From the NCBI RefSeq assembly GCF_019263705.2, contig NZ_JADQDK010000001.1:1922001-1986000 (forward strand): a stretch of 64,000 nucleotides of DNA. The letters run 5' to 3'. A program made the translations under genes and the position numbers. Shown piece by piece: positions 1 through 64,000 of this stretch (positions are counted from its first letter, which is position 1; every line of letters starts with the position of its first letter). The notes under the pieces are model-generated. The model did no database searches. It was not told the DNA's origin and worked only from the letters and a program-made list of their open reading frames with translations. Origin of the DNA: Pseudonocardia abyssalis. Its GTDB lineage: Bacteria > Actinomycetota > Actinomycetes > Mycobacteriales > Pseudonocardiaceae.

Positions 1-188
1 GCGCCCCGGGCCCCGAGCACCCGGACGTCCCGCTCGGCGGCCAGGGTGGCCGCCGCCCGGACGAGACCGGTCTTCCCGATGCCCGCGTCCCCCTCGATGA
101 CCAGCAGTCCCCCGGCCGAGGAGGCCGCCGCGTCGACCAGCCGCCGCACGCAACCGGTCTCGTGGTCACGTTCCAGCAGCTCGGGCAT
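1..188 (-). CDS. LuxR-type ATP-binding regulator, N-terminal fragment
   Basis: Only the first 62 or so codons are in the window; the gene continues past the left edge. The visible protein begins MPELLERDHE and carries a Walker A loop, GDAGIGKTGLV, near residue 37. This is the usual opening of large MalT/LuxR-type regulators, which have an N-terminal P-loop ATPase and a C-terminal helix-turn-helix. The ATG is chosen because GAGAAGG lies 8 bases upstream. The helix-turn-helix is outside the window, so the class rests on the N-terminus alone, and another STAND-type ATPase is possible. Confidence 0.6.
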   Translation of the reverse strand, partial: MPELLERDHETGCVRRLVDAAASSAGGLLVIEGDAGIGKTGLVRAAATLAAERDVRVLGARG

Positions 189-398
189 CCGGATCACCTT
201 CTCGGGGTGTTTCTCAGGGACTCGTGCCGACGACGACGACGCCGCTCCCCTCCTAGGTTCGTACCGGCGCCACCGGACGTTTCGGGGCCGGGTCCGGACC
301 AGCGCCGCAGGCTCTCCACCCCCGCCCGCTGTGTGGCGCAACCGTGCCGCAACCGGCTGGGCCGATGCTTCGACCCCCACCGACAACCGGGAGCGATC

Positions 399-647
399 AT
401 GACCACCCGCACCGTCCGGCGCCTGCTCGTCGTCGCCACCATCGCCGGGGCCGCAGCGGTGCTGTCGGCCGGCCCGGCGGTCGCGGCAGGCGATTCCGCC
501 GACCACGACTGCGCAGGCAGCGCCATCCGGGTCGCCGCCACCCAGGTCCCCGACTTCGGGCGGGTCGTCGCGGCCGGTGCGCACCTGCAGGTCGTCGACA
601 ACGCGGGCTACGCGAACTGCGACCAGCCGCCGCGCCGGAACCCGTAG
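399..647 (+). CDS. Small secreted protein, unknown function
   Basis: This 82-residue protein has a clear Sec signal: a basic start (MTTRTVRRLL), a hydrophobic core and an AxA-type cleavage site near residue 30 (AVAA). The mature part is about 50 residues with two cysteines that could form one disulfide. GGGAG lies 5 bases before the ATG. I do not recognise the family. It stands alone between the divergent regulator fragment and the next gene. Confidence 0.6.
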   Translation: MTTRTVRRLLVVATIAGAAAVLSAGPAVAAGDSADHDCAGSAIRVAATQVPDFGRVVAAGAHLQVVDNAGYANCDQPPRRNP

Positions 648-787
648 CCCTGCGGCCGGTTGCACCCCACGATCGGCCCGGTCCGACGGCGTGCCCGCCG
701 TCGGACCGGGCTGCCCACCGGCGACCGTCGCCCCGGCCCGCATCCCGGGCCGGCGACCCTCCGCACACCACGACCACCGGAGCATCC

Positions 788-1702
788 GTGGACTACCAGA
801 CCATGCGCGGGCTGTTCTTCACCCCGCCCGGCGCACCCCGGCCGCCCTGTCCCGCCACCGCGCACCGCACCCCCGCCCGGCTGCTGCGCGACGCGATCGA
901 GCCGCTGGCCTGCCAGGCCATCTGGTCACCCGAGGCCGCCGAGGACTATGCCGCGCTCGGGCTCGACGACTACTTCGCGGCCTACGTGTGGCAGCGCACC
1001 GCGGCGCTGGGCACGCCGCCGACCCGGCTCGCGGTCACCGCGCTGGGGGTCTTCGCGCCCGACCTGGTCGGGCCGGTGTTCGAGGCGGGCGTCGCGGCGC
1101 TGTCCCGGGCCGACGTCGTCCGGGTGCGGCTCGACGCGCCCGGCCGCACCCTCCGCCGTGAGCTCGGCGGGATCGACGCCGAGGCGGCCCGGGCGGTGGC
1201 GCTGCTGCGCCGGGGGATCGAGGCCGCCGAGTCGACGGCCCGCCCGCTGTTCACCGGTCTCTGCGCCGACCCCTGGCCGCAGGACCCGCTCGCCGCGCTG
1301 GTGCACGCCGGCAACGTGCTGCGCGAGCACCGCGGCGACTCCCACCTCGCCGCGTGCGCCGCCGCCGGCCTCGACCCGGTGCAGGCCAACGTGCTCACCG
1401 AGCTGTGGTGCGGCTACCCGCTGCTCACCTACACCCCGTCGCGCGGCTGGACCGCGGAGCGGATGGACACCGCCGTCGCGGGCCTACGTGCGCGCGGCCT
1501 GCTCGACGGTGACGCGCTCGGGGCCGAGGGTCTGCGCGTGCGCGACGCGCTGGAGCACACGACCGACGCGATGCAACGGACCGTCATCGACGCGATCGGG
1601 CCCGATCTGGACTCCCTGACCACGCAGCTCGCCGAATGGTCCGACGCCCTCGTCGCGGCAGGCGCCGCGCCCCCCGACCCGGCCAAGCGCCTGGCCGGCT
1701 GA
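788..1702 (+). CDS. SCO6745-family protein
   Basis: The protein has 304 residues and is mostly alpha-helical by composition, with no signal or membrane segment. Its overall pattern (LLRDAIEPLACQAIWSPEA near the start, then long Ala/Leu/Arg helices and a C-terminal winged-helix-like part) matches the actinobacterial SCO6745 family, whose members are often annotated only as helix-turn-helix-like. The GTG start follows GGAG by 5 bases. A 25-base gap leads to the SnoaL-like gene on the same strand, so the two are probably cotranscribed. No biochemical role is known to me. Confidence 0.65.
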   Translation: MDYQTMRGLFFTPPGAPRPPCPATAHRTPARLLRDAIEPLACQAIWSPEAAEDYAALGLDDYFAAYVWQRTAALGTPPTRLAVTALGVFAPDLVGPVFEAGVAALSRADVVRVRLDAPGRTLRRELGGIDAEAARAVALLRRGIEAAESTARPLFTGLCADPWPQDPLAALVHAGNVLREHRGDSHLAACAAAGLDPVQANVLTELWCGYPLLTYTPSRGWTAERMDTAVAGLRARGLLDGDALGAEGLRVRDALEHTTDAMQRTVIDAIGPDLDSLTTQLAEWSDALVAAGAAPPDPAKRLAG

Positions 1703-1727
1703 TCCCAGCACCCTCTGGAGGCCCGAC

Positions 1728-2183
1728 ATGACCAGCCCGGACACCGTCCCCGACACCCAGGCGACCCGAGCCGTGATCCGACGCCTGGAGCACGCCGTGA
1801 ACACCCGGCAGCCCGACCTCCTCGTCGACATCGTCACCGACGACTTCGTCCGCCACTGCGAGGCGACCCCGGGCGTCGAGGTCCGCACCCGAGGGGAGTT
1901 CGCCGACTTCCTCGACCAGGACCTGACCGTGTTCCCCGACAGCGTCCAGACCTTCGACCACATCCTCGTCGACGGCGACATGGCCGCGGTCTGGGCGACC
2001 TACGAGGGCACGCAGGACGGACCGATGGGGCCGTTCCCGGCGTCGGGGAAGACGGCCCGTTTCTGGTACAGCGGCATCATGCGCATGGAGCACGGCCGGA
2101 TCGCCGAATGGTGGGTGACCTGGGACAACATGACGATCCTCGCCCAGCTGGGGCACCTGGGCGCCGACGCGCCGAACGGCTGA
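1728..2183 (+). CDS. SnoaL-like / ester cyclase family protein
   Basis: This 151-residue protein fits the NTF2-like SnoaL fold. It has an N-terminal helix with an RRLEHAVNTRQPD-type segment, a middle 'DDFVRHCEATPG' segment, and a C-terminal half ending in HGRIAEWWVTWDNM, the usual SnoaL-like 'dG(k/r)I.e.W...D' strand. Family members are cyclases, isomerases or proteins without known activity acting on small hydrophobic substrates. It lies between the SCO6745-type gene and a luciferase-like oxidoreductase on one strand, which suggests a small catabolic or tailoring unit. The substrate cannot be read from the sequence. Confidence 0.75.
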   Translation: MTSPDTVPDTQATRAVIRRLEHAVNTRQPDLLVDIVTDDFVRHCEATPGVEVRTRGEFADFLDQDLTVFPDSVQTFDHILVDGDMAAVWATYEGTQDGPMGPFPASGKTARFWYSGIMRMEHGRIAEWWVTWDNMTILAQLGHLGADAPNG

Positions 2184-2245
2184 ACACCGGCCCGGAGCCC
2201 GGACGCCCGACCCACCCCAGAGGCGACTCAGGAGGAACCACCGCC

Positions 2246-3361
2246 ATGAAGCTCGGACTCGTCGTACCGCCGTTCCACCCGCCCGCCCTGACCGACATGA
2301 CGCTCGAGGCCGCGCACGCCGTCGGGGCCGACTCGCTGTGGGCCTTCGACCACCTGCTCGGGGTGTTCCATCCCGAGCTGTACGGCGAGACCGGTTTCGC
2401 CGAGCTGGTCCCCGACCCCGACGGGTTGCTCGACCCCTTCTGCATGTGCGCCTGGGCCGGTCGCCGCACCGACCTGCCGCTGGGGATCGCCGTCACCGAC
2501 AGCATCCGCCGCGCGGCCCCGGACGTCGCCCGGGCGGCGCTGAGCCTGCAGCACCTGTGCCCCGGCGGGTTCAACCTGGGTCTCGGCTGCGGCGAGGCGG
2601 AGAACCTGCTGCCCTTCGGCTACTCCTTCGACCGTCCGGTCACCCGCACCGAGGCCTTCCTGCAGACCCTCCGCCACCTCCTCGACCAGGGGACGATGCC
2701 CGGCACCCTCGGTCGTCTCGGGCTGCCGCTGGAGTCCGCAGCGGGCAGGCCGAAGGTGTGGGTGGCCGCCCACCGGCCCAGGATGCTCCGACTGACCGGC
2801 CAGTACGCCGACGGCTGGCTCCCGGTGGACGCCCCGGACCCGCAGGAGTACCGGACGATGAAGGCGACGGTCGCCCGGCACGCGGCGGCGGCCGGACGCC
2901 CGGAGCCGGAGTCGGGGCTGTTCGTCTTCGTCCTGCTGGGCGAGAGCCGCGACCGCATCCGGGAGATGTTCGAGGCCCAACCGATGGCGAAGCTGCTCGC
3001 CCTGTGGTTGTCACCGGCCCCGGCCTGGGCCGCGTACGGGATCGAGCACCCGGCCGGGCCCGGCGGTCGCGGCTTCATCGACATGATCCCGCACGAGCTC
3101 GACCCGGCCGCGCTGCGCGATCTCGCCCCCCGGATCCCGTTCGAGCTGCTGGAGGAGTACCTGTTGATGGGGACCGCCGCGGACGTCGCGCGGCGGCTCG
3201 AGCCCTACGCCGCCGCCGGACTCGAGCACCCCGTCGTCATGAACGTGACCGGCCTCGTCGGTGGGGTGCCGGAAGCCATGGCCCGCGGCACCGATCTGGG
3301 TGTCCTCGCTCAGCACGTCCATGCGATGGGCGCCTCGGACACGGTGCCGGCCCCGGCCTGA
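2246..3361 (+). CDS. LLM-class flavin/F420-dependent oxidoreductase
   Basis: The 371-residue protein has the luciferase-like monooxygenase TIM-barrel pattern: MKLGLVVPPFHP start, GADSLWAFDH near residue 30, LPLGIAVTDSIRRAAPDVARAAL around residue 80, then FNLGLGCGEAEN and a KVWVAAHRPRML strand followed by YADGWLP. In actinobacteria many such proteins use coenzyme F420 rather than FMN; the sequence alone does not settle which. AGGAGG lies 10 bases before the ATG. The acyl-CoA ligase that follows after a 180-base gap may act in the same pathway. Confidence 0.85.
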   Translation: MKLGLVVPPFHPPALTDMTLEAAHAVGADSLWAFDHLLGVFHPELYGETGFAELVPDPDGLLDPFCMCAWAGRRTDLPLGIAVTDSIRRAAPDVARAALSLQHLCPGGFNLGLGCGEAENLLPFGYSFDRPVTRTEAFLQTLRHLLDQGTMPGTLGRLGLPLESAAGRPKVWVAAHRPRMLRLTGQYADGWLPVDAPDPQEYRTMKATVARHAAAAGRPEPESGLFVFVLLGESRDRIREMFEAQPMAKLLALWLSPAPAWAAYGIEHPAGPGGRGFIDMIPHELDPAALRDLAPRIPFELLEEYLLMGTAADVARRLEPYAAAGLEHPVVMNVTGLVGGVPEAMARGTDLGVLAQHVHAMGASDTVPAPA

Positions 3362-3541
3362 TCCCGGCGTGACGCCACCGGTCGAGCACCGGACCGGGGC
3401 CAGGACGACCCGGCGGTTCCCGAACGGGCGCACCGCCGGTTCCGACGACCACCTGAACGGCCGGTATCTCCCACCGGACATCAGGACTCCGTCCGCACGC
3501 GCCGCGCCGGGCGCACCCGAACGACTCCAGGAGCGGACATC

Positions 3542-5092
3542 GTGTACCTCACCCAGGCCCTGCACCGCTGCGCCCGCCAGACGCCGGACACGCCCGCCAC
3601 GATATTCGCCGACCGCGTCCGGACCTGGGCGCAGAGCGCCGACCGGGTGGCCCGCCTCGCGGCCGCCCTGCGCGGGGCCGGGGTCGGGGTCGGGGACCGG
3701 GTCGCGATGCTGGCGCTGAACTCCGACCGCTACCACGAGTACCTGTTCGCGGTGCCGTGGGCGGGCGGGGTCGTGACGCCGATGAACATCCGCTGGAACC
3801 CGGCCGAGATCGCCTACGCGCTCGGCGACTCGGGCTCGACGGTCCTGTTCGTCGACGACGCCTTCGCCCCGATGCTGCCCACCCTGCGAAGCCTGTGCCC
3901 CGGCCTGACCACCGTCGTCCACTGCGGCGACGGTCCCGCGCCGGAGGGCTCACTGCCCTACGAAGGCCTCGTGGCGGGACACGATCCCGCGCCCGATGCG
4001 CACCGCAGCGGCGACGACCTGGCCGGCATCTTCTACACCGGCGGCACCACCGCTCACCCGAAGGGCGTGATGCTCAGTCACGCCAACCTGCTGGTGTCGG
4101 CGATGGGCGGGGGCGCGACCGGGGGCGGGTTCGTCGTCCCGGACGGGCGGTTCCTGCACGCGGCGCCGATGTTCCACCTCGCCGCCATCGCGACGTGGGT
4201 GGGACGGGGCATCGTCGGCGGCACCCACGTCATCGTCCCGATGTTCGAACCGGCGGCGGTGGCGCGGGCGATCGAGCGGCACGCCGTCACCGAGGTGCTA
4301 CTGGTCCCGACCATGATCCAGATGCTGGTGGCGCACCTGGAGAACGAGCCCGCCGAGCTCTCCGGCGTGCGCTCCCTGATCTACGGGGCCTCCCCGATCT
4401 CCGAGGCGCTGCTGGTCAGGGCGGAGAAGCACTTCCCGACCGCGGGGTTCACCCAGGCCTACGGGATGACCGAGCTGTCGCCGATCGCGACACTGCTGAC
4501 CCCGGCCGACCACGCCGACCCGGTGCTGCGCCGCTCGGCGGGCCGGGCCGCCGTCTGCGCCGAGGTGCGCATCGTGGATCCCGGCGACGGCGAGGTCCCG
4601 TCCGGGACCGTCGGCGAGGTCGTGGTGCGCGGCGGGCACGTCATGCTCGGGTACTGGAACCGGCCCGAGGAGACCGCGACGGCGCTCCGCGGCGGGTGGA
4701 TGCACACGGGCGACGCGGGGTACATGGACGAACGCGGCTACGTCTTCATCGTCGACCGGGTCAAGGACATGATCGTGACGGGCGGGGAGAACGTGTACTC
4801 GGCCGAGGTCGAGAACGCACTCGCCGGGCATGCCGCGGTCGCCGCGTGCGCCGTCATCGGGGTGCCCGACGACGAGTGGGGCGAGCGGGTGCACGCGGTC
4901 GTCGTGCTCGCACCCGGCGCGACCGCGACCCCGGACGAGCTGCGCGAGCACTGCGTCGCGCGCATAGCGGGCTACAAGGCGCCGCGGAGCGTCGGGTTCG
5001 TCGACGCCCTGCCGGTCTCGGCGGCGGGCAAGGTCCTCAAGCGCGAGCTGCGCGCGCCGTACTGGGCCCGATCCGACCGGGCGGTGCACTGA
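3542..5092 (+). CDS. Acyl-CoA synthetase (AMP-binding family)
   Basis: The 516-residue protein shows the adenylate-forming motifs in order: the P-loop-like YTGGTTAHPKGVMLSH (about residue 164), QAYGMTE (about 305), HTGDAGYMDERGY with DRVKDMIVTGGENVYSAEVE (about 390-420), and the catalytic-lysine segment AAGKVLKREL near the C-terminus. It should activate a carboxylic acid to its acyl-CoA through an acyl-AMP. Length and motifs are intact. The GTG start follows AGGAG by 8 bases. The substrate is unknown; medium or long-chain or aromatic acids are all possible. Confidence 0.9.
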   Translation: MYLTQALHRCARQTPDTPATIFADRVRTWAQSADRVARLAAALRGAGVGVGDRVAMLALNSDRYHEYLFAVPWAGGVVTPMNIRWNPAEIAYALGDSGSTVLFVDDAFAPMLPTLRSLCPGLTTVVHCGDGPAPEGSLPYEGLVAGHDPAPDAHRSGDDLAGIFYTGGTTAHPKGVMLSHANLLVSAMGGGATGGGFVVPDGRFLHAAPMFHLAAIATWVGRGIVGGTHVIVPMFEPAAVARAIERHAVTEVLLVPTMIQMLVAHLENEPAELSGVRSLIYGASPISEALLVRAEKHFPTAGFTQAYGMTELSPIATLLTPADHADPVLRRSAGRAAVCAEVRIVDPGDGEVPSGTVGEVVVRGGHVMLGYWNRPEETATALRGGWMHTGDAGYMDERGYVFIVDRVKDMIVTGGENVYSAEVENALAGHAAVAACAVIGVPDDEWGERVHAVVVLAPGATATPDELREHCVARIAGYKAPRSVGFVDALPVSAAGKVLKRELRAPYWARSDRAVH

Positions 5093-5137
5093 CGGCGCGA
5101 CCGGCCCAGCACCTCCCACGACACCCAGGAGACGACC

Positions 5138-5635
5138 ATGACCACGACCATGACCACGACCGCCCGCCGGATTCTCGCCGCCCTCATGACCGTGGGCGCG
5201 CTGAGTGTCGCCGCACCCGGGATCGCCCACGCCGGCGAGTCCTGCCACACGATCGACGCCCGGGGAACCGGTCAGCAGACCGGCCCGACCACCACCGTCG
5301 CCACGATCCGGGGTGGTGGGCTGCTCACCGGGAGGACCGTCGGCGACTTCCCCGACGCCGTTCCGACGGACGGCGGGTTGCTGATCGCCGGCACCGTCAC
5401 CTTCACCGGCGGCGGGGCGACGCTGGCCGTGGACGTCGAGGGCACCCTCACGTTCACCGATCCGCCGGGCTCCCTGACCTTCGACGTGACCTCGACCGAC
5501 ATGGCGGGCACCGGCCGGCTCGCCGGGGTCGACAGCGGCGTCAGCCACCTCCGGCTGGCCGGGGTCGGGGCGCCCGACGGCAGCTTCACCGAGACCGTCA
5601 CCGGCGAGATCTGCATCGGGCACCCCCCGCGGTGA
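5138..5635 (+). CDS. Secreted beta-rich protein, unknown function
   Basis: The 165-residue product has a signal peptide (RRILAALMTVGALSVAAP, cleavage near AHA-GE at residue 32). The mature domain is rich in Gly, Thr and Val with alternating hydrophobic strands and one early and one late cysteine (SCHT and EICIG), consistent with a small disulfide-closed beta barrel. It starts 45 bases after the acyl-CoA ligase and may share its transcript. I do not recognise a named family. Confidence 0.65.
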   Translation: MTTTMTTTARRILAALMTVGALSVAAPGIAHAGESCHTIDARGTGQQTGPTTTVATIRGGGLLTGRTVGDFPDAVPTDGGLLIAGTVTFTGGGATLAVDVEGTLTFTDPPGSLTFDVTSTDMAGTGRLAGVDSGVSHLRLAGVGAPDGSFTETVTGEICIGHPPR

Positions 5636-5657
5636 ACACCGGTCCGGCCGCGCCCGC

Positions 5658-8438
5658 TCAGTGGGCCGCGTCGTCCCAGCTGCGGCCGTAGCCGACCGAC
5701 ACCTCCAGGGCCACCGACAGCTCCGCCGCGGCCGCCATCTCGCGGCGCACGAGCGTCTCCACCTGCTCGCGCTCACCGTCGGCCACCTCCAGCACCAGCT
5801 CGTCGTGGACCTGCAGGAGCATCCGGCTGCGCAGGCCCTCGGTGGTCAGGGCCCGGTGCACGCCGAGCATCGCGACCTTGATGATGTCGGCCGCGCTGCC
5901 CTGGATCGGGGCGTTGAGGGCCATCCGCTCGGCCATCTCACGGCGCTGGCGGTTGTCGCTGGTGAGGTCGGGCAGGTAGCGGCGGCGATCCATGATGGTG
6001 GCGGTGAAGCCGTCCTTGCGGGCGCGGTCGACGACTCCTGCCAGGTAGTCGCGCACCCCACCGAACCCGGCGAAGTAGTCGTCCATCAGGCCGCGGGCCT
6101 CCTCGGTGGAGATCCGCAGCTGGTTGGACAGGCCGAACGCGGACAGGCCGTAGGCCAGGCCGTAGTTCATCGCCTTGATCTTCGCGCGCTGCGCGGGGGT
6201 GACCTCGGTGGCCTCGACGCCGAACACCCGGGCCGCCGTCTCCGCGTGGAAGTCGTGCCGCGACCGGAACGCCTCGATCAGGGCGGCGTCCTCGGACAGG
6301 TGCGCCATGATCCGCATCTCGATCTGGCTGTAGTCGGCCGTCATGAGTTCCGCGTAGCCGTCCCCGACGACGAACGTCTCGCGGATCCGGCGGCCCGCGG
6401 CCGTGCGGATGGGCACGTTCTGCAGGTTGGGTTCGGTGGAGCTCAGCCGGCCGGTGGCGGCGATCGTCTGGCTGTAGGTGGTGTGGATGCGGCCGTCGTC
6501 GGCGACCGACTTGAGCAGGCCGTCGACCGTGACCTTGAGCCGTGTGGCGTCGCGGTGCAGCAGCAGGTGCTGCAGGAACTCGTTGCCGGTCTGCTCGTAG
6601 AGCGTCTGCAGGGCGTCGGCGTCGGTCGTGTAGCCGGTCTTGGTGCGCTTGGTCTTCGGCATGTTCAGCTCGTCGAACAGCACCACCTGGAGCTGCTTGG
6701 GCGAGCCGAGGTTGATCTCCTTGCCGATGACGGCGTACGCGTCCTGGGCGGCCTGCTTCACCTGACCGGCGAAGTCGGCCTCCAGCGCGGCCAGTGCCTC
6801 GCCGTCGACCGCGATGCCCGCCGTCTCCAGGTCGGCCAGCACGTACTCCAGCGGCAGCTCCAGGCCGGTGAGCAGCGACGTGGCCGCCTTCTCCGCCAGT
6901 TCGACGTCGAGCGCGTCGGCCAGCTCGGCCACCGCCGATGCCGCCACCATCTGCCCGCTCGCGCGGGCGGCGTCGGCCTCCTCCTCGCCGCCGAGCAGCG
7001 ACAGCTGGCCGCCGGTGTCCTCCCCGTCGACACGCAGCTCGCGGCGCAGGTGCCGCAGCGCGAGGTCGGCCAGGTCGAAGCTGCGCTGGCCGGGCCGCGT
7101 CAGGTAGGCGGCGAGCGCGGTGTCGCTGGTGAGCCCGGCGAGCGTCCAGCCGCGGCCCCGCAGGGCGTGCAGCGCGGACTTGGCGTCGTGTGCAGCCTTG
7201 GGAACCGCAGGATCGGCCAGCCACCCGCCGAGCGCCGCCTCGTCGTCGGGGGTGAGCGTGGTGACGTCGAGGTAGCCGCCCTGCGGGACACCCGCGTCGG
7301 CTCCCGCCGCCCGCGCCTCCACCGACGGCTCCCCCGCCGCCAGCGCGATCCCCGCGAGGTCGCCCGAGGTCGCACCACCGGTGATCCCGTGGAACGCGAG
7401 CCCGACGCGGCGGCCGTCGCGGGCGTGCGCGTCGAGCCAGGCCCGCACCCCGCCCGGCTCGACCGCGGACCCCTGCACCTCGATGCCGCCCTCGGCCTCG
7501 GGCTCGGCGGAGACGAGCGTGGAGAACAGCCGCTCGCGCAGCACCCGGAACTCCAGCTCGTCGAACAGCCGGTGCACCGCGTCGCGGTCCCACGGGCGCA
7601 CCTCGAGCTCCGCCGGCACCGCGGAGAGCGGGACGTCGCGGATCAGCTCGGTGAGCTGGCGGTTGAGCAGCACGTTGGCCAGGTGGGCGCGCAGCGCGTC
7701 GCCCGCCTTGCCCTTGACCTCGTCGACACGGTCGACCAGCTCGCCGAGCGAACCGAACTCGCGGACCCACTTCGCCGCCGTCTTCTCCCCGACGCCGGGG
7801 ATGTTGGGCAGGTTGTCGCTGGGGTCGCCGCGCAGCGCCGCGAAGTCGGGGTACTGGGTGGGGGTGAGGCCGTAGCGGTCCATCACCGCGGCCGGGTCGA
7901 TCCGGCCCAGCTCCGAGACCCCGCGCGTGGGGTAGAGCACCATCACGTTGTCGCTGACCAGCTGGAACGCGTCGCGGTCGCCCGTGGTGATGGCGACCTG
8001 GAAGCCGTCGGCCTCGGCCTGCGTGGCCAGGGTGGCGATGACGTCGTCGGCCTCGAAGTTGTCGACCGCGAAGAACGGGATCGACAGTGCGGTGAGGACC
8101 TCCTTGATGAGGTCGACCTGGCCGCGGAAGTCGTCCGGGGTCTTCGAGCGGTTGGCCTTGTACTCGGTGAACTTCTCCGAGCGGAACGTCTTGCGGGAGA
8201 CGTCGAAGGCCACCGCGAGGTGCGTCGGCGCCTCGTCGCGCAGCAGGTTGATGAGCATGGACGTGAACCCGTAGACCGCGTTGGTGGTCTGGCCCGTGCC
8301 CGTGCGGAAGTTCTCCGCGGGCAGCGCGAAGAACGCCCGGTAGGCCAGCGAGTGACCGTCGAGCAGCAGCAACCGGCGACCCGTGGAGGGCGGCGCGGCG
8401 GGCGGGGTGGCGGCGGGGGTGCGGGCTGCGGGGCTCAT
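5658..8438 (-). CDS. polA: DNA polymerase I
   Basis: At 926 residues this is a full-length family A polymerase. The N-terminal 5' nuclease domain starts LLLLDGHSLAYRAFFALP and holds GDRDAFQL and the helix-hairpin-helix region NIPGVGEKTAAKWV. The polymerase domain shows motif A (DYSQIEMRIMAHLS), motif B (AKAMNYGLAYGLS-type) and motif C (QVHDELVLEV). In the middle, the proofreading DxE motif expected of an active 3'-5' exonuclease is replaced by VGLAFHG, so proofreading is probably lost, as in other actinobacterial Pol I. It acts in DNA repair and Okazaki fragment processing. It is convergent with the secreted-protein gene. Confidence 0.97.
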   Translation of the reverse strand: MSPAARTPAATPPAAPPSTGRRLLLLDGHSLAYRAFFALPAENFRTGTGQTTNAVYGFTSMLINLLRDEAPTHLAVAFDVSRKTFRSEKFTEYKANRSKTPDDFRGQVDLIKEVLTALSIPFFAVDNFEADDVIATLATQAEADGFQVAITTGDRDAFQLVSDNVMVLYPTRGVSELGRIDPAAVMDRYGLTPTQYPDFAALRGDPSDNLPNIPGVGEKTAAKWVREFGSLGELVDRVDEVKGKAGDALRAHLANVLLNRQLTELIRDVPLSAVPAELEVRPWDRDAVHRLFDELEFRVLRERLFSTLVSAEPEAEGGIEVQGSAVEPGGVRAWLDAHARDGRRVGLAFHGITGGATSGDLAGIALAAGEPSVEARAAGADAGVPQGGYLDVTTLTPDDEAALGGWLADPAVPKAAHDAKSALHALRGRGWTLAGLTSDTALAAYLTRPGQRSFDLADLALRHLRRELRVDGEDTGGQLSLLGGEEEADAARASGQMVAASAVAELADALDVELAEKAATSLLTGLELPLEYVLADLETAGIAVDGEALAALEADFAGQVKQAAQDAYAVIGKEINLGSPKQLQVVLFDELNMPKTKRTKTGYTTDADALQTLYEQTGNEFLQHLLLHRDATRLKVTVDGLLKSVADDGRIHTTYSQTIAATGRLSSTEPNLQNVPIRTAAGRRIRETFVVGDGYAELMTADYSQIEMRIMAHLSEDAALIEAFRSRHDFHAETAARVFGVEATEVTPAQRAKIKAMNYGLAYGLSAFGLSNQLRISTEEARGLMDDYFAGFGGVRDYLAGVVDRARKDGFTATIMDRRRYLPDLTSDNRQRREMAERMALNAPIQGSAADIIKVAMLGVHRALTTEGLRSRMLLQVHDELVLEVADGEREQVETLVRREMAAAAELSVALEVSVGYGRSWDDAAH

Positions 8439-8476
8439 CGCTGCCGGAGTCTAGGACCGACCCCCGACAGAACCGC

Positions 8477-9325
8477 TCACCGCACCTGGGTCGCCAGCGC
8501 CACCGCCCGGTCGCAGTTGGCGTCGTCGGTGCCGAACCGGATCGCGTCCGACGCGCCGCCCGCCTGGTCGAAGTCGATGTCCGGGATCGACTCCGCGCCG
8601 TCGCCCGCGGCGGTGGTCGAGACGTAGACCAGCAGGTCCCCGGTGCGCACCAGCACCCCGGCCGACGCGGTGAAGTCGCCGGTGGTGCAGAACGCCTCGT
8701 CCCCGGCCGCCACGTCCTTGTTGAAGTACGCCGCGCTCGACACGGTGATCCCGCCGCCGCGGTCCTCCGAGGTGCCCATCGCGGCCGCCTTCTCGGCGGC
8801 GAACCGCTCCGCGGCGTCGGCGCCGGAGTAGCGGGCGATCCGGGCCAGCCGCCCGCCGGAGTCACCGGACTCGACCGCCCAGCACGACGGCGCGTCGGCG
8901 AGCACGCGGGAGTCCAGCACGGGCGCGGCGATCGCCCCCAGCGCGCCGAGCTCGACGACGTCGTAGGTCCCGCCCAGCGCGGAGTCGACGGCGTCGGTCG
9001 ACACCGCGGCGCAGTCGGCGCCACCGGCCAGCCCCCCGACACCCTCCCCGATCCCCGTGACGAGCCGGTTGAGCGCGATCGCGCCGAGCACGACGAGGAC
9101 GAGCACCACCGCCCCGACGACGAGCAGCGCGCGGCCCGGGCCGCGACGGCGCGGAGCGGGCGGTGGCGTGGGCGCCGGCCCGTACCGCTGCGGTGGCGGC
9201 GCGTACCGCTGCGGTGGCGGCGCGTACTGCTGCGGTGGCGGCGCGTACCGCTGCGCGGGCGGCGGGTACCAGCGGCCGTCCGCGGCCCGGTACCAGCCCG
9301 GGGGCGGACCCGACGGGGTGCTCAT
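8477..9325 (-). CDS. DUF2510-type membrane protein with Pro/Tyr repeats
   Basis: The 282-residue protein opens with PPGWYRAADGRWYPPP, the DUF2510 signature. It continues with four QRYAPPP-type heptads, one transmembrane helix (ALLVVGAVVLVLVVLGAIAL, near residue 75), and an external domain of about 190 residues containing several cysteines. The repeats are encoded by a 21-base tandem unit. The topology suggests a cytoplasmic Pro-rich tail and an exported domain. Such proteins are common in actinobacteria and poorly characterised. It follows polA on the same strand as an upstream neighbour, with a 38-base gap. Confidence 0.7.
   Translation of the reverse strand: MSTPSGPPPGWYRAADGRWYPPPAQRYAPPPQQYAPPPQRYAPPPQRYGPAPTPPPAPRRRGPGRALLVVGAVVLVLVVLGAIALNRLVTGIGEGVGGLAGGADCAAVSTDAVDSALGGTYDVVELGALGAIAAPVLDSRVLADAPSCWAVESGDSGGRLARIARYSGADAAERFAAEKAAAMGTSEDRGGGITVSSAAYFNKDVAAGDEAFCTTGDFTASAGVLVRTGDLLVYVSTTAAGDGAESIPDIDFDQAGGASDAIRFGTDDANCDRAVALATQVR
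9179..9260. repeat. 21-base tandem repeat inside the DUF2510 gene
   Basis: About four copies of a unit close to GCGTACCGCTGCGGTGGCGGC run in tandem. They are in frame and encode the QRYAPPP heptads on the minus strand. One copy carries a CAG in place of CGG-type variation, giving QQY. This is a coding low-complexity repeat, probably variable in copy number between strains. Confidence 0.85.
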
Positions 9326-9456
9326 GGTGCGATCTCCGATCCGCCGGACCCGCGGGCCCGGCCAGGCGCGACGAACGAGGCACCCCGACGGCGACCGGAA
9401 GTCTCATCGCCGCGCGGGGACCACTTCAAGGGCCGTGACCACACCGTGCTGATACC

Positions 9457-9927
9457 TCAGGAGCGCCTCCGTTCCATCCGCACCAGCTCCACCCCCGCCG
9501 AGTCGACGACGGTCCCGGCGTCGCGGTAGCCCGCCGCGGCGTAGAGCCGCCGGTTGTCGTCGCTGCGCGCGCCCGTGACCAGCCAGAACCGCACGACCGA
9601 CGGCGGGGCCGCCGCGTGCACCGCCGTCAGCAGGGCCCGGCCGACCCCGCGCCGCTGCACGTCGGGCGCCACCGTGAGCCGCGCGATCTCCATCCGCCCG
9701 ACCCCGACGCGCCCGCGCACCGACCCCACAAGTCGCGGCCCGAGCCACGCCGCGGCCGCGGGGACGTCCCCTGCGAGGTCGTCGCGCACCTCGTCGAGCG
9801 TCTCCAGCAGCGGGGGGATCCGGGGGGCGTCGTAGCGCTGGGCCTCGGTGACGTAGGCGGCGCGCTGGACAGTCCACAGCTCCCCCGCGTGCTCCGGGCC
9901 CGGCCGGTCCACCCGCAACTGCTCCAT
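9457..9927 (-). CDS. GNAT-family N-acetyltransferase
   Basis: The 156-residue protein has the GNAT acetyl-CoA site [22 protein letters not shown] around residue 80, the standard 'V.p..rg.GiG..Ll' pattern, followed by [23 protein letters not shown] near the C-terminus. It transfers an acyl group from acyl-CoA to an unknown amine. It is monocistronic and divergent from the terD promoter. A GTG nine bases upstream is an alternative start. Confidence 0.88.
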
Positions 9928-9977
9928 ATCGGGCACCGTAGGCGGGAACCACCGGTCGTCGTTCACCGTTTGGCATC

Positions 9978-10007
9978 TTGACAGCGGGTCCGGTCCGTCC
10001 CGATATG
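9978..10007 (+). promoter_or_regulatory. Sigma-70-like promoter for terD
   Basis: A perfect TTGACA (9978-9983) is followed after 17-18 bases by CGATATG. This is unusually close to the housekeeping consensus for such a GC-rich genome and points toward terD. The transcript would have a leader of about 90 bases. Confidence 0.6.
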
Positions 10008-10058
10008 CTCGGCCCGGTTCGACTCGGCTGTGCAGAGCGCGATGGGCAGGGCGAGAAC

Positions 10059-10078
10059 TGGGGGGAACGAGCCCCCCG
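10059..10078 (+). promoter_or_regulatory. Stem-loop in the terD leader
   Basis: Six Gs and six Cs (10060-10065 and 10072-10077) form a very stable short hairpin in the leader. It ends about 10 bases before the GGAG ribosome site (10089-10092). It could affect mRNA stability or translation; no regulator is implied by the sequence. Confidence 0.4.
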
Positions 10079-10099
10079 CTACAGATTCGGAGCAAGTAC

Positions 10100-10675
10100 G
10101 TGGGAGTCAGCCTCACCAAGGGTGGAAACGTCAGCCTCACCAAGGAGGCCCCCGGCCTCACCGACGTCATCGTCGGCCTGGGTTGGGACGTCCGCACCAC
10201 CACCGGCACGGAGTTCGACCTCGACGCCTCCGCGATCGTCCTCAACGCGGAGGGCAAGGCCGTCTCCGACAAGCACTTCATCTTCTTCAACAACCTCACC
10301 ACGCCCGACGGCACGGTCGAGCACACCGGCGACAACCTCACCGGTGAGGGCGAGGGCGACGACGAGCAGGTCAAGGTCAACCTGGCCGGCCTGCCCGCCG
10401 AGGTCGACAAGGTCGTCTTCCCGGTCAGCATCTACGACGCCGACACGCGCTCGCAGAGCTTCGGCCAGGTCCGCAACGCGTTCATCCGCGTCGTGAACTC
10501 CGCCGGCGGCGCCGAGATCGCCCGCTACGACCTCACCGAGGACGCCTCCACCGAGACCGCCATGGTCTTCGGCGAGCTCTACCGCAACGGGGCGGACTGG
10601 AAGTTCCGTGCGGTCGGCCAGGGCTACGCCTCGGGCCTCGCGGGCATCGCCCGCGACTTCGGCGTCAACGTCTGA
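10100..10675 (+). CDS. terD: TerD-family stress protein
   Basis: The 191-residue protein is a complete TerD domain: [18 protein letters not shown] start, GLGWDVR, the acidic calcium-site segments [11 protein letters not shown] and [18 protein letters not shown], and the closing [25 protein letters not shown]. TerD proteins bind Ca2+ and take part in resistance to tellurite, phage and other stresses. The GTG start follows GGAG by 7 bases. It heads a long plus-strand run to terB with short gaps or overlaps, so it is probably the first gene of the Ter operon. Confidence 0.95.
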
Positions 10676-10682
10676 GGTCGCC

Positions 10683-11402
10683 GTGGCCATCGACTACAAC
10701 AAGCGACCGTCCAAGCCCGAGCAGCCCGCGTCGGCTCCACCTGCGGGTGCAGCCGGGCCCGCGGGCGGAGGTGGGGTGTCGCTGTCGAAGGTCACCCTGA
10801 CGAAGTCGGCGCCCAGCATCTCCCTGAAGAAGGGCGGCGGCGGGAGCGGTCAGCTGCGGGTCAACCTGCAGTGGAGCACCGGCGCGGCCCCGGCCAAGAA
10901 GGGGCTGTTCAGCAAGCTGACGGGCGGGGGCGGCGGAGGCGTCGACCTCGACCTGGCGTGCCTGTGGGAGTTCACCGACGGCACCAAGGGCGTGGTGCAG
11001 GCCCTGGGCAACGCGTTCCAGGCCCCGTACCAGGGCGCACCGATCATCCGGCTCGACGGCGACGACCGCTCGGGATCGAACGTCGGCGGCGAGAACATGT
11101 TCATCGACCTGTCGCGGATCAACGAGATCCGCCGCATCCTGGTGTTCACGTTCATCTACGAGGGTACGCCGAACTGGGCGAGCGCCGACGGTGTCGTGAC
11201 CCTGTTCCCGACGGCCGGGCCGGAGATCGAGGTCCGGCTCGACGAGGCCGACACGGGCTCTCCGACGTGCGTGATCGCACTGCTGGAGAACCGCGGCGGC
11301 GAGCTCGTCGTCAACCGGGAGGTGCGCTACATCCGGGGCGGTCAGGCCGACGTCGACAAGGCGTACGGCTGGGGCATGGAATGGGCCCGCGGACGCAAGT
11401 GA
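10683..11402 (+). CDS. TerA-like tellurium-resistance family protein
   Basis: The 239-residue protein has a short Pro/Ala-rich N-terminal tail, then VSLSKVTLTKSAPSISLKKGG, which resembles TerD-type N-termini. A larger beta-rich domain follows (LRVNLQWSTG, VDLDLACLWEF, FIDLSRINEIRRILVFTFIYEG, REVRYIRGGQADVDKAYGWGMEW). This matches the TerA branch of the TerD superfamily. It begins 7 bases after terD with GAGG as ribosome site. Its partner is probably the TerD/TerC membrane-associated complex. Confidence 0.75.
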   Translation: MAIDYNKRPSKPEQPASAPPAGAAGPAGGGGVSLSKVTLTKSAPSISLKKGGGGSGQLRVNLQWSTGAAPAKKGLFSKLTGGGGGGVDLDLACLWEFTDGTKGVVQALGNAFQAPYQGAPIIRLDGDDRSGSNVGGENMFIDLSRINEIRRILVFTFIYEGTPNWASADGVVTLFPTAGPEIEVRLDEADTGSPTCVIALLENRGGELVVNREVRYIRGGQADVDKAYGWGMEWARGRK

Positions 11403-11457
11403 CACGACGGTAGGGAGCGCCACAACGCAGTGGCTCCGTTGCGAGAGGGGCACTGCG

Positions 11458-12636
11458 ATGAGGCACTTCGGGTTCCTGAGCGCGTCCGACCAGGACGAGC
11501 TGTTCGAGCGGCCGCCGGAGCGGTTCTCCCGCGAGAGCGGGCACGACCTGCTCTCGGTGGGCCTCGGCGCCACGCTCTACATGCCGGCCGACCGGCCCGC
11601 ACTGGTCGCCGACGTCACGAAGCAGGCGTCCGCCGGCGTCACGTCGGTGGTCGTCTGCCTCGAGGACTCCATCGCCGACGAGCAGGTGGAGCTCGCGGAG
11701 GACAACCTCGTCCGCGCCCTCACCGAACTGCACGCCGACCCCGGCGCCGAGCTGCCCCTGCTGTTCGTCCGGGTCCGTGACCCCCGGCAGATGCCGGCCC
11801 TCGTCGCCCGCCTGGGGGCGGCCGTGCGCGTCCTCGACGGTTTCGTGCTGCCCAAGTTCACCGCTCTCTCGGGCACCGACTACCTGCACGCCCTCGACGC
11901 CGCCGACCGGCTGGTCGACCCGGTCCGGGGCGGGCGCAGGCTGCTCGCGATGCCGGTGATCGAGTCGGGCGCGGTGCTCTACGCCGAGACGCGCGTCGAC
12001 GAGCTGACGCGGCTGCGCGCCCTGCTACACCGCGACCGCGCCCGCATCCTCGCCGTCCGACTCGGCGCGACCGACCTCTGCGCCCTCTACGGGCTGCGCC
12101 GCTCCCCCGAGCTGACGATCTACGACGTCAAGGTCGTGAGCAACCTGATCGCCGATGTCGTCAACGTGCTGGGCCGCGCCGACGGGACCGGGTTCACCGT
12201 CACCGGACCGGTCTGGGAGTACTACGCCGCCGCGGAGCGGATCTTCAAGCCACAGCTGCGGCAGGCCCCGTTCGACGAGCACGACGAGCGCGAGCTGCGC
12301 AGCAGGCTCGTGTCGAGGGCGATCGACGGTCTGATCCGCGAGGTCGAGATGGACAAGGCCAACGGGCTGCACGGCAAGACCGCGATCCACCCGAGCCACG
12401 TCGCCGTCGTCAACGCACTGTCGGTGGTGTCGTCGGAGGAGTACCGCGACGCCACGGCGGTGCTCGGCGCCGGGCGCGGCAGCGGGGTCATGGCGTCGGG
12501 GCACGGCAACAAGATGAACGAGATCCGCCCGCACATGGCCTGGGCGCGGCTCACCGCGCTGCGCGCGCAGGTGTTCGGCGTCGCGCGCGAGGGCGTCTCG
12601 TTCGTCGACCTGCTGGCCGCCAGCCTGCCGAGGTGA
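11458..12636 (+). CDS. HpcH/citrate-lyase-beta-like enzyme of the Ter locus
   Basis: The 392-residue protein has the HpcH/HpaI/CitE TIM-barrel pattern: LGATLYMPADRPALV early, VVVCLEDSIADEQV with the acidic metal ligands, LLAMPVIESGAVLYAE, and GLHGKTAIHPSHVAVVNAL. The family makes or breaks carbon-carbon bonds of CoA esters or keto acids with Mg2+. In Ter operons a member of this family occurs with PRTases and a HAD phosphatase; comparative genomics (Anantharaman, Iyer and Aravind) predicted that the set makes a nucleoside-like metabolite. The real substrate is unknown. Confidence 0.82.
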   Translation: MRHFGFLSASDQDELFERPPERFSRESGHDLLSVGLGATLYMPADRPALVADVTKQASAGVTSVVVCLEDSIADEQVELAEDNLVRALTELHADPGAELPLLFVRVRDPRQMPALVARLGAAVRVLDGFVLPKFTALSGTDYLHALDAADRLVDPVRGGRRLLAMPVIESGAVLYAETRVDELTRLRALLHRDRARILAVRLGATDLCALYGLRRSPELTIYDVKVVSNLIADVVNVLGRADGTGFTVTGPVWEYYAAAERIFKPQLRQAPFDEHDERELRSRLVSRAIDGLIREVEMDKANGLHGKTAIHPSHVAVVNALSVVSSEEYRDATAVLGAGRGSGVMASGHGNKMNEIRPHMAWARLTALRAQVFGVAREGVSFVDLLAASLPR

Positions 12637-14060
12637 CACACGCCGAAGTGACACACACTGCGCAGGTGACTCTCTCGACGTCCCCCCTCACCGACCGGAT
12701 CGGCGTGCACGTCCGCGCGATCGGGCCCGGCGCCGACCCCGCGGTCCTGCTCGGGCTCGCGCTGCGGCGCAACCCGCGCCGCGCCCAGTTGCTCGTGTCC
12801 CGCGTGCTGGGCAAGCACGTGCCGACCGACCCGCGGCTGGTGCGTGCGGCCGGGCTGCTGCTCGGCGGCCTGGTGGCCGACGTCCTGGCCGGACGCGATC
12901 CGCGCCCGCTGCCGGTCGACCTGCTGCACGCGGCCGTCGGCGGGGACCGCAGCGCCGCGATCACCCTCGGGCTGACGGCGGGGGCGGGGCGGACGTCCGT
13001 CGACGCGCTGGTGCTCGGCTACGCGGAGACCGCGACAGCGCTCGGGCACTGCGTCGCGGAGGCCCTGACCGCCGACTACCTGCACTCCACCCGCCGTCCC
13101 GTCGACGGGTTCTCCGCGGCGGGCGGGTTCAGCGAGGAACACTCGCATGCCACCGACCACCTGCTGCTCCCCGCCGACCCGGACCTGCTCCGCGGCGACC
13201 GCCCACTGGTGCTGGTCGACGACGAGCTGAGCACCGGGCGCACCGTCCTCAACACCATCACCGCCCTGCACGCGACCCACCCCCGCGCGCGCTACGTCGT
13301 GGCGACGCTGGTGGACGCCCGCCCGGACGACACCCTGGTCGACGGGGTGGCCGCCCTGGGCGCGCGCCTGGACGTGGTGGCGCTGTGCCGGGCCGAGGTG
13401 ACGGTGCCACCGGACGTGCACGAGCGGGTAGCGGAGGTCCGGGCAGCGCTGGCGGACCCCGCCCGGCGACCTGTCGCCCCGGCCGGGTCGCAGTGGGGTG
13501 GCTCCACTGCAACCGGGTCGGAGCAGAGCCACCCCACTGCGACCCGGGGTGAGACGACCCGGGGTGAGACGACCCGGGTCGTGCTCGGTGGGTGCGGGTG
13601 GCCCGACGGGCTGCCCGTCGGGGGCCGCCACGGCTTCCTCGCCGAGCACCACCGCGCCCTCGACGCCGCCCTGCCCGCCCTCGCCCGCTCCCTCGGCGCC
13701 CGGCCGGGCGAGAGCACGCTGGTGCTCGGCACCGAGGAGCTCATGGCGCTCCCGCTGCGCCTGGCCCAGACCCTCGCCGACGCCGGCTGCGCGGTCCGGT
13801 TCTCCACCACCACCCGCTCCCCCGCCGTCGTCGTCGACGAGCCGGGGTACGCCCTGCGCACCGGGCTCACCTTCGGAGCACACGACGACCCGGCCGACGG
13901 CCCCGGGCCGCGCTTCGCCTACAACCTCGGCGGGCCGGGGAGCTGGGACCACGTGGTCGTCGTCGTCGACCCGTCCGCCGACACTCCCGCCCTGCACGAC
14001 GGGCTGCTCGCCGCACTCGCCCCCCTGACCAGGAGGACCACGCTGGTGATCACGCCATGA
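12633..14060 (+). CDS. Phosphoribosyltransferase-TRSP domain protein of the Ter locus
   Basis: The 475-residue protein has an N-terminal PRTase domain with the PRPP loop LVLVDDELSTGRTVLNTI (about residues 193-210). The C-terminal TRSP domain (from about residue 318, with STLVLGTEELMALP and the YNLGG segment) always accompanies Ter-type PRTases. The GTG start overlaps the stop of the HpcH gene by 4 bases. GTG codons at 12648 and 12666 are alternatives. Between the domains, residues 284-317 are a low-complexity linker encoded by a copy of a genomic palindromic repeat plus two 15-base units, so the gene has absorbed a repeat element in frame. Confidence 0.85.
   Translation: MTHAEVTHTAQVTLSTSPLTDRIGVHVRAIGPGADPAVLLGLALRRNPRRAQLLVSRVLGKHVPTDPRLVRAAGLLLGGLVADVLAGRDPRPLPVDLLHAAVGGDRSAAITLGLTAGAGRTSVDALVLGYAETATALGHCVAEALTADYLHSTRRPVDGFSAAGGFSEEHSHATDHLLLPADPDLLRGDRPLVLVDDELSTGRTVLNTITALHATHPRARYVVATLVDARPDDTLVDGVAALGARLDVVALCRAEVTVPPDVHERVAEVRAALADPARRPVAPAGSQWGGSTATGSEQSHPTATRGETTRGETTRVVLGGCGWPDGLPVGGRHGFLAEHHRALDAALPALARSLGARPGESTLVLGTEELMALPLRLAQTLADAGCAVRFSTTTRSPAVVVDEPGYALRTGLTFGAHDDPADGPGPRFAYNLGGPGSWDHVVVVVDPSADTPALHDGLLAALAPLTRRTTLVITP
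13483..13547. repeat. Palindromic repeat, copy C (inside the PRTase gene)
   Basis: The outer arms are a perfect 22-base inverted repeat (13483-13504 and 13526-13547) around GCAGTGGGGTGGCTC / GAGCCACCCCACTGC. The same core occurs at 51.8 kb and 52.9 kb. Directly after it GGGGTGAGACGACCC is present twice in tandem. The whole stretch keeps the reading frame open and codes for the interdomain linker. Confidence 0.9.
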
Positions 14061-15196
14061 CCCCCGATCCCCTACGGGGCCCCGCGTTCGGCAGCTACGC
14101 CCCCGACGAGGTCGCGTGGCTGCTCACCGACCTGTCCGGCGTCGAGCTGGAGGCGCCGACGGAGGAGCGCGAGGAGGCGATCCAGAGCGGCGGCGCGCAC
14201 TACGCGGAGTCGCTGCCGGTGGAGTTCCAGCCCGACGCGGCCTACCTCGACGTCTACCGCTCCGCGCTCGCCGCCACCGCCGCCCGGCTCGCGCAGGCCG
14301 TCGGCACCGTCACCGAACTGATCCTGCGCGAGCGGGGCCCCGACGTCGTCCTCGCCTCCCTGGCCCGCGCGGGCACCCCCGTCGGGATCCTGCTGCGCCG
14401 CTGGGCCGCGGCCCGGCACGGCCTGGAGCTGCCGCACTACGCCGTGTCGATCGTCCGCGGCCGCGGCATCGACACCGTCGCCCTCGACCACCTCGCCGCG
14501 CACCACGATCCCGCGCACGTCGTGTTCGTCGACGGCTGGACGGGCAAGGGCGCGATCAACCGCGAGCTGGCCGATGCGCTGGGGCGCGACGGGCGGGGCT
14601 TCGATCCCGACCTCGCCGTCCTCGCCGACCCCGGTCGCTGTGCCCGCACCTTCGGCACCCGCGACGACTGGCTGATCGCCTCGGCGTGCCTGAACTCGAC
14701 GGTCTCCGGGCTGGTCTCGCGGACCGTGCTCAACGACCGGCTGATCGGCCCCGGGCAGTACCACGGGGCGAAGTTCTACGCCGAGCTCGCCGGCTCCGAC
14801 GTCTCGAACGCGTTCCTCGACGCCGTCACCGCGGAGTTCCCCGGCGTCACCGACACACAGCTCGCCGGCACCACCGGACCCGCCGACCGTGAGCCCGACC
14901 ACGCCGGCTGGGCCGCGGTCGAGCGGATCGTCGACGCGTACGGCATCGGGGACGTCAACCTGGTCAAGCCCGGCGTCGGCGAGACCACCCGCGTGCTGCT
15001 GCGCCGCGTCCCGTGGAAGGTGCTGACGCGCGCTGGCGCCCCGGAGGCCGATCTCGCCCACGTCCGGTTGCTCGCGGCGCAGCGCGGCGTGCCGGTGGAG
15101 GAGGTCGACGACCTGCCCTACAGCTGCGTCGGGCTCATCCACCCGCGCTACACCCGGGGCGCCACCGGGGCCGACGGGCTGGCCGCGAGCCGATGA
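14057..15196 (+). CDS. StiP-family cysteine protease/PRTase with PELOTA-like domain
   Basis: The 379-residue protein overlaps the previous stop by 4 bases (ATGA). The first 280 residues match the StiP-type PRTase-fold domain of Ter operons: GSYAPDEVAWLLTDL start, ARAGTPVGILLRR, HYAVSIVRGRGID, HVVFVDGWTGKGAI and the conserved CLNSTVSGLVSRT. The C-terminal 100 residues (NLVKPGVGETTRVLLRRVPWKVL ... DLPYSCVGLIHPRYT) resemble the PELOTA RNA-binding domain. It is predicted to act with the neighbouring PRTase and HAD enzyme on one pathway. The protease activity is only a database label. Confidence 0.82.
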   Translation: MTPDPLRGPAFGSYAPDEVAWLLTDLSGVELEAPTEEREEAIQSGGAHYAESLPVEFQPDAAYLDVYRSALAATAARLAQAVGTVTELILRERGPDVVLASLARAGTPVGILLRRWAAARHGLELPHYAVSIVRGRGIDTVALDHLAAHHDPAHVVFVDGWTGKGAINRELADALGRDGRGFDPDLAVLADPGRCARTFGTRDDWLIASACLNSTVSGLVSRTVLNDRLIGPGQYHGAKFYAELAGSDVSNAFLDAVTAEFPGVTDTQLAGTTGPADREPDHAGWAAVERIVDAYGIGDVNLVKPGVGETTRVLLRRVPWKVLTRAGAPEADLAHVRLLAAQRGVPVEEVDDLPYSCVGLIHPRYTRGATGADGLAASR

Positions 15197-16035
15197 GCGT
15201 CGTCGCGTGCCTCGACCTCGACCGCACCGTCATCTACTCCGCGCGCTCGCTGGACCTGCGGATGCCCGACCACGAGGCCCCGCGCCTGCTGTGCGTCGAG
15301 GTCTACCGCAACGCCCCGCTGTCGTTCATGACCGAGGACGCCGTGGTGGCGTTCCACGCACTGCGCGAGGCCGCCGAGATCGTCCCCACGACGACGCGGA
15401 CGCCCGAGCAGCTCGCCCGCGTGCACCTGCCCGGCCCGCCGCCGCGGTACGCGATCGCCGCCAACGGCGGGCACCTGCTCGTCGACGGCGTGCCCGACCC
15501 CGACTGGGCCGACGTCGTGCGGGAGCGGCTGGCGGAGTGCGCGCCGCTGGCGCAGGTGCAGGCCCACCTCGACGCCGTCAGCGGGGCGTTCGTGCTCAAC
15601 CGGCGCACCGCGAGCGAGCTGTTCTGCTACGCCGTCGTCGAGCGCGCTGACGTCCCCGACGGCTGGGTGCGCGACCTCACCGGCTGGTGCGGCGAGCGCG
15701 GGTGGACGGTGTCGTTGCAGGGCCGCAAGGTCTACGCGGTGCCGCGGACGCTGACGAAGTCCGCAGCCGCCCGCGAGGTCGCCACCCGGCTCGGCGCGCG
15801 CGCTCTCCTCGCCGCGGGCGACTCCCTGCTCGACGCCGACCTCCTCGACGCCGCCGACCACGCCGTCCGCCCCGCCCACGGCGAGCTGCACGACACCGGC
15901 TGGACCCGCGACGGACTGGTCGTCACCGCCGCGACGGGTGGCGCGGCCGGGGCGGAACTCCTGGGGGTGCTCCGGGAGTTGGCAGTGCAGGCGTCGGCGG
16001 TGCAGGGCCGATCACCGGCGCGTGGCAGGGTGTGA
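15193..16035 (+). CDS. HAD-superfamily hydrolase of the Ter locus
   Basis: The 280-residue protein has HAD motif I as DLDRTVIYS (nucleophile Asp near residue 8), a TTTRT segment where motif II is expected, and motif IV AAGDSLLDADLL (around residue 215). It probably removes a phosphate from the product of the PRTase genes. It overlaps the upstream stop by 4 bases, which supports one operon from terD to terB. The last 30 residues are low-complexity and less certain. Confidence 0.85.
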   Translation: MSVVACLDLDRTVIYSARSLDLRMPDHEAPRLLCVEVYRNAPLSFMTEDAVVAFHALREAAEIVPTTTRTPEQLARVHLPGPPPRYAIAANGGHLLVDGVPDPDWADVVRERLAECAPLAQVQAHLDAVSGAFVLNRRTASELFCYAVVERADVPDGWVRDLTGWCGERGWTVSLQGRKVYAVPRTLTKSAAAREVATRLGARALLAAGDSLLDADLLDAADHAVRPAHGELHDTGWTRDGLVVTAATGGAAGAELLGVLRELAVQASAVQGRSPARGRV

Positions 16036-16065
16036 ACCCTCCGACGAAGGGACGATTGCGACACC

Positions 16066-16521
16066 ATGGGCTTCTTCGACCAGCTCAAGACCAAGATGGC
16101 CGGCCTGCAGGCCACGGCCACCACCGAGGTCGCCAAGTTCAAGACCAAGGACTTCGCGAAGGCGAGCATGGCGATGTGCGCGCTCATCGCCGCCGCCGAC
16201 GGCACGATCAGTGCCGAGGAGCGTCGCAAGACCGCCGGGTTCATCGGCAGCAACGAGGCGCTGAAGGTGTTCCCGCCGAGCGAGCTGCAGGACCACTTCA
16301 CGTTCTACGCCTCGAAGCTGGAGTCCGACTACGACTTCGGCAAGCTCGAGGCGATCGCCACGATCGGCAAGCTGAAGAAGGACCAGCCCGCGGCCCGGGC
16401 CGTCATCCAGGTCGGGATCATCGTCGGCGGGGCCGACGGCGACTTCGACAAGGACGAGCAGCAGGCCGTGCGCGAGGCGTGCCTCGCCGTCGGCATCTCG
16501 CCCGCGGAGTTCGATCTCTGA
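16066..16521 (+). CDS. terB: TerB-family protein
   Basis: The 151-residue helical protein contains the TerB metal-site pattern twice, in MCALIAAADGTISAEERRK (about residue 45) and IIVGGADGDFDKDEQQAVRE (about residue 125). TerB binds divalent metal and links TerC at the membrane to cytoplasmic Ter partners. It ends the plus-strand operon and is convergent with the second TerD across a strong hairpin. Confidence 0.94.
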   Translation: MGFFDQLKTKMAGLQATATTEVAKFKTKDFAKASMAMCALIAAADGTISAEERRKTAGFIGSNEALKVFPPSELQDHFTFYASKLESDYDFGKLEAIATIGKLKKDQPAARAVIQVGIIVGGADGDFDKDEQQAVREACLAVGISPAEFDL

Positions 16522-16525
16522 AGCA

Positions 16526-16567
16526 CGTGCGCGGAAACGGTGGCCGGGCCCACCGTTTCCGCGCACG
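16526..16567. terminator. Bidirectional hairpin between terB and the second TerD gene
   Basis: A perfect 18-base inverted repeat (16526-16543 and 16550-16567) with a 6-base loop lies between the two convergent stops. There is no T-run, as is common for actinobacterial terminators. The 14-mer GTTTCCGCGCACGA from its right arm recurs at 44166-44179 inside the lyase fusion gene. Confidence 0.7.
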
Positions 16568-16569
16568 AC

Positions 16570-17148
16570 CTACAGGTGCGCCGCCGTCGCCGGCAGCAGG
16601 TCCTGGAACGTGCGGCCGGAGGCGATCGCGCCGATCGCGGTCATGCTCCAGCCGCCCTGCCCGTCGCGCGCGACCTTGGCCATGATCTGCGCGTTGTGCT
16701 TCCCCGAGCCGGAGAGTTCGTAGCGGGCCAGCTCCTCGTTCGTCGTCTCGTCGACCAGGCGGCAGAACGCGTTCTCGATCTGCGAGAAGTCCTGGCCCGT
16801 GAACGAGTTGACCGTGAACACGATCTGCGCGACCGCGGGTGAGAGCCGGGCGAGGTCGACGATCACGGACTCGTCGTCGCCGTCGCCCGCACCGGTGAGG
16901 TTGTCGCCGGTGTGCTGCACGGAGCCGTCCTTGCTGCGCAGCTGCCGGAACCACACGGCGTCGACCAGCTGGCTGCCCGCGTCGAACAGCAACGCCGAGG
17001 CGTCGAGGTCGATCGACTGGCTCCTGGAACCGAACAGGCCGCGCTTCTTCACCGCGTCCCAGCCCAGCCCCATGCGGACGACGGACAGGGCGCCGCCGCC
17101 GCGCTTGGCCAGCGAGACCTTCTGACCCTTCTGCAGGCTGACGGTCAC
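16570..17148 (-). CDS. TerD-family stress protein (second copy)
   Basis: The 192-residue TerD domain begins VSLQKGQKVSLAKRGGGAL. It has GLGWDAVKKRGLFGSRSQSIDLDASALLFD, the acidic TGDNLTGAGDGDDESVIV segment and a C-terminal SMTAIGAIASGRTFQDLLP. The VKKRGLFG insertion is typical of the TerD/TerZ-like branch found next to DUF475 TerC proteins. Its GTG overlaps the TerC-like stop by 4 bases, so both come from one transcript. Confidence 0.92.
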   Translation of the reverse strand: MTVSLQKGQKVSLAKRGGGALSVVRMGLGWDAVKKRGLFGSRSQSIDLDASALLFDAGSQLVDAVWFRQLRSKDGSVQHTGDNLTGAGDGDDESVIVDLARLSPAVAQIVFTVNSFTGQDFSQIENAFCRLVDETTNEELARYELSGSGKHNAQIMAKVARDGQGGWSMTAIGAIASGRTFQDLLPATAAHL

Positions 17149-18269
17149 TTCGCCGCCAGCTCGTCGGCCGACTTGTGCGTGTCGACACCCTCGGCGGCCA
17201 GCCTGCGGTTGCGCAGGATGCTGGACAGCAGCGCGGCACCGATGAACGCGACGCCGATGAGGCCCGTGAGGATCTCGTTGACGTGGTAGCCGATCCCGAC
17301 CAGCAGGATGACCGCCAGCGCGCCGATCGCCCAGTGCGCGCCGTGCTCGAGGTAGACGTAGTCGGCCAGCGTGCCCTTGCGCACCAGGAACACGGTGAGC
17401 GAGCGGACGAACATCGCGCCGATCAGGCCGAGGCCCAGCGCGATGATGATCGGGTCCGGGGTGATCGCGAACGCGCCGATGACCCCGTCGAAGGAGAACG
17501 CGGCGTCGAGGACCTCGAGGTAGAGGAACAGGAAGAAGCCCGCCTTGCCGGTCGCCTTCGCGAGGTTGCTCGGGCCGCCGTTCGTCGACGGCGCCGTGTC
17601 CTCGCCCTCCACCTCCTCCATCTGCGCCTGGCCTGCCTGCTCGAAGAACTGGCCCAGACCCTGCACGGCGAGGTAGGTGATCAGCCCGAGCGATCCGGCG
17701 AGCAGCACGACGGCGGGGTCCTCGGCGAGGAACTGCGAGAGCAGCACCAGCGCGAGCACGGCCATGACGATGGAGATCCGCTCGATCTGGCCGATGCGGG
17801 AGAGGAACTTCTCGATCGGCTGCAGCCACTTGATGTCGCGGTCCTCGAACATCCAGTCCAGGAACAGCATGAACAGGAACATGCCGCCGAACGCGGCGAT
17901 CTGCGGGTACGCCTCGTCGAGCAGCGCCGCGTAGCTGGTGGGGTCGCTCTCCGGGCGCTGCTCCAGCGCCAGCGTCAACGACTCCACCGGGTTCAGTCCG
18001 GCCGTGACGGCCACGATGACCAGCGGGAACACCAGCCGCATGCCGAACACGGCGATGAAGATGCCGATGGTGAGGAAGATCTTCTGCCAGAACTCGCTCA
18101 TCCGCTCGAGGATCGTGGCGTTGACGACCGCGTTGTCGAACGACAGCGAGATCTCGAGTACGCCGAGGATCGCGCAGAGGATCAGCGCCGTCCAGCCGCC
18201 GTACAGGAAGGCGATGACGAGCGACACGATCGTCACCGCGTACGACCAGCCGAAGATGCGAAGGTTCAT
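17145..18269 (-). CDS. TerC-like integral membrane protein (DUF475)
   Basis: The 374-residue protein has about nine hydrophobic segments and two copies of the TerC metal-transport motif: LEISLSFDNAVVNA (near residue 40) and LEVLDAAFSFDGVIGAF (near residue 240). These acidic FDN/FDG motifs identify the TerC/DUF475 family, proposed to anchor Ter complexes and move Mn2+ or related ions. The ATG at MNLRIFGW is chosen because longer N-terminal extensions are polar and unlike the family. It is the first gene of the pair with TerD. Confidence 0.9.
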   Translation of the reverse strand: MNLRIFGWSYAVTIVSLVIAFLYGGWTALILCAILGVLEISLSFDNAVVNATILERMSEFWQKIFLTIGIFIAVFGMRLVFPLVIVAVTAGLNPVESLTLALEQRPESDPTSYAALLDEAYPQIAAFGGMFLFMLFLDWMFEDRDIKWLQPIEKFLSRIGQIERISIVMAVLALVLLSQFLAEDPAVVLLAGSLGLITYLAVQGLGQFFEQAGQAQMEEVEGEDTAPSTNGGPSNLAKATGKAGFFLFLYLEVLDAAFSFDGVIGAFAITPDPIIIALGLGLIGAMFVRSLTVFLVRKGTLADYVYLEHGAHWAIGALAVILLVGIGYHVNEILTGLIGVAFIGAALLSSILRNRRLAAEGVDTHKSADELAAK

Positions 18270-18380
18270 GTCCTGATGGTCCTGTTCCCCTGTCGAAGTC
18301 CCGAATAGCGCGTGCGACGCGCCGCCACGGTAGCCGGTACGGGTCACCACGGACGGAGTGCGCCGCCCAGTGTGCCCGGG

Positions 18381-20369
18381 TCAGCCCGAGGAGGCCGTCT
18401 CTGCGGACCGCCCGCCGTCGACGGCCGCACTGACCGTGTAGCCCGGCACCGGGCCGTCGGGGGCGCCGCCGTCCTCGATCCGGTGCTCGCGGGTGCGTCC
18501 GACGACCCGCCAGCGGCCGTCGGGCAGGGCGCAGCGGACGCGGAACTCGGCGCCCGCCGGCCCGTCCCAGCGCACGAGGACCGACCCGGAGGCGAGGCGC
18601 TCGGCGCGGACCCGGGTCGGAGCGGGCGGGCCCGCGGCGGGAGCCGGGGCGGGCGGCGTGCTCGGGGGCGTCTGCTCGTCCGACCGCACCGCCGCCGAGC
18701 TGCGCCCGGCCTGTACCGCCTCCACCGCGTACACCGGAGCCTCGACGGCCGGTGGTGCGCCGCCGTCGAGGACGGAGGTGTCGGTGACGCGCCCGACCAC
18801 CTGCCACGTCCCGTCCGGACGGCGCCGCGAGACCTTGTAGCGCACCTGCGGCGTGGGCGAGGGCTCCCAGACGACGAGGACGTCGCCGCGGCCGTCGCGG
18901 GCGGCCCGGACCCACGCCGGCGGGGCCACCGGGACGGCGGCGAGCGCGGCCTGCGCCCCGGGGTGGCCGGGGCAGGTGTCCAGCACCGCGAGCAGGGCCG
19001 CGGCCCGGTCCGCGGGCGGACCGCCGACGGCGGCGGCCACCGCCGCGTCGGCGCGGGCGACGTCGCGCCGGGCCGCGGAAAGCAGGCGGTCGAGGTCGGC
19101 GCCGCCCGGGCCGGGGACGTCGGCCGCGGTGCGTCCCAGGTGCTCCAGGTGCTCCAGCGCCTCGGTGGACCGGCGGGCGGCGACGGCCGCGACCGCGGCC
19201 TGCCACCGCCGGGCGGCCTCGTCGAGCACGGCGGTGATCTCGTCGGCGACGGCCCGCACCGGGGTCGCCCCGTCGGTCCCGGCGACGCGCTGCGCGTCGC
19301 CGACGAGCCGTCGGGCCTCGGTCGGGCGGCCCCCGCGCAGGGCGGCGCGGGCGGCCTTGAGCGGGGCCTCCCACTCGCGCCCGCGCGGCCGGTCCGGGGG
19401 TGGTGGCGGCGGGCCGCTCTGCTCGATGGGCGCCCCCAGCTCCGCGGCGACGTCGGCGAGGACCCGGCGGGCGCGCACGTCGTCCAGGCCGAGGGCGCGG
19501 GCCTCGTCGAGCAGGTGCTCGTGGTCCTCGGCGACGAGCCGGTCCTCCACCAGCACCGCGGCGCGCACGCGGGGGCGCAGGTGCTCGGCGACGTCGACCG
19601 CGACGGCGTCGAGGTAGCCCGCGACCGCCGCGGACCCCGGTTCGACCAGCTCCGCGACGTGCACGAGCAGCTCGTCGACGACCGTGCGCAGCCGCGTCGG
19701 CGGCAGCTCGCGGGCGCGTGAGCGCCACGCCGCGGCCCCGGCCCGCACCTGCCGCTCCGACGCCGACGGGTCGAGCCCGAGCAGGCCGAGCAGCGTCGGC
19801 GGGGCGGGGGCGTCGGTGAGCCGGCCGAACTCGTCGAGCAGGGCGCGGACCTGGCGGCGGCGCTCGGGCGCGATGCCCGGCGCCGCCGGTCCCGACCCGA
19901 CGACCCGGTGCCGGCGCAGCCGCGCGGTCACCTCGTCGCGGGCGAGCCCGGCCAGCGCCCCGACCTCGTGCAGGCCCTCGACCTTGTCGGCCGGGACGCC
20001 GCGGTGCCGGTCGACGAGCCGGGCGATCGCGGCGTCGAGCAATGCGTAGCGCCCGGCGTCGCGCTGCTCGCGCTGCGCCCGGACCCGCGCGGCCGCGGTG
20101 CGGCGACGCCCGCCGTCGAGCACCTCGGCGGAGCGGGCGTCGTGCCCGGCCACCAGCTCGGCGACCAGCACGCGGTACTTGGGGTGGTCGCGCATCCGCT
20201 GCCACGCGCCCCACACGTCGGCGACGCGTGCGGCGACGGCGGCGTCGCCCGGGTCGTCGTCCAGCGGCAGGTCGTAGAGCTCGAACGGGTCCGACGTCTC
20301 CGGCCCGCCGCGCTTCAGGACGACCGCCAGGACGCGCTTGCGGTAGTCGCCGGGGGCGAACTCACTCAC
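18381..20369 (-). CDS. Hsp70-partner protein with two C-terminal FN3-like domains
   Basis: The 662-residue protein has an N-terminal helical region with a DPFELYDLPLDDDP opening, a long Ala/Arg-rich helical middle with repeated helix pairs, and two fibronectin-III-like domains in the last 200 residues (PPAWVRAARDGRGDVLVVWEP... and PTRVRAERLASGSVLVRWDGP...). Each FN3-like repeat ends in a YAVEAVQAGR/YTVSAAVDGGR strand. Its start overlaps the Hsp70 stop by 8 bases, so it is almost certainly made with that Hsp70. It may be a J-protein-like targeting factor, but I see no HPD motif. Confidence 0.6.
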   Translation of the reverse strand: MSEFAPGDYRKRVLAVVLKRGGPETSDPFELYDLPLDDDPGDAAVAARVADVWGAWQRMRDHPKYRVLVAELVAGHDARSAEVLDGGRRRTAAARVRAQREQRDAGRYALLDAAIARLVDRHRGVPADKVEGLHEVGALAGLARDEVTARLRRHRVVGSGPAAPGIAPERRRQVRALLDEFGRLTDAPAPPTLLGLLGLDPSASERQVRAGAAAWRSRARELPPTRLRTVVDELLVHVAELVEPGSAAVAGYLDAVAVDVAEHLRPRVRAAVLVEDRLVAEDHEHLLDEARALGLDDVRARRVLADVAAELGAPIEQSGPPPPPPDRPRGREWEAPLKAARAALRGGRPTEARRLVGDAQRVAGTDGATPVRAVADEITAVLDEAARRWQAAVAAVAARRSTEALEHLEHLGRTAADVPGPGGADLDRLLSAARRDVARADAAVAAAVGGPPADRAAALLAVLDTCPGHPGAQAALAAVPVAPPAWVRAARDGRGDVLVVWEPSPTPQVRYKVSRRRPDGTWQVVGRVTDTSVLDGGAPPAVEAPVYAVEAVQAGRSSAAVRSDEQTPPSTPPAPAPAAGPPAPTRVRAERLASGSVLVRWDGPAGAEFRVRCALPDGRWRVVGRTREHRIEDGGAPDGPVPGYTVSAAVDGGRSAETASSG

Positions 20370-22044
20370 GGCGGCGCTGCCTGCCCAGCTTGTCGCGCTC
20401 GCGGGCCACCTCCGCCTGCGAGAGCGTGGCGCCGGTCGTCACGGTGAGGGTGAGCGGCAGCCGGGCCTCGACGTGCGACGCGGTGACGTGCAGGACCCCG
20501 TCGAACCCCATCTCGAAGACCACCCGCACCTCGGCGCCCTCGTCGTAGCCGGGCGGGATGCCGGTGATCTGGCCCTCCACCAGCACCTTCGCGTCCTCCG
20601 CCCGCGACGACTCGGCCTGCCCCTGCTGCTCGACGACGGTGAGCGCGATGACGGACTGGTCGGCGCGCATCGTGCCGAAGCTGCGGCTGGTGCGGATCGG
20701 GAGGCGGTCGTTGCGGTGCACCAGCCAGGTCGGTTCCAGCCGCCCGGCCATCGCGTTGACGGCGAGCACGCCGAACCCGCGCGAGACGACGGTGTCGACG
20801 CGGATCTCCACCGCCCGTCGGACCTGCGCGAGCGGCACGGCGTAGGCGTCGGCGACGCGGCGGGCGGCGTCGTCGAGGTCGGCGGGCGCGGCGTCCTCCA
20901 GCGGGGCACCGTCGCGCAGGCGCCCGCGGGTGCGCAGGTCGGCCGCGACCATCCGCTCCAGCTCCTTCTTCTCCCCGTACAGCGCGGCGCCGCGGGCGAC
21001 GGCGAGGTCGGGGTCGTGCAGCCGGGCGTCGAGGTCGAGCTCGGTGAGCAGGGCGTCGGCGACGGCGGGCATGCGCGAGGAGCCGCCGACGAGCAGCACC
21101 CGGTCGACGCGCGGCACGCCGCGGCGGGCGGCCTCGGCGAGGCAGGAGCGGGTGAGGTCGACGGTGCGCCGCAGCAGCGACGCCGTCATCGCCTCCACCT
21201 CGGCCCGGGTGAGTGTGACGGTCGCGCGGGCGCCGTCGTGGGTGACGACCACGTCGGTGCTGGTGGCGTCGCTGAGCCGGTGCTTCGCGCGCTCCGCGGC
21301 GAGGACGAGCGCCTGGGTGCCGACGGCGTCGTCCATCGGGTCCTCGGCGTCGGGGTTGTCCTCGCAGAAGCGGCGGGCGAGGTGCAGCGCGATGCGCTCG
21401 TCCCAGTCGGCACCGCCGAGCTGGTGGTCGCCCTCGACGGCGAGCACGGAGATGCGGCGGTCGGCGAGCTCGATGACGGTGGCGTCGAACGTGCCGCCGC
21501 CCAGGTCGTAGACGAGGACGGTCTCGTGCGCCGCCCCCTTGGACAGCTCCGGGGACCCGTCGAGCCGGCCGAACCCGTACGCGAGCGCGGCGGCGATCGG
21601 CTCGGACAGCACCTCGACGACGTCGAGACCGGCGTAGGTCCCGGCGAGGACGGTGGCGCGGCGCTCCTCGTCACCGAAGTAGGCGGGGACGGTGATCACC
21701 GCGGACGTCGGGGTCTCCCCGGAGGCGAACCCGGCGTCGGCCACGAGGGACCTGAGGATCAGCGACGACACCGCGGGCGCCGACCAGCCCGTGCCGTGGG
21801 CGACGAACCGCCACTCCGCGTCGCCCATCCGCCGCTTGACCAGCGCGCACACGTGCTCGGGGTCCAGCCGGGCCTCGCGCCGCGCCCCCTCCCCCACGAC
21901 GTGCTCGGTGCCGGAGGCGAACAGCACCACCGACGGGGTGGTGGGCTCCCCCGACATCCCGGCCAGCACCTGCGGCCGCCCGTCCGGGCCGGTGCGCGCG
22001 ATGGCGGAGTTCGTGGTTCCGAGATCGATACCGTGGACGGCCAC
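20362..22044 (-). CDS. Hsp70-family (DnaK-like) chaperone
   Basis: The 560-residue protein carries the Hsp70 ATPase signatures: GIDLGTTNSAIA at the N-terminus, VLVYDLGGGTFDATVIEL (about residue 180) and VLLVGGSSRMPAV (about residue 320), followed by a substrate-binding-like beta domain with FGVLAVNAMAGRLEP. It is shorter than DnaK because the C-terminal lid is reduced, so it is a specialised Hsp70 rather than the housekeeping one. GTG at VAVHGIDLG fits the family start. Its promoter region is 28 bases wide and shared with a divergent GrpE-like gene. Confidence 0.9.
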   Translation of the reverse strand: MAVHGIDLGTTNSAIARTGPDGRPQVLAGMSGEPTTPSVVLFASGTEHVVGEGARREARLDPEHVCALVKRRMGDAEWRFVAHGTGWSAPAVSSLILRSLVADAGFASGETPTSAVITVPAYFGDEERRATVLAGTYAGLDVVEVLSEPIAAALAYGFGRLDGSPELSKGAAHETVLVYDLGGGTFDATVIELADRRISVLAVEGDHQLGGADWDERIALHLARRFCEDNPDAEDPMDDAVGTQALVLAAERAKHRLSDATSTDVVVTHDGARATVTLTRAEVEAMTASLLRRTVDLTRSCLAEAARRGVPRVDRVLLVGGSSRMPAVADALLTELDLDARLHDPDLAVARGAALYGEKKELERMVAADLRTRGRLRDGAPLEDAAPADLDDAARRVADAYAVPLAQVRRAVEIRVDTVVSRGFGVLAVNAMAGRLEPTWLVHRNDRLPIRTSRSFGTMRADQSVIALTVVEQQGQAESSRAEDAKVLVEGQITGIPPGYDEGAEVRVVFEMGFDGVLHVTASHVEARLPLTLTVTTGATLSQAEVARERDKLGRQRRRE

Positions 22045-22072
22045 GGCGGGAGCGTAGCGATACCGTCGGAGC

Positions 22073-22495
22073 GTGCGTGAGCTTGCCGACAAGATCGACG
22101 ACATCGCCCGCCTGCTGACCCGTCAGTCCGCCGCGATCGCGGCACTCGCCGACGCCCCCGCGGCCACCGGCCCCGACGTCCCGCTGCTCGTCGACCTGCA
22201 CGCCCTGCACCGCGACACCCTCGCCTGCGCCGCCACCGCCCGATCCCGCCGCGAACGGGACGCCTTCACCGCGGTCGCGGCCGGGCTGGAGCGGCTGGTG
22301 GTGGGACGCGGGGGCACCCTCGTCGTCCCGGCGCCGGGGGACGCGTTCCGCGGAACGCAGATGGAGGCGGCGGAGCTGGTCCCCACCGACGACCCGGCCC
22401 AGGACCGCACCGTGGCCCGACTCCTCGAACCCGGCCTGGACGCCGCCGGCCGCTCCGTCCGCCCGGCCCGGGTGGCGGTGTTCCGCACCCGCTGA
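22073..22495 (+). CDS. GrpE-like nucleotide exchange factor
   Basis: The 140-residue protein has an N-terminal helix (RELADKIDDIARLLTRQ) and a C-terminal domain with the GrpE pattern: VVPAPGDAFRGTQMEAAELVPT, where GrpE has 'P..Gd.FDp..HeAv', then VARLLEPGLDAAGRSVRPARVAVF, matching '..v..pGy...gr.lRpA.V.V'. It diverges from the Hsp70 gene and probably exchanges its nucleotide. The GTG is 7 bases after a possible -10 (GATACCGT), so the mRNA may be leaderless. It is smaller than GrpE and lacks most of the long coiled coil. Confidence 0.7.
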   Translation: MRELADKIDDIARLLTRQSAAIAALADAPAATGPDVPLLVDLHALHRDTLACAATARSRRERDAFTAVAAGLERLVVGRGGTLVVPAPGDAFRGTQMEAAELVPTDDPAQDRTVARLLEPGLDAAGRSVRPARVAVFRTR

Positions 22496-22584
22496 CCCCG
22501 GCCGCCCCACGTCGCAGACCTCGTGGTCACCGCGCAGACCGCCGGCGGCCTGCGCGGCGCGCCCCGGTCTGCGCGGTCGGGCGG
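22490..22584. repeat. Direct repeat, left copy, with internal hairpin
   Basis: This roughly 95-base sequence is about 93 percent identical to 24832-24930 on the other side of the TerD-nuclease gene. It begins inside the stop region of the GrpE-like gene and contains an 11-base inverted repeat, CCGCGCAGACC / GGTCTGCGCGG (22530-22540 and 22566-22576), which may terminate transcription. Confidence 0.85.
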
Positions 22585-22629
22585 AACCGGTCGCCGTAAC
22601 CCTTTCGTCCCGTCCGACGATGGCTGTGG

Positions 22630-24837
22630 GTGACCGACCATGTACTCGCCAAGGGTGCCAACGTCTCGCTGCTCCCGCGCTCCGCCGACGGGGAGGGGCG
22701 GTTGCAGGCGGTCGTGCGCTGGTCGGACCCGGTCGGCGGCACCGACGTCGACGTGTCGGCACTGCTGCTGGGGTCCGACGGCCAGGTCCGGTCCGACGAG
22801 GACTTCGTCTTCTACAACGCCCCCGTGGCCGCGGACGGCGCGGTGCGCCTGCTCGGGAAGCGCTCCGACGACGCGGCCGCGGAGGACAGCGTCGCGGTGG
22901 ACCTGGAGTCCCTGCCCGCCGACGTCGAGCGCATCCTCATCGCCGCCAGCATCGACCCCGCGAGCCAGGCGACCGGCTTCGGCGACCTCGGCGACATCGG
23001 GCTGGTCCTACTCGGCACCGACGGCACACCCGCCGCCCGGTACGACATCGCCGGAGCCGGCAGCGAGACCACGATGGTGCTGGGCGAGATCTACGCCCGC
23101 GGGCAGGAGTGGAAGTTCCGCGCCGTCGGGCAGGGCTGGGACTCCGGCCTCGCCGGACTCGCGACCGACCACGGCATCCGCATCGAGGACGCGGAGCCCG
23201 GGCCCGACCCGCTCGACACCGCGATCGGCACCCCGGAAACCGAGGCCGCCCTCGACGCGATCGTCGACGACGGCGGGGTCGACGAGGGCGGGGTCGACGA
23301 GGGCGGGGTCGACGAGGGCGGGGTCGACGAGGGCGGGGTCGACGACGTCCGTGACGGGGAGCCCGAGAGCGGGCAGGACGGCGACGGACTCGTGACCGGC
23401 CCGGCGCTGGACGAGCTCCTGCCCCCGGACGTGCCGGCCGTCGACGCGCCCAGCGCGGAGACCGCCGCGACCCGGCGCCCGGCCCGCGGCGTCCGCACCC
23501 GCAAGCGCCGCACGACCGGCTCGGCCCTGCCGCCCCTGACCCTGGCCGTCGACCCCAGCTGGCAGCCCGCGCGCCTGTTCTCCGTGTCGGGGGTGGGCAC
23601 CGGCGAGGAGCAGGAGAAGCGGGCGACCTCCACCCTGATGGCGACGATGATGGCCGTCCGCGACTTCGGCCGGGCGCTGGTGTCGCGGTTCGGCGGCCCG
23701 GCCGGGACGATCGAGACCTACCCCGAGGTCCCGTTCTCCCTCGACGAGCGCACGGTCCGGCCCGACGCCGTCATCCGCGTGGCGCGGGCGGGCCGGATCT
23801 GGACAGCGTTGCTGGAGGTCAAGACCGGGTCGAGCGAGCTGCGCCGCGAGCAGGTCGACAGCTACCTCGACCTGGCCCGCCAGCAGGGCTACGACGCCGT
23901 GATCACGCTGTCGAACGACCTGACCCCGACCGGCGGCGCGCACCCCCTCGACATCGACAGCCGTAAGCTCCGCAAGGTCACGCTGCACCACATCTCCTGG
24001 TCCGAGGTGCTGCACGAGGCGCAGATGCAGCTCGCGCACCGCGGCGTCGACGACCGGATGCAGGCGTGGCTGCTCGCCGAGCTGATCCGCTACCTCGAGC
24101 ACCCCCGTTCGGGCGCGGCCGGCTTCGACGACATGGGGCTGGGCTGGGTGCCGGTCCGCGAGGCCGTCGCCGCGGGCACGCTGCGCCCGACCGACCGCAA
24201 GATCGGCGGCGTCGTCGCGTCCTGGGACAAGCTGGTGCGCCACCTGTGCCTGCGGCTGACCGGCCAGCTCGGCGTGACCGTCGCGCCGGTGTTCCCGCGC
24301 CGGGTCGCCCGGGACGCGGCCGCCCGGGCCCAGGCCGCCGTCGTCGAGCTGGCGACGACCGGCACGCTCCGCACCACGCTGCGCATCCCGGGCGCGATCG
24401 GCGTCGTCGAGGTCGTCGCCGACCTGCGCACCGGGCAGATCCGCACCACCGTCCCGCTCGACGCCCCGCGCGACGGCGGCGCCACGAAGCGCGTGAACTT
24501 CGTCCTGCGCCAGCTCGGGTCCGCTCCCGGTGCGCTGACCGTCGAGGTGCTGTTCGCCCGCCGCGAGCAGACGTCGTGCGAGCAGCTCAAGGACGTCCGC
24601 GACCGGCCCGCCGCGCTGCTCCCGGACCCCACGGCCGAGGTCCGCGGGTTCCGGCTGACGCTCTGCTCCCCGCTCGGCACGAAGCGCAACGGCCTGCGCA
24701 ACGGCTTCATCCCGAGCGTGAACGCCGCGGTCGACGCGTTCTACGCCGAGGTGGTGCAGGGGCTCAAGCCCGGCGTCGCCCCGCGCCTGCCCGCGGACGT
24801 CGCCGAGGAGGCGATCGCCGCGGTGGAGGCCCGCTGA
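22630..24837 (+). CDS. TerD domain fused to PD-(D/E)XK nuclease-like domain
   Basis: The 735-residue protein starts with a full TerD domain (residues 1-190, ending [14 protein letters not shown]). An acidic linker follows with a five-residue repeat (DEGGV) and a basic stretch (GVRTRKRRTTGSA). From about residue 300 comes a domain with the restriction-endonuclease-like core: RPDAVIRVARAGRIWTALLEVKTGSSELRREQ, that is D...(10-20)...ExK, then a strand YDAVITLSN. About 300 more residues continue without a family I can name. The fusion suggests a Ter-linked nucleic-acid-cleaving stress effector. The gene lies between two copies of a direct repeat. Confidence 0.78.
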   Translation: MTDHVLAKGANVSLLPRSADGEGRLQAVVRWSDPVGGTDVDVSALLLGSDGQVRSDEDFVFYNAPVAADGAVRLLGKRSDDAAAEDSVAVDLESLPADVERILIAASIDPASQATGFGDLGDIGLVLLGTDGTPAARYDIAGAGSETTMVLGEIYARGQEWKFRAVGQGWDSGLAGLATDHGIRIEDAEPGPDPLDTAIGTPETEAALDAIVDDGGVDEGGVDEGGVDEGGVDEGGVDDVRDGEPESGQDGDGLVTGPALDELLPPDVPAVDAPSAETAATRRPARGVRTRKRRTTGSALPPLTLAVDPSWQPARLFSVSGVGTGEEQEKRATSTLMATMMAVRDFGRALVSRFGGPAGTIETYPEVPFSLDERTVRPDAVIRVARAGRIWTALLEVKTGSSELRREQVDSYLDLARQQGYDAVITLSNDLTPTGGAHPLDIDSRKLRKVTLHHISWSEVLHEAQMQLAHRGVDDRMQAWLLAELIRYLEHPRSGAAGFDDMGLGWVPVREAVAAGTLRPTDRKIGGVVASWDKLVRHLCLRLTGQLGVTVAPVFPRRVARDAAARAQAAVVELATTGTLRTTLRIPGAIGVVEVVADLRTGQIRTTVPLDAPRDGGATKRVNFVLRQLGSAPGALTVEVLFARREQTSCEQLKDVRDRPAALLPDPTAEVRGFRLTLCSPLGTKRNGLRNGFIPSVNAAVDAFYAEVVQGLKPGVAPRLPADVAEEAIAAVEAR
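23275..23342. repeat. 15-base coding tandem repeat in the TerD-nuclease linker
   Basis: GGGGTCGACGAGGGC is repeated almost perfectly about four and a half times and encodes GVDEG units in the interdomain linker. The near-identity at DNA level suggests recent expansion or slippage. Confidence 0.9.
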
Positions 24838-24930
24838 CCCCGGCCGCCGCCCCACGTCGCAGACCCCGTGGTCACCGCGCAGACCACCGGCGGCCTGCGC
24901 GGCGTTCCCCGGTCTGCGCGGTCGGGCCGG
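24832..24930. repeat. Direct repeat, right copy, with internal hairpin
   Basis: This is the second copy of the 22490-22584 sequence, differing by a 3-base insertion and a few substitutions. It begins at the stop of the TerD-nuclease gene and lies in the convergent gap before yebC. The internal CCGCGCAGACC / GGTCTGCGCGG arms are kept, so it can serve as a terminator. Confidence 0.85.
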
Positions 24931-24934
24931 TCGG

Positions 24935-25687
24935 TCAGCCGACCTCGGCCATCACGTCGTCGCTCACGTCGAAGTTCGCGTAGACGTTCTGCACCTCGTC
25001 GCTGTCCTCCAGCGCCTCGATGAGGCGGAAGACCTTGCGCGCACCCTCCACGTCGAGCTCGATGCTCATCGACGGGACGAAGGTGGGGTCGGCGGAGTCG
25101 TAGTCGATGCCGGCGTCGACGAGTGCCGTGCGGACCGGGATGAGGTCGGTGGCCTCCGAGATCACCTCGAAGCTCTCGCCGAGGTCGTTGACCTCCTCCG
25201 CGCCCGCGTCGAGGACCGCGAGCAGGAGGTCGTCCTCGGTCAGGTCGCCCGACTTCGGCACGATCACGACGCCCTTGCGCGTGAACAGGTACGCGACGGA
25301 GCCGGGATCGGCCATCGCGCCGCCGTTGCGCGTCATCGCCACCCGGACCTCGGTGGCGGCGCGGTTGCGGTTGTCGGAGAGGCACTCGATGAGCAGTGCG
25401 ACGCCGTTGGGGCCGTAGCCCTCGTAGGTGATCGACTGGTAGTCGGCGCCGCCCGCGTCCTGGCCGGACCCGCGCTTGAGCGCACGGTCGATGTTGTCGT
25501 TGGGCACCGAGCTCTTCTTGGCCTTCTGGACGGCGTCGAAGAGCGTGGGGTTGCCGTCCAGGTCACCGCCGCCGGTGCGCGCGGCCACCTCGATGTTCTT
25601 GATCAGCTTGGCGAACATCTTGCCGCGCCGGGCGTCGATGACGGCCTTCTTGTGCTTCGTCGTCGCCCACTTGGAGTGCCCACTCAT
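24935..25687 (-). CDS. yebC: YebC/PmpR-family protein
   Basis: The 250-residue protein is a textbook Yeb[24 protein letters not shown] start, [38 protein letters not shown] and a C-terminal [10 protein letters not shown]. YebC family members act as transcription regulators or as translation factors that relieve ribosome pausing. In many actinobacteria yebC is near pdxS-pdxT and ruvCAB; here its upstream side faces a 27-kb accessory block. It is divergent from the SARP regulator, with a perfect palindrome between them. Confidence 0.97.
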
Positions 25688-25706
25688 CCACGAACCCCTT
25701 CCGGAT

Positions 25707-25752
25707 CCCGGGGATCCTATCCCGGCGCGCGGACGGGGATAGGATCCCCGGG
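25707..25752. promoter_or_regulatory. Palindrome with mirrored -10 elements between yebC and the SARP gene
   Basis: Perfect 17-base arms (25707-25723 and 25736-25752) are separated by 12 bases. Each arm contains TAGGAT, a fair -10 hexamer, one for each strand. On the plus strand TAGGAT (25740-25745) is 7 bases before the GTG of the regulator, which fits a leaderless mRNA. A symmetrical operator covering both promoters is likely. Confidence 0.6.
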
Positions 25753-28700
25753 GTGTCAACCGGTCGCCTGAGGCTGTCCCTGCTCGGGACCTTCCGCGTC
25801 GACGGCGACCTCCACGAGGCGCCGCCCGCCGGTCAGGCCCAGCGGCTGCTCAAGGTGCTCGCCGCGCACGACGGTCGCTTCGTGCCCGTCGACGTGTTGA
25901 TCGACGTCCTGTGGGCGCGGCCGCCCGACCACGCCGAGCGCAACATCGCGGTGCTGGTGAGCAGGCTGCGCCGCGCGCTGGGTCGCGAACGGCTCGACGG
26001 TGGGCCCAGCGGCTACCGCCTCGTGCTCGACGAGCGCACCAGCGTCGACCTGTTCGAGGCCCGCGACCTCGTCGTGGCGGCCGAGCAGGAGCTCGCGGCA
26101 CGGCGGTTCGCCCCCGCGGCAGCGGCCGCGCGCCGGGCCACCGCGCTGCTCACGGTCGGGCGCCCGCTCACCGAGGAGCGCGACGCCCCGTGGACCGCCG
26201 AGGTGCGCCTGCTCGCCGAGCACCAGGTGCGCCGGGCCCGCCACGCCTGGTGGTCCGCGGCGTCGGAGCTCGGTGAGCACCGCACCGTCGTCGAGGTCAC
26301 CGGTGAGGCATTGCGCGACGACCCGCTCGACGAGGAGGCGTCCCGGGCCGCGATGACGGCACACCGGCGTGCCGGGGAGTCCGGTCGGGCGCTGCTCGTC
26401 TACCGGGCCCTGCGCACCGCGCTCGCCGACCAGCTCGGAGCCGACCCCTCCCCCGCCACGCAGACGCTGTTCCTCTCCGTCCTGCGCGCCGGGAAGGCCC
26501 CACCCCGTCGTGGCGCGCCCGCACCGGTCCCGGAACCGACCCCCCTCGTCGGCCGCGAGAGCGAGCTGAGCGGGCTGGTCGCGCGCTGGGACGAGGCCGT
26601 CGACGGGCGGTCGGGGCCGGTGCTGGTCGTCGGCGAGGCGGGGATCGGCAAGAGCGCGCTGGTCGAGGCGCTCGCGGCGCGGGCCCGGCAGTCCGGTGCA
26701 CTGGTGCTCACGGGCTGGTGCCGGGAGGCGGAGCGGTCGCTGTACCTGCAGCCGCTGCTCGACGCGGTGCGCGGGGGCGTCGAGCGGATGGCGCCGCAGC
26801 AGGTGCGCGATCTGGCCGGCGAGTGGCTGGGCACGCTCATCGAGCTCGTGCCGGAGATCGCGACGAGCACCGGACCGGAGCCCTACGAGCGGGTCGGTGC
26901 CGAACTGGAGCACCGCAGGAGCCTGGAGGCGCTCGCCACGTTCCTCGGCGGGCTCGCCGAGGAACGGCCCGTGCTGCTGGTGGTCGAGGATCTGCAGCAC
27001 GCCGGGGCGTCGACCGTCGAGGCGCTGCACTTCCTCGCCACGCACCAGTCGCGCGGCCGGATCCTCGTCGTCGTCACCGAGCGCACCGGGGAGGACCCGT
27101 CGGTCGCCGCGGCGCTGCGCGACGTGGCGGAGGTGCACGAGGTCGGGCCGCTGGCCGAGCCGGCCGTGGCCGAGCTGGTCCGCGGGTCCGGTCTGGCCTA
27201 CGACGTCGCGAAGCTCTACGCGTGGACGGGCGGGTCCCCGCTGTTCGTCACCGAGCTCCTGGCCCACCCGACGTCGGGCACGGGGACCCTCGCCATCCCC
27301 GGCTCGCTGCACGAGGCGGTCGCGCAGCGGCTGGAGCACGCCGGCGAGGACGTCACCACGCTGCTCGCGTTCGGTGCGGTCCTCGGCGGGGCCTTCGCCC
27401 TCGACGACGTCGCCGCGGTGAGCGGACTCGACGTCGAGGACTGCGCGGGACGGGCGGGGCGGGCACTGCGGGCGGGCCTGCTGGCGACCCGCGGTGAGCG
27501 GTTCCGCTTCCCCAACGACATCGTCCGCACGGTCGCCTACGACTCCGTACCGGAGCCGATCCGGGTCAGCAGGCACCGCCGCGCCGCCCGGCTCGCCGAC
27601 GCGCGGCCGGAGGCGGCGGCCCGGCACCTCGCGGCGGCACACGACTGGGGCGAGGCGGCGAGGGCCTGGCAGCTCGCCGCGCACGCCGCCCACCTGACCT
27701 TCGCCAACGACGAGGCCGAGCGGTTGCTCACCGACGCGCTCGGGGCGGCCGAGCACAGCGACGACCACGCGCTGCTCGCCGTGATGCGGCTGCGCCGCGG
27801 CGAGGTCCGCACCGAGCTGGGCCGCCACGACGAGGCCCGCGACGACCACGAGCACGCGCTGGTGCTGGCCCGTGAGCTGCACGACGAGGAGCTGGAGGCC
27901 CGGGTCCTCGAGCAGCTCGGCTGGACCGCGCTCTACGCCCGCGACGTCCTCGGCGCCGTCGACCTGGCCGAGCGCGCCACGCAGCTGGCCGAGTCCGCCG
28001 CCGCGGCGAAGGGCGCGCTGCCCAGCGCCACGCTGCTGCTGGGCCGGGTGCGGCACTGGGACGGCGACTACGCCGCCGCCGGCTCGGCGTACGAGCAGGT
28101 GCTCCGCTCGGAGCCCGAGGGTTCCGGCGACGCCACCACCGCGATGGCGCTCGCGTACCAGGGTGCGCTGTTGCAGCACCAGGACCGGTTCACCGAGGCG
28201 CGCGCCGTGCTGGAGCGGGCCGCGGTGCTGTGCCGGCGCACCGGGCAGTTCCGCCCGCTGCTGCAGACGCTGTTCTTCATCGGGCTCGCCCGCGGCGACG
28301 TCGGCGACTTCGCCGGGGCGCTGCGGTCGCTCGACCGCGCCCGCGCCCTGATCGACGGCTACGGCGTGAGCTTCTACCGCGCCGGGATCGAGACCACCAC
28401 GTCCTGGCTGTGGCAGGAGCTCGGCGACGTCGGCCGGGCGCGCGAGCACGCCGAGCTGGCCGTCGACCTCGCCCACCGCGGCGGCGGCGCGTTGGAGCTC
28501 GAGCAGGAGCTGCACGCGCTGCTCGCCCTCGCCGACTGCGACCTGCTGATCGGTCGGCCCGACGACGCCGGTGCGCGCGTGGAGGCGGCCGCGCCGATGC
28601 TGGAGCGCTCGTTGCCGTTCCGGCCGCGGGCGGCGATGCGGCTGCTGGAGATGCGGGCGCGGTTCGACCGCACCTGGGCCGAGGCGCTGTTCGAGGAGGC

Positions 28701-28905
28701 CCGCACCCACGACTCCCCGAAGTACCAGGCGCTGGCGCTCTCACACCTCGGGCGTCACGAGGCCGCCGCGCGCGTCGCCGGGCGGATCGGCTCGGACCTG
28801 CTCGTCGGCAAGCTGGGCACCCCGGTCGACCGCAGGGCGGCCAGGGCCCGGATCGCGCGGGCGCTGCCGTCGGAACTGCGGGCGGACTACACGCGACTGC
28901 CGTGA
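25753..28905 (+). CDS. SARP/AfsR-type regulator with ATPase and TPR-like region
   Basis: The 1050-residue protein has an N-terminal OmpR-type winged helix ([13 protein letters not shown] ... [10 protein letters not shown] ... [10 protein letters not shown]), then a bacterial transcriptional activation domain (residues about 95-245). An AAA/STAND ATPase follows with Walker [15 protein letters not shown] (about 295) and Walker B-like [12 protein letters not shown]. The C-terminal 450 residues are helical TPR-like repeats. It is a large transcription activator sensing an unknown signal. It sits at the left edge of the accessory block. It might control that block, but no SARP-type direct repeats stand out at the block's promoters. 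Confidence 0.88.
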
Positions 28906-28912
28906 ACCCCGG

Positions 28913-29377
28913 TCAGCGCAGCGGGATCTCCATGCGCAGGTGCGGGTGGCCGACGTACATCTCGACGTCACCGATCCGGGTCCAGCCCAGCCGGAGGAAG
29001 AACCGCTCGTTGGGCGGCTGGATGTGGGCGATCATCCGCACCCCGCCCGCCGCACCCGCGGTGGCGACGGCGAAGCGCACCAGCGGCCCGCCGAGGCCCG
29101 ACGTGCGGTGTGCCGTGAGGACGGCGAGCCGGTCGCCCTGCCACAGCCCGCCGCCGAGCGGGAACAGGCGCACCGTGCCCGCCGGCTCGCCGTCGACGAG
29201 CCCCAGCACGTGCAGGGTGGCCGGGTCGTCGTCATGGGCGTCCCGGTCGGACTCCGGGAAGATCCCCTGCTCCGCGACGAAGACGGCGTGCCGGACGCGG
29301 TGGTGGGCGGCCAGGTCGTCGTCGTCGTCGGCGACGCGGCACGACACCTGCGCCCGCGCGCCTAGCACACGCGTCAC
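28913..29377 (-). CDS. MSMEG_0567/Sll0786-type N-acetyltransferase
   Basis: The 154-residue GNAT has RVRHAVFVAEQGIF near residue 27, the pattern of this subgroup, and an acetyl-CoA region GDRLAVLTAHRTSGLGGPLVRFAV, then AHIQPPNERFFLRLGW. This subgroup travels with radical SAM, AIR-synthase-like and nitrilase genes in the conserved Nit1C cluster, linked to nitrogen starvation and cyanide use. The acyl acceptor is unknown. It follows the radical SAM gene after 13 bases in one operon. Confidence 0.85.
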   Translation of the reverse strand: MTRVLGARAQVSCRVADDDDDLAAHHRVRHAVFVAEQGIFPESDRDAHDDDPATLHVLGLVDGEPAGTVRLFPLGGGLWQGDRLAVLTAHRTSGLGGPLVRFAVATAGAAGGVRMIAHIQPPNERFFLRLGWTRIGDVEMYVGHPHLRMEIPLR

Positions 29378-29390
29378 GCCCGGCCCCTGC

Positions 29391-30509
29391 TCATGACGCT
29401 CCGGCCGGTCGGGAGCCGATCTGCAGGAGCGGCTTGCCCCCGCTGAGCTCGTTCTGCAGGCCGTTGATCCCGGAGCAGGCCTGGCAACGCGCGCACCCGG
29501 CGACGGCGGTGTCGGCCCCGATGCCGCGCTCCTCCAGGTAGCCCGCGACCTTGCGGTAGACCCGCTCCGTGTACTCCGCGGTCGGCGGGGCGACCTCCTC
29601 CATCAGCGAACCGGCGACGGGCCGCAGCGGCACGACGAACGGGTAGACGCCGATCTCGACGGCGCGCTTGCACGCGGCGATCGTCAGGTCCGGGTCCTCA
29701 CCCATGCCGAGGATGACGTAGGTCGACACGCGCCCGGGACCCCACAGCTCCACGGCCCGCTCCCAGGTCCGGAAGTAGGTCTCGATCCCCGTCCGGAACT
29801 TGCCCGGTGCGACGTGCGCGAGCACCTTCGGGTCGAAGGACTCCACATGGATCCCCACGGCGTCGACGCCCGAGCCGTGGACCCGGTCGAGCACCGCGAG
29901 GTCGTGCGGCGGCTCGAACTGCACCTCGACGGGCAGCCCGGACGCCTCCTTGACGGCCCGACCGCACTCGGCGACGTAGTAGGCGCCGCGGTCGGGGGCC
30001 CGGGTGCTGCCGGTGGTGAGGGTGGCGTCGACGGCGCCGTCGAGGTCGCGCGCGGCGACCGCCACCTCGGCGAGCTGCGCCGGGGTCTTCTTCGCGATGG
30101 TGCGCCCGGAGTCGAGCGAGACGCCGATGCCGCAGAACCTGCACTGGTCGGAGTTGCCCCAGTAGTTGCAGGTCTGCAGGACGGTGCTGGCCAGCGAGTC
30201 GAGGTGCAGCAGCGCGATCTTCCAGTACGGCACGCCGTCGGCCGTGGTCATGTCGTAGAACCGGGGCCGGTTGCTGGTGGCGACCGAGGCGAGCTTGACG
30301 CCGTCGCGGTAGATGCCCTGGCCGTCGTCCTCGGCCTTCAGGACGTACGGGGAGGGCCCGTCGGTCTGCGTGGGCACGGTGACCGGCACGCCCTCGATCC
30401 ACAGCATCCCGGAGTCGGACGGACCCGCTCCCCCGCGCCGGGACTCGACCGGCGCCTCGACGCGGAGACCGACGCTCTGCAGGTCGATGATCAGCGAGGT
30501 GACGTCCAC
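29391..30509 (-). CDS. MSMEG_0568-family radical SAM protein
   Basis: The 372-residue protein has a cysteine cluster CNYWGNSDQCRFCGIG (C-x8-C-x2-C, near residue 120) as the probable 4Fe-4S/SAM site, then VEVQFEPPHDL and STYVILGMGEDPD, which fit a partial TIM barrel. A C-terminal CARCQAC offers further metal ligands. The family is a hallmark of the Nit1C cluster, and its reaction is unknown. I chose the GTG at 30509 because GGAG lies 7 bases upstream and a TATAGT -10 lies at 30545-30540. Upstream in-frame starts would place the promoter inside the gene. Confidence 0.87.
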   Translation of the reverse strand: MDVTSLIIDLQSVGLRVEAPVESRRGGAGPSDSGMLWIEGVPVTVPTQTDGPSPYVLKAEDDGQGIYRDGVKLASVATSNRPRFYDMTTADGVPYWKIALLHLDSLASTVLQTCNYWGNSDQCRFCGIGVSLDSGRTIAKKTPAQLAEVAVAARDLDGAVDATLTTGSTRAPDRGAYYVAECGRAVKEASGLPVEVQFEPPHDLAVLDRVHGSGVDAVGIHVESFDPKVLAHVAPGKFRTGIETYFRTWERAVELWGPGRVSTYVILGMGEDPDLTIAACKRAVEIGVYPFVVPLRPVAGSLMEEVAPPTAEYTERVYRKVAGYLEERGIGADTAVAGCARCQACSGINGLQNELSGGKPLLQIGSRPAGAS

Positions 30510-30535
30510 GCCCGTGCTCCGCCCCGTCGACGAGG

Positions 30536-30546
30536 ATTCACTATAG
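30536..30546 (-). promoter_or_regulatory. Shared promoter motif, radical SAM operon
   Basis: The sequence ATTCACTATAG matches the block's shared motif with one change. Read on the minus strand it supplies TATAGT as -10 for the radical SAM/GNAT operon. A second, weaker CTATAC lies 20 bases further upstream (30561-30566), echoing the 21-base spacing seen at 38.9 kb. Confidence 0.6.
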
Positions 30547-30589
30547 AGAGCGGTCATGTCGTATAGGAGACCCTTCCCGTCGTGATCAG

Positions 30590-31177
30590 TCAAGAGGACT
30601 CGATCTCGGCGCGCCAGCGGTCCCGCTCCGCGACCCACGCGGCGGCATCGGCGAACCCCCGATCCCGGCCCGGCTCACCGTCGGCACCGAACTCCTGCAA
30701 CCGGTACGGCTCGGCGCCCGCGTACGGGTCGACCGCCGCCATCAGCGTGCGGCCGGTCCGCAGGTGGGTCGCGACCGTCGAGCCGCCGTAGAGCTCCTCG
30801 ATCCGCTCCGGACCCTGCAGCACCGCCCACGGCCTGCCCTCGGCCCGTGCGGTGGCGATCACCGACGCCCGACGCTCCCCCTCCCGCTCGGCGAGGACCT
30901 CCCGGGCCCGGGTCCCGCACGCGGCTCCCACCAGCAGGTCCACGGGGAGGCCCGGACGGTCGGCGGGCAGCGCGGCCAGCAGGGCCTGCGGGTCGGCCTC
31001 GACGGCGATCAGGTCGTCGAGGGAACCGGTGGTGCGACGAAGCTCACCCACGAGGGCCTGCACGGACTCCAGTCCCCTGCGGTAGCCGTCGGGATCGCTC
31101 ATCGCCACCGGGTACAGCCGGTCCTCCGCGGCCCGCCACCGGGCCTGCGCCGCTTCCTCTGCCGCTGCTCCGTGCAC
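30590..31177 (-). CDS. Unknown protein of the Nit1C-like block
   Basis: This 195-residue protein is hydrophilic and helical, with no signal or membrane segment. Recognisable stretches are ARWRAAEDRLYPVAMSDPDGY near the start, SLDDLIAVEADPQALLAALP, GAACGTRAREVLAEREGERR and a C-terminal WVAERDRWRAEIES. I do not recognise the family. The GTG is preferred over an ATG 27 bases upstream because GGAGG lies 6 bases before it and the upstream ATG would sit ahead of the expected transcription start. It shares a divergent promoter with the carbamate kinase operon, so it likely belongs to the same pathway. Confidence 0.65.
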   Translation of the reverse strand: MHGAAAEEAAQARWRAAEDRLYPVAMSDPDGYRRGLESVQALVGELRRTTGSLDDLIAVEADPQALLAALPADRPGLPVDLLVGAACGTRAREVLAEREGERRASVIATARAEGRPWAVLQGPERIEELYGGSTVATHLRTGRTLMAAVDPYAGAEPYRLQEFGADGEPGRDRGFADAAAWVAERDRWRAEIESS

Positions 31178-31202
31178 GCCGATCCTCCACTCACCCAGGT
31201 TC

Positions 31203-31214
31203 ATCCACTATAGT
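31203..31214. promoter_or_regulatory. Shared promoter motif between the 195-aa gene and carbamate kinase
   Basis: ATCCACTATAGT contains the self-complementary core ACTATAGT (31207-31214). It offers TATAGT as -10 on both strands, so one element can drive both divergent units. The ATCCAC extension is shared with the other copies and argues for a bound regulator as well. Confidence 0.65.
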
Positions 31215-31254
31215 TGATTTGCCATCATCATCCTGTACGGCTGGAGTACGAGAC

Positions 31255-32226
31255 ATGCCGAGGACCGCCGTCGTCGCCCTCGGGGGCAACGCCATCATCC
31301 GCGCCGGCCAGGCCGGTACGCACACCGAGCAGGCGGCCAACGCCCGATCCATGGCCCAGGCCATCTGCGAGCTCCGCGACGCCGGCTGGGTCGTCGTCGT
31401 CGTGCACGGCAACGGACCGCAGGTCGGCAACCTCGCGATCCAGCAGCACGAGGCGGCCGAGGAGGTACCCGCCCTCCCCCTGTTCGTGCAGGGGGCGATG
31501 ACCCAGGGACAGCTCGGCACGCTGCTCGTCCTCGCCCTGCACGAGGTCGTGAGCGAGGCCCCGCCCGCCGTGCTCGCGATGGTCACCCACGTCGTCGTCG
31601 ACGCCGGGGACCCGGCGTTCGGGAAGCCGACCAAGCCGATCGGACCGTTCTTCGCGAAGGACGAGGCGGAGCGGCTCGCCGCCGAGCGCGGCTGGGCGAT
31701 CGTGGAGGACTCCGGGCGCGGCTACCGCCAGATCGTCGCCTCGCCCGCCCCGCGGCGCATCCTCGAGATCGACGCGGTGCGCGCGCTCGTCGACCAGGGG
31801 ATGATCGTCGTGACCTGCGGTGGGGGCGGCGTGCCGGTCGTCGAGGAGGCGGGGGGGTACCGCGGCGTCGACGGTGTGATCGACAAGGACCTCACGGCCC
31901 GTCTCGTCGCGACCGAGCTCGGCGCCGACGCCCTCGTCCTGATCACCGACATCGACCGTGTCGCACTCGACTTCGGCACCGACCGGCAGCGCTCCATCCT
32001 CGACATCGATGTCGACGAGGCCCAGCGCCACCACGACGACGGGCAGTTCCCGCCCGGCAGCATGGGCCCCAAGATGGCCGCCGCGATCGACTTCGTGCGG
32101 CACGGCGGCCAGGCCGCGGTGATCACGGACGTCGCGCACGTGCGGGCCTCGCTGGATCCCGACCACGACGGTGAGGCCGGGACCCGGATCCTCGCCGCAC
32201 ACTCTCCGATCGGAGCCGCGCTGTGA
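31255..32226 (+). CDS. Carbamate kinase (AllK/ArcC type)
   Basis: The 323-residue protein has the amino-acid kinase features of carbamate kinase: VVALGGNAIIRAGQ at the start, VVVVHGNGPQVGNLAIQQ (about residue 50), TCGGGGVPVVEEAGGYRGVDGVIDKDLTARLVA (about 190-215) and GSMGPKMAAAIDFV near the end. In catabolism it turns carbamoyl phosphate and ADP into ATP, CO2 and ammonia. Its stop overlaps the start of the FdrA/AllF homologue, the same pairing seen in E. coli oxamate metabolism. GGAG lies 8 bases before the ATG. Confidence 0.94.
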   Translation: MPRTAVVALGGNAIIRAGQAGTHTEQAANARSMAQAICELRDAGWVVVVVHGNGPQVGNLAIQQHEAAEEVPALPLFVQGAMTQGQLGTLLVLALHEVVSEAPPAVLAMVTHVVVDAGDPAFGKPTKPIGPFFAKDEAERLAAERGWAIVEDSGRGYRQIVASPAPRRILEIDAVRALVDQGMIVVTCGGGGVPVVEEAGGYRGVDGVIDKDLTARLVATELGADALVLITDIDRVALDFGTDRQRSILDIDVDEAQRHHDDGQFPPGSMGPKMAAAIDFVRHGGQAAVITDVAHVRASLDPDHDGEAGTRILAAHSPIGAAL

Positions 32227-33767
32227 GTGCCCAGAAGGTGACGCTGTTCCGCGACACCTACCTCGACTCGGTCGTGCAGCTCTCCGGGACCCGGACGATG
32301 CGCCAGGTCGACGGCGTCGAGTGGGCGTCGGCCGCGATGGCCACCCCGGCCAACCTCGACACGCTCGGCACGGAGGGCTTCGACGCGGGCGAGTGGTCGG
32401 GTGCGGGAGCGGGCGACCTGTTCATCGCGGTGCGCGGGGAGTCCGAGGAGGCCGTGGACGCCGGCACCGAGGCCGGCCGGGAGGCGATGTTCACCCGGGC
32501 CCCGTCCGGCTCCGCGGACGGGCCGGTGCGCTCGGCCCGCACCGTCCGCGAGGCGCTGGAGCTCGCGCCGGACAGCACGGTCGCCGTCGTCTCGGTACCC
32601 GGTGACTACGCGGCGTTGGAGGCCCACCAGGCCCTCACCGCGGGGCTGCACGTGCTGCTGTTCAGCGACAACGTGTCCGTCGATGCCGAGGTCGAGCTCA
32701 AGGAGCGCGCCGCCGGACTGGGCCTGCTGGTGATGGGCCCGGGCGCGGGCACCGCGATGCTCGGGGGCACCTGCCTCGGCTTCTCCAACGTCGTGACGCC
32801 CGGCCCCGTCGCCGTCGTCGCCGCGGCGGGGACCGGCGCGCAGGAGGCGATGACGCTGCTCGACCGCTGGGGCATCGGCGTCTCCCACGTGATCGGACTC
32901 GGCGGGCGCGACATGTCCGCGGCGGTCGGGGGCATCATGGCCCGCGAGGCGCTGGCCGCCCTGCGCGCCGACGACGCCACCGAGGTCGTGCTGTTCGTCT
33001 CGAAGCCGCCGGACGCGGGAGTCGCGCGCTCGGTGCTCGCCGCCGCGGCCGGGAAGCCGGTGGTGGCCGCGCTGATCGGGCTCGAACCCGGCTCGATCGA
33101 GGTGCCCGACGGCGTCGTGCTCGCCGGATCGCTGGAGACCGGTGTCGTACGGGCACTGGAGGCGCTGGGGCGCACCGCCCCCGACCCCACCGAGGGCCTG
33201 CGCGACGCCGTGGCCGCCGCGATCGCGGACCTGCCCGCCGAGCGGACGCTGCTGCGCGGGCTCTACTCCGGCGGCACGCTCTGCTACGAGGCGCTGGTGA
33301 TCCTGGCCGGTGCGCTGGGTGAGGTGCACTCCAACACCCCCGTCGACAAGGCGCTGGGCCTGCCTGCCCCCGACGGCGCCCACACCTGCCTGGACCTGGG
33401 CGAGGAGGAGTACACGCAGGGCCGCCCGCACCCGATGATCGACCCGGAGGCGCGGCTGGAGATGCTGCGCTCCGACGGCGCCGACCCGGACGTGGCGGTG
33501 ATCGTGCTCGACGTCGTGCTCGGTCACGGCGCCCACCCGGACCCGGCCTCCGAGCTGGCCCCGGTCTGCGCCGAGATCATCGCCGGCGGTGGGCCGCGGG
33601 TCGTCGTCTACGTGCTGGGCTCCGACCAGGACCCTCAGGGACTCGAGGCCCAGCGGCGGGTGTTCACCGAGGCCGGGTGCGTGGTCACGGCCACGGCCGC
33701 CCGCGCGGCACTCGCCGCGGCGGCCATCGCCGCGCGCGACCCGGAGATCGTCGGGCGGGCGGTGTGA
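32223..33767 (+). CDS. FdrA/AllF-like subunit of oxamic-type carbamoyltransferase
   Basis: The 514-residue protein has the succinyl-CoA-synthetase-like fold of FdrA: VMGPGAGTAMLGGTCLGFSN (about residue 175), VAAAGTGAQEAMTLLDRWGIGVSHVIGLGGRDM, and a C-terminal region with LGEVHSNTPVDKALGLPAP and DPDVAVIVLDVVLGHGAHP. In E. coli FdrA (AllF) with YlbE (AllG) and YlbF (AllH) forms oxamic transcarbamylase, moving a carbamoyl group to or from phosphate. AllG and AllH homologues are encoded 6 kb away. No ureidoglycolate or allantoin gene is nearby, so the carbamoylated substrate may differ. Confidence 0.9.
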   Translation: MSAQKVTLFRDTYLDSVVQLSGTRTMRQVDGVEWASAAMATPANLDTLGTEGFDAGEWSGAGAGDLFIAVRGESEEAVDAGTEAGREAMFTRAPSGSADGPVRSARTVREALELAPDSTVAVVSVPGDYAALEAHQALTAGLHVLLFSDNVSVDAEVELKERAAGLGLLVMGPGAGTAMLGGTCLGFSNVVTPGPVAVVAAAGTGAQEAMTLLDRWGIGVSHVIGLGGRDMSAAVGGIMAREALAALRADDATEVVLFVSKPPDAGVARSVLAAAAGKPVVAALIGLEPGSIEVPDGVVLAGSLETGVVRALEALGRTAPDPTEGLRDAVAAAIADLPAERTLLRGLYSGGTLCYEALVILAGALGEVHSNTPVDKALGLPAPDGAHTCLDLGEEEYTQGRPHPMIDPEARLEMLRSDGADPDVAVIVLDVVLGHGAHPDPASELAPVCAEIIAGGGPRVVVYVLGSDQDPQGLEAQRRVFTEAGCVVTATAARAALAAAAIAARDPEIVGRAV

Positions 33768-34921
33768 GCCGGGGCGTCGCGCTGCTGACCTACTCGACGA
33801 AGCCGCGCGGCGGCGTCGTCCACACGCTGTGCCTGGCCGAGGAGCTGCACCGCCAGGGCTACCCGGTGCACGTGGTCACCCTCGGCGACCCCGACGTGGG
33901 CTTCTTCCGCCCCGTCGACGTGCCGCACACGATCGTCCCCGTGCGCGAGCGCGCGGGCACGCTCGACGAGCGGGTGTTCGCCGCGATCGACGCCCTCACC
34001 GAGGGCCTGCGCGCGATCGCGGGCGACTTCGACATCCTGCACCCGCAGGACTGCATCTCCGCGCGCGCCGCCGTGACGGTCCGCGACGAGGGCGCCCCGG
34101 TCACCGTCGTGCGCACCGTGCACCACGTCGACGACTTCACCACGCAGGCCCTCATCGACTGCCAGGCCAAGGCGATCCACCAGCCCGACCGCGTGCTCGT
34201 CGTCAGCGAGCAGTGGCGCGGGATCCTGCGCGACTCCTACGGAGTGACGCCGGAGATCGTGCCCAACGGCGTCGACACCGCCCGGTTCCCGCCGGTCACC
34301 GCCGAGCAGCGGGCCGCGCTGCGCGAGCGGGTCGGGGCGCGGGAGAGGTTCCTGCTGCTCGCCGTCGGTGGTGTGGAGCCCCGCAAGGGCACCCACCACC
34401 TCTTCGAGGCGCTCGGCTCACTGGCCCGGGACCTGGACCGGCGCCCGGTCCTCGCCGTCGTGGGCGGGCACTCCTTCCAGGACTACACCGCCTACCGCGA
34501 CGCCGCGCTGGAGTCGCTGCCCTCGCTCGGGCTGGAGCTGGGCGTCGACGTCGTGCAGCTGGGCACGGTCGACGAGGCCGAGCTGGCCGGCTGGTACTCC
34601 GCGGCCGACGCGCTCGCGTTCCCGTCGGTCAAGGAGGGCTGGGGGCTCGTCGTGCTGGAGGCGCTGAGCATGGGCCTGCCCGTCGTCGCGAGCGACCTGC
34701 CGGTGTTCGGGGAGTACCTCACCGACGGCGTCGACGCCCTGCTCCCCGCCGTCGGCGACAGCCCGGCGCTGGCCGCCGCACTGGAGCGGATCATCACCGA
34801 CCACGCCCTGCGTGACCGGCTGCGGACCGCCGGGCACACGGTGGCCGGGCGCTACACATGGGCCGCGAGCGCGCAGCGCCACCGCGACGTCTACGCCGAC
34901 ATCCGAGCCGCCCGCCGCTGA
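33764..34921 (+). CDS. MSMEG_0565-like glycosyltransferase (GT4 type)
   Basis: The 385-residue protein has a GT-B fold. The N-terminus is GVALLTYSTKPRGGVVHTLCLAEEL and a central strand is VPNGVDTARFPP. The donor site follows: LLLAVGGVEPRKGTHHLFEAL, then FPSVKEGWGLVVLEALSMGLPVVASDLPVFGEYL. This subgroup belongs to the Nit1C cluster (MSMEG_0565). Its GTG overlaps the FdrA stop by 4 bases, so carbamate kinase, FdrA and this enzyme form one operon. Donor and acceptor are unknown. A strong hairpin follows. Confidence 0.87.
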   Translation: MSRGVALLTYSTKPRGGVVHTLCLAEELHRQGYPVHVVTLGDPDVGFFRPVDVPHTIVPVRERAGTLDERVFAAIDALTEGLRAIAGDFDILHPQDCISARAAVTVRDEGAPVTVVRTVHHVDDFTTQALIDCQAKAIHQPDRVLVVSEQWRGILRDSYGVTPEIVPNGVDTARFPPVTAEQRAALRERVGARERFLLLAVGGVEPRKGTHHLFEALGSLARDLDRRPVLAVVGGHSFQDYTAYRDAALESLPSLGLELGVDVVQLGTVDEAELAGWYSAADALAFPSVKEGWGLVVLEALSMGLPVVASDLPVFGEYLTDGVDALLPAVGDSPALAAALERIITDHALRDRLRTAGHTVAGRYTWAASAQRHRDVYADIRAARR

Positions 34922-34949
34922 CCCACCCCGCCCCGCCCCGCCCCGGATG

Positions 34950-35000
34950 GCAGTAAAGCCACCTTGCCGCCACGAGATGGCGGGAAGGTGGCTTTGCTGC
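34950..35000. terminator. Hairpin between convergent operons
   Basis: Twenty-three-base arms with two mismatches (34950-34972 and 34978-35000) around a 5-base loop lie between the glycosyltransferase and the nitrile hydratase activator gene. It can terminate transcription from both sides. Its sequence is not related to the 51.8-kb palindromes beyond sharing a GCAG edge. Confidence 0.7.
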
Positions 35001-35035
35001 AAGTCGGGGCGCGGGCTGGGGTGCAGTGGGGCGGG

Positions 35036-35413
35036 TCAGTGCCCGTGGCCGTGGCCGTGCCCGTGGTCGTCGGCGTGCTCGTGGTCGTGGCCGGCCGGGC
35101 GCTCCGCGAGCTCGCCCGCCCGGTCCGTGACCTCACCGGCCGCCAGCAGCCCGCGCTCCTGCACGACCGACTCCAGGGCCTGGAGCCAGCAGCGGTAGTA
35201 GCTGTAGCACTCCCCCGCCGGGTGCGAGCGCTCCCAGTCGGCGATCCGGGCGACGAGATGGTCGCGGAAGTCGTCCCAGGTGAACGAGCCGGCGTCGTGC
35301 AGCGTGACCGCGAGCCCGAACGCCCGGCTCTCCCACGGCTCGGCGAACACCAGCTCGCCGTTGTCGCGCGGCGGGGCCGCGGGACCGTCGATCTCCAGGA
35401 CCGGCGTCGTCAC
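35036..35413 (-). CDS. Nitrile hydratase activator/accessory protein with His-rich tail
   Basis: The 125-residue protein resembles the nitrile hydratase beta N-terminal fold, as cobalt-type activators do: [35 protein letters not shown], then [16 protein letters not shown]. The last 20 residues are a His/Asp/Gly tail (about nine His), a plausible cobalt-holding segment. Activators load metal into the alpha subunit. Its GTG overlaps the alpha stop by 4 bases. The His tail is not general for the family as I know it. Confidence 0.88.
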
Positions 35414-35991
35414 CGCGCCACACCGACCATCATGTCGCGCGTGACGTGCCCGACCAGCTCCTCCTCCGAGGCGTCCTCGGTACCGGCGGGGCGCAGCGGC
35501 AGGACGAGGTAGCGCACCTCGCTGCTGGAGTCCCAGACCTTCACCTCGATGTCGTCGGTGAGCGTCAGACCCATCTCGGCCAGCACGGTGCGCGGCTCGC
35601 GCACGATCCGCGCCCGGTAGGCGGGGTCCTTGTACCAGCCCGGCGGCAGGCCGAGGACCGGCCACGGGTAGCACGAGCACAGCGTGCAGGTGACGACGTG
35701 GTGCAGCGTCCCGGTGTTCTCCAGCACGACGATGTGCTCGCCCTGCGGCCCGGCGAACCCGAGCTCCTTGATCGCCGCGGTGCCCTCGGCGAGCAGCCGC
35801 GCCCTGTACTCCGGGTCGGTCCACGCCTTCGCGACGACCTTGGCACCGTTGAGCGGGCCCACGTCGTTCTCGTAGGTGCTGATGAACTTGTTCATCACGG
35901 CCGGGTCGACGAGCCCACGCTCGGTGAGGAGCTGCTCGAGCGCCTCGGTGCGCAGCGCCGGGGACAGGCGGTCGGGGTTGATGGTCGTCAT
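35410..35991 (-). CDS. Nitrile hydratase alpha subunit (cobalt type)
   Basis: The 193-residue protein carries the metal-binding claw [23 protein letters not shown] (around residue 105). The CTLCSC form, with Thr at the second position, marks the cobalt enzymes, while iron enzymes have CSLCSC. The two later cysteines are normally oxidised to sulfenic and sulfinic acids. With the beta subunit it hydrates a nitrile to an amide. No amidase is found beside it, which is unusual for a nitrile-catabolic operon. The order beta-alpha-activator is that of many cobalt enzymes. Confidence 0.95.
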
Positions 35992-36659
35992 GAGGCCGGC
36001 TCCAGGTAGCTGTCGAACATGTCGGCGGTGAGGGTGAAGGACTCGGCGTCGGCGCCCCACAGGTCGCGCGAGTCGAACTCCACCGCGTAGACGTGCTGGG
36101 CGTTCTCGCCCAGGAAGTGCGCGTGGGTGTCGGGGAGCAGCGCGGCGGGCTGCAGGATCGTGACGACGCCGGTGCGCCCGCGCAGGTACCCGACGAGCTG
36201 GGTGTGCCCGGTGGGGTCCTCGTCCTTGACCCTCACCCGGTCGCCGACGGCGAACCGGGGCGCCTCCTCCACGGTGCGCAACGACCCCGCGGCGGTGGCC
36301 TTGTAGTCCGGCTTCGCGTCCTGCTCGGGGGCGGGCGGCTGCTCGACCGACTCGCCCCGGTTGGCCCGGACCCGGGCGTCGACGGCACCGGGGGCGAGGA
36401 TCGCGCTCTCGGTGAGCATGAGCTCGGCGGCGTTGAGCCAGCGCCCGTAGTAGCCGTCGTCGAGGTAGGCCTCGCGGTCCAGGCTGCCCAGCGCGTGCCG
36501 GAACGAGTCGAGGTTGCGGCCGGAGATGCGGCCCATCGTCAGCAGGGTCATCGCGAACGCGCGACCCTCCCACGACTCGGCGAACGGCGGCTCGTCCGGC
36601 GTCGGCGCGGTGGCGCGGCCCCAGCCGTCGGTGCCGCCCATGTTGGCGATGCTGCTCAT
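35988..36659 (-). CDS. Nitrile hydratase beta subunit
   Basis: The 223-residue protein starts [14 protein letters not shown], the family opening, followed by [34 protein letters not shown]. Its C-terminal SH3-like barrel includes [31 protein letters not shown] and [13 protein letters not shown]. It is full length, which argues against thiocyanate hydrolase, where this subunit is split into two polypeptides. Its stop overlaps the alpha start (ATGA). Confidence 0.93.
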
Positions 36660-36733
36660 CGTCTCCCTCTCGATGGCCGAAAGGGGCGGGTGGCCGCAGT
36701 GCTGCAGCCGCCCGCCCCACGTGTCGGTACGGG

Positions 36734-37219
36734 TCAGAGCGTCCAGGTCTGCAGGACCAGGGCGCCCTCACGGCGGGCCGTGAGCGTCGCGTCGAGCACG
36801 TCGAGCGGGTGCATCGGCTTGACGCCCTCGATGAGGTCGGTCTCCCGCATGCCGTACAGGGCGGCCATGGCGAAGCGGCAGGCGTAGATCTTGCCGCCTT
36901 CCTTCATGAAGGTCTTGAGCTGGTTGTTGAAGTTCATGTGGCCGGGGAAGGCCTCCGCACCGACGGTGGGGAAACCGCGGGTGGCCGACGCCATGAGGAC
37001 GCCGGGACCGTAGAGCACCATGCTGGTGTCGAAGCCCTTCCGGTTGATCCGGGTGGCGGTGAGCATGTTGACGAAGCCGACCGAGCCCTCGTAGGGCACG
37101 GTGTGCATGAAGATGTAGGCCTTCTCGCCCTCGTTGGCCTGGATGTCGTCGAAGAGCTTCTCGTCGTAGTCGACGATCGCGTCGCCCTCGTTGAGGCGCT
37201 CGCCGCTGATCTGAGCCAC
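36734..37219 (-). CDS. MSMEG_0572/Sll0783-family nitrogen-starvation protein
   Basis: The 161-residue protein contains [42 protein letters not shown] and [32 protein letters not shown]. The pattern is that of the MSMEG_0572/Sll0783 family, which resembles a DsrE-like fold. Sll0783 is a strongly nitrogen-regulated cyanobacterial gene of the Nit1C cluster. The biochemical role is unknown. Cys in ACRFAM could be catalytic, as in DsrE-type sulfur carriers; this is inference. AAGGAG lies 7 bases before the GTG start. Confidence 0.82.
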
Positions 37220-37259
37220 GGTGTTTCTCCTTCTCGTGCGGGTGAAATGGTGGGCGCGG

Positions 37260-37526
37260 TCAGACCGCGGGTCCCTGGGACCGGGGCGGTGCCGCCCAGG
37301 TCTGACGGTGGCTGCCGGGCATCGCGCGCATGATCCGGCTGCGGAGCGGCCAGGGCAGCACCGCGTACGTCGGCGCGAAGACCTTCAGCCAGAAGATCTC
37401 CTTCGCACCCTTGGGCGGGCGCGGGGCCGGGGAGCCCTGTTCCTTCGCCAGCTTCTGGTGGGCGGCGATCAGGAGGTAGTGCTCGGAGTTGCTACGCAGC
37501 CAGCCGAAGAAGCCCGTGCCCGCCAT
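37260..37526 (-). CDS. Small unknown protein of the nitrile hydratase operon
   Basis: The 88-residue basic protein begins MAGTGFFGWLRSNSEHYLLIAAHQKL and has a more hydrophobic stretch, FWLKVFAPTYAVLPWPLRSRIM, that could lie on a membrane surface. Its ATG is 2 bases after the stop of the flavoprotein, so it is translated with it. I do not recognise a family. The coupled position makes a structural or accessory role in the pathway likely. Confidence 0.6.
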   Translation of the reverse strand: MAGTGFFGWLRSNSEHYLLIAAHQKLAKEQGSPAPRPPKGAKEIFWLKVFAPTYAVLPWPLRSRIMRAMPGSHRQTWAAPPRSQGPAV

Positions 37527-37528
37527 GA

Positions 37529-38878
37529 TCAGGCCTTCTTCTTCGACTCGGCCACGCCGTTCGTGGCCGCCACCACGATGGGCTCGTTCAGCGCGCCGAT
37601 CGCCGGCGAGTAGACGTTCTCCATCGTGGACAGGTCGTGCAGCGTCATGCCGAAGCGGATGGCCTGGGCGAGGAAGTCGGCCCGCTCCTTGATGCCCTCG
37701 CCGCCGCCGACCATCTGCGCCCCGATGAGGCGCAGCGTGCCCGGTTCGGCGAGGAGCTTGACCCGCACCGGCTGCACACCCGGGTAGTAGCGGGCGCGCG
37801 AGATGCCCTGCGCCTCGCCCTTGACGTAGGGGATGCCCAGCGCGGTGGCGGTGGCCTCACCGAAGGAGGCGCCGCCGATGACCCACTTGCCCGCGGGCGT
37901 GCCCCACGGCACGTACACCGCGCGGTAGGCGCGGTCACCGCCGCCTGCGTTGGTGCCCGCCGTCTTCCCCTGGGCGTAGGCGTGGGACCCGGTGAGCCCC
38001 TGCAGCGGCGTGCGCGTGAGTCCGTGCGGGATCTCCACGACGTCGCCCGCGGCCCACACGTCGGGGGCGGAGGTCTTCATCCGCTCGTCGACGATGATCG
38101 CCCCGGTGGATCCGAGCTTGATCCCGGCCGCCTTCGCGAGCGAGTTCTCGGGGGTCTTGTGCGTGGAGATGACGACGAGGTCGGCCGCGATCTCGCCGCC
38201 GGAGGTCTGCACGGCCCGGACCTTGCCGTCGTCGTCGCCGAGGAACGCCTCGAGCGTGGTGTTGAAGTGCAGGTGCACCCCGAGCTCGCGCCAGGAGTCC
38301 TCCACCGGTTTCATGATGTCCGGGTCGGCCATCATGGCCAGCGCGTAGGGGTTGGGGTCGATGAGGTGCGTCTCGACGCCACGGTGCGCGAGCGCGGTGA
38401 CCATCTCCAGCCCGAGCGGGCCGGCCTCGACGACCACCGCGCTCTTCGTCTCGGAGATGACCTTGTCCCACTCCATGGCCCGGCGGATGTTCTTGACGTA
38501 GTACAGGCCGCTCAGCTCGCCGCCGGGTACACCCGGGTCGGCGTAGTTCCAGCCGGTGGCGATGATCAGCTGGTCGTAGGCGACGGCGCCCTCGCCCGCC
38601 ACCGTGACCGTCTTGGCCGCGGTGTCGATCGCGGTGACCGCGGTCTCGTAGTGGACGTCGATGCCGGCGTCGACGTAGGCCTGCTTACCGGCCAGGAACA
38701 ACCGCTCGAAGTCGGGGATCTCGCCGCCGTGCACGTACGGGATGCCGCAGGGGCTGTAGGCGACGTCCTCGTTCTCCGTGTAGACGACGACGTCGGCCGT
38801 GGGATCCGCGGCCTTGACCCCACCGGCGGACCCCAGACCGGCCGCGCCACCGCCGATGATCACCGTCTTGCGAGGCAA
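37529..38878 (-). CDS. Pyridine nucleotide-disulfide oxidoreductase (CoA-disulfide reductase/NADH oxidase type)
   Basis: The 449-residue protein has an FAD site at the N-terminus (VIIGGGAAGLGSAGG), the single redox cysteine in YSPCGIPYVHGGE (about residue 44), an NAD(P)H domain (VVVEAGPLGLEMVTAL, residue about 150) and a second FAD segment (VWAAGDVVEIPH). The SPCGIPY motif is that of CoA-disulfide reductase and NADH oxidase, not of two-cysteine glutathione reductase. It could reduce a low-molecular-weight disulfide. It starts with TTG, supported by the family N-terminus. It heads the operon that ends with nitrile hydratase. Confidence 0.88.
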   Translation of the reverse strand: MPRKTVIIGGGAAGLGSAGGVKAADPTADVVVYTENEDVAYSPCGIPYVHGGEIPDFERLFLAGKQAYVDAGIDVHYETAVTAIDTAAKTVTVAGEGAVAYDQLIIATGWNYADPGVPGGELSGLYYVKNIRRAMEWDKVISETKSAVVVEAGPLGLEMVTALAHRGVETHLIDPNPYALAMMADPDIMKPVEDSWRELGVHLHFNTTLEAFLGDDDGKVRAVQTSGGEIAADLVVISTHKTPENSLAKAAGIKLGSTGAIIVDERMKTSAPDVWAAGDVVEIPHGLTRTPLQGLTGSHAYAQGKTAGTNAGGGDRAYRAVYVPWGTPAGKWVIGGASFGEATATALGIPYVKGEAQGISRARYYPGVQPVRVKLLAEPGTLRLIGAQMVGGGEGIKERADFLAQAIRFGMTLHDLSTMENVYSPAIGALNEPIVVAATNGVAESKKKA

Positions 38879-38933
38879 GGTGGAACCCGCTTCCGTAGGT
38901 CGAGGTGTAATGGCGGTGGACGATCACGCTTGC

Positions 38934-38966
38934 ATCCACCATAAGCAACGAGAAATCCACTATACT
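38934..38966. promoter_or_regulatory. Twin shared motifs between the flavoprotein operon and the XRE gene
   Basis: ATCCACCATA (38934-38943) and ATCCACTATA (38955-38964) are direct repeats exactly 21 bases apart, two helical turns. The second gives TATACT (38961-38966) as -10 toward the regulator and TATAGT on the other strand toward the flavoprotein. The arrangement suits an XRE regulator controlling itself and the operon. Confidence 0.7.
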
Positions 38967-38997
38967 GAACGTGATCACTGTGTCAAGGAGAGCCGAC

Positions 38998-39615
38998 ATG
39001 ACCGCTGCACCGCCCGAGACGCGCAGCTCAGGCGACCCTCGTTCGGGTGGGACGGCGGCGTGGGAGCCGATCGTCGGTGCCATCGGCCCGAAGGTGCGCG
39101 ACCTCCGCCAGCAGCTCGGGCTGTCGCTGCAGCAGCTCGCACAGCGCTCGGGGGTGTCGGCCGCCGCGATCCACAAGGTGGAGCGCGGGGACATGGTGCC
39201 CACCATCACCACCCTGCTGAAGCTCGCGTCCGCACTCGAGCGGCCCATCGGGCACTTCGTGGAGGGGGCCGACGCCGCCCCGGTGGCCGCGCACGTCCCC
39301 GCCGACGCGCGCCCGGCCGTCCGCTCCGAGATCGAGGGCGTGGACCTGGACGGGATCAGCGGCCCGCCCGAGCGGTTCCGGGCCGCGGGCGCGGTCGCCA
39401 CGGTCGCGGCGGGGGCCGGCGGGCGGGCCCGGCCGCGGCCCGGCGAGGAGCTGGTGCTGGTGCTGGAGGGCACGCTCGACTTCGAGGTGGCCGGTGAGCG
39501 CTACACCCTGCGCGACGGTGACTCGCTGCACTACCCCACCGACCGTCCGCACAGCTGGTCCAACAGTGGCTCCGCGCCGAGCCGTGCGATCTGGATGTCG
39601 GTGCCGGAGGCCTGA
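38998..39615 (+). CDS. XRE-family regulator with cupin domain
   Basis: The 205-residue protein has a helix-turn-helix (VRDLRQQLGLSLQQLAQRSGVSAAAIHKVERGDMVPTITTLLKLASAL, residues 33-80) and a C-terminal cupin (RPRPGEELVLVLEGTLDFEV ... DGDSLHYPTDRPHSW). Such proteins often sense a small metabolite through the cupin. It is the only DNA-binding regulator inside the core of the block, so it is the best candidate to bind the ATCCACTATAG motif. AGGAG lies 7 bases before the ATG. Its 3' end overlaps the DUF2877 gene on the other strand by 85 bases. Confidence 0.88.
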   Translation: MTAAPPETRSSGDPRSGGTAAWEPIVGAIGPKVRDLRQQLGLSLQQLAQRSGVSAAAIHKVERGDMVPTITTLLKLASALERPIGHFVEGADAAPVAAHVPADARPAVRSEIEGVDLDGISGPPERFRAAGAVATVAAGAGGRARPRPGEELVLVLEGTLDFEVAGERYTLRDGDSLHYPTDRPHSWSNSGSAPSRAIWMSVPEA

Positions 39616-40295
39616 GCGCTCCCCCACCGCAGGCCCCGCAGCAGGGCGGCGCCCGAGCTGGCCCCGATCGCCAGCAACCGCTGCTCCGCGCTGCGCCGGG
39701 CGTGGTCCTCGGTGGCGGTGAGCCGGTCGTGGGCGGGTTCGATGCACTGGCCGCGCGCGGTCCAGGCCAGGAACGCCGCCGCCACCTCGGTCGTGCGCAC
39801 CGACGCCGCGATCTCCCGCAGCTCCGGTTCGACGGCCGGTCCCCACGCGGCCCGCGTCGCGAGCAGGGCCCCGGCGAGCACGTCGTCGCCCTCCGGGGTC
39901 AGCCCCGGGCCGCGGCCGCCGAGGCGCGCGGCGAGGTCCCGCAGCTCGCACACGGGTGCGGTGCCCGGCACACCGGTCCGGCACCGTGTGCGGCCCCCGG
40001 GAGGAATGTGCGGGGGGAGGGGGCCGGTCCAGGTGGGGGCGGTGAGGGACCGCGACCAGGCCCGCCCGGACAGCGTCGTGCCGCCGACGGCGACCGGCTC
40101 CCCCACCCGCAGCACCGGGAGCACGGCGACGCGCAGATGGAGGGGGCCGCGCGGAGCGAGTCCGCTGGTCAGGGCGACGAGCCCGGCCGGGAAGCGCAGG
40201 TAGGCCGCCACCCGGTGGACGCCGACGACCGTCCCGACCGCGGGTGCGTCGAGCACCTCCCGTACGCCGAGACCCACGTCGAGCGTCGTCGTCAC
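39531..40295 (-). CDS. DUF2877 protein (AllH/YlbF-like)
   Basis: The 254-residue protein has the DUF2877 signature LGGRGPGLTPEGDDVLAGALL around residue 130. The N-terminal half is beta-rich. In E. coli the counterpart YlbF (AllH) is one of the three proteins needed for oxamic transcarbamylase. Its GTG follows the DUF1116 stop by one base, so both are made together, as expected of subunits of one enzyme. It ends the CoM/allGH operon. Confidence 0.88.
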   Translation of the reverse strand: MTTTLDVGLGVREVLDAPAVGTVVGVHRVAAYLRFPAGLVALTSGLAPRGPLHLRVAVLPVLRVGEPVAVGGTTLSGRAWSRSLTAPTWTGPLPPHIPPGGRTRCRTGVPGTAPVCELRDLAARLGGRGPGLTPEGDDVLAGALLATRAAWGPAVEPELREIAASVRTTEVAAAFLAWTARGQCIEPAHDRLTATEDHARRSAEQRLLAIGASSGAALLRGLRWGSAQASGTDIQIARLGAEPLLDQLCGRSVG

Positions 40296-40296
40296 C

Positions 40297-41688
40297 TCAG
40301 CCCGCCAGCTCCTTCAGCGCCGCCTCGAAGCACGCGGCCGGGGCCGTCGCCACTCCGGCGCCGACCTGCCCGCTGCCGTCGTGGGCGTGCAGGATCCCGG
40401 TGGTGACCTGGGGGCGGATCCCCAGCTCCACCACGCGTCGGACGTCGACTCCCAGCGGCGTTCCGACGAAGCCCATCGGCGGCAACGTGAACCGGCTGCT
40501 GCGACCGGCGCTGATCCGCGCGAACCGCTCGGTGGCCTCCGCGGCCGCGGCCATGGTGCCCCCGAGGAACCCGGCGACCGCGGGTGAGCCACCCGCCGCC
40601 GGACCCCCGAGCCCGGTCAGCTCCAGCACGGCGCTGTCGCCGATGTCGGGTGCGGCGTCGTCCGGGCCCATGCCCGCGTTGTAGAGCGCGTCGCCGACCG
40701 GCGGGGAGTCGGTGATGTGCCAGGTGTCCGAGCCCGCGAGCCGGATGCCGAAGTCGGTGCCGTTGCGGCTCATCGTCGTGACGATGCTCGACCCCCGCAC
40801 CTGTCCGGCCCACGCCGTGAGCGACCGCGCCCCGGCCATCGCGACGGTGAGGAAGAACAGGTGGTTGCCGGACAGGAACCGCGCGACGTGCTCGCGTTCC
40901 GGCGACGGCAGTGCGGCGATCTGCGGCAGCCAGGTGCGGATCAGCAGGTTGGTGGTGGCCTGGGTCCGCATGTGCAGGTCGTCGCCCATCGCGACGCCCT
41001 GCTTGGCGAGGGAGAACACGTCGAGCGGGCCCGCCTCGTCGACGACGCGGGCGAGGGCGGGACCCGCGACGTCGCGCAGGAACCGCAGCCGCTCGATCGC
41101 GGCGGGGGTCTCGCGGCCGAACCACGGCACCTCGCCGGGTCCCTGGTTGATCGGGGCGTAGGCGCGGGTGCCGCCCTGCGGGCAGTCGACGACCCACACC
41201 GGCGCCGACGGCCCGATCGCGCTGGCCATCGGCACCACCATGTCGTGCGCGTTGGCCGGGGCGAGCGTCACCGTGCCGTCGGCGAGGGCCCGACCTGCCT
41301 CGTCGACGTCGGACGCCCAGCCCTCGGCGACGACGGCGGCCCGCATCGACCGGCGCAGCGGGTCGCACACGCGCTCCCACCCGATCGACGGTCCGCAGTG
41401 CAGCAGCGTGCGTCCGCCGAGCCCCGGCAGGACGTCGGAGACCCGGGAGACGCCGGTCAGGGTGGGCACGCCCTCGTCGAGGCGGCGGACCACCTCGGCG
41501 TTCGCGGCGTCGATCTCCGCGGCGCGCGGGCCGTACACGCGGGTGAGCGCGGCGACGAGGTCGGCGTCACCGCCCGCGGGGGGCGACCAGTCGACCTGCT
41601 GGACGGGTCTGCCCTGATCGCGGACGGAGTCGGCGAACATCGGCAGCCCGACGTTAACGACGGCGACGTCGGTGGGGAGCGTCAACAT
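40297..41688 (-). CDS. DUF1116 protein (AllG/YlbE-like)
   Basis: The 463-residue protein matches DUF1116: VAVVNVGLPMFADSVRDQGRPVQQVDWSPP at the start, LLHCGPSIGWERVCDPLRRSMRAAVVAEGW, and MGDDLHMRTQATTNLLIR in the middle, then VATAPAACFEAAL at the end. YlbE (AllG) is the second subunit of oxamic transcarbamylase. Its ATG shares a base with the stop of the upstream lyase gene (TGATG), so the carbamoyltransferase genes are translationally coupled to putative coenzyme M genes. Confidence 0.9.
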   Translation of the reverse strand: MLTLPTDVAVVNVGLPMFADSVRDQGRPVQQVDWSPPAGGDADLVAALTRVYGPRAAEIDAANAEVVRRLDEGVPTLTGVSRVSDVLPGLGGRTLLHCGPSIGWERVCDPLRRSMRAAVVAEGWASDVDEAGRALADGTVTLAPANAHDMVVPMASAIGPSAPVWVVDCPQGGTRAYAPINQGPGEVPWFGRETPAAIERLRFLRDVAGPALARVVDEAGPLDVFSLAKQGVAMGDDLHMRTQATTNLLIRTWLPQIAALPSPEREHVARFLSGNHLFFLTVAMAGARSLTAWAGQVRGSSIVTTMSRNGTDFGIRLAGSDTWHITDSPPVGDALYNAGMGPDDAAPDIGDSAVLELTGLGGPAAGGSPAVAGFLGGTMAAAAEATERFARISAGRSSRFTLPPMGFVGTPLGVDVRRVVELGIRPQVTTGILHAHDGSGQVGAGVATAPAACFEAALKELAG

Positions 41689-43199
41689 CAGTTCTCCTTG
41701 TGGTCCACGACCGCACGGGCGGTCTCGAGCAGGGCGTCCTCGACGCGGTCGAACCCCGCGGTGCGGGCGGCGGCCTCGGCGTCGAGACCGTCGAGCTTCG
41801 TGCGCAGTGCGGCGATCATCGCGGCGACGGCGTCGGGGGCGGCACCGCCCTGGGCCGCCCGCGACAGCACGATCCGCCACGGGTCGAGCACCTCCGACAG
41901 GTCCGCCCCGGCGAGGCCCCAGTCGTGGCCGGTGTGCTCGCGCGCGGCCTCGTCGATCATGTCGCCGGTGATCCCGCCGCCCGGGATGCCCGCCCTGCTC
42001 GCGGCGCGGACCGTCCGCCCGACCACGACGTAGGCGGTGCGGTAGTCGACACCGACCCGCTGCACGAGGTGCTCGGCGAGGTCGGTGGCCTGCGTGTAGC
42101 CGCGGGCGAGCTCCTCGGCCATCCGGTCGGCGTTGACGCGCAGCGTCCGCACGACGCCGGTGAACAGCCGGGTGATCCGCAGCGTGAGGTCCAGGGCCCG
42201 GGGCACCTCGCCGTAGGCGAAGATCAGGTTGTCGCTGCGGGCCGACGGGCTCTTCGTCACCGCGAGGAAGCCCGAGAGCCGCCCGATGATCACCCCGGAC
42301 GCGCCGCGGACGATGGCCAGCGCGTAGGGGTTGCGCTTGTTCGGCATGAGGACCGAGCTGCGGGTGAACGAGTCGTCGAGGTCGACGAAGTCGAACTCGC
42401 TGGAGGAGAAGATCTCCAGGTCCTCGGCGAGCTTGGAGAAGTTCGACAGCAGGCTCGACGCCGTCGCCAGCACGTGGATCAGGCCGTCGACCTGCCACAT
42501 CGCGTCGCGGGTGTGCTCGATGACGCCCTCGAACCCGAGCGAGGCGGCGATGAAGGAGCGGTCCTCCAGCAGCCGCGTGCCGTTGACGCAGCCGGCCCCG
42601 CCGGGTGAGCAGTCGACCCAGTCGAGCTCGTCGAGCAGGCGGCGGGCGTCGCGGACGCAGGAGTAGACGAACGAGAGCAGGTAGTGCCCGAACGTCGACG
42701 GCTGGGCCTGCTGCAGGTAGGTCTGGTCCGGCAGCAGGGTGTGGGCGTGCTCCTCGGCGCGGTCGCACGCCACGCGCGCGAACGCGACGGCCTCGGCGAC
42801 GAGCTCGGCGAGCTGGCGGCGCAGGTGCAGGCGCAGCGCGATCCGGGTGGCCTCGCGGCGCGGGCGCCCGGCGTGCAGCCAGCCCGCGGCGTCGCCGATG
42901 CGGCCGACGAAGTAGTGCTCGCGGGAGTTGTAGGCCTCGCCGAACTCCGGGTCGTAGGGGAAGTCCTCGGCGGGGATCTCGTGGACGTCGAGCAGCAGGG
43001 CGAGCAGCTCCCGCTCGGTGTCGGGGGCGACGATGCCGCGACGGGCGAGGTCGAGCACGTGGGAGATGTCGGCGAGGTTGAGGCCGCGGTGCAGGAACGG
43101 GGCGTCGGCGTTCTCCAGGGCGAACCCGGACTCGACCAGCTCGCGGGCCGGTCCGCCCTGCGGCGGGCCGCCCTCGCGGGTGCGGCGGGGGGTGGTCAC
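41688..43199 (-). CDS. Aspartase/fumarase-superfamily lyase (argininosuccinate-lyase-like), putative CoM synthesis
   Basis: The 503-residue protein has the superfamily signature SSVLMPNKRNPYALAIVRG (about residue 285) and an earlier QTYLQQAQPSTFGHYLLSF segment holding the family's general-acid region. It resembles argininosuccinate lyase. In this operon, with a ComA homologue and a second superfamily member, it corresponds best to the Xcb aspartase/fumarase enzymes of bacterial coenzyme M synthesis, which act after phosphosulfolactate. An amino-acid lyase role cannot be excluded. Its GTG overlaps the fusion gene's stop by 4 bases. Confidence 0.78.
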   Translation of the reverse strand: MTTPRRTREGGPPQGGPARELVESGFALENADAPFLHRGLNLADISHVLDLARRGIVAPDTERELLALLLDVHEIPAEDFPYDPEFGEAYNSREHYFVGRIGDAAGWLHAGRPRREATRIALRLHLRRQLAELVAEAVAFARVACDRAEEHAHTLLPDQTYLQQAQPSTFGHYLLSFVYSCVRDARRLLDELDWVDCSPGGAGCVNGTRLLEDRSFIAASLGFEGVIEHTRDAMWQVDGLIHVLATASSLLSNFSKLAEDLEIFSSSEFDFVDLDDSFTRSSVLMPNKRNPYALAIVRGASGVIIGRLSGFLAVTKSPSARSDNLIFAYGEVPRALDLTLRITRLFTGVVRTLRVNADRMAEELARGYTQATDLAEHLVQRVGVDYRTAYVVVGRTVRAASRAGIPGGGITGDMIDEAAREHTGHDWGLAGADLSEVLDPWRIVLSRAAQGGAAPDAVAAMIAALRTKLDGLDAEAAARTAGFDRVEDALLETARAVVDHKEN

Positions 43200-45490
43200 T
43201 GCGGGGCCTCCACGTCGGGGCTGGCGGGTAGGTGGGTGAGGGCGGGGAGCACGCCGCCGGTGTGCCAGTACACGACCGGGCCGGCGGCGGGGAGGCGGTC
43301 GAGCAGCGCCGAGAACGCCTTCGCGCCGTAGGAGTCGTCGAGCAGCAGGCCCTCCGTGTGCAGGGCGAGGCGGGCGGCGTCGCGGTCGCGCGCCGACGCG
43401 ACGCCGAACCCGGCGCCGCGGGCGTCGACCCACTCCGGGGCGGCGGGGACGGGCCCGCCCAGCAGCGCGGCGCAGTCCGCGGCCAGCCCGGCGACGTGGG
43501 CGGCGATGTCGGGCGGCGGGCGGCTCACCGACACCCCGAGCACCGGCACGTCGACGCCGGCCGCGGCGAACCCGGCCGTCAGCCCGGCGATGCTGCCGCC
43601 CGAGCCGACCGACAGCACGACGAGCGCGGGGGTCAGCTCCGCGAGCAGCTCGGCCGCCGCGGCGGCGAACCCCACGGCCCCGAGCCCGGTCGATCCCCCG
43701 CGCGGCACGGCGTAGGGGCGGCGGCCCGCGGCGCGCAGCTCGGCGGCGCGGTCGGCGACGTCCCGGTCGAGCCGGCTGCGGTCCGCGCCGGTGTACCGGA
43801 GCACGGCCCCGGACGCGACGGCGAGCGCCAGGTTGGGGGCAAGGGCGCCGCCCGGGGCGCCGGCGACGAGCAGCTCGCAGTCCAGCCCCGCGACGCGGGC
43901 GGCGAGCGCGGCGGCGGGGGCGAAGTTGGAGCCCGCCCCTCCCCCGGTGACCAGCACGTCGGCGCCCTCGGCGAGCGCGGCGGCGACCAGGAACTCCAGC
44001 GGGCGCGTCTTGTTGCCGGCGACGCCGAACCCGGCGAGGTCGTCGCGCTTGACCCACACCGGCCCGCAGCCGAGCGCGGTCTCCAGCCGGCGGGCGCGGT
44101 GCAGCGGGGTCGGGAACACGCCCAGCGGGAACCGGTCGTGCGCGGGAGCAGTGGCCGGGGCAACGGTTTCCGCGCACGAGCGTGCCAGCACCCCGTCGAC
44201 CATCCCCGCCGCCGCGTCGACCGCGGGCCCGGTAGCCCAGGCCCGGACCTGCGCCTCGTCGGCGACACCGCGCGCCACGAGCCCGGCCACCAGGTCCTCG
44301 CCGGACTCGCGCAGCACCTCGTGCAGCACCTGCTGGGCGCGGTGCTTCCCGAGCACCCCGGACAGCCCGGCCAGCACCCGCTCCGAGGTGAGCCCGCCGC
44401 CGTAGCGCTGCGCGTTCGCGGCCATCGCCGCCGTGTTCACCTCCAGCCCGTCGAGCAGGCGCAGCGCCAGCGAGGTCGCGGTACCGGTCAGCTGGCAGAC
44501 CTCGGGCAGCGCGATCCACTCCGCCTTCCACGACCGCCCGTCGCGCTCGTGCCCGCCGACCATCCCCTCCAGCAGCACCGCGGCCGAGGACCGGGCCAGG
44601 CGGGCGAGGGTGTCGAGGTGCTCGCTGCCCTCGGGGTTGCGCTTGTGCGGCATCGTGATCGAGCTGACGGCCCCCGGCGGTGCGGCCTCGGCCAGCTCGC
44701 CGATCTCGGGACGCGCCAGCTCGTAGACCTCGGTCCCGATCCGCGCCAGCGTGCCGCAGACCCCGGCGAGCACCCCGCCGAACTCCGCGACGCGGTCGCG
44801 CGCGGTGAGCCAGGAGATCCCGGGGTCGCCGAGCCCGAGCTCCGCGCAGAACCGGGCCCGCAGCTCCGGGCCGTCGGCGCCGAAGAACGCGAGCGCGCCG
44901 ACGGCCCCGCCGAGCTGCCCGACCGACCAGCGCGGTGCGCCCTCGCGCAGCCGGTCGAGGTGGCGACGCACCTCGTCGGCCCAGGACGCGACCTTGAAGC
45001 CGAACGTGATCGGCGCCCCGGGCTGGCCGTGGGTGCGCCCGGCCATGACGGTGCCGCGGTGCTCCCGCGCGAGCTCCAGCAACCGCTCCTCGACGGCGAG
45101 CAGGTCGCGCCGCACGATCGCACCGACGTCGCGCATGACGATCCCGAACCAGGTGTCGGTGACGTCCTGCACCGTCGCCCCGACGTAGACGTGCTCGCGG
45201 GCGTGCTCGGGCAGCACGCGCAGCAGTCCCCGGATCAGGCCGAGCGTCGAGTGCGAGGTGGCGCGGGTCTGCTCGGCGACGTACCCCAGGTCCAGCGCGC
45301 CGATGCCGACGTCCGACAGCGCCGCGGCCGCCGAGTCGGGGACGATGCCCAGCGACGCCTGCGCGCGGGCGAGCGCGGCGAGGACGTCGAGCCAGGTCTG
45401 CAGCATCGCGCGCTCGTCGAACACCGCCGTCAGCTCGGGGGTGCCCCAGAGGTGGGCGTAGAGGGTGGAGCTGCTCAGACGGGTGCCCAC
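43196..45490 (-). CDS. Fusion of aspartase/fumarase-superfamily lyase and PLP-dependent beta-family enzyme
   Basis: The 764-residue protein joins two enzymes. Residues 1-440 are an adenylosuccinate-lyase/cycloisomerase-like lyase: AGRTHGQPGAPITFGFK, and SSITMPHKRNPEGSEHL as the catalytic loop. A short linker with CAETVAPATAPAH leads to a fold-type II PLP domain (residues about 450-764) like D-cysteine desulfhydrase or ACC deaminase: PLHRARRLE, VKRDDLAGFGVAGNKTRPLEFLV with the Schiff-base Lys, GGGAGSNFAPAAALAA and SVGSGGSIAGLTAG. Bacterial CoM synthesis uses members of just these two families. The fusion probably channels a sulfonated intermediate to a thiolation step. The GTG start overlaps the upstream gene by 16 bases. 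Confidence 0.85.
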   Translation of the reverse strand: MGTRLSSSTLYAHLWGTPELTAVFDERAMLQTWLDVLAALARAQASLGIVPDSAAAALSDVGIGALDLGYVAEQTRATSHSTLGLIRGLLRVLPEHAREHVYVGATVQDVTDTWFGIVMRDVGAIVRRDLLAVEERLLELAREHRGTVMAGRTHGQPGAPITFGFKVASWADEVRRHLDRLREGAPRWSVGQLGGAVGALAFFGADGPELRARFCAELGLGDPGISWLTARDRVAEFGGVLAGVCGTLARIGTEVYELARPEIGELAEAAPPGAVSSITMPHKRNPEGSEHLDTLARLARSSAAVLLEGMVGGHERDGRSWKAEWIALPEVCQLTGTATSLALRLLDGLEVNTAAMAANAQRYGGGLTSERVLAGLSGVLGKHRAQQVLHEVLRESGEDLVAGLVARGVADEAQVRAWATGPAVDAAAGMVDGVLARSCAETVAPATAPAHDRFPLGVFPTPLHRARRLETALGCGPVWVKRDDLAGFGVAGNKTRPLEFLVAAALAEGADVLVTGGGAGSNFAPAAALAARVAGLDCELLVAGAPGGALAPNLALAVASGAVLRYTGADRSRLDRDVADRAAELRAAGRRPYAVPRGGSTGLGAVGFAAAAAELLAELTPALVVLSVGSGGSIAGLTAGFAAAGVDVPVLGVSVSRPPPDIAAHVAGLAADCAALLGGPVPAAPEWVDARGAGFGVASARDRDAARLALHTEGLLLDDSYGAKAFSALLDRLPAAGPVVYWHTGGVLPALTHLPASPDVEAPQ
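44166..44179. repeat. 14-base match to the terB hairpin inside the fusion linker
   Basis: GTTTCCGCGCACGA here is identical to the right arm of the hairpin at 16526-16567. It codes for part of the linker between the two enzyme domains. It may be the relic of an intergenic element from a time when the domains were separate genes. Confidence 0.5.
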
Positions 45491-46413
45491 ACCGGCTCCT
45501 GCTGCGCGGCGAGGGTGCGCAGCGCCTCGCGGACGTGCTCCAGCGACGAGCCCCACGGCACCGTCGCCCAGCCGGGACCGGAATCGGTGTGCTCCTCCTG
45601 CATGCAGCACTTCGTGAGCAGCACCGGCGGGCGCGGGCCGGGCGCGCGCTTCGGGCAGAAGTCCACGACGGGTACCTCGGTGCCGTAGAACCACTCGTGG
45701 ATCTGTTGCGAGCGGGTGCAGCCGAGCAGGGTCCAGTCGGCCTGCGGCGGGTGCTCGTCGAGGTAGGAGACCTGCGCACCCTCCACGTCGCTCCCCGAAC
45801 CGCGGCACGGCAGCAGGTAGTGCTGCGCCGGGTGCTCCGCGGCCAGCGCGCCGAGATCGGTCAGCTCGCTGACCAGCTCGATCGGCGGCAGGTCCTCGGT
45901 GATCGCGAGGAGGCGCTGCGCCTGGTCGAAGAGCTTCGCGGGCTCCGGGGGCACGACCTCGCGCACGACGATCCGCAGCGGGCGGGCGTCGAGGATGAAG
46001 TTGACGTGCTCGTAGCGGCCCTGCACGACGACCGCGCGCGCCCCGGGCACCGTGGCCGCGGCCGCGGCCAGCGCCGACGGGATCGCGGTGTCGACCTCCG
46101 GGTCGTGCACCCAGGCGCACTCGTCCGGGCCGGCGAGCAGCGTCGTCCCGACGATCGGCGCGAACAGCGGGCCGTCCGGGTCGTCGGGCGGGTTCGGCAC
46201 CTTCTCCACGTGCAGCACCGCGAGGCCCGCCGCCGAGCGCGCGACGACGAATCGGGTGCGGCGGTAGGCGTCGCGGCCGACGAAGTACGCGCGCAGCGAG
46301 GCCGCGTCGAGGCCGACGTCGGGCGGCAGGGCCGCCACGGACACACCCCGGTAGCGACCCGGGACGACGTTGGGCCCGGTCGGGACGGCCGGCACGGGGG
46401 CGGGTGCACTCAC
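45475..46413 (-). CDS. Unknown protein between ComA and the lyase-PLP fusion
   Basis: The 312-residue protein is soluble. It begins VPTGPNVVPGRYRGVSVAALPPD, has a middle AVVVQGRYEHVNFILDARPLRIVVREVVPPEPAKL, and a cysteine-containing C-terminal half: HYLLPCRGSG, LLGCTRSQQIHEWFYG, VDFCPKR and LLTKCCMQEEH. The spacing of five late cysteines could bind a metal or carry a redox thiol. I do not recognise the family with confidence. Overlaps on both sides (4 and 16 bases) place it firmly in the pathway, where it could supply the decarboxylation or reduction step that bacterial CoM synthesis requires. Confidence 0.7.
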   Translation of the reverse strand: MSAPAPVPAVPTGPNVVPGRYRGVSVAALPPDVGLDAASLRAYFVGRDAYRRTRFVVARSAAGLAVLHVEKVPNPPDDPDGPLFAPIVGTTLLAGPDECAWVHDPEVDTAIPSALAAAAATVPGARAVVVQGRYEHVNFILDARPLRIVVREVVPPEPAKLFDQAQRLLAITEDLPPIELVSELTDLGALAAEHPAQHYLLPCRGSGSDVEGAQVSYLDEHPPQADWTLLGCTRSQQIHEWFYGTEVPVVDFCPKRAPGPRPPVLLTKCCMQEEHTDSGPGWATVPWGSSLEHVREALRTLAAQQEPVWAPV

Positions 46414-47195
46414 GCCGGCCCCGTCCCGACCGCGTCCTCCTGCCGGGCGGCGGCGGTGTCCGACCGCAGGCCCAGGCGCAGCGTCTCGACCGACAGGACC
46501 TCCGAGAGCGCCACGTTGCCGAGGTTGACGTCGGCCCCGAAACGGCGGATGAACCAGGCCTGCTGCGAGGATCGGGGCGCCTCGAACACCACCCGCTCGA
46601 CGCCGACGGCCGCCGCGACGGCCTCCACGACGTCGGGCCGGACACGCCCCGACGAGTCGAACGTGCCGACGGTTCCGCTCTGCCGCCCCTCGGTGACGAC
46701 CAGGCTCGCACCCGCGTCGAGGTCGGACAGCGCCTCGGCGGGCCAGGTGCGGGCCGCGAGCTGCTCCCCCGGCGACTTCGCTCCGACCTCGGCGAGCACG
46801 GTGAACCGGTCCGCGGCCGAGCCGATCAGCGCGCGCTTCTGGGGCACCGTCATGTCGACGGTGCCCCGGGACACCTCGACCATCGCGAAACCCGTGTCGT
46901 ACGCCCAGGCCAGGCATTCCCGGGCGCGGCCCTGCGCGAACGCGATCTCCAGCAGGGTGCCGCCCAGGCAGGCCGGGACGCCCTGGGCGGCGAGCAGCGC
47001 GAGCTTGGCGTCGAGTGCGGCGTCGACGTACGCGGTGCCCCAGCCGACCTTCCAGATGTCGACGTGCGCCGCGGCCGAGGACAGCAGGTCGGCGGCGGCG
47101 CCGGGCGGGATGCCGGGGTCGAGCACGTGGGTCAGCCCGGTGCTGCGGGGCTTGGCCGCTCGCGCGGGGAGATCCAGGAACGACGGGTCGACCAC
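46410..47195 (-). CDS. comA: Phosphosulfolactate synthase (ComA homologue)
   Basis: The 261-residue protein aligns by eye along its length with ComA: KPRSTGLTHVLDPGI at the start, VDIWKVGWGTAYV, ACLGGTLLEIAFAQG, FAMVEVSRGTVDM, FTVLAEVGAK, then VVTEGRQSG and the C-terminal VVFEAPRSSQQAWFIRRFG, VNLGNV, VLSVETLRLGLRSDT. ComA adds sulfite to phosphoenolpyruvate to make phosphosulfolactate, the first step toward coenzyme M. The GTG at 47195 is preferred because TATCAT lies 6 bases upstream, giving a leaderless mRNA. It is the first gene of a six-gene operon. Confidence 0.92.
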   Translation of the reverse strand: MVDPSFLDLPARAAKPRSTGLTHVLDPGIPPGAAADLLSSAAAHVDIWKVGWGTAYVDAALDAKLALLAAQGVPACLGGTLLEIAFAQGRARECLAWAYDTGFAMVEVSRGTVDMTVPQKRALIGSAADRFTVLAEVGAKSPGEQLAARTWPAEALSDLDAGASLVVTEGRQSGTVGTFDSSGRVRPDVVEAVAAAVGVERVVFEAPRSSQQAWFIRRFGADVNLGNVALSEVLSVETLRLGLRSDTAAARQEDAVGTGPA

Positions 47196-47210
47196 GAGGA
47201 GATGATAGGT

Positions 47211-47238
47211 CACATAGTGGAGAGACACCTACTATAGG
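47211..47238. promoter_or_regulatory. Shared motifs between comA and the AIR-synthase-like gene
   Basis: ACATAGTGGAG (47212-47222; reverse complement near CTCCACTATGT) and ACCTACTATAG (47227-47237) are two opposed copies of the block's motif. TACTAT (47230-47235) is 7 bases before the GTG of the plus-strand gene. The whole divergent region is only 47 bases long. Confidence 0.65.
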
Positions 47239-47242
47239 AGAC

Positions 47243-48220
47243 GTGCCTCGTACTGATCAGGACTCGCTCGACGCTCTCGTCGCCGTGCTGCGCTCCCATC
47301 CCGGGATGCGGGGCAAGGCCGCGATCGGCCTGGTGTCGGAGGTGCTGGGCGGCAGTGACATCCACAACGGCGACTGGCTGGGCGGGCCGGGCGACGACGG
47401 CGCGGTCGTCGAGGCGTTCGGCGGGTCGGTCGTGGCGTGCGGCGAGGCGATGTGGCCGCCGTTCGTGCGCGCCGACCCGTTCGGGGCCGGGTTCGCCGCG
47501 GTGCTCACCAACGTTAACGACCTCGCCGCGATGGGTGCGGTCCCGCTCGGGATCGTCGACACGATCGTCGCGGACGCGGGGACGGCTCGGCGCGCGCTGG
47601 AGGGCATGCGCAGGGCGTGCGAGCTGCTGCGCGTCCCGGTCATCGGCGGGCACCTCACCGAGCACGACGGGGAGCCGGCGATCTCGGCGTTCGGCGTCGG
47701 CGCGGCGACGCACCCGCTGTCGGTGACGCGCATGGACGTCGGGCAGGAGCTGGTGGCGGCCTACGCGCTCGACGGGACGATGCGTCCGGACTTCCCGTTC
47801 TTCCCCGCCTTCGAACAGCGCGGCTCACGGTGCGCCGACGACGTCCGACTGCTCGCCGAGGTCGCGGCGGCCGGGTCGTGCGTGGCCGCGAAGGACATCA
47901 GCATGGCCGGGTTCGCGGGGTCGCTCGCGATGCTGCTGGAACAGGGGCGGTTCGGCGTCACCGTCGATCTGGCCGCTCTGCCGGTCCCCGACGGCGTCGA
48001 TCTCGCCGCCTGGCTCACGTGCTTCCCGAGCTTCGGGTTCCTGCTCTGCGCCCCGGACGGCCGCGCCGCCGAGCTGACCGCGGCGTTCGACGCGCGGGGC
48101 CTGCACGCCGCCGTGCTCGGCACCCTCGACGACACCGGGCACCTCGCCCTGAGACTCGGTGACGCCACCGCGACGGTGTTCGACGTCGGGCGCGAGCCGG
48201 TGACGGGGCTGGCGCGGTGA
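47243..48220 (+). CDS. Sll0787-type AIR-synthase-like protein of the Nit1C set
   Basis: The 325-residue protein belongs to the PurM/HypE/SelD ATP-binding fold: GDDGAVVEAFGGSVVACGEAMWPPFV, VLTNVNDLAAMGAVPLGIVDTIV (the PurM-like metal/ATP segment), VIGGHLTEHD and AAKDISMAGFAGSLAMLLE. The sll0787-like subgroup is a standard member of the Nit1C cluster, and its product is unknown. The GTG is most likely leaderless. It is divergent from comA and ends 4 bases before a convergent small gene. Confidence 0.85.
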   Translation: MPRTDQDSLDALVAVLRSHPGMRGKAAIGLVSEVLGGSDIHNGDWLGGPGDDGAVVEAFGGSVVACGEAMWPPFVRADPFGAGFAAVLTNVNDLAAMGAVPLGIVDTIVADAGTARRALEGMRRACELLRVPVIGGHLTEHDGEPAISAFGVGAATHPLSVTRMDVGQELVAAYALDGTMRPDFPFFPAFEQRGSRCADDVRLLAEVAAAGSCVAAKDISMAGFAGSLAMLLEQGRFGVTVDLAALPVPDGVDLAAWLTCFPSFGFLLCAPDGRAAELTAAFDARGLHAAVLGTLDDTGHLALRLGDATATVFDVGREPVTGLAR

Positions 48221-48224
48221 GCGG

Positions 48225-48548
48225 CTACGCCGCGACCCGGACGCGCGCCGTCGAGCGGGCCGCGATGTCGGAGGCGAGGGAGAAGATCCGTTCGGCGCGC
48301 TCCGCGTCGACCCAGATGTGCGTGGCCGCGAACTCGACCCACTGGTCGGGTCCGACCAGCGGCTGGTCGTCGTACTCCAGCTCGCCCCAGGTGACGGCGA
48401 GCTCCATCAGCTCGATCATCTCGTCGGCGTCGTGCTCCACGGTGAGCAGCCGGTCGTGGTGGGCGCGCAGGGCGGGATCGACGCTGCAGCCGCCGGTGCA
48501 GGCGGCGGCCCGCGTCGCGGTCGCTCCGGCACACGTCACGATCGTCAT
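48225..48548 (-). CDS. Small Cys-rich-N-terminus protein, unknown
   Basis: The 107-residue protein begins MTIVTCAGATATRAAACTGGCSVDP, with three cysteines in the first 22 residues, followed by an acidic helical part (DADEMIELMELAVTWGELEYDD) and WVEFAATHIWVDAERAERIF. GAGGAG lies 6 bases before the ATG, which supports expression. I do not recognise it. It is divergent from the OsmC gene and might bind a metal. Confidence 0.6.
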   Translation of the reverse strand: MTIVTCAGATATRAAACTGGCSVDPALRAHHDRLLTVEHDADEMIELMELAVTWGELEYDDQPLVGPDQWVEFAATHIWVDAERAERIFSLASDIAARSTARVRVAA

Positions 48549-48632
48549 GAACAGCTCCTCGGGTCGGGCGAGCGGTCACGTTCCCAGTTGTTCATTGCAG
48601 GTGTGTTGCACGTCCCACTACCGGAGGTACTC

Positions 48633-49052
48633 GTGATCGAACGCACGGTCAGCTCGCGCTGGGACGGCGGCCTGCGCGCCGTCGTCGACGCCGGGGGGTT
48701 CGAGCTCGTCGTCGACGAGCCGGAGTCCGTCGAGGGCGGGACCGGCAAGGGGCCGCAGCCGACCGAGCTGCTGCTCGCCTCGGTGGCCTCCTGCATGACG
48801 CTCGCGATGGCCTACTCCGCCCGCAAGCGCGAGGTCGAGCTCGTCGGGCTGGACGTCGTGGTCACCGGCACCTACGACGGGCCGCAGTTCTCCGCCCTGC
48901 GGATCACCGTCACCACGGAGTCGCCGACGGGCGAGGAGCTCGACAAGCTCGTCGCCTCAGCGGAACGGGTCTGCTACGTGACCCGGACGCTCAAGCTCGG
49001 TCCGGCCATCACCGTCGTCGCGGGCCAGCCGGGCGACCTCGCGCAGGGGTAG
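48633..49052 (+). CDS. OsmC-family protein
   Basis: The 139-residue protein has the OsmC pattern: GGTGKGPQPTELLLASVASCMTLAMAYSARKR with the first redox cysteine, and AERVCYVTRTLKLGP with the second. OsmC/Ohr proteins reduce organic peroxides through these cysteines. The position next to thiol-metabolism genes may be meaningful. CGGAGG lies 8 bases before the GTG. Its 3' end overlaps larC on the opposite strand by 96 bases. Confidence 0.88.
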   Translation: MIERTVSSRWDGGLRAVVDAGGFELVVDEPESVEGGTGKGPQPTELLLASVASCMTLAMAYSARKREVELVGLDVVVTGTYDGPQFSALRITVTTESPTGEELDKLVASAERVCYVTRTLKLGPAITVVAGQPGDLAQG

Positions 49053-50117
49053 TCCCAGTGCCGCGGCGGCCGCGGCGACGTCGTCGTGCTCGGGCTTGGA
49101 CCCCCACGGCCCGTGCTTCACCCGGACGGAGTGCCCGCCCACGTCGACCGTCGACTCCCGACGGGGCAGCGCGACCCGGTCCACGGGGCTGCGCCGCAGG
49201 CCGAGGCTGCCCGTCTCGGCGAACACGATCCGCTCGCAGTCCGCGGTCCGCTCCGACGCGGTCAGGACGTGCACGGTGTGCGCCGGCCGCCCCTTCTTCA
49301 TGACGATCGGCGTGATCCACGCGTCGGCCGCCCCCGCGTCGAGCAGCCGGGCGACGAGGTGCCCGAGTACCTCGCCGGTGACGTCGTCGACGTTGGTCTC
49401 CAGCAGGATCATCGGCGCGACCGCTCCCTGCGCCTCGCCGAGCAGCGCCTGCAGCACGTTGGGCCGGTCCGGGTCGTCGCGTCCGCCCGCCCCGTAGCCC
49501 ACCGCGCCCAGCCGCATCGGCGGGACGGGCCCGAAGGCGGCCCCGATCAGCAGGGCCGCACCGGTCGGCGTCACGGTCTCGCCCTCCCCCGCCCCCGTCA
49601 CCGCGGCACCCGCGGCGGCGAGCAGCGCGGTCGTGGCCGGGGCCGGGAGCGGGAGCACGCCGTGCCGGGTGGTGACCGTGCCCCGCCCCAACGGGAGCGG
49701 GCCGCAGTGCAGGTCGGTGACGCCGAGCAGGTCCAGAGCCGAGGCGACGCCGACGGTGTCGACGACGGTGTCGAGCCCGCCGATCTCGTGCAGGTGCACC
49801 TGCGCCGGGTCGACGCCGTGGATGCGCGCCTCCACCTCGGCGATCGCCCGCACCGCGCGCACCGCGGTCGGCCACGCCGCCACGTGGTCGAGCAGCACGG
49901 CGGCCCGGCGCTCGGTCGCGGTGTCGTGGACGGTGACGACCGCGCGGGTGGCGGTCAACGCACCCCGCCGGACCCGCTCGGCATCGAGGCTCCACCCCCG
50001 CAGGCCGGTCGCGGCGACGGCGGCGCGCACGTCGTCGAGCGGGGCACCGAGGTCGAGCAGCGCCCCGAGCAGCATGTCGCCGGAGACTCCGCCGACGGGG
50101 TTGAGCCAGCAGATCAC
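48957..50117 (-). CDS. larC: Nickel-pincer cofactor biosynthesis protein LarC
   Basis: The 386-residue protein shows LarC features: WLNPVGGVSGDMLLGALLDLGAPLDDV at the start, HGVDPAQVHLHEIGGLDTVVDTVG, LPLGRGTVTTRHGVLPLPAPA, ILLETNVDDVTGEVLGHL and WITPIVMKKGRPAHTVHVL, ending KPEHDDVAAAAAALGLPLREV. LarC inserts nickel into the pincer nucleotide with CTP. It is one continuous frame, unlike the programmed frameshift form in Lactobacillus. Its GTG overlaps the larB stop by 4 bases. Confidence 0.94.
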   Translation of the reverse strand: MICWLNPVGGVSGDMLLGALLDLGAPLDDVRAAVAATGLRGWSLDAERVRRGALTATRAVVTVHDTATERRAAVLLDHVAAWPTAVRAVRAIAEVEARIHGVDPAQVHLHEIGGLDTVVDTVGVASALDLLGVTDLHCGPLPLGRGTVTTRHGVLPLPAPATTALLAAAGAAVTGAGEGETVTPTGAALLIGAAFGPVPPMRLGAVGYGAGGRDDPDRPNVLQALLGEAQGAVAPMILLETNVDDVTGEVLGHLVARLLDAGAADAWITPIVMKKGRPAHTVHVLTASERTADCERIVFAETGSLGLRRSPVDRVALPRRESTVDVGGHSVRVKHGPWGSKPEHDDVAAAAAALGLPLREVARLARDDGDGRTELERPGHVADPFR

Positions 50118-50779
50118 CGGCGCGCCGCGTGGGCGAGGCGGTGCGCGGCCATCGCCGCGCCGAACCCGGAGTCGATGTTGACGACGACCACGCCGGCCGC
50201 GCACGAGGTCAGCATCGCGAGCAGCGCCGTGACGCCCTCGAGCGCGGCCCCGTACCCCACCGAGGTCGGCACCGCGATCACCGGGCAGCCGACGAGCCCA
50301 CCGATCACGCTCGCCAGCGCACCCTCCATCCCGGCCACGCAGACGACGGTGTCGGCCGCGCCGAGCACCTCGCGCTCGGCGAGCAACCGGTGCAGCCCGG
50401 CTACCCCGACGTCGCGGATCTCGTGCACGTCCAGACCGACCGCGGAGGCGACGGCCGCCGCCTCCGCCGCGACCGGGGCGTCCGAGGTGCCGGCCGAGGC
50501 GACGACGACCCGGAACCCCCGCGCCGACGCGGGGCGCCAGACGAGCAGCCGGGCCGCAGCGTCGTAGGTGCCGCCGGGCACCGCCACCTCCGCGGCCGCC
50601 CCGGCCTCGATCCGCGTGACCAGCACCGGTCCGGTGTTGGCGGCCAGCAGCTCACGGACCACCCCGGTGATCGCCTCCGGCGACTTGCCGGGGCCGTAGA
50701 CGACCTCCGGCAGCCCCGACCGCTGTTCGCGGTCGAGGTCCGGGCGGGCGTAGCCGAGGTCGGCGAAGCCCTCGTTCAC
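50114..50779 (-). CDS. larB: Nickel-pincer cofactor biosynthesis protein LarB
   Basis: The 221-residue protein has an N-terminal segment EVVYGPGKSPEAITGVVREL and a C-terminal domain like the PurE AIR carboxylase: VVVASAGTSDAPVAAEAAAVA, VCVAGMEGALASVIGGLVGCPVIAVPTSVGYG and VVNIDSGFGAAMAAHRL. LarB carboxylates and hydrolyses nicotinic acid adenine dinucleotide at the start of the pathway. It is coupled to larE upstream by a 4-base overlap. Confidence 0.94.
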   Translation of the reverse strand: MNEGFADLGYARPDLDREQRSGLPEVVYGPGKSPEAITGVVRELLAANTGPVLVTRIEAGAAAEVAVPGGTYDAAARLLVWRPASARGFRVVVASAGTSDAPVAAEAAAVASAVGLDVHEIRDVGVAGLHRLLAEREVLGAADTVVCVAGMEGALASVIGGLVGCPVIAVPTSVGYGAALEGVTALLAMLTSCAAGVVVVNIDSGFGAAMAAHRLAHAARR

Positions 50780-51594
50780 CGGACGGCCGGGAGCCCGAGC
50801 AGCACGTTCATCCGGCCGCTGGCGAATCCCTGCAGGTCCAGCGCGCAGAACGCGAACCCGGCCGCCCGTACCGCGGTGTCGAGCTCCGCACGGAGGTCGG
50901 CTGCGCGGGACACGTCGGCGGCGGGGACCTCGATCCGCGCGACCGAGCCGTCACCGTGTGAGCGCACGCGGCAGACGTCGAAGCCGAGCGCGCGCACGGC
51001 GTCCTCGGCGCGCTCGATGCGTCCCAGCACCAAGGCGGTGACCGGCTCGCCGTAGGCCACGCGCGACGACAGACACGCGGCGGCCGGTTTGTCGGCGGTG
51101 ACGAGCCCGAGCTCGGCGCTGATCCGGCGGACGTCGGACTTGCCCAGCCCGGCGTCGACCAGTGGCGCGATCGCCCCCCGCGCGGCCGCCGCGCGCTGCC
51201 CGGGCCGGTGGTCGCCGAGGTCGTCGACCGTGGTGCCGAGTGCGATCTCCGCGCCGCTCAGGGTTGCCAGCGGCGTCAGGACGTCGAGCAGGGCCGACTT
51301 GCAGTGGTAGCAGCGGTCGCCGTCGTTGGCGGCGTACTCGGGCCGCTCCAGCTCGTCGGTGCAGACCTCGACATGGGCGATCCCCTGCGCCCGGGCGAAC
51401 GCGGCCGCCGCGACCCGCTCGCTGCGCGGCAGGCTCGCGGAGACCGCGGTGACGGCGACGGCGGCGGATCCGAGTTCCTGCGCGGCGACGACGGCGACCA
51501 GCGCGGAGTCGACCCCGCCCGAGTAGGCGACCAGCAGGCGGCCCGCATCCCGGACCCGCTCCCGCAGCCGCTCAGCGGTCGGGGGCACATCCAT
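50776..51594 (-). CDS. larE: Nickel-pincer cofactor sulfur-transfer protein LarE
   Basis: The 272-residue protein is an N-type ATP pyrophosphatase: LLVAYSGGVDSALVAVVAAQEL (PP-loop), NDGDRCYHCKSALLDVL, GTTVDDLGDHRPGQRAA and PAAACLSSRVAYGEPVT. The last holds the cysteine that in Lactobacillus LarE gives its sulfur to the cofactor. GGAGG lies 6 bases before the ATG. No LarA lactate racemase is in the window, so the cofactor must serve an enzyme encoded elsewhere. Confidence 0.94.
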   Translation of the reverse strand: MDVPPTAERLRERVRDAGRLLVAYSGGVDSALVAVVAAQELGSAAVAVTAVSASLPRSERVAAAAFARAQGIAHVEVCTDELERPEYAANDGDRCYHCKSALLDVLTPLATLSGAEIALGTTVDDLGDHRPGQRAAAARGAIAPLVDAGLGKSDVRRISAELGLVTADKPAAACLSSRVAYGEPVTALVLGRIERAEDAVRALGFDVCRVRSHGDGSVARIEVPAADVSRAADLRAELDTAVRAAGFAFCALDLQGFASGRMNVLLGLPAVR

Positions 51595-51905
51595 GCGACA
51601 CCTCCGCGAGCGATCTTCCCGGGGCGAGTCTAGACGCTTCGCGGGCCGGTGCCTTGATCGTCGCACCTTGACCTGAATCGACAACGGTTCCCGATGGGAC
51701 ACACTCCACGGTGCTCGCTGGTGGTCACCGGCCGCCCCGGCGCGGCCCCCGCGGCCCCCGCGGCCCGCCCGATCTTGCAGTGGGGTGGCTTCACTCCAAC
51801 CTGGTTGGAGTGAAGCCACCCCACTGCAACTCCGGCGGGACCTGACCGGCACCATTTGGTGCGAAACGCCTCGCCGGCGGGTCCTGCGGACGCATCATCT
51901 GCGGC
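51595..51905. other. Gene-free stretch with palindromic repeat
   Basis: This 311-base gap divides larE from the divergent AbiEi/DUF559 gene. It holds a perfect 55-base palindrome (51775-51829) and a possible -10 toward larE (rc of GTCTAGAC near 51629-51636). I see no convincing open frame or RNA gene in it. Confidence 0.5.
51775..51829. repeat. Palindromic repeat, copy A (perfect)
   Basis: Two 27-base arms (TTGCAGTGGGGTGGCTTC..., and its exact complement) surround a single T. It is the cleanest of three copies in the window. It lies 76 bases before the AbiEi/DUF559 start. Confidence 0.95.
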
Positions 51906-52913
51906 GTGAGACGAAAGAGTGGGCCCGATCGGGCCGCCATCTGGGCCGCGTCGCGCGGCGGGGTGATCACCGCCCGCACCCTCGTGGCGCTCGGGGTGCC
52001 GGAGTCGACGGTGTACCACCGCTGCCGTGACGGCGGGCCGTGGCAGCGCCTCGCACCCGGCGTCGTGCTGCTGTCGACCGGGCCGCCCACGTCGGACCAG
52101 CTCGTGGTCGCAGCGCTGCTCCACGGGGGCACCGACGCCGTGCTGACGGGGCTCGAGGCCTGCCGCCGCCACCGGATCCGCCGCGGCCCGTCGTCCGGTG
52201 GATCTTTGCAGCTCCTGGTGCCGCACACGCGTCAGGTCCGCAACACCTGGTTCCTGCGGATCGACCGGACACGCCGGCTGCCGCACCCGGTCTACCGGGG
52301 CAGGATCCCGCTGGCGCCGGTCGCACGGGCCGTCGCCGACGCGGTGCGCCTGCTGCGCTCGGAGCGCGAGATCGCGGAGCTGTTCTCCGACGCGGTGCAG
52401 AAGAACCTCTGCACCGTCGCGCAGCTGGTGACCGAGCTCGACGCCGGCGGCCAACACGGATCCGCCACCCCGCGGCGGGTACTGCGCGATGTGCGCGACG
52501 GGGTCCGCTCCGCCGCCGAGCTGGACGCGAAGAGGCTGTGGAGCCGGTCCGGGCTACCCGAACCGTGGTGGAACGCGCCCGTCCACGACGCCGCGGGCCG
52601 CTTCCTCGGGATCGCCGACGCGTGGTGGGACGACGTCGCGCTGGTCTGGGAGATCAACTCCTACCAGTGGCACCTCGCACCCGAGGACTACGCGCGGGAG
52701 CAGGAGAAGCGGGCGAGGTTCACCGCCGTCGGGGTGGCGGTGCTCCCGACGCTGCCCACCCGTCTGCGCACGCAGCCCAGGGAAGTGCTGGCCGAGCTCC
52801 GGGCCTCGTACACCGCAGCCGGCGCTCGCCCGAGACCCGCGGTGCTCGCCGAGCGCACCAACCCTTCCCCGCCGTCGCAGTGGGGTGGCTCTGCTCCAAC
52901 CTGGTTGGAGTAG
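51906..52913 (+). CDS. AbiEi-like antitoxin domain plus DUF559-like nuclease domain
   Basis: The 335-residue protein has an N-terminal winged-helix of AbiEi type: GGVITARTLVALGVPESTVYHRCRDG, GPWQRLAPGVVLLSTGPPT. After a linker, the C-terminal half has a DUF559/Vsr-like core: AAELDAKRLWSRSGLPEPWWN ... WWDDVALVWEINSYQWHLAPEDYAREQEKRARF. Such proteins are common in actinobacterial accessory DNA and are thought to be antitoxin or defence related. The last 12 residues and the stop codon come from palindromic repeat copy B. The gene is thus bracketed by two copies of the repeat. Confidence 0.72.
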   Translation: MRRKSGPDRAAIWAASRGGVITARTLVALGVPESTVYHRCRDGGPWQRLAPGVVLLSTGPPTSDQLVVAALLHGGTDAVLTGLEACRRHRIRRGPSSGGSLQLLVPHTRQVRNTWFLRIDRTRRLPHPVYRGRIPLAPVARAVADAVRLLRSEREIAELFSDAVQKNLCTVAQLVTELDAGGQHGSATPRRVLRDVRDGVRSAAELDAKRLWSRSGLPEPWWNAPVHDAAGRFLGIADAWWDDVALVWEINSYQWHLAPEDYAREQEKRARFTAVGVAVLPTLPTRLRTQPREVLAELRASYTAAGARPRPAVLAERTNPSPPSQWGGSAPTWLE

Positions 52914-52927
52914 AGCCACCCCACTGC
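52877..52927. repeat. Palindromic repeat, copy B
   Basis: This copy shares the GCAGTGGGGTGGCT...AGCCACCCCACTGC arms and the central CTCCAACCTGGTTGGAG with copy A. One or two mismatches lie within its arms. It contains the stop codon of the AbiEi/DUF559 gene and lies between that gene and convergent pdxT, where it can act as terminator. Confidence 0.92.
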
Positions 52928-52959
52928 AATCGGGGGGCGGGGGGGGTGGGGGTGGGGGG

Positions 52960-53577
52960 TTAGGGCAGCATCTTGCGGAAGAGGGCGTGGATGCGGAGGT
53001 CGCCGGTCAGTTCGGGATGGAAGGCCGTGGCCAGCACGTGGCCCTGCCGCACCGCGACCGGGCGCCCGGCCGCGGCACCGGTGTCGGCGCCGGTCACCGT
53101 GTGGTCGGGCACCGTCGCCAGCACCTCGACGTCGTCGCCCGCCTTCTCCACCCACGGGGCGCGGATGAACACCGCGCGCACCGGGTCGCCCGGGACACCG
53201 GTGACGTCGAGATCGGTCTCGAAGGAGTCGACCTGGCGGCCGAACGCGTTGCGCCGCACCACGACGTCGAGGCCGCCGAGCTGTTCCTGGTCGGGGCGGC
53301 CGTCGAGGACCTCGCGCGCGAGCAGGATCATCCCGGCGCACGATCCGTAGGTCGGCATCCCGTCGGCGATGCGGGCGCGCAGGGGGTCGAGCAGCTCGAA
53401 CGTGACGAGCAGGCGGCTCATCGTGGTGGACTCGCCGCCGGGCAGCACGATCGCGTCGACGGCGGCGAGCTCAACCGGGCGGCGGACCGTCACCGCCCGC
53501 GCGCCGCACGCCTCCAGAGCGCGCACGTGCTCACGGACATCGCCCTGCAGGGCCAGCACACCGATCACGGGGACCAC
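52960..53577 (-). CDS. pdxT: Pyridoxal 5'-phosphate synthase glutaminase subunit
   Basis: The 205-residue class I glutaminase has [14 protein letters not shown] at the start, [13 protein letters not shown] (about residue 48), the nucleophile in [11 protein letters not shown] (about residue 80) and the His-Glu pair in FHPELTGD near the C-terminus. It feeds ammonia to PdxS, whose 3' end is at the right edge of the window 10 kb away. GTG at [13 protein letters not shown] is used; a GTG 9 bases later is possible. Confidence 0.96.
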
Positions 53578-53669
53578 GCAAACAGGGTAGGCGCCGTCTC
53601 CCGGGGAGCACTCCCGCGGGCGTGGGCAACCCTCCTGTCGGTCATCAGCCGACCCGCCCGGGAGCCCCC

Positions 53670-54015
53670 GTGACCGTCGTGGTCGCCGTCCTCGCCCGGG
53701 CGACCTGGGTGGACCGGGTGCCGGTCCGGTTCGCGCCGTCGGCGGCCGTGCTCGTCGTCGTCTGGGTCGGGGTGGGCGTGCTGACACGGCGGTGGGACAC
53801 GGCGACGGTGTGGCCGCGGCGCGCTGCGGGCCGCCATCGTGCTGTCCGCCGGGCTCGGGCTCGCCCGGTTCGCGTTCATGGACCTCGGACGCCCGCGGTA
53901 CTCGCACTCCTCGAGCGCGGACGTGGCGTTCGTCGTCGCGGTGGCCGTGGTGTGCGCGGCGACCGCGGTACTCGGCCTGCCGGTGCCTGCCCGGACCGTG
54001 CGCACACCTCGGTGA
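53670..54015 (+). pseudogene. Frameshifted small membrane protein gene
   Basis: A GTG with GGAG 5 bases upstream opens [23 protein letters not shown] followed by a hydrophobic helix ([15 protein letters not shown]). Near 53820 the sensible frame moves by one base to [23 protein letters not shown] and a second helix ([19 protein letters not shown]), ending at a TGA before the malic enzyme gene. Joined, the two parts make about 115 residues with two or three membrane helices. A one-base insertion in a run of G/C, real or a sequencing error, explains it. Confidence 0.5.
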
Positions 54016-54018
54016 GCC

Positions 54019-55413
<1,395 letters not shown>

Positions 55414-55530
55414 GGCGCAGACCCTACCGGCGGGCACCAGGGGCTCCGGGTTCTGACCGTTCTGGTCTTGTGGCGACCGGGAGCAGGGGTGTGTGATGGC
55501 GCTCACGTCGACGGGGACGAGGTGGTCACC

Positions 55531-57636
55531 ATGGCCGGCAGAGCGGCGGGCGTGCGGACGCGGACGGTCGGGGCGGCCGTCTCCCCCGCGCAGATCCGGA
55601 ACGTGGTGCTCGTCGGACCGTCCGGGTCCGGGAAGACGACGCTGGTGGAGGCGCTGCTCGCGCACACCGGCACGATCCCGCGGGCCGGGTCGGTCACCGA
55701 CGGCACCACGGTCGGCGACCACGATCCCGCCGCGGTGCGCCAGCAGCGGTCCGTCGCGCTGTCGGTCGCCCCCGTGCTCCACGACGGCGTCAAGATCAAC
55801 CTGATCGACACCCCCGGCTACGGCGACTTCGTCGGCGAGCTGCGGGCGGGCCTGCGCGCCGCCGACGCCGCGCTGTTCGTCGTCGCGGCCGACGAGGGCC
55901 GCGAGGGTCGGATCGACCCCGCGACGGTGGCGCAGTGGGAGGAGTGCGCGGCGGTGGGCATGCCGCGGGCCGTCGTCGTCGCCCGCTGCGACGGCCCGCG
56001 GGCCGACCTGGAGGCCACGATCGCCGCGTGCCAGGAGTCGTTCGGGGCCGGGGTCGCCCCGCTCTACCTGCCGATCCGCATCGGCGAGCGCCTCACCGGC
56101 ATCTACGGCCTGCTCTCCCGCACCCCCGCGGGCCAGGCCCCGCACGGCGCGCGCGAGGCCAGGGCGTCGCTGATCGAGGGGATCATCGAGCAGTCCGAGG
56201 ACGAGACGCTGATGGAGCGCTACCTCGACGGCGAGGACCTCGAGCTGGGCACGCTCGTCGCCGACCTGGAGACCGCCGTCGCCCGCGGGTCGTTCCACCC
56301 GGTGATCCCGGTCTGCGCCGCGGGCGGGATCGGGCTCGACGCCCTGCTGGAGGTGCTCGCGGGCGGGTTCCCCTCGCCGCTGGAGCACCCGCTGCCCCCG
56401 GTCTGCGGCATCGACGGCAGCCCCCGCGACGCCCTGTCCGCCGACCCGGACGGCCCGCTCGCCGCCGAGGTCGTCCGGACCTCGGTCGACGCCTACGTCG
56501 GACGCGTCTCGCTGGTCCGCGTGTTCTCCGGGACCTTGCGGCCCGACACCGCCGTGCACGTCAGCGGGCACGCCGCCTGGGGGCGGACCGCGGTCCCCCG
56601 CCAGCGCGGTGCCGACCACGCCCACGACGACGACGAGCGGCTCGCCCACGTCCACGTGCCGCTGGGGGCGACGCTGCAGGAGGTCGACGCCGTCGTGGCC
56701 GGGGACATCGCCGCGCTCACCCGCCTCGGGTCGGCCGAGACCGGCGACACCGTGTCGGCGGCCGACCGGCCGCTGCTGCTGTCCTGCTGGGACCTGCCCG
56801 AGCCGCTGCTGCCGATCGCCGTCGTCGCGCGCACCCGCGGCGACGAGGACGCGCTGGTCAAGGCCCTGGGCAAGATCGTCGCCGCGGATCCGACGCTGGT
56901 GCTCGAGCGCAACACCGAGACCCACCAGAGCGTGCTGTGGTGCATGGGCGAGGCCCACGCCGACGTCGTGCTGTCCCGGCTGCGGGCGGGCGGGGCGGGG
57001 ATCGACACCGAGCCCGTGCGGGTCGCGATGCGGGTCACCCTGGCCGGTCCGGGCCAGGTCACCGGACGGCACGTCAAGCAGAGCGGCGGGCACGGGCAGT
57101 ACGCCGTGTGCCACGTCGAGTTCGAGCCGCTGCCGCGCGGGTCGGGGGTCGAGTTCCGGTCCGCGGTCGTCGGGGGTGCCGTGCCGACGCAGTTCGTCCC
57201 GAGCGTCGAGAAGGGCATCCGCGCCCAGCTCGACCGCGGTCTCGACGACGACCGCCATCCCGTCGTCGACGTCCGGGCGGTACTGGTCGACGGCAAGGCG
57301 CACTCCGTCGACTCCTCCGACGCCGCGTTCCAGACCGCCGGGGCGCTGGCGGTGCGCGAGGCCGCGGCCACCTGCGGCACGGTGCTGCTCGAACCGTTCG
57401 ACGAGGTGCACGTGCGGATCCCCGACCAGCACCTCGGCACCGTGCTCGGTGACCTGTCCGGGCGGCGCGGGCGAGTGCTGGGCACCGAGGTCGACACGCC
57501 CGGCCGCACGCTCGTCCGGGCCGAGGTGCCGTGCGTCGAGCTGCTGCGCTACGCCGTCGACCTGCGGGCGATGACGTCGGGCACCGCCGTGTTCACCCGC
57601 CGGTTCGCCCGCTACGACGAGGCTCCCGCGGGGTAG
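55531..57636 (+). CDS. Elongation factor G-like protein (EF-G2)
   Basis: The 701-residue GTPase has a P-loop VVLVGPSGSGKTTLVEAL, G3 as LIDTPGYGDFV, EF-G domains II-V and the domain IV segment KQSGGHGQYAVCHVEFEP. The G4 motif NKxD is altered to ARCD, and domain I is reduced, as in actinobacterial EF-G2 paralogues, which do not replace EF-G. The ribosome-linked role is unclear. The ATG follows GAGG by 8 bases. It runs into the MFS gene with a 1-base gap. Confidence 0.9.
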   Translation: MAGRAAGVRTRTVGAAVSPAQIRNVVLVGPSGSGKTTLVEALLAHTGTIPRAGSVTDGTTVGDHDPAAVRQQRSVALSVAPVLHDGVKINLIDTPGYGDFVGELRAGLRAADAALFVVAADEGREGRIDPATVAQWEECAAVGMPRAVVVARCDGPRADLEATIAACQESFGAGVAPLYLPIRIGERLTGIYGLLSRTPAGQAPHGAREARASLIEGIIEQSEDETLMERYLDGEDLELGTLVADLETAVARGSFHPVIPVCAAGGIGLDALLEVLAGGFPSPLEHPLPPVCGIDGSPRDALSADPDGPLAAEVVRTSVDAYVGRVSLVRVFSGTLRPDTAVHVSGHAAWGRTAVPRQRGADHAHDDDERLAHVHVPLGATLQEVDAVVAGDIAALTRLGSAETGDTVSAADRPLLLSCWDLPEPLLPIAVVARTRGDEDALVKALGKIVAADPTLVLERNTETHQSVLWCMGEAHADVVLSRLRAGGAGIDTEPVRVAMRVTLAGPGQVTGRHVKQSGGHGQYAVCHVEFEPLPRGSGVEFRSAVVGGAVPTQFVPSVEKGIRAQLDRGLDDDRHPVVDVRAVLVDGKAHSVDSSDAAFQTAGALAVREAAATCGTVLLEPFDEVHVRIPDQHLGTVLGDLSGRRGRVLGTEVDTPGRTLVRAEVPCVELLRYAVDLRAMTSGTAVFTRRFARYDEAPAG

Positions 57637-57637
57637 C

Positions 57638-58840
57638 GTGCGCCGGGTGCACCGACGCGCCGTGGCCGCCCTGTGGACCGCGGTGTTCGTGGTCGCCTTC
57701 GGCACCAACGTGCCCACCCCGCTGCTGCTGGTCTACCGCGACCTCCTCGGCCTGTCCTCGGACGCCCTGACCGGCGCGTTCGGCGTCTACGCGGCGGGGC
57801 TCGTGCCCGCGCTGCTGCTCGCCGGGCCCGCGTCGGACCGCTTCGGGCGCCGCCGGGTGGTCGTGCCGTTCGTGGTGCTGTCGGTCGTCACGTCGCTGCT
57901 GTTCCTCGGGGCGTCCGGGTCGGTGCTGCTGCTGTTCGTCTGCCGGTTCCTGCAGGGCGCGGTGTCCGGCGTGGTGTTCAGCGTCGGCACGGCGTGGCTC
58001 GGCGAGCTCGTCGGGGACCCGGCCCGCGCCGCCCGGCTGACGACGGCGGCGCTGGGCGGCGGCTGGGCGATCGGGCCGCTGGTGTCGGGCCTGCTGGCGC
58101 AGTGGCTGCCGCTGCCGACGGTGCTCCCCTACCTCGTGCACGTCGCCCTGATGCTGGTCGGGCTCGCGCTGCTGCCGCGGGTCCCGGAGACCCTCGCCCC
58201 CGCCGACCGCCGTCGCGGCCCGTGGATCAACCTCGGCGTGCCGCCCGGGACCCGGACCGCGTTCGTGCTGGTCGTGCTGCCCGTCGCGATCGGGGTGTTC
58301 ACGTTCCCGTCCACGGCGGTCACGGTGCTGCCGCTGCTGCTGACGCCCTCGATGCCGCAGATCGCGGTGGCGATCACCGGGTTCGTGGCCGGGGTGACGC
58401 TGCTGACCGGGGTGTTCGCCCAGCCGCTGGGCCGCCGGATCGGCTACGTCGCCGCCGGACCGACGGGGCTCGCGGTCGGGGCCGCGGGGTTCGGGCTGAG
58501 CCTCCTGGGTGTCTCCACCGGTGCCTGGCCGCTGCTCGTGCCGGTCGCGCTGCTGCTCGGCGTCGGCTACGGCCTGTGCCTGGCCGCCGGGCTGACGATG
58601 GTCGGCGAGCTCGCCTCCCCCACCGCCCGCGGAGCCCTGACCGGCACCTTCTACGCGTGCGCCTACCTCGGCTTCGGCGTGCCGCTGCTGCTCTCGCTCG
58701 CCGGGGGCGACGCCGGGTTCGCCCGCCCGCTCGGCGTGCTCGCCGTCGTCATCGCGGTGTGCGCGGCCCTGCTGGCCCTGCCCGCGGCGCGGCGGCTGGT
58801 CAGGCCGGCTGCGCCCGCCGCGTCGCCGCCCGTCGCCTAG
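57638..58840 (+). CDS. MFS transporter
   Basis: The 400-residue protein has about 12 hydrophobic helices and the MFS motif A-like loop GPASDRFGRRRVVVPF between helices 2 and 3. The substrate is unknown; it looks like a drug- or metabolite-exporter type. The start is uncertain: GTG at 57638 or 57647. Its 3' end overlaps the convergent SDR gene by 41 bases. Confidence 0.9.
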   Translation: MRRVHRRAVAALWTAVFVVAFGTNVPTPLLLVYRDLLGLSSDALTGAFGVYAAGLVPALLLAGPASDRFGRRRVVVPFVVLSVVTSLLFLGASGSVLLLFVCRFLQGAVSGVVFSVGTAWLGELVGDPARAARLTTAALGGGWAIGPLVSGLLAQWLPLPTVLPYLVHVALMLVGLALLPRVPETLAPADRRRGPWINLGVPPGTRTAFVLVVLPVAIGVFTFPSTAVTVLPLLLTPSMPQIAVAITGFVAGVTLLTGVFAQPLGRRIGYVAAGPTGLAVGAAGFGLSLLGVSTGAWPLLVPVALLLGVGYGLCLAAGLTMVGELASPTARGALTGTFYACAYLGFGVPLLLSLAGGDAGFARPLGVLAVVIAVCAALLALPAARRLVRPAAPAASPPVA

Positions 58841-60215
58841 CCCGGGTCCGGGCCACCCCCGCGATCGTGCGGGCCATCACCGCGAACACGAAGTCGTGCG
58901 CGGGGAGCTGGGCGTACCAGTAGGCGCGCCCGGTGAGGCCGTCCGGTCGGAACGTCACGCGCTGGACGTAGCGGCTGCGGCCCGCGTCGACGGGCTCGGC
59001 GCGCAGCTCCAGGTGCACGGTGCCGGGCAGCCTGGTCTCCGCGCGCAGCGTCAGCGAGCGGCCCTCGTCGACCTCCTCCACGCGCCACCAGTCCAGAGCC
59101 GCGCCCTCGACGGGCCGGGTCCCCTTCGTGCGGCGCGCGCCGATGCCGCCGAGCAGCCGGTCGATCCCGCCGCGCAGCGCCCACACCCCGGGCACCGTGT
59201 ACCAGCCGTTGTCGCCGCCGATGCCGCTGATCACCTCCCACAGCACCGCCGCGGGGGCGTCGACGGCCTCGACGTGCTCGCCGTGCAGCACCGGTTCGGG
59301 CAGGTCGGTGGCCGCGCGCCCGGCCGCGCCCTCCTCGGCCAGCGCGCGCCGGACCGTCTCCGCGTACGGGGTCGGGCCGCCGGGCGGGGGGCCGTTCGGC
59401 GGGTCGTCGCGGACCACCAGGTCGTGCGCCATGGACTCCAACAGCGGCCCGGCGAGGTGCCGGTCGACCGGGGTGAGTGCCTCCACCGCGCGGGCGAGCA
59501 TCTTCGGCGCCGACACCGGCAGCGGCACGGTCAGCGGGCGCAGCCTCCCCGCGACGGTGGCGAAGCCGGTCATCAGCTCGCGGAAGGACAGGACCTCGGC
59601 GCCGCCGATGTCGAAGGTGCGGTTGACCTCGGGTGCGAGGTCGAGGCAGGCCGTGAGGTGGTGCAGGACGTCGTCGATGCCGATGGGCTGCACGGCGTTC
59701 CAGGCGCGGTCGGGCAGCGGCAGGACCGGGGAGATCGTGGCGAGGTGGCGGATCATCTCGAAGCTCGCCGACCCCGCCCCGACGACGATCCCGGCCTGCA
59801 GCACCGCGGCGGGCACCGGGCCGGCGAGCAGGGCGTCACCGGTCTCGCGGCGCGACGCGAGGTGCTCGGAGTTCTTCTCCCCCACCGGCTGCAGCCCGCC
59901 CAGGTAGACCACGCGGCCCACCCCCGCGTCGCCCGCGGCGGCGGCGAGGCGCTCGGCGGCGGCGCGGTCGCGGCCCGCGTACCCGGGGCCGTCCATGGAG
60001 TGCACGAGGTAGAACACGGCGTCGACGCCGGTGCAGGCCTCGTCCGCCGCGGAGTCGACGTCGCCGACGACGCGCTCGACGTCGTGGGCCCACGGCAGGC
60101 GGTCGAGCTTCGCCGGGTCGCGGACGAGGACGCGGACGTCGTGGCCCGCGGACAGCAGATGGGGCACGAGGCGGGCGCCGACGTAGCCGGTCGCCCCGAT
60201 CACCAGACAGTGCAC
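58800..60215 (-). CDS. SDR-family NAD(P)-binding protein with DUF2867 domain
   Basis: The 471-residue protein has an atypical SDR Rossmann N-terminus (CLVIGATGYVGARLVPHLLSAGHDVRVLVRD), then VVYLGGLQP and NRTFDIGGAEVLSFRELM. The C-terminal 160 residues (AVLWEVISGIGGDNGWYTVPGVWALRGGIDRLLGG ... PAHDFVFAVMARTI) match DUF2867. The combination is common in actinobacteria. Function is unknown; the SDR part is of the NmrA/NDUFA9-like type and may be non-catalytic. Confidence 0.88.
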   Translation of the reverse strand: MHCLVIGATGYVGARLVPHLLSAGHDVRVLVRDPAKLDRLPWAHDVERVVGDVDSAADEACTGVDAVFYLVHSMDGPGYAGRDRAAAERLAAAAGDAGVGRVVYLGGLQPVGEKNSEHLASRRETGDALLAGPVPAAVLQAGIVVGAGSASFEMIRHLATISPVLPLPDRAWNAVQPIGIDDVLHHLTACLDLAPEVNRTFDIGGAEVLSFRELMTGFATVAGRLRPLTVPLPVSAPKMLARAVEALTPVDRHLAGPLLESMAHDLVVRDDPPNGPPPGGPTPYAETVRRALAEEGAAGRAATDLPEPVLHGEHVEAVDAPAAVLWEVISGIGGDNGWYTVPGVWALRGGIDRLLGGIGARRTKGTRPVEGAALDWWRVEEVDEGRSLTLRAETRLPGTVHLELRAEPVDAGRSRYVQRVTFRPDGLTGRAYWYAQLPAHDFVFAVMARTIAGVARTRARRRAATRRAQPA

Positions 60216-60242
60216 GCGTCCGAGCCTCCCCTACCCGCCCCG

Positions 60243-61361
60243 TTACGGCACCCCGAGGAGGCGCAGTCCCGCTGTCGTGGCGGCGGCCAGCACCACCACC
60301 AGGACGAACGGCACCCGGCGCCACGCGGCGAGCGCCCCCACGGCGACGCCCCCGGTCCGCGCCCACCCCGCGAACCCGCCGTCCTGCGTCAACGCCGCGG
60401 TGGCGAGGAGGGCGACGAGCAGGGCGGTGGCTCCGAGGTCGAGCAGGCGCTCGACGCGGGGGGTGAGCGTCATGCGGTCGCGCAGGGCGAGCCCGGACAG
60501 GCGCATGAGGTAGGTGCCTGCGGCGAGGGCGAGGACGGCGGCCCAGTTCACGACGCCCCCCCGATCCGGACGGTCCGCGGGCCGGTCTGCGCCCGGCGTG
60601 CCGGCTGCCGGCGGCCCGGCGCTCGACGGCCCGGCACTCGACGGCCCGGCACTCGACGGCCCGGCGGTGGACGGCCCGGCGCCACGCGTCCCGGCGGCCG
60701 GTGTTCCGGCGGCCGGCGCCCGCCCGGCCACGACCAGGCCGAGCAGGCCGACGAGCACCGGGAGGCCTGGGGAGAGGAACGGCGTGGCGACGAGCGCGAG
60801 TGCCGCGGCCGTCAGCCCCACCCGGCGCGCATCGGCCGCACGCAGGCCGGGGAACAGCAGCGCGAGCAGGGCGGCCGGGAAGGCGGCGTCGATGCCGAAC
60901 CCGTCGGTGTCGGGCACCGCGGAGCCGCCGACCAGACCGACCACCGTGCCGACGTTCCAGAAGACGAACAGCGCGATCCCGCTGGTCCAGTACGCGCGGC
61001 CCCGCTCTTCCCGACCCCGCGCGAACGCGACCGACTCGTCGATGAGGATGTGCGCGCCGAGCAGGCGCCGGGGCCACGACCGGCCGACGACGGGCGCCAT
61101 GGCGAGCCCGAAGGGCAGGTGCCGGGCGTTGATCAGCAGCCCGGCGACGACCGCGGCCACCGGACTCCCGCCCGCCGCGACGACGCTGACCACCAGGAAC
61201 TGCGATCCCCCTGCGAACACGAGCAACGACATCCCGATCGTGAGCGCGGGCGGGATCCCGGCCGCGGCGGCGAGTGCCCCGAACGACGCCCCGACCACCC
61301 CGACCGCCGAGGCGAGCGCGAGGACGTCGCGCAGGCCGTTCGTTCGATTCAGCGAACGCAT
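60243..61361 (-). CDS. Fused AzlC-AzlD branched-chain amino acid exporter
   Basis: The 372-residue protein carries AzlC first (SFGALAAAAGIPPALTIGMSLLVFAGGSQFLVVSVVAAGGSP, LLINARHLPFGLAMAP, HILIDESVAFA). An Ala/Gly/Pro/Ser linker built from AGPSS units follows, and then AzlD (VNWAAVLALAAGTYLMRLSGLAL and two more helices). AzlC and AzlD are normally separate proteins that together export branched-chain amino acids or analogues. The single frame with a repeat linker is unusual. The chosen ATG places one operator half within the first codons. It is divergent from an XRE regulator, its likely controller. Confidence 0.82.
   Translation of the reverse strand: MRSLNRTNGLRDVLALASAVGVVGASFGALAAAAGIPPALTIGMSLLVFAGGSQFLVVSVVAAGGSPVAAVVAGLLINARHLPFGLAMAPVVGRSWPRRLLGAHILIDESVAFARGREERGRAYWTSGIALFVFWNVGTVVGLVGGSAVPDTDGFGIDAAFPAALLALLFPGLRAADARRVGLTAAALALVATPFLSPGLPVLVGLLGLVVAGRAPAAGTPAAGTRGAGPSTAGPSSAGPSSAGPSSAGPPAAGTPGADRPADRPDRGGVVNWAAVLALAAGTYLMRLSGLALRDRMTLTPRVERLLDLGATALLVALLATAALTQDGGFAGWARTGGVAVGALAAWRRVPFVLVVVLAAATTAGLRLLGVP
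61341..61358. promoter_or_regulatory. Operator-like inverted repeat 1 (azlCD side)
   Basis: CGTTCG and CGAACG are separated by 6 bases. The site overlaps the first codons of the AzlC-AzlD gene. An identical layout occurs 47 bases away on the regulator side. Confidence 0.65.
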
Positions 61362-61387
61362 GTCCCTTACACTGAACACCCGCATAG

Positions 61388-61405
61388 CGTTCGTCAAGCC
61401 GAACG
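61388..61405. promoter_or_regulatory. Operator-like inverted repeat 2 (regulator side)
   Basis: CGTTCG-N6-CGAACG lies just before the AGGAG ribosome site of the XRE gene. With the first copy it forms a matched pair flanking the divergent promoters, as expected for an autoregulated repressor. Confidence 0.7.
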
Positions 61406-61414
61406 AGGAGTCCG

Positions 61415-61969
61415 ATGGAACGAACAGCACCGCTGGCGGCGATCGCCGCCGCCCTGCGCCGCGAGCGCGAGCGGATGGGGATCTCCCTCACCGAGCTGGC
61501 CCGGCGGGCGGGCATCGCGAAGTCGACGCTGTCGCAGCTGGAGTCGGGCGCCGGCAACCCGAGCGTGGAGACGCTGTGGGCGATCGCGGTCGTGCTCGAC
61601 GTCCCGTTCAGCCGGCTCGTCGACCCCGTCGAGTCGCCGGTGCGGGTCATCCGCGCGGGCGAGGGGCTCGCGCTGTCGTCGGAGCACTCCCCGTTCACCG
61701 GCACGCTGATCGCCGCCTGCCCGCCCGGCGCACGGCGCGACCTGCACGTCATCACCGCCGAACCCGGTGCCGCCCGCGAGGCCCACGCACACATCCCCGG
61801 CACGACCGAGCACCTGCTGGTCACGGCCGGGCGGTGGCGGGCCGGTCCGGTGGGCGGGGAGGTCGAGCTCGGCGTCGGCGACTACGCCCGCTTCCCCGGC
61901 GACCGCCCGCACACCTACCAGGCGTTGGCGGCGGGATGCGCCGGGGTGCTGGTGATGGAGTACGTCTGA
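61415..61969 (+). CDS. XRE-family regulator with cupin domain (azlCD-linked)
   Basis: The 184-residue protein has a helix-turn-helix at residues 15-60 (LRRERERMGISLTELARRAGIAKSTLSQLESG) and a cupin-like C-terminal half (EAHAHIPGTTEHLLVTAGRW ... GDYARFPGDRPHTYQAL). Regulators of this type sit beside azlCD in many genomes. AGGAG precedes the ATG by 4 bases. It probably binds the two CGTTCG-N6-CGAACG sites. Confidence 0.9.
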   Translation: MERTAPLAAIAAALRRERERMGISLTELARRAGIAKSTLSQLESGAGNPSVETLWAIAVVLDVPFSRLVDPVESPVRVIRAGEGLALSSEHSPFTGTLIAACPPGARRDLHVITAEPGAAREAHAHIPGTTEHLLVTAGRWRAGPVGGEVELGVGDYARFPGDRPHTYQALAAGCAGVLVMEYV

Positions 61970-61988
61970 GCGGCCCCTGACGGGTGCC

Positions 61989-62035
61989 CGGAACGTGGTG
62001 GCTGTCGATCATGGACCGGGAGCCACCACGTTCCG
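61989..62035. terminator. Hairpin between convergent XRE and GH16 genes
   Basis: Perfect 15-base arms (61989-62003 and 62021-62035, CGGAACGTGGTGGCT and complement) enclose a 17-base loop. The position between two convergent stops suggests a bidirectional terminator. Confidence 0.65.
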
Positions 62036-62055
62036 TTCACCTGCGCTGGTGGTGT

Positions 62056-63804
62056 TCAGCCGATGCGGACGGGGTTCGGGATCAGGCCCGGGCGGGCGGG
62101 GGCGTCCGGTGCGCCCTCGGCCAGGCGGACCGCCGGCCCACCCTCCGTCGCGGGAGCGCCGGCGGTCTCCTGATCGGCGGCCCCCTGGTCGGTCGACGCC
62201 GGGTCGGTCGACGCCGGGTCGGTCGACGCCGGGTCGGTCGACGCCGGGTCGGTCGACGCCGGGTCGGTCGACGCGGGCAGGTCTGCGGCGGGGGCCGGGT
62301 CCGCCGCTGCCGTCGGAGCGGTGGCCGGGGCGTCGGCGGCCGGCAGCGCGTACTGGCGCACCCAGTCGACCTGCATCGACGACTCCTGCACGTCCGCGGC
62401 CCCGGTCGGGAACCAGTCCAGCTGCATGCACAGGTGCATCGGGCCGGAGGGGACGAGTGCGGGATCCTCGACGCGCCACCACTCGACGCCGTCGACGAAC
62501 GTGGTGACCGCGGTCGGCGTCCACTCGACCGCCCAGGTGTGCCAGGCGGTGCCGTCGACCGCGACCTCCCCCATCGTCGGGGCCGCCTCGGCTCCCGGGT
62601 GGACGAAGGCACTCGCGGTGCGGCGGGCGGGGTCGAGCATCTCCATGAAGTCGATCTCGCGGCCGGCCGCGGCGGGGTCGTCGGGCCAGAGCAGCAGGAC
62701 CGGGTTGTACGACGGGTCACCCGCCGGGGTCCGCACCCGCGCCTCCCAGCGCCCGTACTCCTGACCCGCCGACCACGCCATGCCGCCGGTCGCGCCCGCG
62801 GCGTCCCCGGTGATCGTCAGGACGCCGTCGTCGACGGTCAGCGCGTCCGCGGTGCGGGTGCCCTGCCCGTCGAACCCGGTGCCGGAGTAGACGCGCCACG
62901 CCCCGGCCAGCGGACCGTCGAACTCGTCGGCCACCGCGGGCGCACCCCAGCCGAGCGCCTCGGCCGCGGTCGGCGCGGCGCAGGCCGCCTCCACGTCCGT
63001 CGGGGTGACGGAGGCGTCGCCGCCGTCGGCGGGCTCGTCCGGGGCGGCGCCCCCGGCGGGTTCCTCCGCGGCGTCACCGTCGGTGGGATCCTCCGACGAG
63101 GGGGCGTCGGCCGGCTCCTCGTCCGCGGGCTCACCAGTAGCGGGCTCACCAGCAGCGTCGTCACCAGCAGCGTCGTCACCAGCAGCGTCGTCACCAGCAG
63201 CGTCGTCACCAGCAGCGTCGTCACCAGCAGCGTCGTCACCGGACTGATCGTCGGGCCCGGTGGCGCCGTCCGCCTGATCATCGGACGTGTCCTGGTCGTC
63301 GTCCGGGACGTCATCCCCGGAGGAGTCGTCGGAGTCGTCGGCGGAGTCGTCGGACGGCCCCTCGCCGGACCCGTCGTCCCCCGACGCGTCGTCCCCCGAC
63401 GCGTCGTCCCCCGACGCGTCGTCCCCGGAACCGTCGTCCGCCGCATCGTCGTCGGACGCCGAGTCGTCGTCGGACGCCGAGTCGTCGTCGGACGCCGAGT
63501 CGTCGTCGGACGCCGAGTCGTCGGACGCACCGTCGGCGGGCTCGCCATCCGCCGGGTCGTCATCCGAGTCGTCCGACGGCTCCTCTCCCCCGTCCCCGTC
63601 GGCCGGGTCGCCGGCGGAACCGTCGTCGTCCTGCCCGGCGAGGGGGACGAGCCCGGGCGCCGCGCTCTCCTCACCTCCGCCGGGGCACTCCTGCGCCGCC
63701 GGAGCGGGTTGGGCGGCGTAGGCCGCCACGGAACCGGTCAGCAGCGCGAGGGCCACCAGACCCCCGACCGTCACCTGTCGCCTCATGCGTCTCACCATCC
63801 CCAT
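62056..63804 (-). CDS. Secreted GH16-family glycoside hydrolase with acidic repeats
   Basis: The 582-residue protein has a signal peptide (GGLVALALLTGSVAAYA). About 230 residues of Asp/Ser/Ala/Gly repeats follow, then a GH16 laminarinase-like catalytic domain (residues about 295-500): FDGPLAGAWRVYSGTG, YGRWEARVRTP, and the catalytic ExDxxE in GREIDFMEML, with HTWAVEWTPTAVTTFVDG. A C-terminal tail has six STDPA units. It should cleave a beta-glucan or galactan outside the cell. The acidic region may act as a spacer or bind calcium. ATGs at 63798 and 63786 are alternative starts. Confidence 0.85.
   Translation of the reverse strand: MGMVRRMRRQVTVGGLVALALLTGSVAAYAAQPAPAAQECPGGGEESAAPGLVPLAGQDDDGSAGDPADGDGGEEPSDDSDDDPADGEPADGASDDSASDDDSASDDDSASDDDSASDDDAADDGSGDDASGDDASGDDASGDDGSGEGPSDDSADDSDDSSGDDVPDDDQDTSDDQADGATGPDDQSGDDAAGDDAAGDDAAGDDAAGDDAAGDDAAGEPATGEPADEEPADAPSSEDPTDGDAAEEPAGGAAPDEPADGGDASVTPTDVEAACAAPTAAEALGWGAPAVADEFDGPLAGAWRVYSGTGFDGQGTRTADALTVDDGVLTITGDAAGATGGMAWSAGQEYGRWEARVRTPAGDPSYNPVLLLWPDDPAAAGREIDFMEMLDPARRTASAFVHPGAEAAPTMGEVAVDGTAWHTWAVEWTPTAVTTFVDGVEWWRVEDPALVPSGPMHLCMQLDWFPTGAADVQESSMQVDWVRQYALPAADAPATAPTAAADPAPAADLPASTDPASTDPASTDPASTDPASTDPASTDQGAADQETAGAPATEGGPAVRLAEGAPDAPARPGLIPNPVRIG
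62190..62277. repeat. 15-base tandem repeats, C-terminal tail of the GH16 gene
   Basis: GGTCGACGCCGGGTC-type units repeat about six times and code for STDPA pentads on the minus strand. The copies are nearly identical in DNA, which suggests slippage expansion. Confidence 0.9.
63148..63525. repeat. Several families of coding tandem repeats in the acidic region of the GH16 gene
   Basis: Six near-identical 15-base units (AGCAGCGTCGTCACC, 63148-63240) encode DDAAG. Further units at about 63374-63425 encode DDASG and at about 63448-63525 encode SASDDD. All are in frame and acidic. Confidence 0.9.
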
Positions 63805-63917
63805 CCGTCACGTCCGACCCGGGGGACGTTAGGGGCTGTGCGTGAGGAGAACCGGCTGCGTCACCCCATCGGGCCGGGTGAAGCACCCGGTCCGGGGCAC
63901 GCAGTGTGAGGAGCGGG

Positions 63918-64000
63918 TTACCAGCCGCGGCCGGCGTAGCGCTGGTCGGCGGGCAGCTGGTCGATGTTGATGCCGACCATCGCCTCACCCAGGCCGCGCG
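63918..64000 (-). CDS. pdxS: Pyridoxal 5'-phosphate synthase subunit PdxS, C-terminal end
   Basis: Only the last 26 codons and the TAA are present; the gene runs off the right edge. The visible end, GLGEAMVGINIDQLPADQRYAGRGW, is the conserved PdxS C-terminus. PdxS makes PLP from ribose 5-phosphate, glyceraldehyde 3-phosphate and ammonia delivered by PdxT. PdxT is encoded on the same strand 10 kb downstream, farther away than usual. Confidence 0.88.
   Translation of the reverse strand, partial: RGLGEAMVGINIDQLPADQRYAGRGW

Follow-up and report, generated by a model that had tools for sequence, protein, structure and literature searches.

What might a bacterium do with coenzyme M (CoM) when the genes predicted to make it stand among genes of nitrile and carbamoyl chemistry? 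Bacterial CoM is described for alkene and epoxide metabolism in the part of PMC8727900 available to us. In the window, i.e. the whole 64,000-nucleotide stretch of Pseudonocardia abyssalis DNA analysed here, a gene block at 28913–49052 brings together homologues of the CoM (xcb) genes, a Co-type nitrile hydratase, AllF/AllG/AllH, carbamate kinase and a CoA-disulfide-reductase-like flavoprotein. Genes were called from codon-position GC, with start positions inferred, and the 20 block genes scanned were named from NCBIfam and Pfam profile matches (Table 1). The comA operon and the other components named in a preliminary description of this locus are borne out by these matches, but five Nit1C marker genes and an OsmC-like gene had been overlooked.

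Table 1. Features of the block and its left flank, in window positions
Feature	Position	Strand	Match or context
BTAD/AAA transcriptional regulator, left flank	25753..28905	+	Pfam BTAD, AAA_16
GNAT, MSMEG_0567/Sll0786 family (NitE-like)	28913..29368	-	TIGR04045 99.7 bits (cut-off 68)
Radical SAM, MSMEG_0568 family (NitD-like)	29391..30509	-	TIGR04043 384.8 bits (cut-off 304)
Motif site CACTATAG	30539..30546	+	Upstream of radical SAM-GNAT genes
unk204, conserved protein	30590..31204	-	No family match (NCBIfam/Pfam)
Motif site CACTATAG	31206..31213	+	Between unk204 and arcC
Carbamate kinase	31255..32226	+	NF009007 301 bits (cut-off 266); TIGR00746 348.7 bits (just below cut-off 358)
AllF/FdrA homologue	32223..33767	+	NF004760 411.6 bits (below cut-off 433)
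MSMEG_0565 family glycosyltransferase	33764..34921	+	TIGR04047 365.5 bits (cut-off 260)
Nitrile hydratase activator, His-rich tail	35036..35413	-	TIGR03889 77 bits (cut-off 46)
Nitrile hydratase alpha, Co-type CTLCSC	35410..35991	-	TIGR01323 289 bits (cut-off 250)
Nitrile hydratase beta	35988..36659	-	TIGR03888 169 bits (cut-off 152)
MSMEG_0572/Sll0783 family DsrE-like protein (NitB-like)	36734..37219	-	TIGR04044 239.5 bits (cut-off 110)
unk88, small conserved protein, no assigned function	37260..37526	-	Kept in 48/80 related loci at at least 40% identity
CoA-disulfide-reductase-like flavoprotein, single-Cys SPCGIPY	37529..38863	-	TIGR03385 254 bits (cut-off 579)
Motif site CACTATAC	38958..38965	+	Between flavoprotein and XRE-cupin genes
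XRE-cupin regulator (start uncertain)	39094..39615	+	HTH_3, Cupin_2
AllH homologue (DUF2877)	39531..40295	-	PF11392 61.7 bits
AllG homologue (DUF1116)	40297..41688	-	PF06545 about 216-218 bits
XcbC-like lyase	41688..43199	-	NF052535 420 bits (cut-off 575)
XcbD-XcbE fusion	43196..45490	-	NF052536 563 bits (cut-off 600); NF052537 216 bits (cut-off 450)
XcbA family (DUF7714)	45475..46344	-	NF052538 299 bits (cut-off 150); PF24830 291 bits
ComA/XcbB phosphosulfolactate synthase	46410..47213	-	PF02679 261 bits
Motif site TACTATAG	47230..47237	+	Between comA and AIRS genes
AIR-synthase-like (AIRS), sll0787 family (NitF-like)	47306..48220	+	TIGR04049 239 bits (below cut-off 321)
OsmC-like protein, two cysteines (start uncertain)	about 48603..49052	+	PF02566 66 bits

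Gene content of the block

Homologues of all five bacterial xcb genes (XcbB, A, D, E and C) lie within the block, from which CoM production by the host is predicted. ComA/XcbB is the only ComA match in the genome and reaches 230 bits with the ComA model TIGR03849, below its cut-off of 280. The XcbC, XcbD and XcbE scores all fall below their curated cut-offs; in the same scan of L086, an epoxide-type locus bearing EaCoMT, XcbD passed (659 bits, cut-off 600) and XcbE (297, cut-off 450) and XcbC (408, cut-off 575) lay below. At E 1e-40 an EaCoMT-like gene was absent from the host genome and was found in none of the 48 non-alkene xcb genomes, host included, whereas the same search matched EaCoMT in the L086 and L105 genomes.

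The nitrile hydratase genes span 35036–36659 on the minus strand, the PDB chains nearest to the alpha subunit are of the Co-type, and in a tree of 19 cluster-linked and 13 other rows the cluster-linked sequences form a separate clade (support 95/98). Against the thiocyanate hydrolase gamma-subunit model TIGR03887 the alpha subunit falls short, at 191 bits with a cut-off of 291. In line with the preliminary description, NCBIfam and Pfam matched none of the 20 scanned block genes to an amidase or an allantoin gene, nor to a ureido-forming one. AllF aligns well with the E. coli FdrA structure 3dmy (257 bits), and 31 of the 52 AllG matches in the phylum score 288-327 bits, above the block AllG. 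The AllFGH homologues are predicted to transfer a carbamoyl group to phosphate.

Five Nit1C markers, the MSMEG_0565, 0567, 0568, 0572 and sll0787 families, are present, the last of them with a score below its cut-off, and one cysteine of the MSMEG_0572-family protein is invariant across 10 aligned sequences. The nitrilase NitC is missing: the scan of the 20 block genes turned up no CN-hydrolase, and of the six elsewhere in the genome none falls inside the window. No match to the MSMEG_0569 flavoprotein (NitH, TIGR04046) or MSMEG_0570 (NitG, TIGR04042) stood among the families listed for the block genes, which for the SPCGIPY flavoprotein were the best 25 of 48, with a top score of 254 bits against a TIGR04046 cut-off of 498; the same two models both match in classic Nit1C clusters. 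Nit1C is tied to cyanide and nitrogen starvation and is needed for growth of Pseudomonas on cyanide, according to the available part of PMC11049912, a link to cyanide reached independently of the argument in the preliminary description.

Among the remaining genes, the OsmC-like gene occurs in 54/80 related loci, unk204 has partners there at 28-53% identity and homologues of the BTAD regulator are found in 13/80 (tblastn, 40-72% identity). What we take to be larC/larB/larE-like genes flank the block at 48957-51594.

A shared motif and a candidate regulator

The motif YACTATAS occurs at four sites in the window (30539, 31206, 38958 and 47230) against 0.12 expected, all of them intergenic within the block and at likely promoters. 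These are also the only four matches in the whole 6.3 Mb genome, where a reversed control gave 17 sites, so that the earlier view of the block as motif-linked holds. The XRE-cupin regulator is a candidate for the motif-binding protein. In P. dioxanivorans the module is split and the genome has eight motif matches. Three of these, at two sites in the genome, sit immediately upstream of the radical SAM and arcC-allF genes, which are unlinked there. The exact motif was not found in the examined xcb stretch of that species, nor in 58 of the 80 related loci.

Conservation across genomes

XcbA, searched with the Pfam model, is present in 10 of 396 phylum genomes, host included. MSMEG_0572 accompanies it in 9/10 versus 19/396 overall and AllG in 8/10 versus 49/396 (hypergeometric p 1.5e-12 and 1.2e-6 respectively, both uncorrected for kinship). 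When 80 XcbA loci were gathered regardless of neighbouring genes, 76 were non-alkene, and 63 of these carried at least three of nine partner genes in the DNA examined around each locus; the two with no partner gene are 3-kb contigs. Every one of the 48 non-alkene xcb genomes examined has both an AllG family member and the Nit1C radical-SAM gene. Nitrile hydratase, found in 31 of the 48, is not universal; where it is missing, its place tends to be taken by a metal amidohydrolase, one or other being present somewhere in the genome in 47/48, and this swap is weakly supported in a tree-aware test (p 0.0625). A tblastn search of eight neighbour tiles located no XcbE in five (G189, G092, G124, G167 and G253) and no ComA in two that reach past XcbA (G189 and G092).

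On this sequence evidence, the xcb, Nit1C and carbamoyl gene set is a regulon-like unit kept across families and not an accident. The preliminary description had proposed looking outside alkene loci for comA together with nitrile hydratase and fdrA-DUF1116-DUF2877; this check was run in part, and the combination was found. No such CoM-linked nitrogen-salvage cluster was found described in the literature searched.

Proposed pathway and competing explanations

We tentatively favour, with confidence somewhat short of even, the reading that the block forms a nitrogen-salvage module in its own right, under common regulation, and that this module is a Nit1C/gpr variant in which CoM takes a direct part. 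The variant lacks the nitrilase and MSMEG_0569/0570 genes and has four other elements in their stead: a CoM pathway that brings along a disulfide-reductase-like enzyme, a hydratase that would form the carbamoyl group, AllFGH and carbamate kinase. A carrier would bind a C-N unit at the cyanide or nitrile level, which would then be hydrated to the carbamoyl level, by Co nitrile hydratase in this block and by the metal amidohydrolase in many relatives. Phosphorolysis by AllFGH would yield carbamoyl phosphate and free carrier, and carbamate kinase would split the former into ammonia and CO2, with ATP. CoM may be either the carrier (S-cyano-, then S-carbamoyl-CoM) or a thiol reductant for the Nit1C core, with the flavoprotein turning oxidised CoM back into CoM. 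The sequences show the gene set, its conservation, the shared motif and the lack of an EaCoMT-like gene; which way the flow runs, what the substrate is and what CoM does are inferred from them.

The data support a regulon devoted to nitrogen salvage, linked to CoM and leading to carbamoyl phosphate, and the joining of CoM synthesis to a nitrogen-starvation and cyanide cluster and to enzymes leading from carbamoyl to ammonia points to an undescribed use of CoM. The specific chain from S-cyano-CoM to S-carbamoyl-CoM is no more than a possibility. Of that earlier CoM-cyanide-carbamoyl interpretation, the regulon-like unit, the Nit1C markers, the AllFGH and carbamate kinase end, the lack of EaCoMT and the separate nitrile hydratase clade all speak in favour; the patchy distribution of nitrile hydratase and certain CoM-free loci speak against. 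In these loci (G078, G143 and G329), AllG, carbamate kinase, amidohydrolase, radical SAM, GNAT, AIRS and MSMEG_0572 occur together, with no xcb gene within the 20 kb examined and no XcbA in the genome. AllFGH in a Nit1C-type setting therefore does not need CoM, and an N-carbamoyl substrate, or CoM as a redox thiol, becomes a serious rival.

In the first of these, rather unlikely in our estimate, the hydratase or amidohydrolase would make a ureido compound from a cyanamide or a cyclic imine or ureide, AllFGH and carbamate kinase would recover the carbamoyl nitrogen of that compound in the manner of allantoin breakdown, and CoM would serve another step. Besides the retention of AllG, carbamate kinase and amidohydrolase in the CoM-free loci, it is favoured by the action of AllFGH on oxalurate, an N-carbamoyl compound and the only kind of substrate shown in the available part of PMC11326118, and by one of the two CN-hydrolases in one classic actinobacterial Nit1C cluster, which matches N-carbamoylputrescine amidase best, at 107 bits, far below the cut-off of 410. 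However, the block genes scanned offer no ureido-forming or allantoin gene, and since AllG and the radical SAM accompany xcb in all 48 genomes lacking an EaCoMT-like gene, CoM does not look incidental.

Alternatively, CoM, the flavoprotein, OsmC and the DsrE-like MSMEG_0572 protein might form a low-molecular-weight thiol system that guards cells under nitrogen starvation or cyanide stress, with the nitrogen enzymes merely co-regulated. The MSMEG_0565-0572 operon of M. smegmatis confers peroxide resistance and raises NADPH/NADP (PMC6039565, as far as available), data that tie these Nit1C genes to redox balance and not to a nitrogen substrate and that fit a thiol redox role at least as well, and an sll0783 mutant is short of reducing equivalents (PMC3901256, likewise). 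The PDB chains nearest to the flavoprotein include NADH oxidase NoxA-3 and CoA-persulfide and CoA-disulfide reductases, and a homologue also flanks xcb in the epoxide-type loci L086 and L097. Nevertheless, this explanation, which we think unlikely, leaves unexplained why AllFGH, carbamate kinase and the hydratase are retained with xcb.

On a further reading the flow would run in reverse. In hydrogenase maturation, HypE dehydrates a carbamoyl group with ATP on its own cysteine, and the HypF/HypE pair sets an example of an AIRS-fold enzyme in a chemistry of carbamoyl phosphate, S-carbamoyl and S-cyano groups. In a similar way, carbamate kinase and AllFGH might charge CoM with a carbamoyl group, which the AIRS protein would dehydrate with ATP to give S-cyano-CoM, a soluble cyanide donor. 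HypE is the nearest match in a single-sequence PDB search and heads the Foldseek list for the predicted model (pLDDT 89.6; nearest folds HypE, SelD, PurL and ThiL), and 45/46 AIRS relatives have no cysteine in the last 30 residues, so that HypE-like chemistry would need an outside thiol. We nevertheless hold this to be improbable: HypE leads the Foldseek list by small margins, in profile comparison it is outscored by PurL and ThiL, and the regulon also includes a nitrile hydratase, which would break the product down. That the genes are neighbours by chance, or that they form a usual alkene/epoxide operon with CoM, as the described role of bacterial CoM would favour, is already disfavoured by the absence of EaCoMT-like genes from the 48 genomes, the conserved gene set and the shared motif, and is very improbable.

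Under the salvage reading that we prefer, the presence of this gene set in many actinobacteria points to a previously undescribed use of CoM beyond alkene breakdown.

Comparison with known systems

In HypF/HypE cyanide synthesis the thiol is protein-bound and the direction is opposite to the flow proposed for the block. The block shares with Co-type nitrile hydratases the alpha, beta and activator genes and the CTLCSC motif, but differs in having no neighbouring amidase that we could see and in its separate, cluster-tied clade. All four families of the E. coli AllFGH-AllK system (oxamic transcarbamylase and carbamate kinase) are present, although no allantoin genes were seen in the block, its AllG scores lower than most in the phylum, and its AllG and AllF sit in separate operons. 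As in alkene and epoxide degraders, the XcbB, A, D, E and C homologues share one operon and a CoA-disulfide-reductase homologue adjoins xcb; unlike there, the EaCoMT-like gene and alkene context are missing, XcbD and XcbE are fused in the window and the partner genes differ. With the Nit1C/gpr cluster (nitBCDEFGH; MSMEG_0565-0572; sll0783-0787) the block has in common the MSMEG_0572, radical SAM, GNAT and glycosyltransferase genes and an AIRS gene that scores below its curated cut-off; it lacks the nitrilase, MSMEG_0569 flavoprotein and MSMEG_0570, whereas it adds xcb, the CoADR-like enzyme, OsmC, AllFGH, carbamate kinase and nitrile hydratase or amidohydrolase, together with a candidate regulator and a motif of its own.

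Gene content of the block

Five genes of the block, all beyond those listed in the preliminary description, match the NCBI families MSMEG_0565, MSMEG_0567, MSMEG_0568, MSMEG_0572 and sll0787 (the last below cut-off), and these genes are most of Nit1C, the cluster described in 2005 as a nitrilase, a radical SAM protein, an acetyltransferase, an AIR synthase, two unknown proteins and a flavoprotein (PMC1199592, in the portion available). The nitrilase of Nit1C is absent from the block. According to the accessible parts of the papers concerned, cyanide assimilation in Pseudomonas requires Nit1C (PMC11049912), and in M. smegmatis Nit1C has been studied as the gpr operon (PMC6039565). Alongside these markers lie the xcb genes for coenzyme M (CoM), those for the AllFGH carbamoyl-transferring complex, a carbamate kinase and a nitrile hydratase. 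The AIR-synthase-like (AIRS) gene belongs to the HypE superfamily, but not specifically to HypE, an identification that was not upheld because single-sequence and Foldseek rankings favoured HypE whereas profile search favoured PurL. The MSMEG_0572 profile found no match in the PDB.

Operons and features of the block, its flanks and the loci of relatives
Feature	Position	Strand	Remark
ComA/XcbB, XcbA, XcbD–XcbE fusion, XcbC			CoM operon; AllG abuts XcbC end, then AllH
XcbD–XcbE fusion	43196-45490	-	Single 764-aa frame; separate genes in relatives, e.g. locus L026
Carbamate kinase, AllF, glycosyltransferase			Separate operon
Co-type nitrile hydratase, activator			Separate operon
MSMEG_0572			Block
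Small unknown protein, SPCGIPY flavoprotein			Block
XRE-cupin regulator			Block
Radical SAM, GNAT			Block
AIR-synthase-like gene			Block
Hsp70-type protein	20362-22044	-	Left of block, outside module
TerD-domain protein	22630-24837	+	Left of block, outside module
larC, larB, larE homologues	48957-51594	-	Directly adjoin block
Hairpin	34940-35010		Intergenic
Hairpin	51770-51830		Intergenic
CB1190 xcb, MSMEG_0572, GNAT, nitrile hydratase	near 1.70-1.72 Mb
CB1190 radical SAM	5.47 Mb
CB1190 AllG, AllF, carbamate kinase	near 6.64 Mb
Nitrile-hydratase-alpha fragment (42 aa aligned), activator	L145:13180-13656		P. dioxanivorans; adjoin unlinked AllG
Amidohydrolase beside MSMEG_0572	L117:10103-10924		Classic Nit1C cluster
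Amidohydrolase beside MSMEG_0572	L120:9982-10809		Classic Nit1C cluster

Conservation outside alkene metabolism

With the Pfam model, used here instead of an alignment rich in cluster-type XcbA, XcbA was found in 10 of the 396 genomes of the phylum sample, host included, and nine of these carry a non-alkene cluster of the kind found here; the tenth match (genome G070) lies on a 3.4-kb contig. We inspected the contexts of nine XcbA genomes and set G070 aside, leaving eight neighbours. XcbA, XcbD, XcbC, AllF and carbamate kinase are present in all eight and AllG in seven, and those six neighbours whose contigs exceed 20 kb contain in addition MSMEG_0572 and the genes for the flavoprotein, radical SAM, GNAT and glycosyltransferase. 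Module genes of the neighbours mostly show 45–70% identity and their operon orders are shuffled; AllH, XcbE and ComA (the last in genomes G189 and G092) were absent from some of the stretches examined.

Species genomes were scanned for XcbA irrespective of neighbouring genes; of the 95 loci found, the best 80 were taken, mainly from Actinomycetota but including some bins of Chloroflexi, Acidobacteria and Dormibacterota. We excluded four of these (L086, L097, L098 and L105) as being of alkene/epoxide type; the resulting ratio of 76 to 4 is biased, because the query alignment was built largely from cluster-type XcbA and only the best 80 of 95 loci were used. Nine partner genes were looked for in the fetched DNA of the 76 non-alkene loci: 74 loci have at least one, 63 at least three and 41 at least five, the two loci with none being 3-kb contigs. 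An epoxyalkane:CoM transferase (EaCoMT)-like gene occurs in only L086 and L105 of the four contrast loci; L097 was classed by its dehydrogenase and CoA-transferase genes, and L098 solely by its lack of partner genes.

Whole genomes were also searched for AllG, the radical SAM gene, an EaCoMT-like gene, nitrile hydratase and the amidohydrolase, the sample being the genomes of 49 of the 80 loci (L099 left out) and the host, 50 in all, or 48 after removal of L086 and L105. AllG and the radical SAM gene are each encoded in 48/48 of these non-alkene xcb genomes; of the two EaCoMT-bearing xcb genomes, neither has AllG and one has a radical SAM protein of the Nit1C family. The module of P. dioxanivorans CB1190 is spread over distant loci, yet keeps the parts listed in the table; the fetched stretches showed neither AIRS nor AllH. 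An ordinary alkene CoM operon was rejected, since neither the host nor the 47 other non-alkene xcb genomes has an EaCoMT-like gene.

The bacterial CoM pathway has reportedly been described in a PNAS paper. In the available part of PMC8727900, xcb genes and a CoA-disulfide reductase lie beside alkene genes, an arrangement that agrees with our contrast loci, and the literature examined, as far as its accessible text goes, gives alkene/epoxide metabolism as the only setting of bacterial CoM. Among the open-licence matches listed, judged by titles and the beginnings of abstracts, we found no description of a CoM–Nit1C–AllFGH cluster, although subscription literature may hold one; Nit1C together with coenzyme M gave no match in the open-licence literature.

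On the right flank, the larC, larB and larE homologues, genes of nickel-pincer cofactor synthesis, have counterparts near xcb in 16, 18 and 15 respectively of the 80 loci (best 80 of 95), mainly in Pseudonocardia, and the system might include a nickel-pincer enzyme. The two hairpins of the table, picked out by eye, have related arms containing AGTGAAGCCACC/AGTAAAGCCACC and are perhaps a repeated terminator or a repeat element.

A motif at likely promoters of the block

The motif YACTATAS has four sites in the window against 0.12 expected, a count that is not independent because the window itself supplied the pattern; its absence from the rest of the genome is independent. The 6.3-Mb genome contains exactly these four sites, compared with 17 for the reversed pattern, and since all four lie inside the block the preliminary description was right to call it motif-linked. 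In CB1190, three of eight genome-wide matches (in two places) lie a short distance upstream of the unlinked genes for radical SAM and carbamate kinase, and the fetched xcb stretch has no exact match. In the 80 loci (best 80 of 95), with those of fewer than six gene calls skipped in the comparison with controls, there are 34 sites in 22 loci against 0–10 for six control patterns (the reversed pattern and five permutations), and 29 of the sites, compared with 0–9 for the controls, lie upstream of cluster genes by at most 250 bp; 58 of the 80 have no exact match. A single-base model expects 28 sites in these loci, so that it is the control patterns that matter. Intergenic placement was discarded as a hallmark, as the controls are mostly intergenic too; the number of sites is what is distinctive. 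Judged from sequence, the block genes appear to be co-regulated through this motif. The earlier claim of a block joining CoM and nitrogen genes emerges stronger than it was made: the block is conserved, of non-alkene type, apparently co-regulated, and combines Nit1C markers with a carbamoyl-phosphate outlet.

Two hydrolytic enzymes that tend to swap

In a tree of a chosen sample, the nitrile hydratase alpha chain of the window and 18 other cluster-borne ones form one clade (support 95/98; three rows in or beside loci L032, L095 and L104 counted as cluster, two exact duplicates dropped). Outside it fall 13 nitrile hydratases that are encoded at other places in the sampled genomes, two of them the host's own. 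A thiocyanate hydrolase was rejected, the alpha chain matching nitrile hydratase and not the gamma-subunit model.

A 286-aa Amidohydro_2 protein, which had no match in the PDB, replaces nitrile hydratase in many relatives of the module. With nitrile hydratase counted anywhere in the genome, the 48 genomes divide into 24 with nitrile hydratase alone, 16 with the amidohydrolase alone, seven with both and one with neither; the last, a draft bin, has an XcbD nearly identical to that of an amidohydrolase-bearing genome. Strict mutual exclusion is refuted by the seven of 48 with both, loci L044 and L047 having the two within one 20-kb locus. The swap gave a Fisher p of 1.7e-6 with kinship ignored, and a tree-aware test found 4–5 opposite pairs and 0 same-way (p 0.0625). 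That two unrelated hydrolytic enzymes tend to swap suggests that they make the same kind of product, and each could, we infer, give a carbamoyl group, the input of AllFGH. A 48–50% identical amidohydrolase adjoins MSMEG_0572 in two classic nitrilase-bearing actinobacterial Nit1C clusters (loci L117 and L120), so the Amidohydro_2 protein may be a further Nit1C partner; the available portions of the Nit1C literature examined contained no mention of it.

Possible role of coenzyme M

A tentative reading, to which we give a rather low probability, is that CoM serves widely in Actinomycetota as a free, recyclable C1-nitrogen carrier, passing from an S-cyano through an S-carbamoyl form to carbamoyl phosphate. 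Oxidised CoM would react with cyanide to give S-cyano-CoM, which nitrile hydratase would convert into S-carbamoyl-CoM, a product that the amidohydrolase would reach from a related S-amidino or imine form. Phosphorolysis by AllFGH would then release carbamoyl phosphate and CoM-SH, and carbamate kinase would yield ATP, NH3 and CO2. Recycling of the CoM disulfide would fall to the SPCGIPY flavoprotein. The chain is chemically coherent in that a hydratase or amidohydrolase precedes AllFGH, with CoM and a disulfide-reductase-like enzyme beside them. AllF matches succinyl-CoA synthetase alpha chains in the PDB comparison, and as the chemistry of these chains is thioester phosphorolysis the likeness would suit a thiol-bound carbamoyl group. 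E. coli AllFGH interconverts oxalurate and carbamoyl phosphate (PMC11326118, in the text accessible).

CoM may instead act as a redox thiol, a reading with which the Nit1C phenotypes of M. smegmatis and Synechocystis, concerning NADPH and redox, are consistent (PMC6039565 and PMC3901256, in the parts available). Alternatively, the substrate of AllFGH may be an N-carbamoyl compound; one of two CN-hydrolases in a classic actinobacterial Nit1C cluster matched N-carbamoylputrescine amidase best, far below cut-off. The genomes G078, G143 and G329, all three from one family, encode MSMEG_0572, the amidohydrolase, radical SAM, GNAT, AIRS, AllG and carbamate kinase; their fetched DNA contains no xcb gene, and XcbA is absent genome-wide. 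An aminotransferase-fold enzyme (scanned from G078), a decarboxylase and a luciferase-like monooxygenase (both scanned from G143 only) stand there in place of the CoM genes; in the CoM-free loci L108, L109 and L110, of one actinobacterial family, an aminotransferase-fold protein, a decarboxylase of the Orn/DAP type and a monooxygenase of the SsuD-like luciferase family lie close to AllG, the amidohydrolase and Nit1C genes. Either another carrier operates in such relatives or the carrier is not CoM, and together with the CN-hydrolase match and the redox phenotypes these loci make both the redox-thiol and the N-carbamoyl readings possible.

If CoM does work with this cluster, Nit1C, described in 2005 and of unsettled chemistry, would gain a thiol cofactor and an end point defined in chemical terms: carbamoyl phosphate, ammonia and ATP. 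The substrate of Nit1C becomes testable in cultured Pseudonocardia. AllFGH would likewise gain a substrate other than oxalurate, and nitrile hydratase would acquire a physiological partner. S-carbamoyl and S-cyano thiols tied to carbamoyl phosphate do occur in biology, in the HypF/HypE maturation of hydrogenase, and the carrier proposal would amount to that cyanide chemistry run in reverse, on a small thiol.
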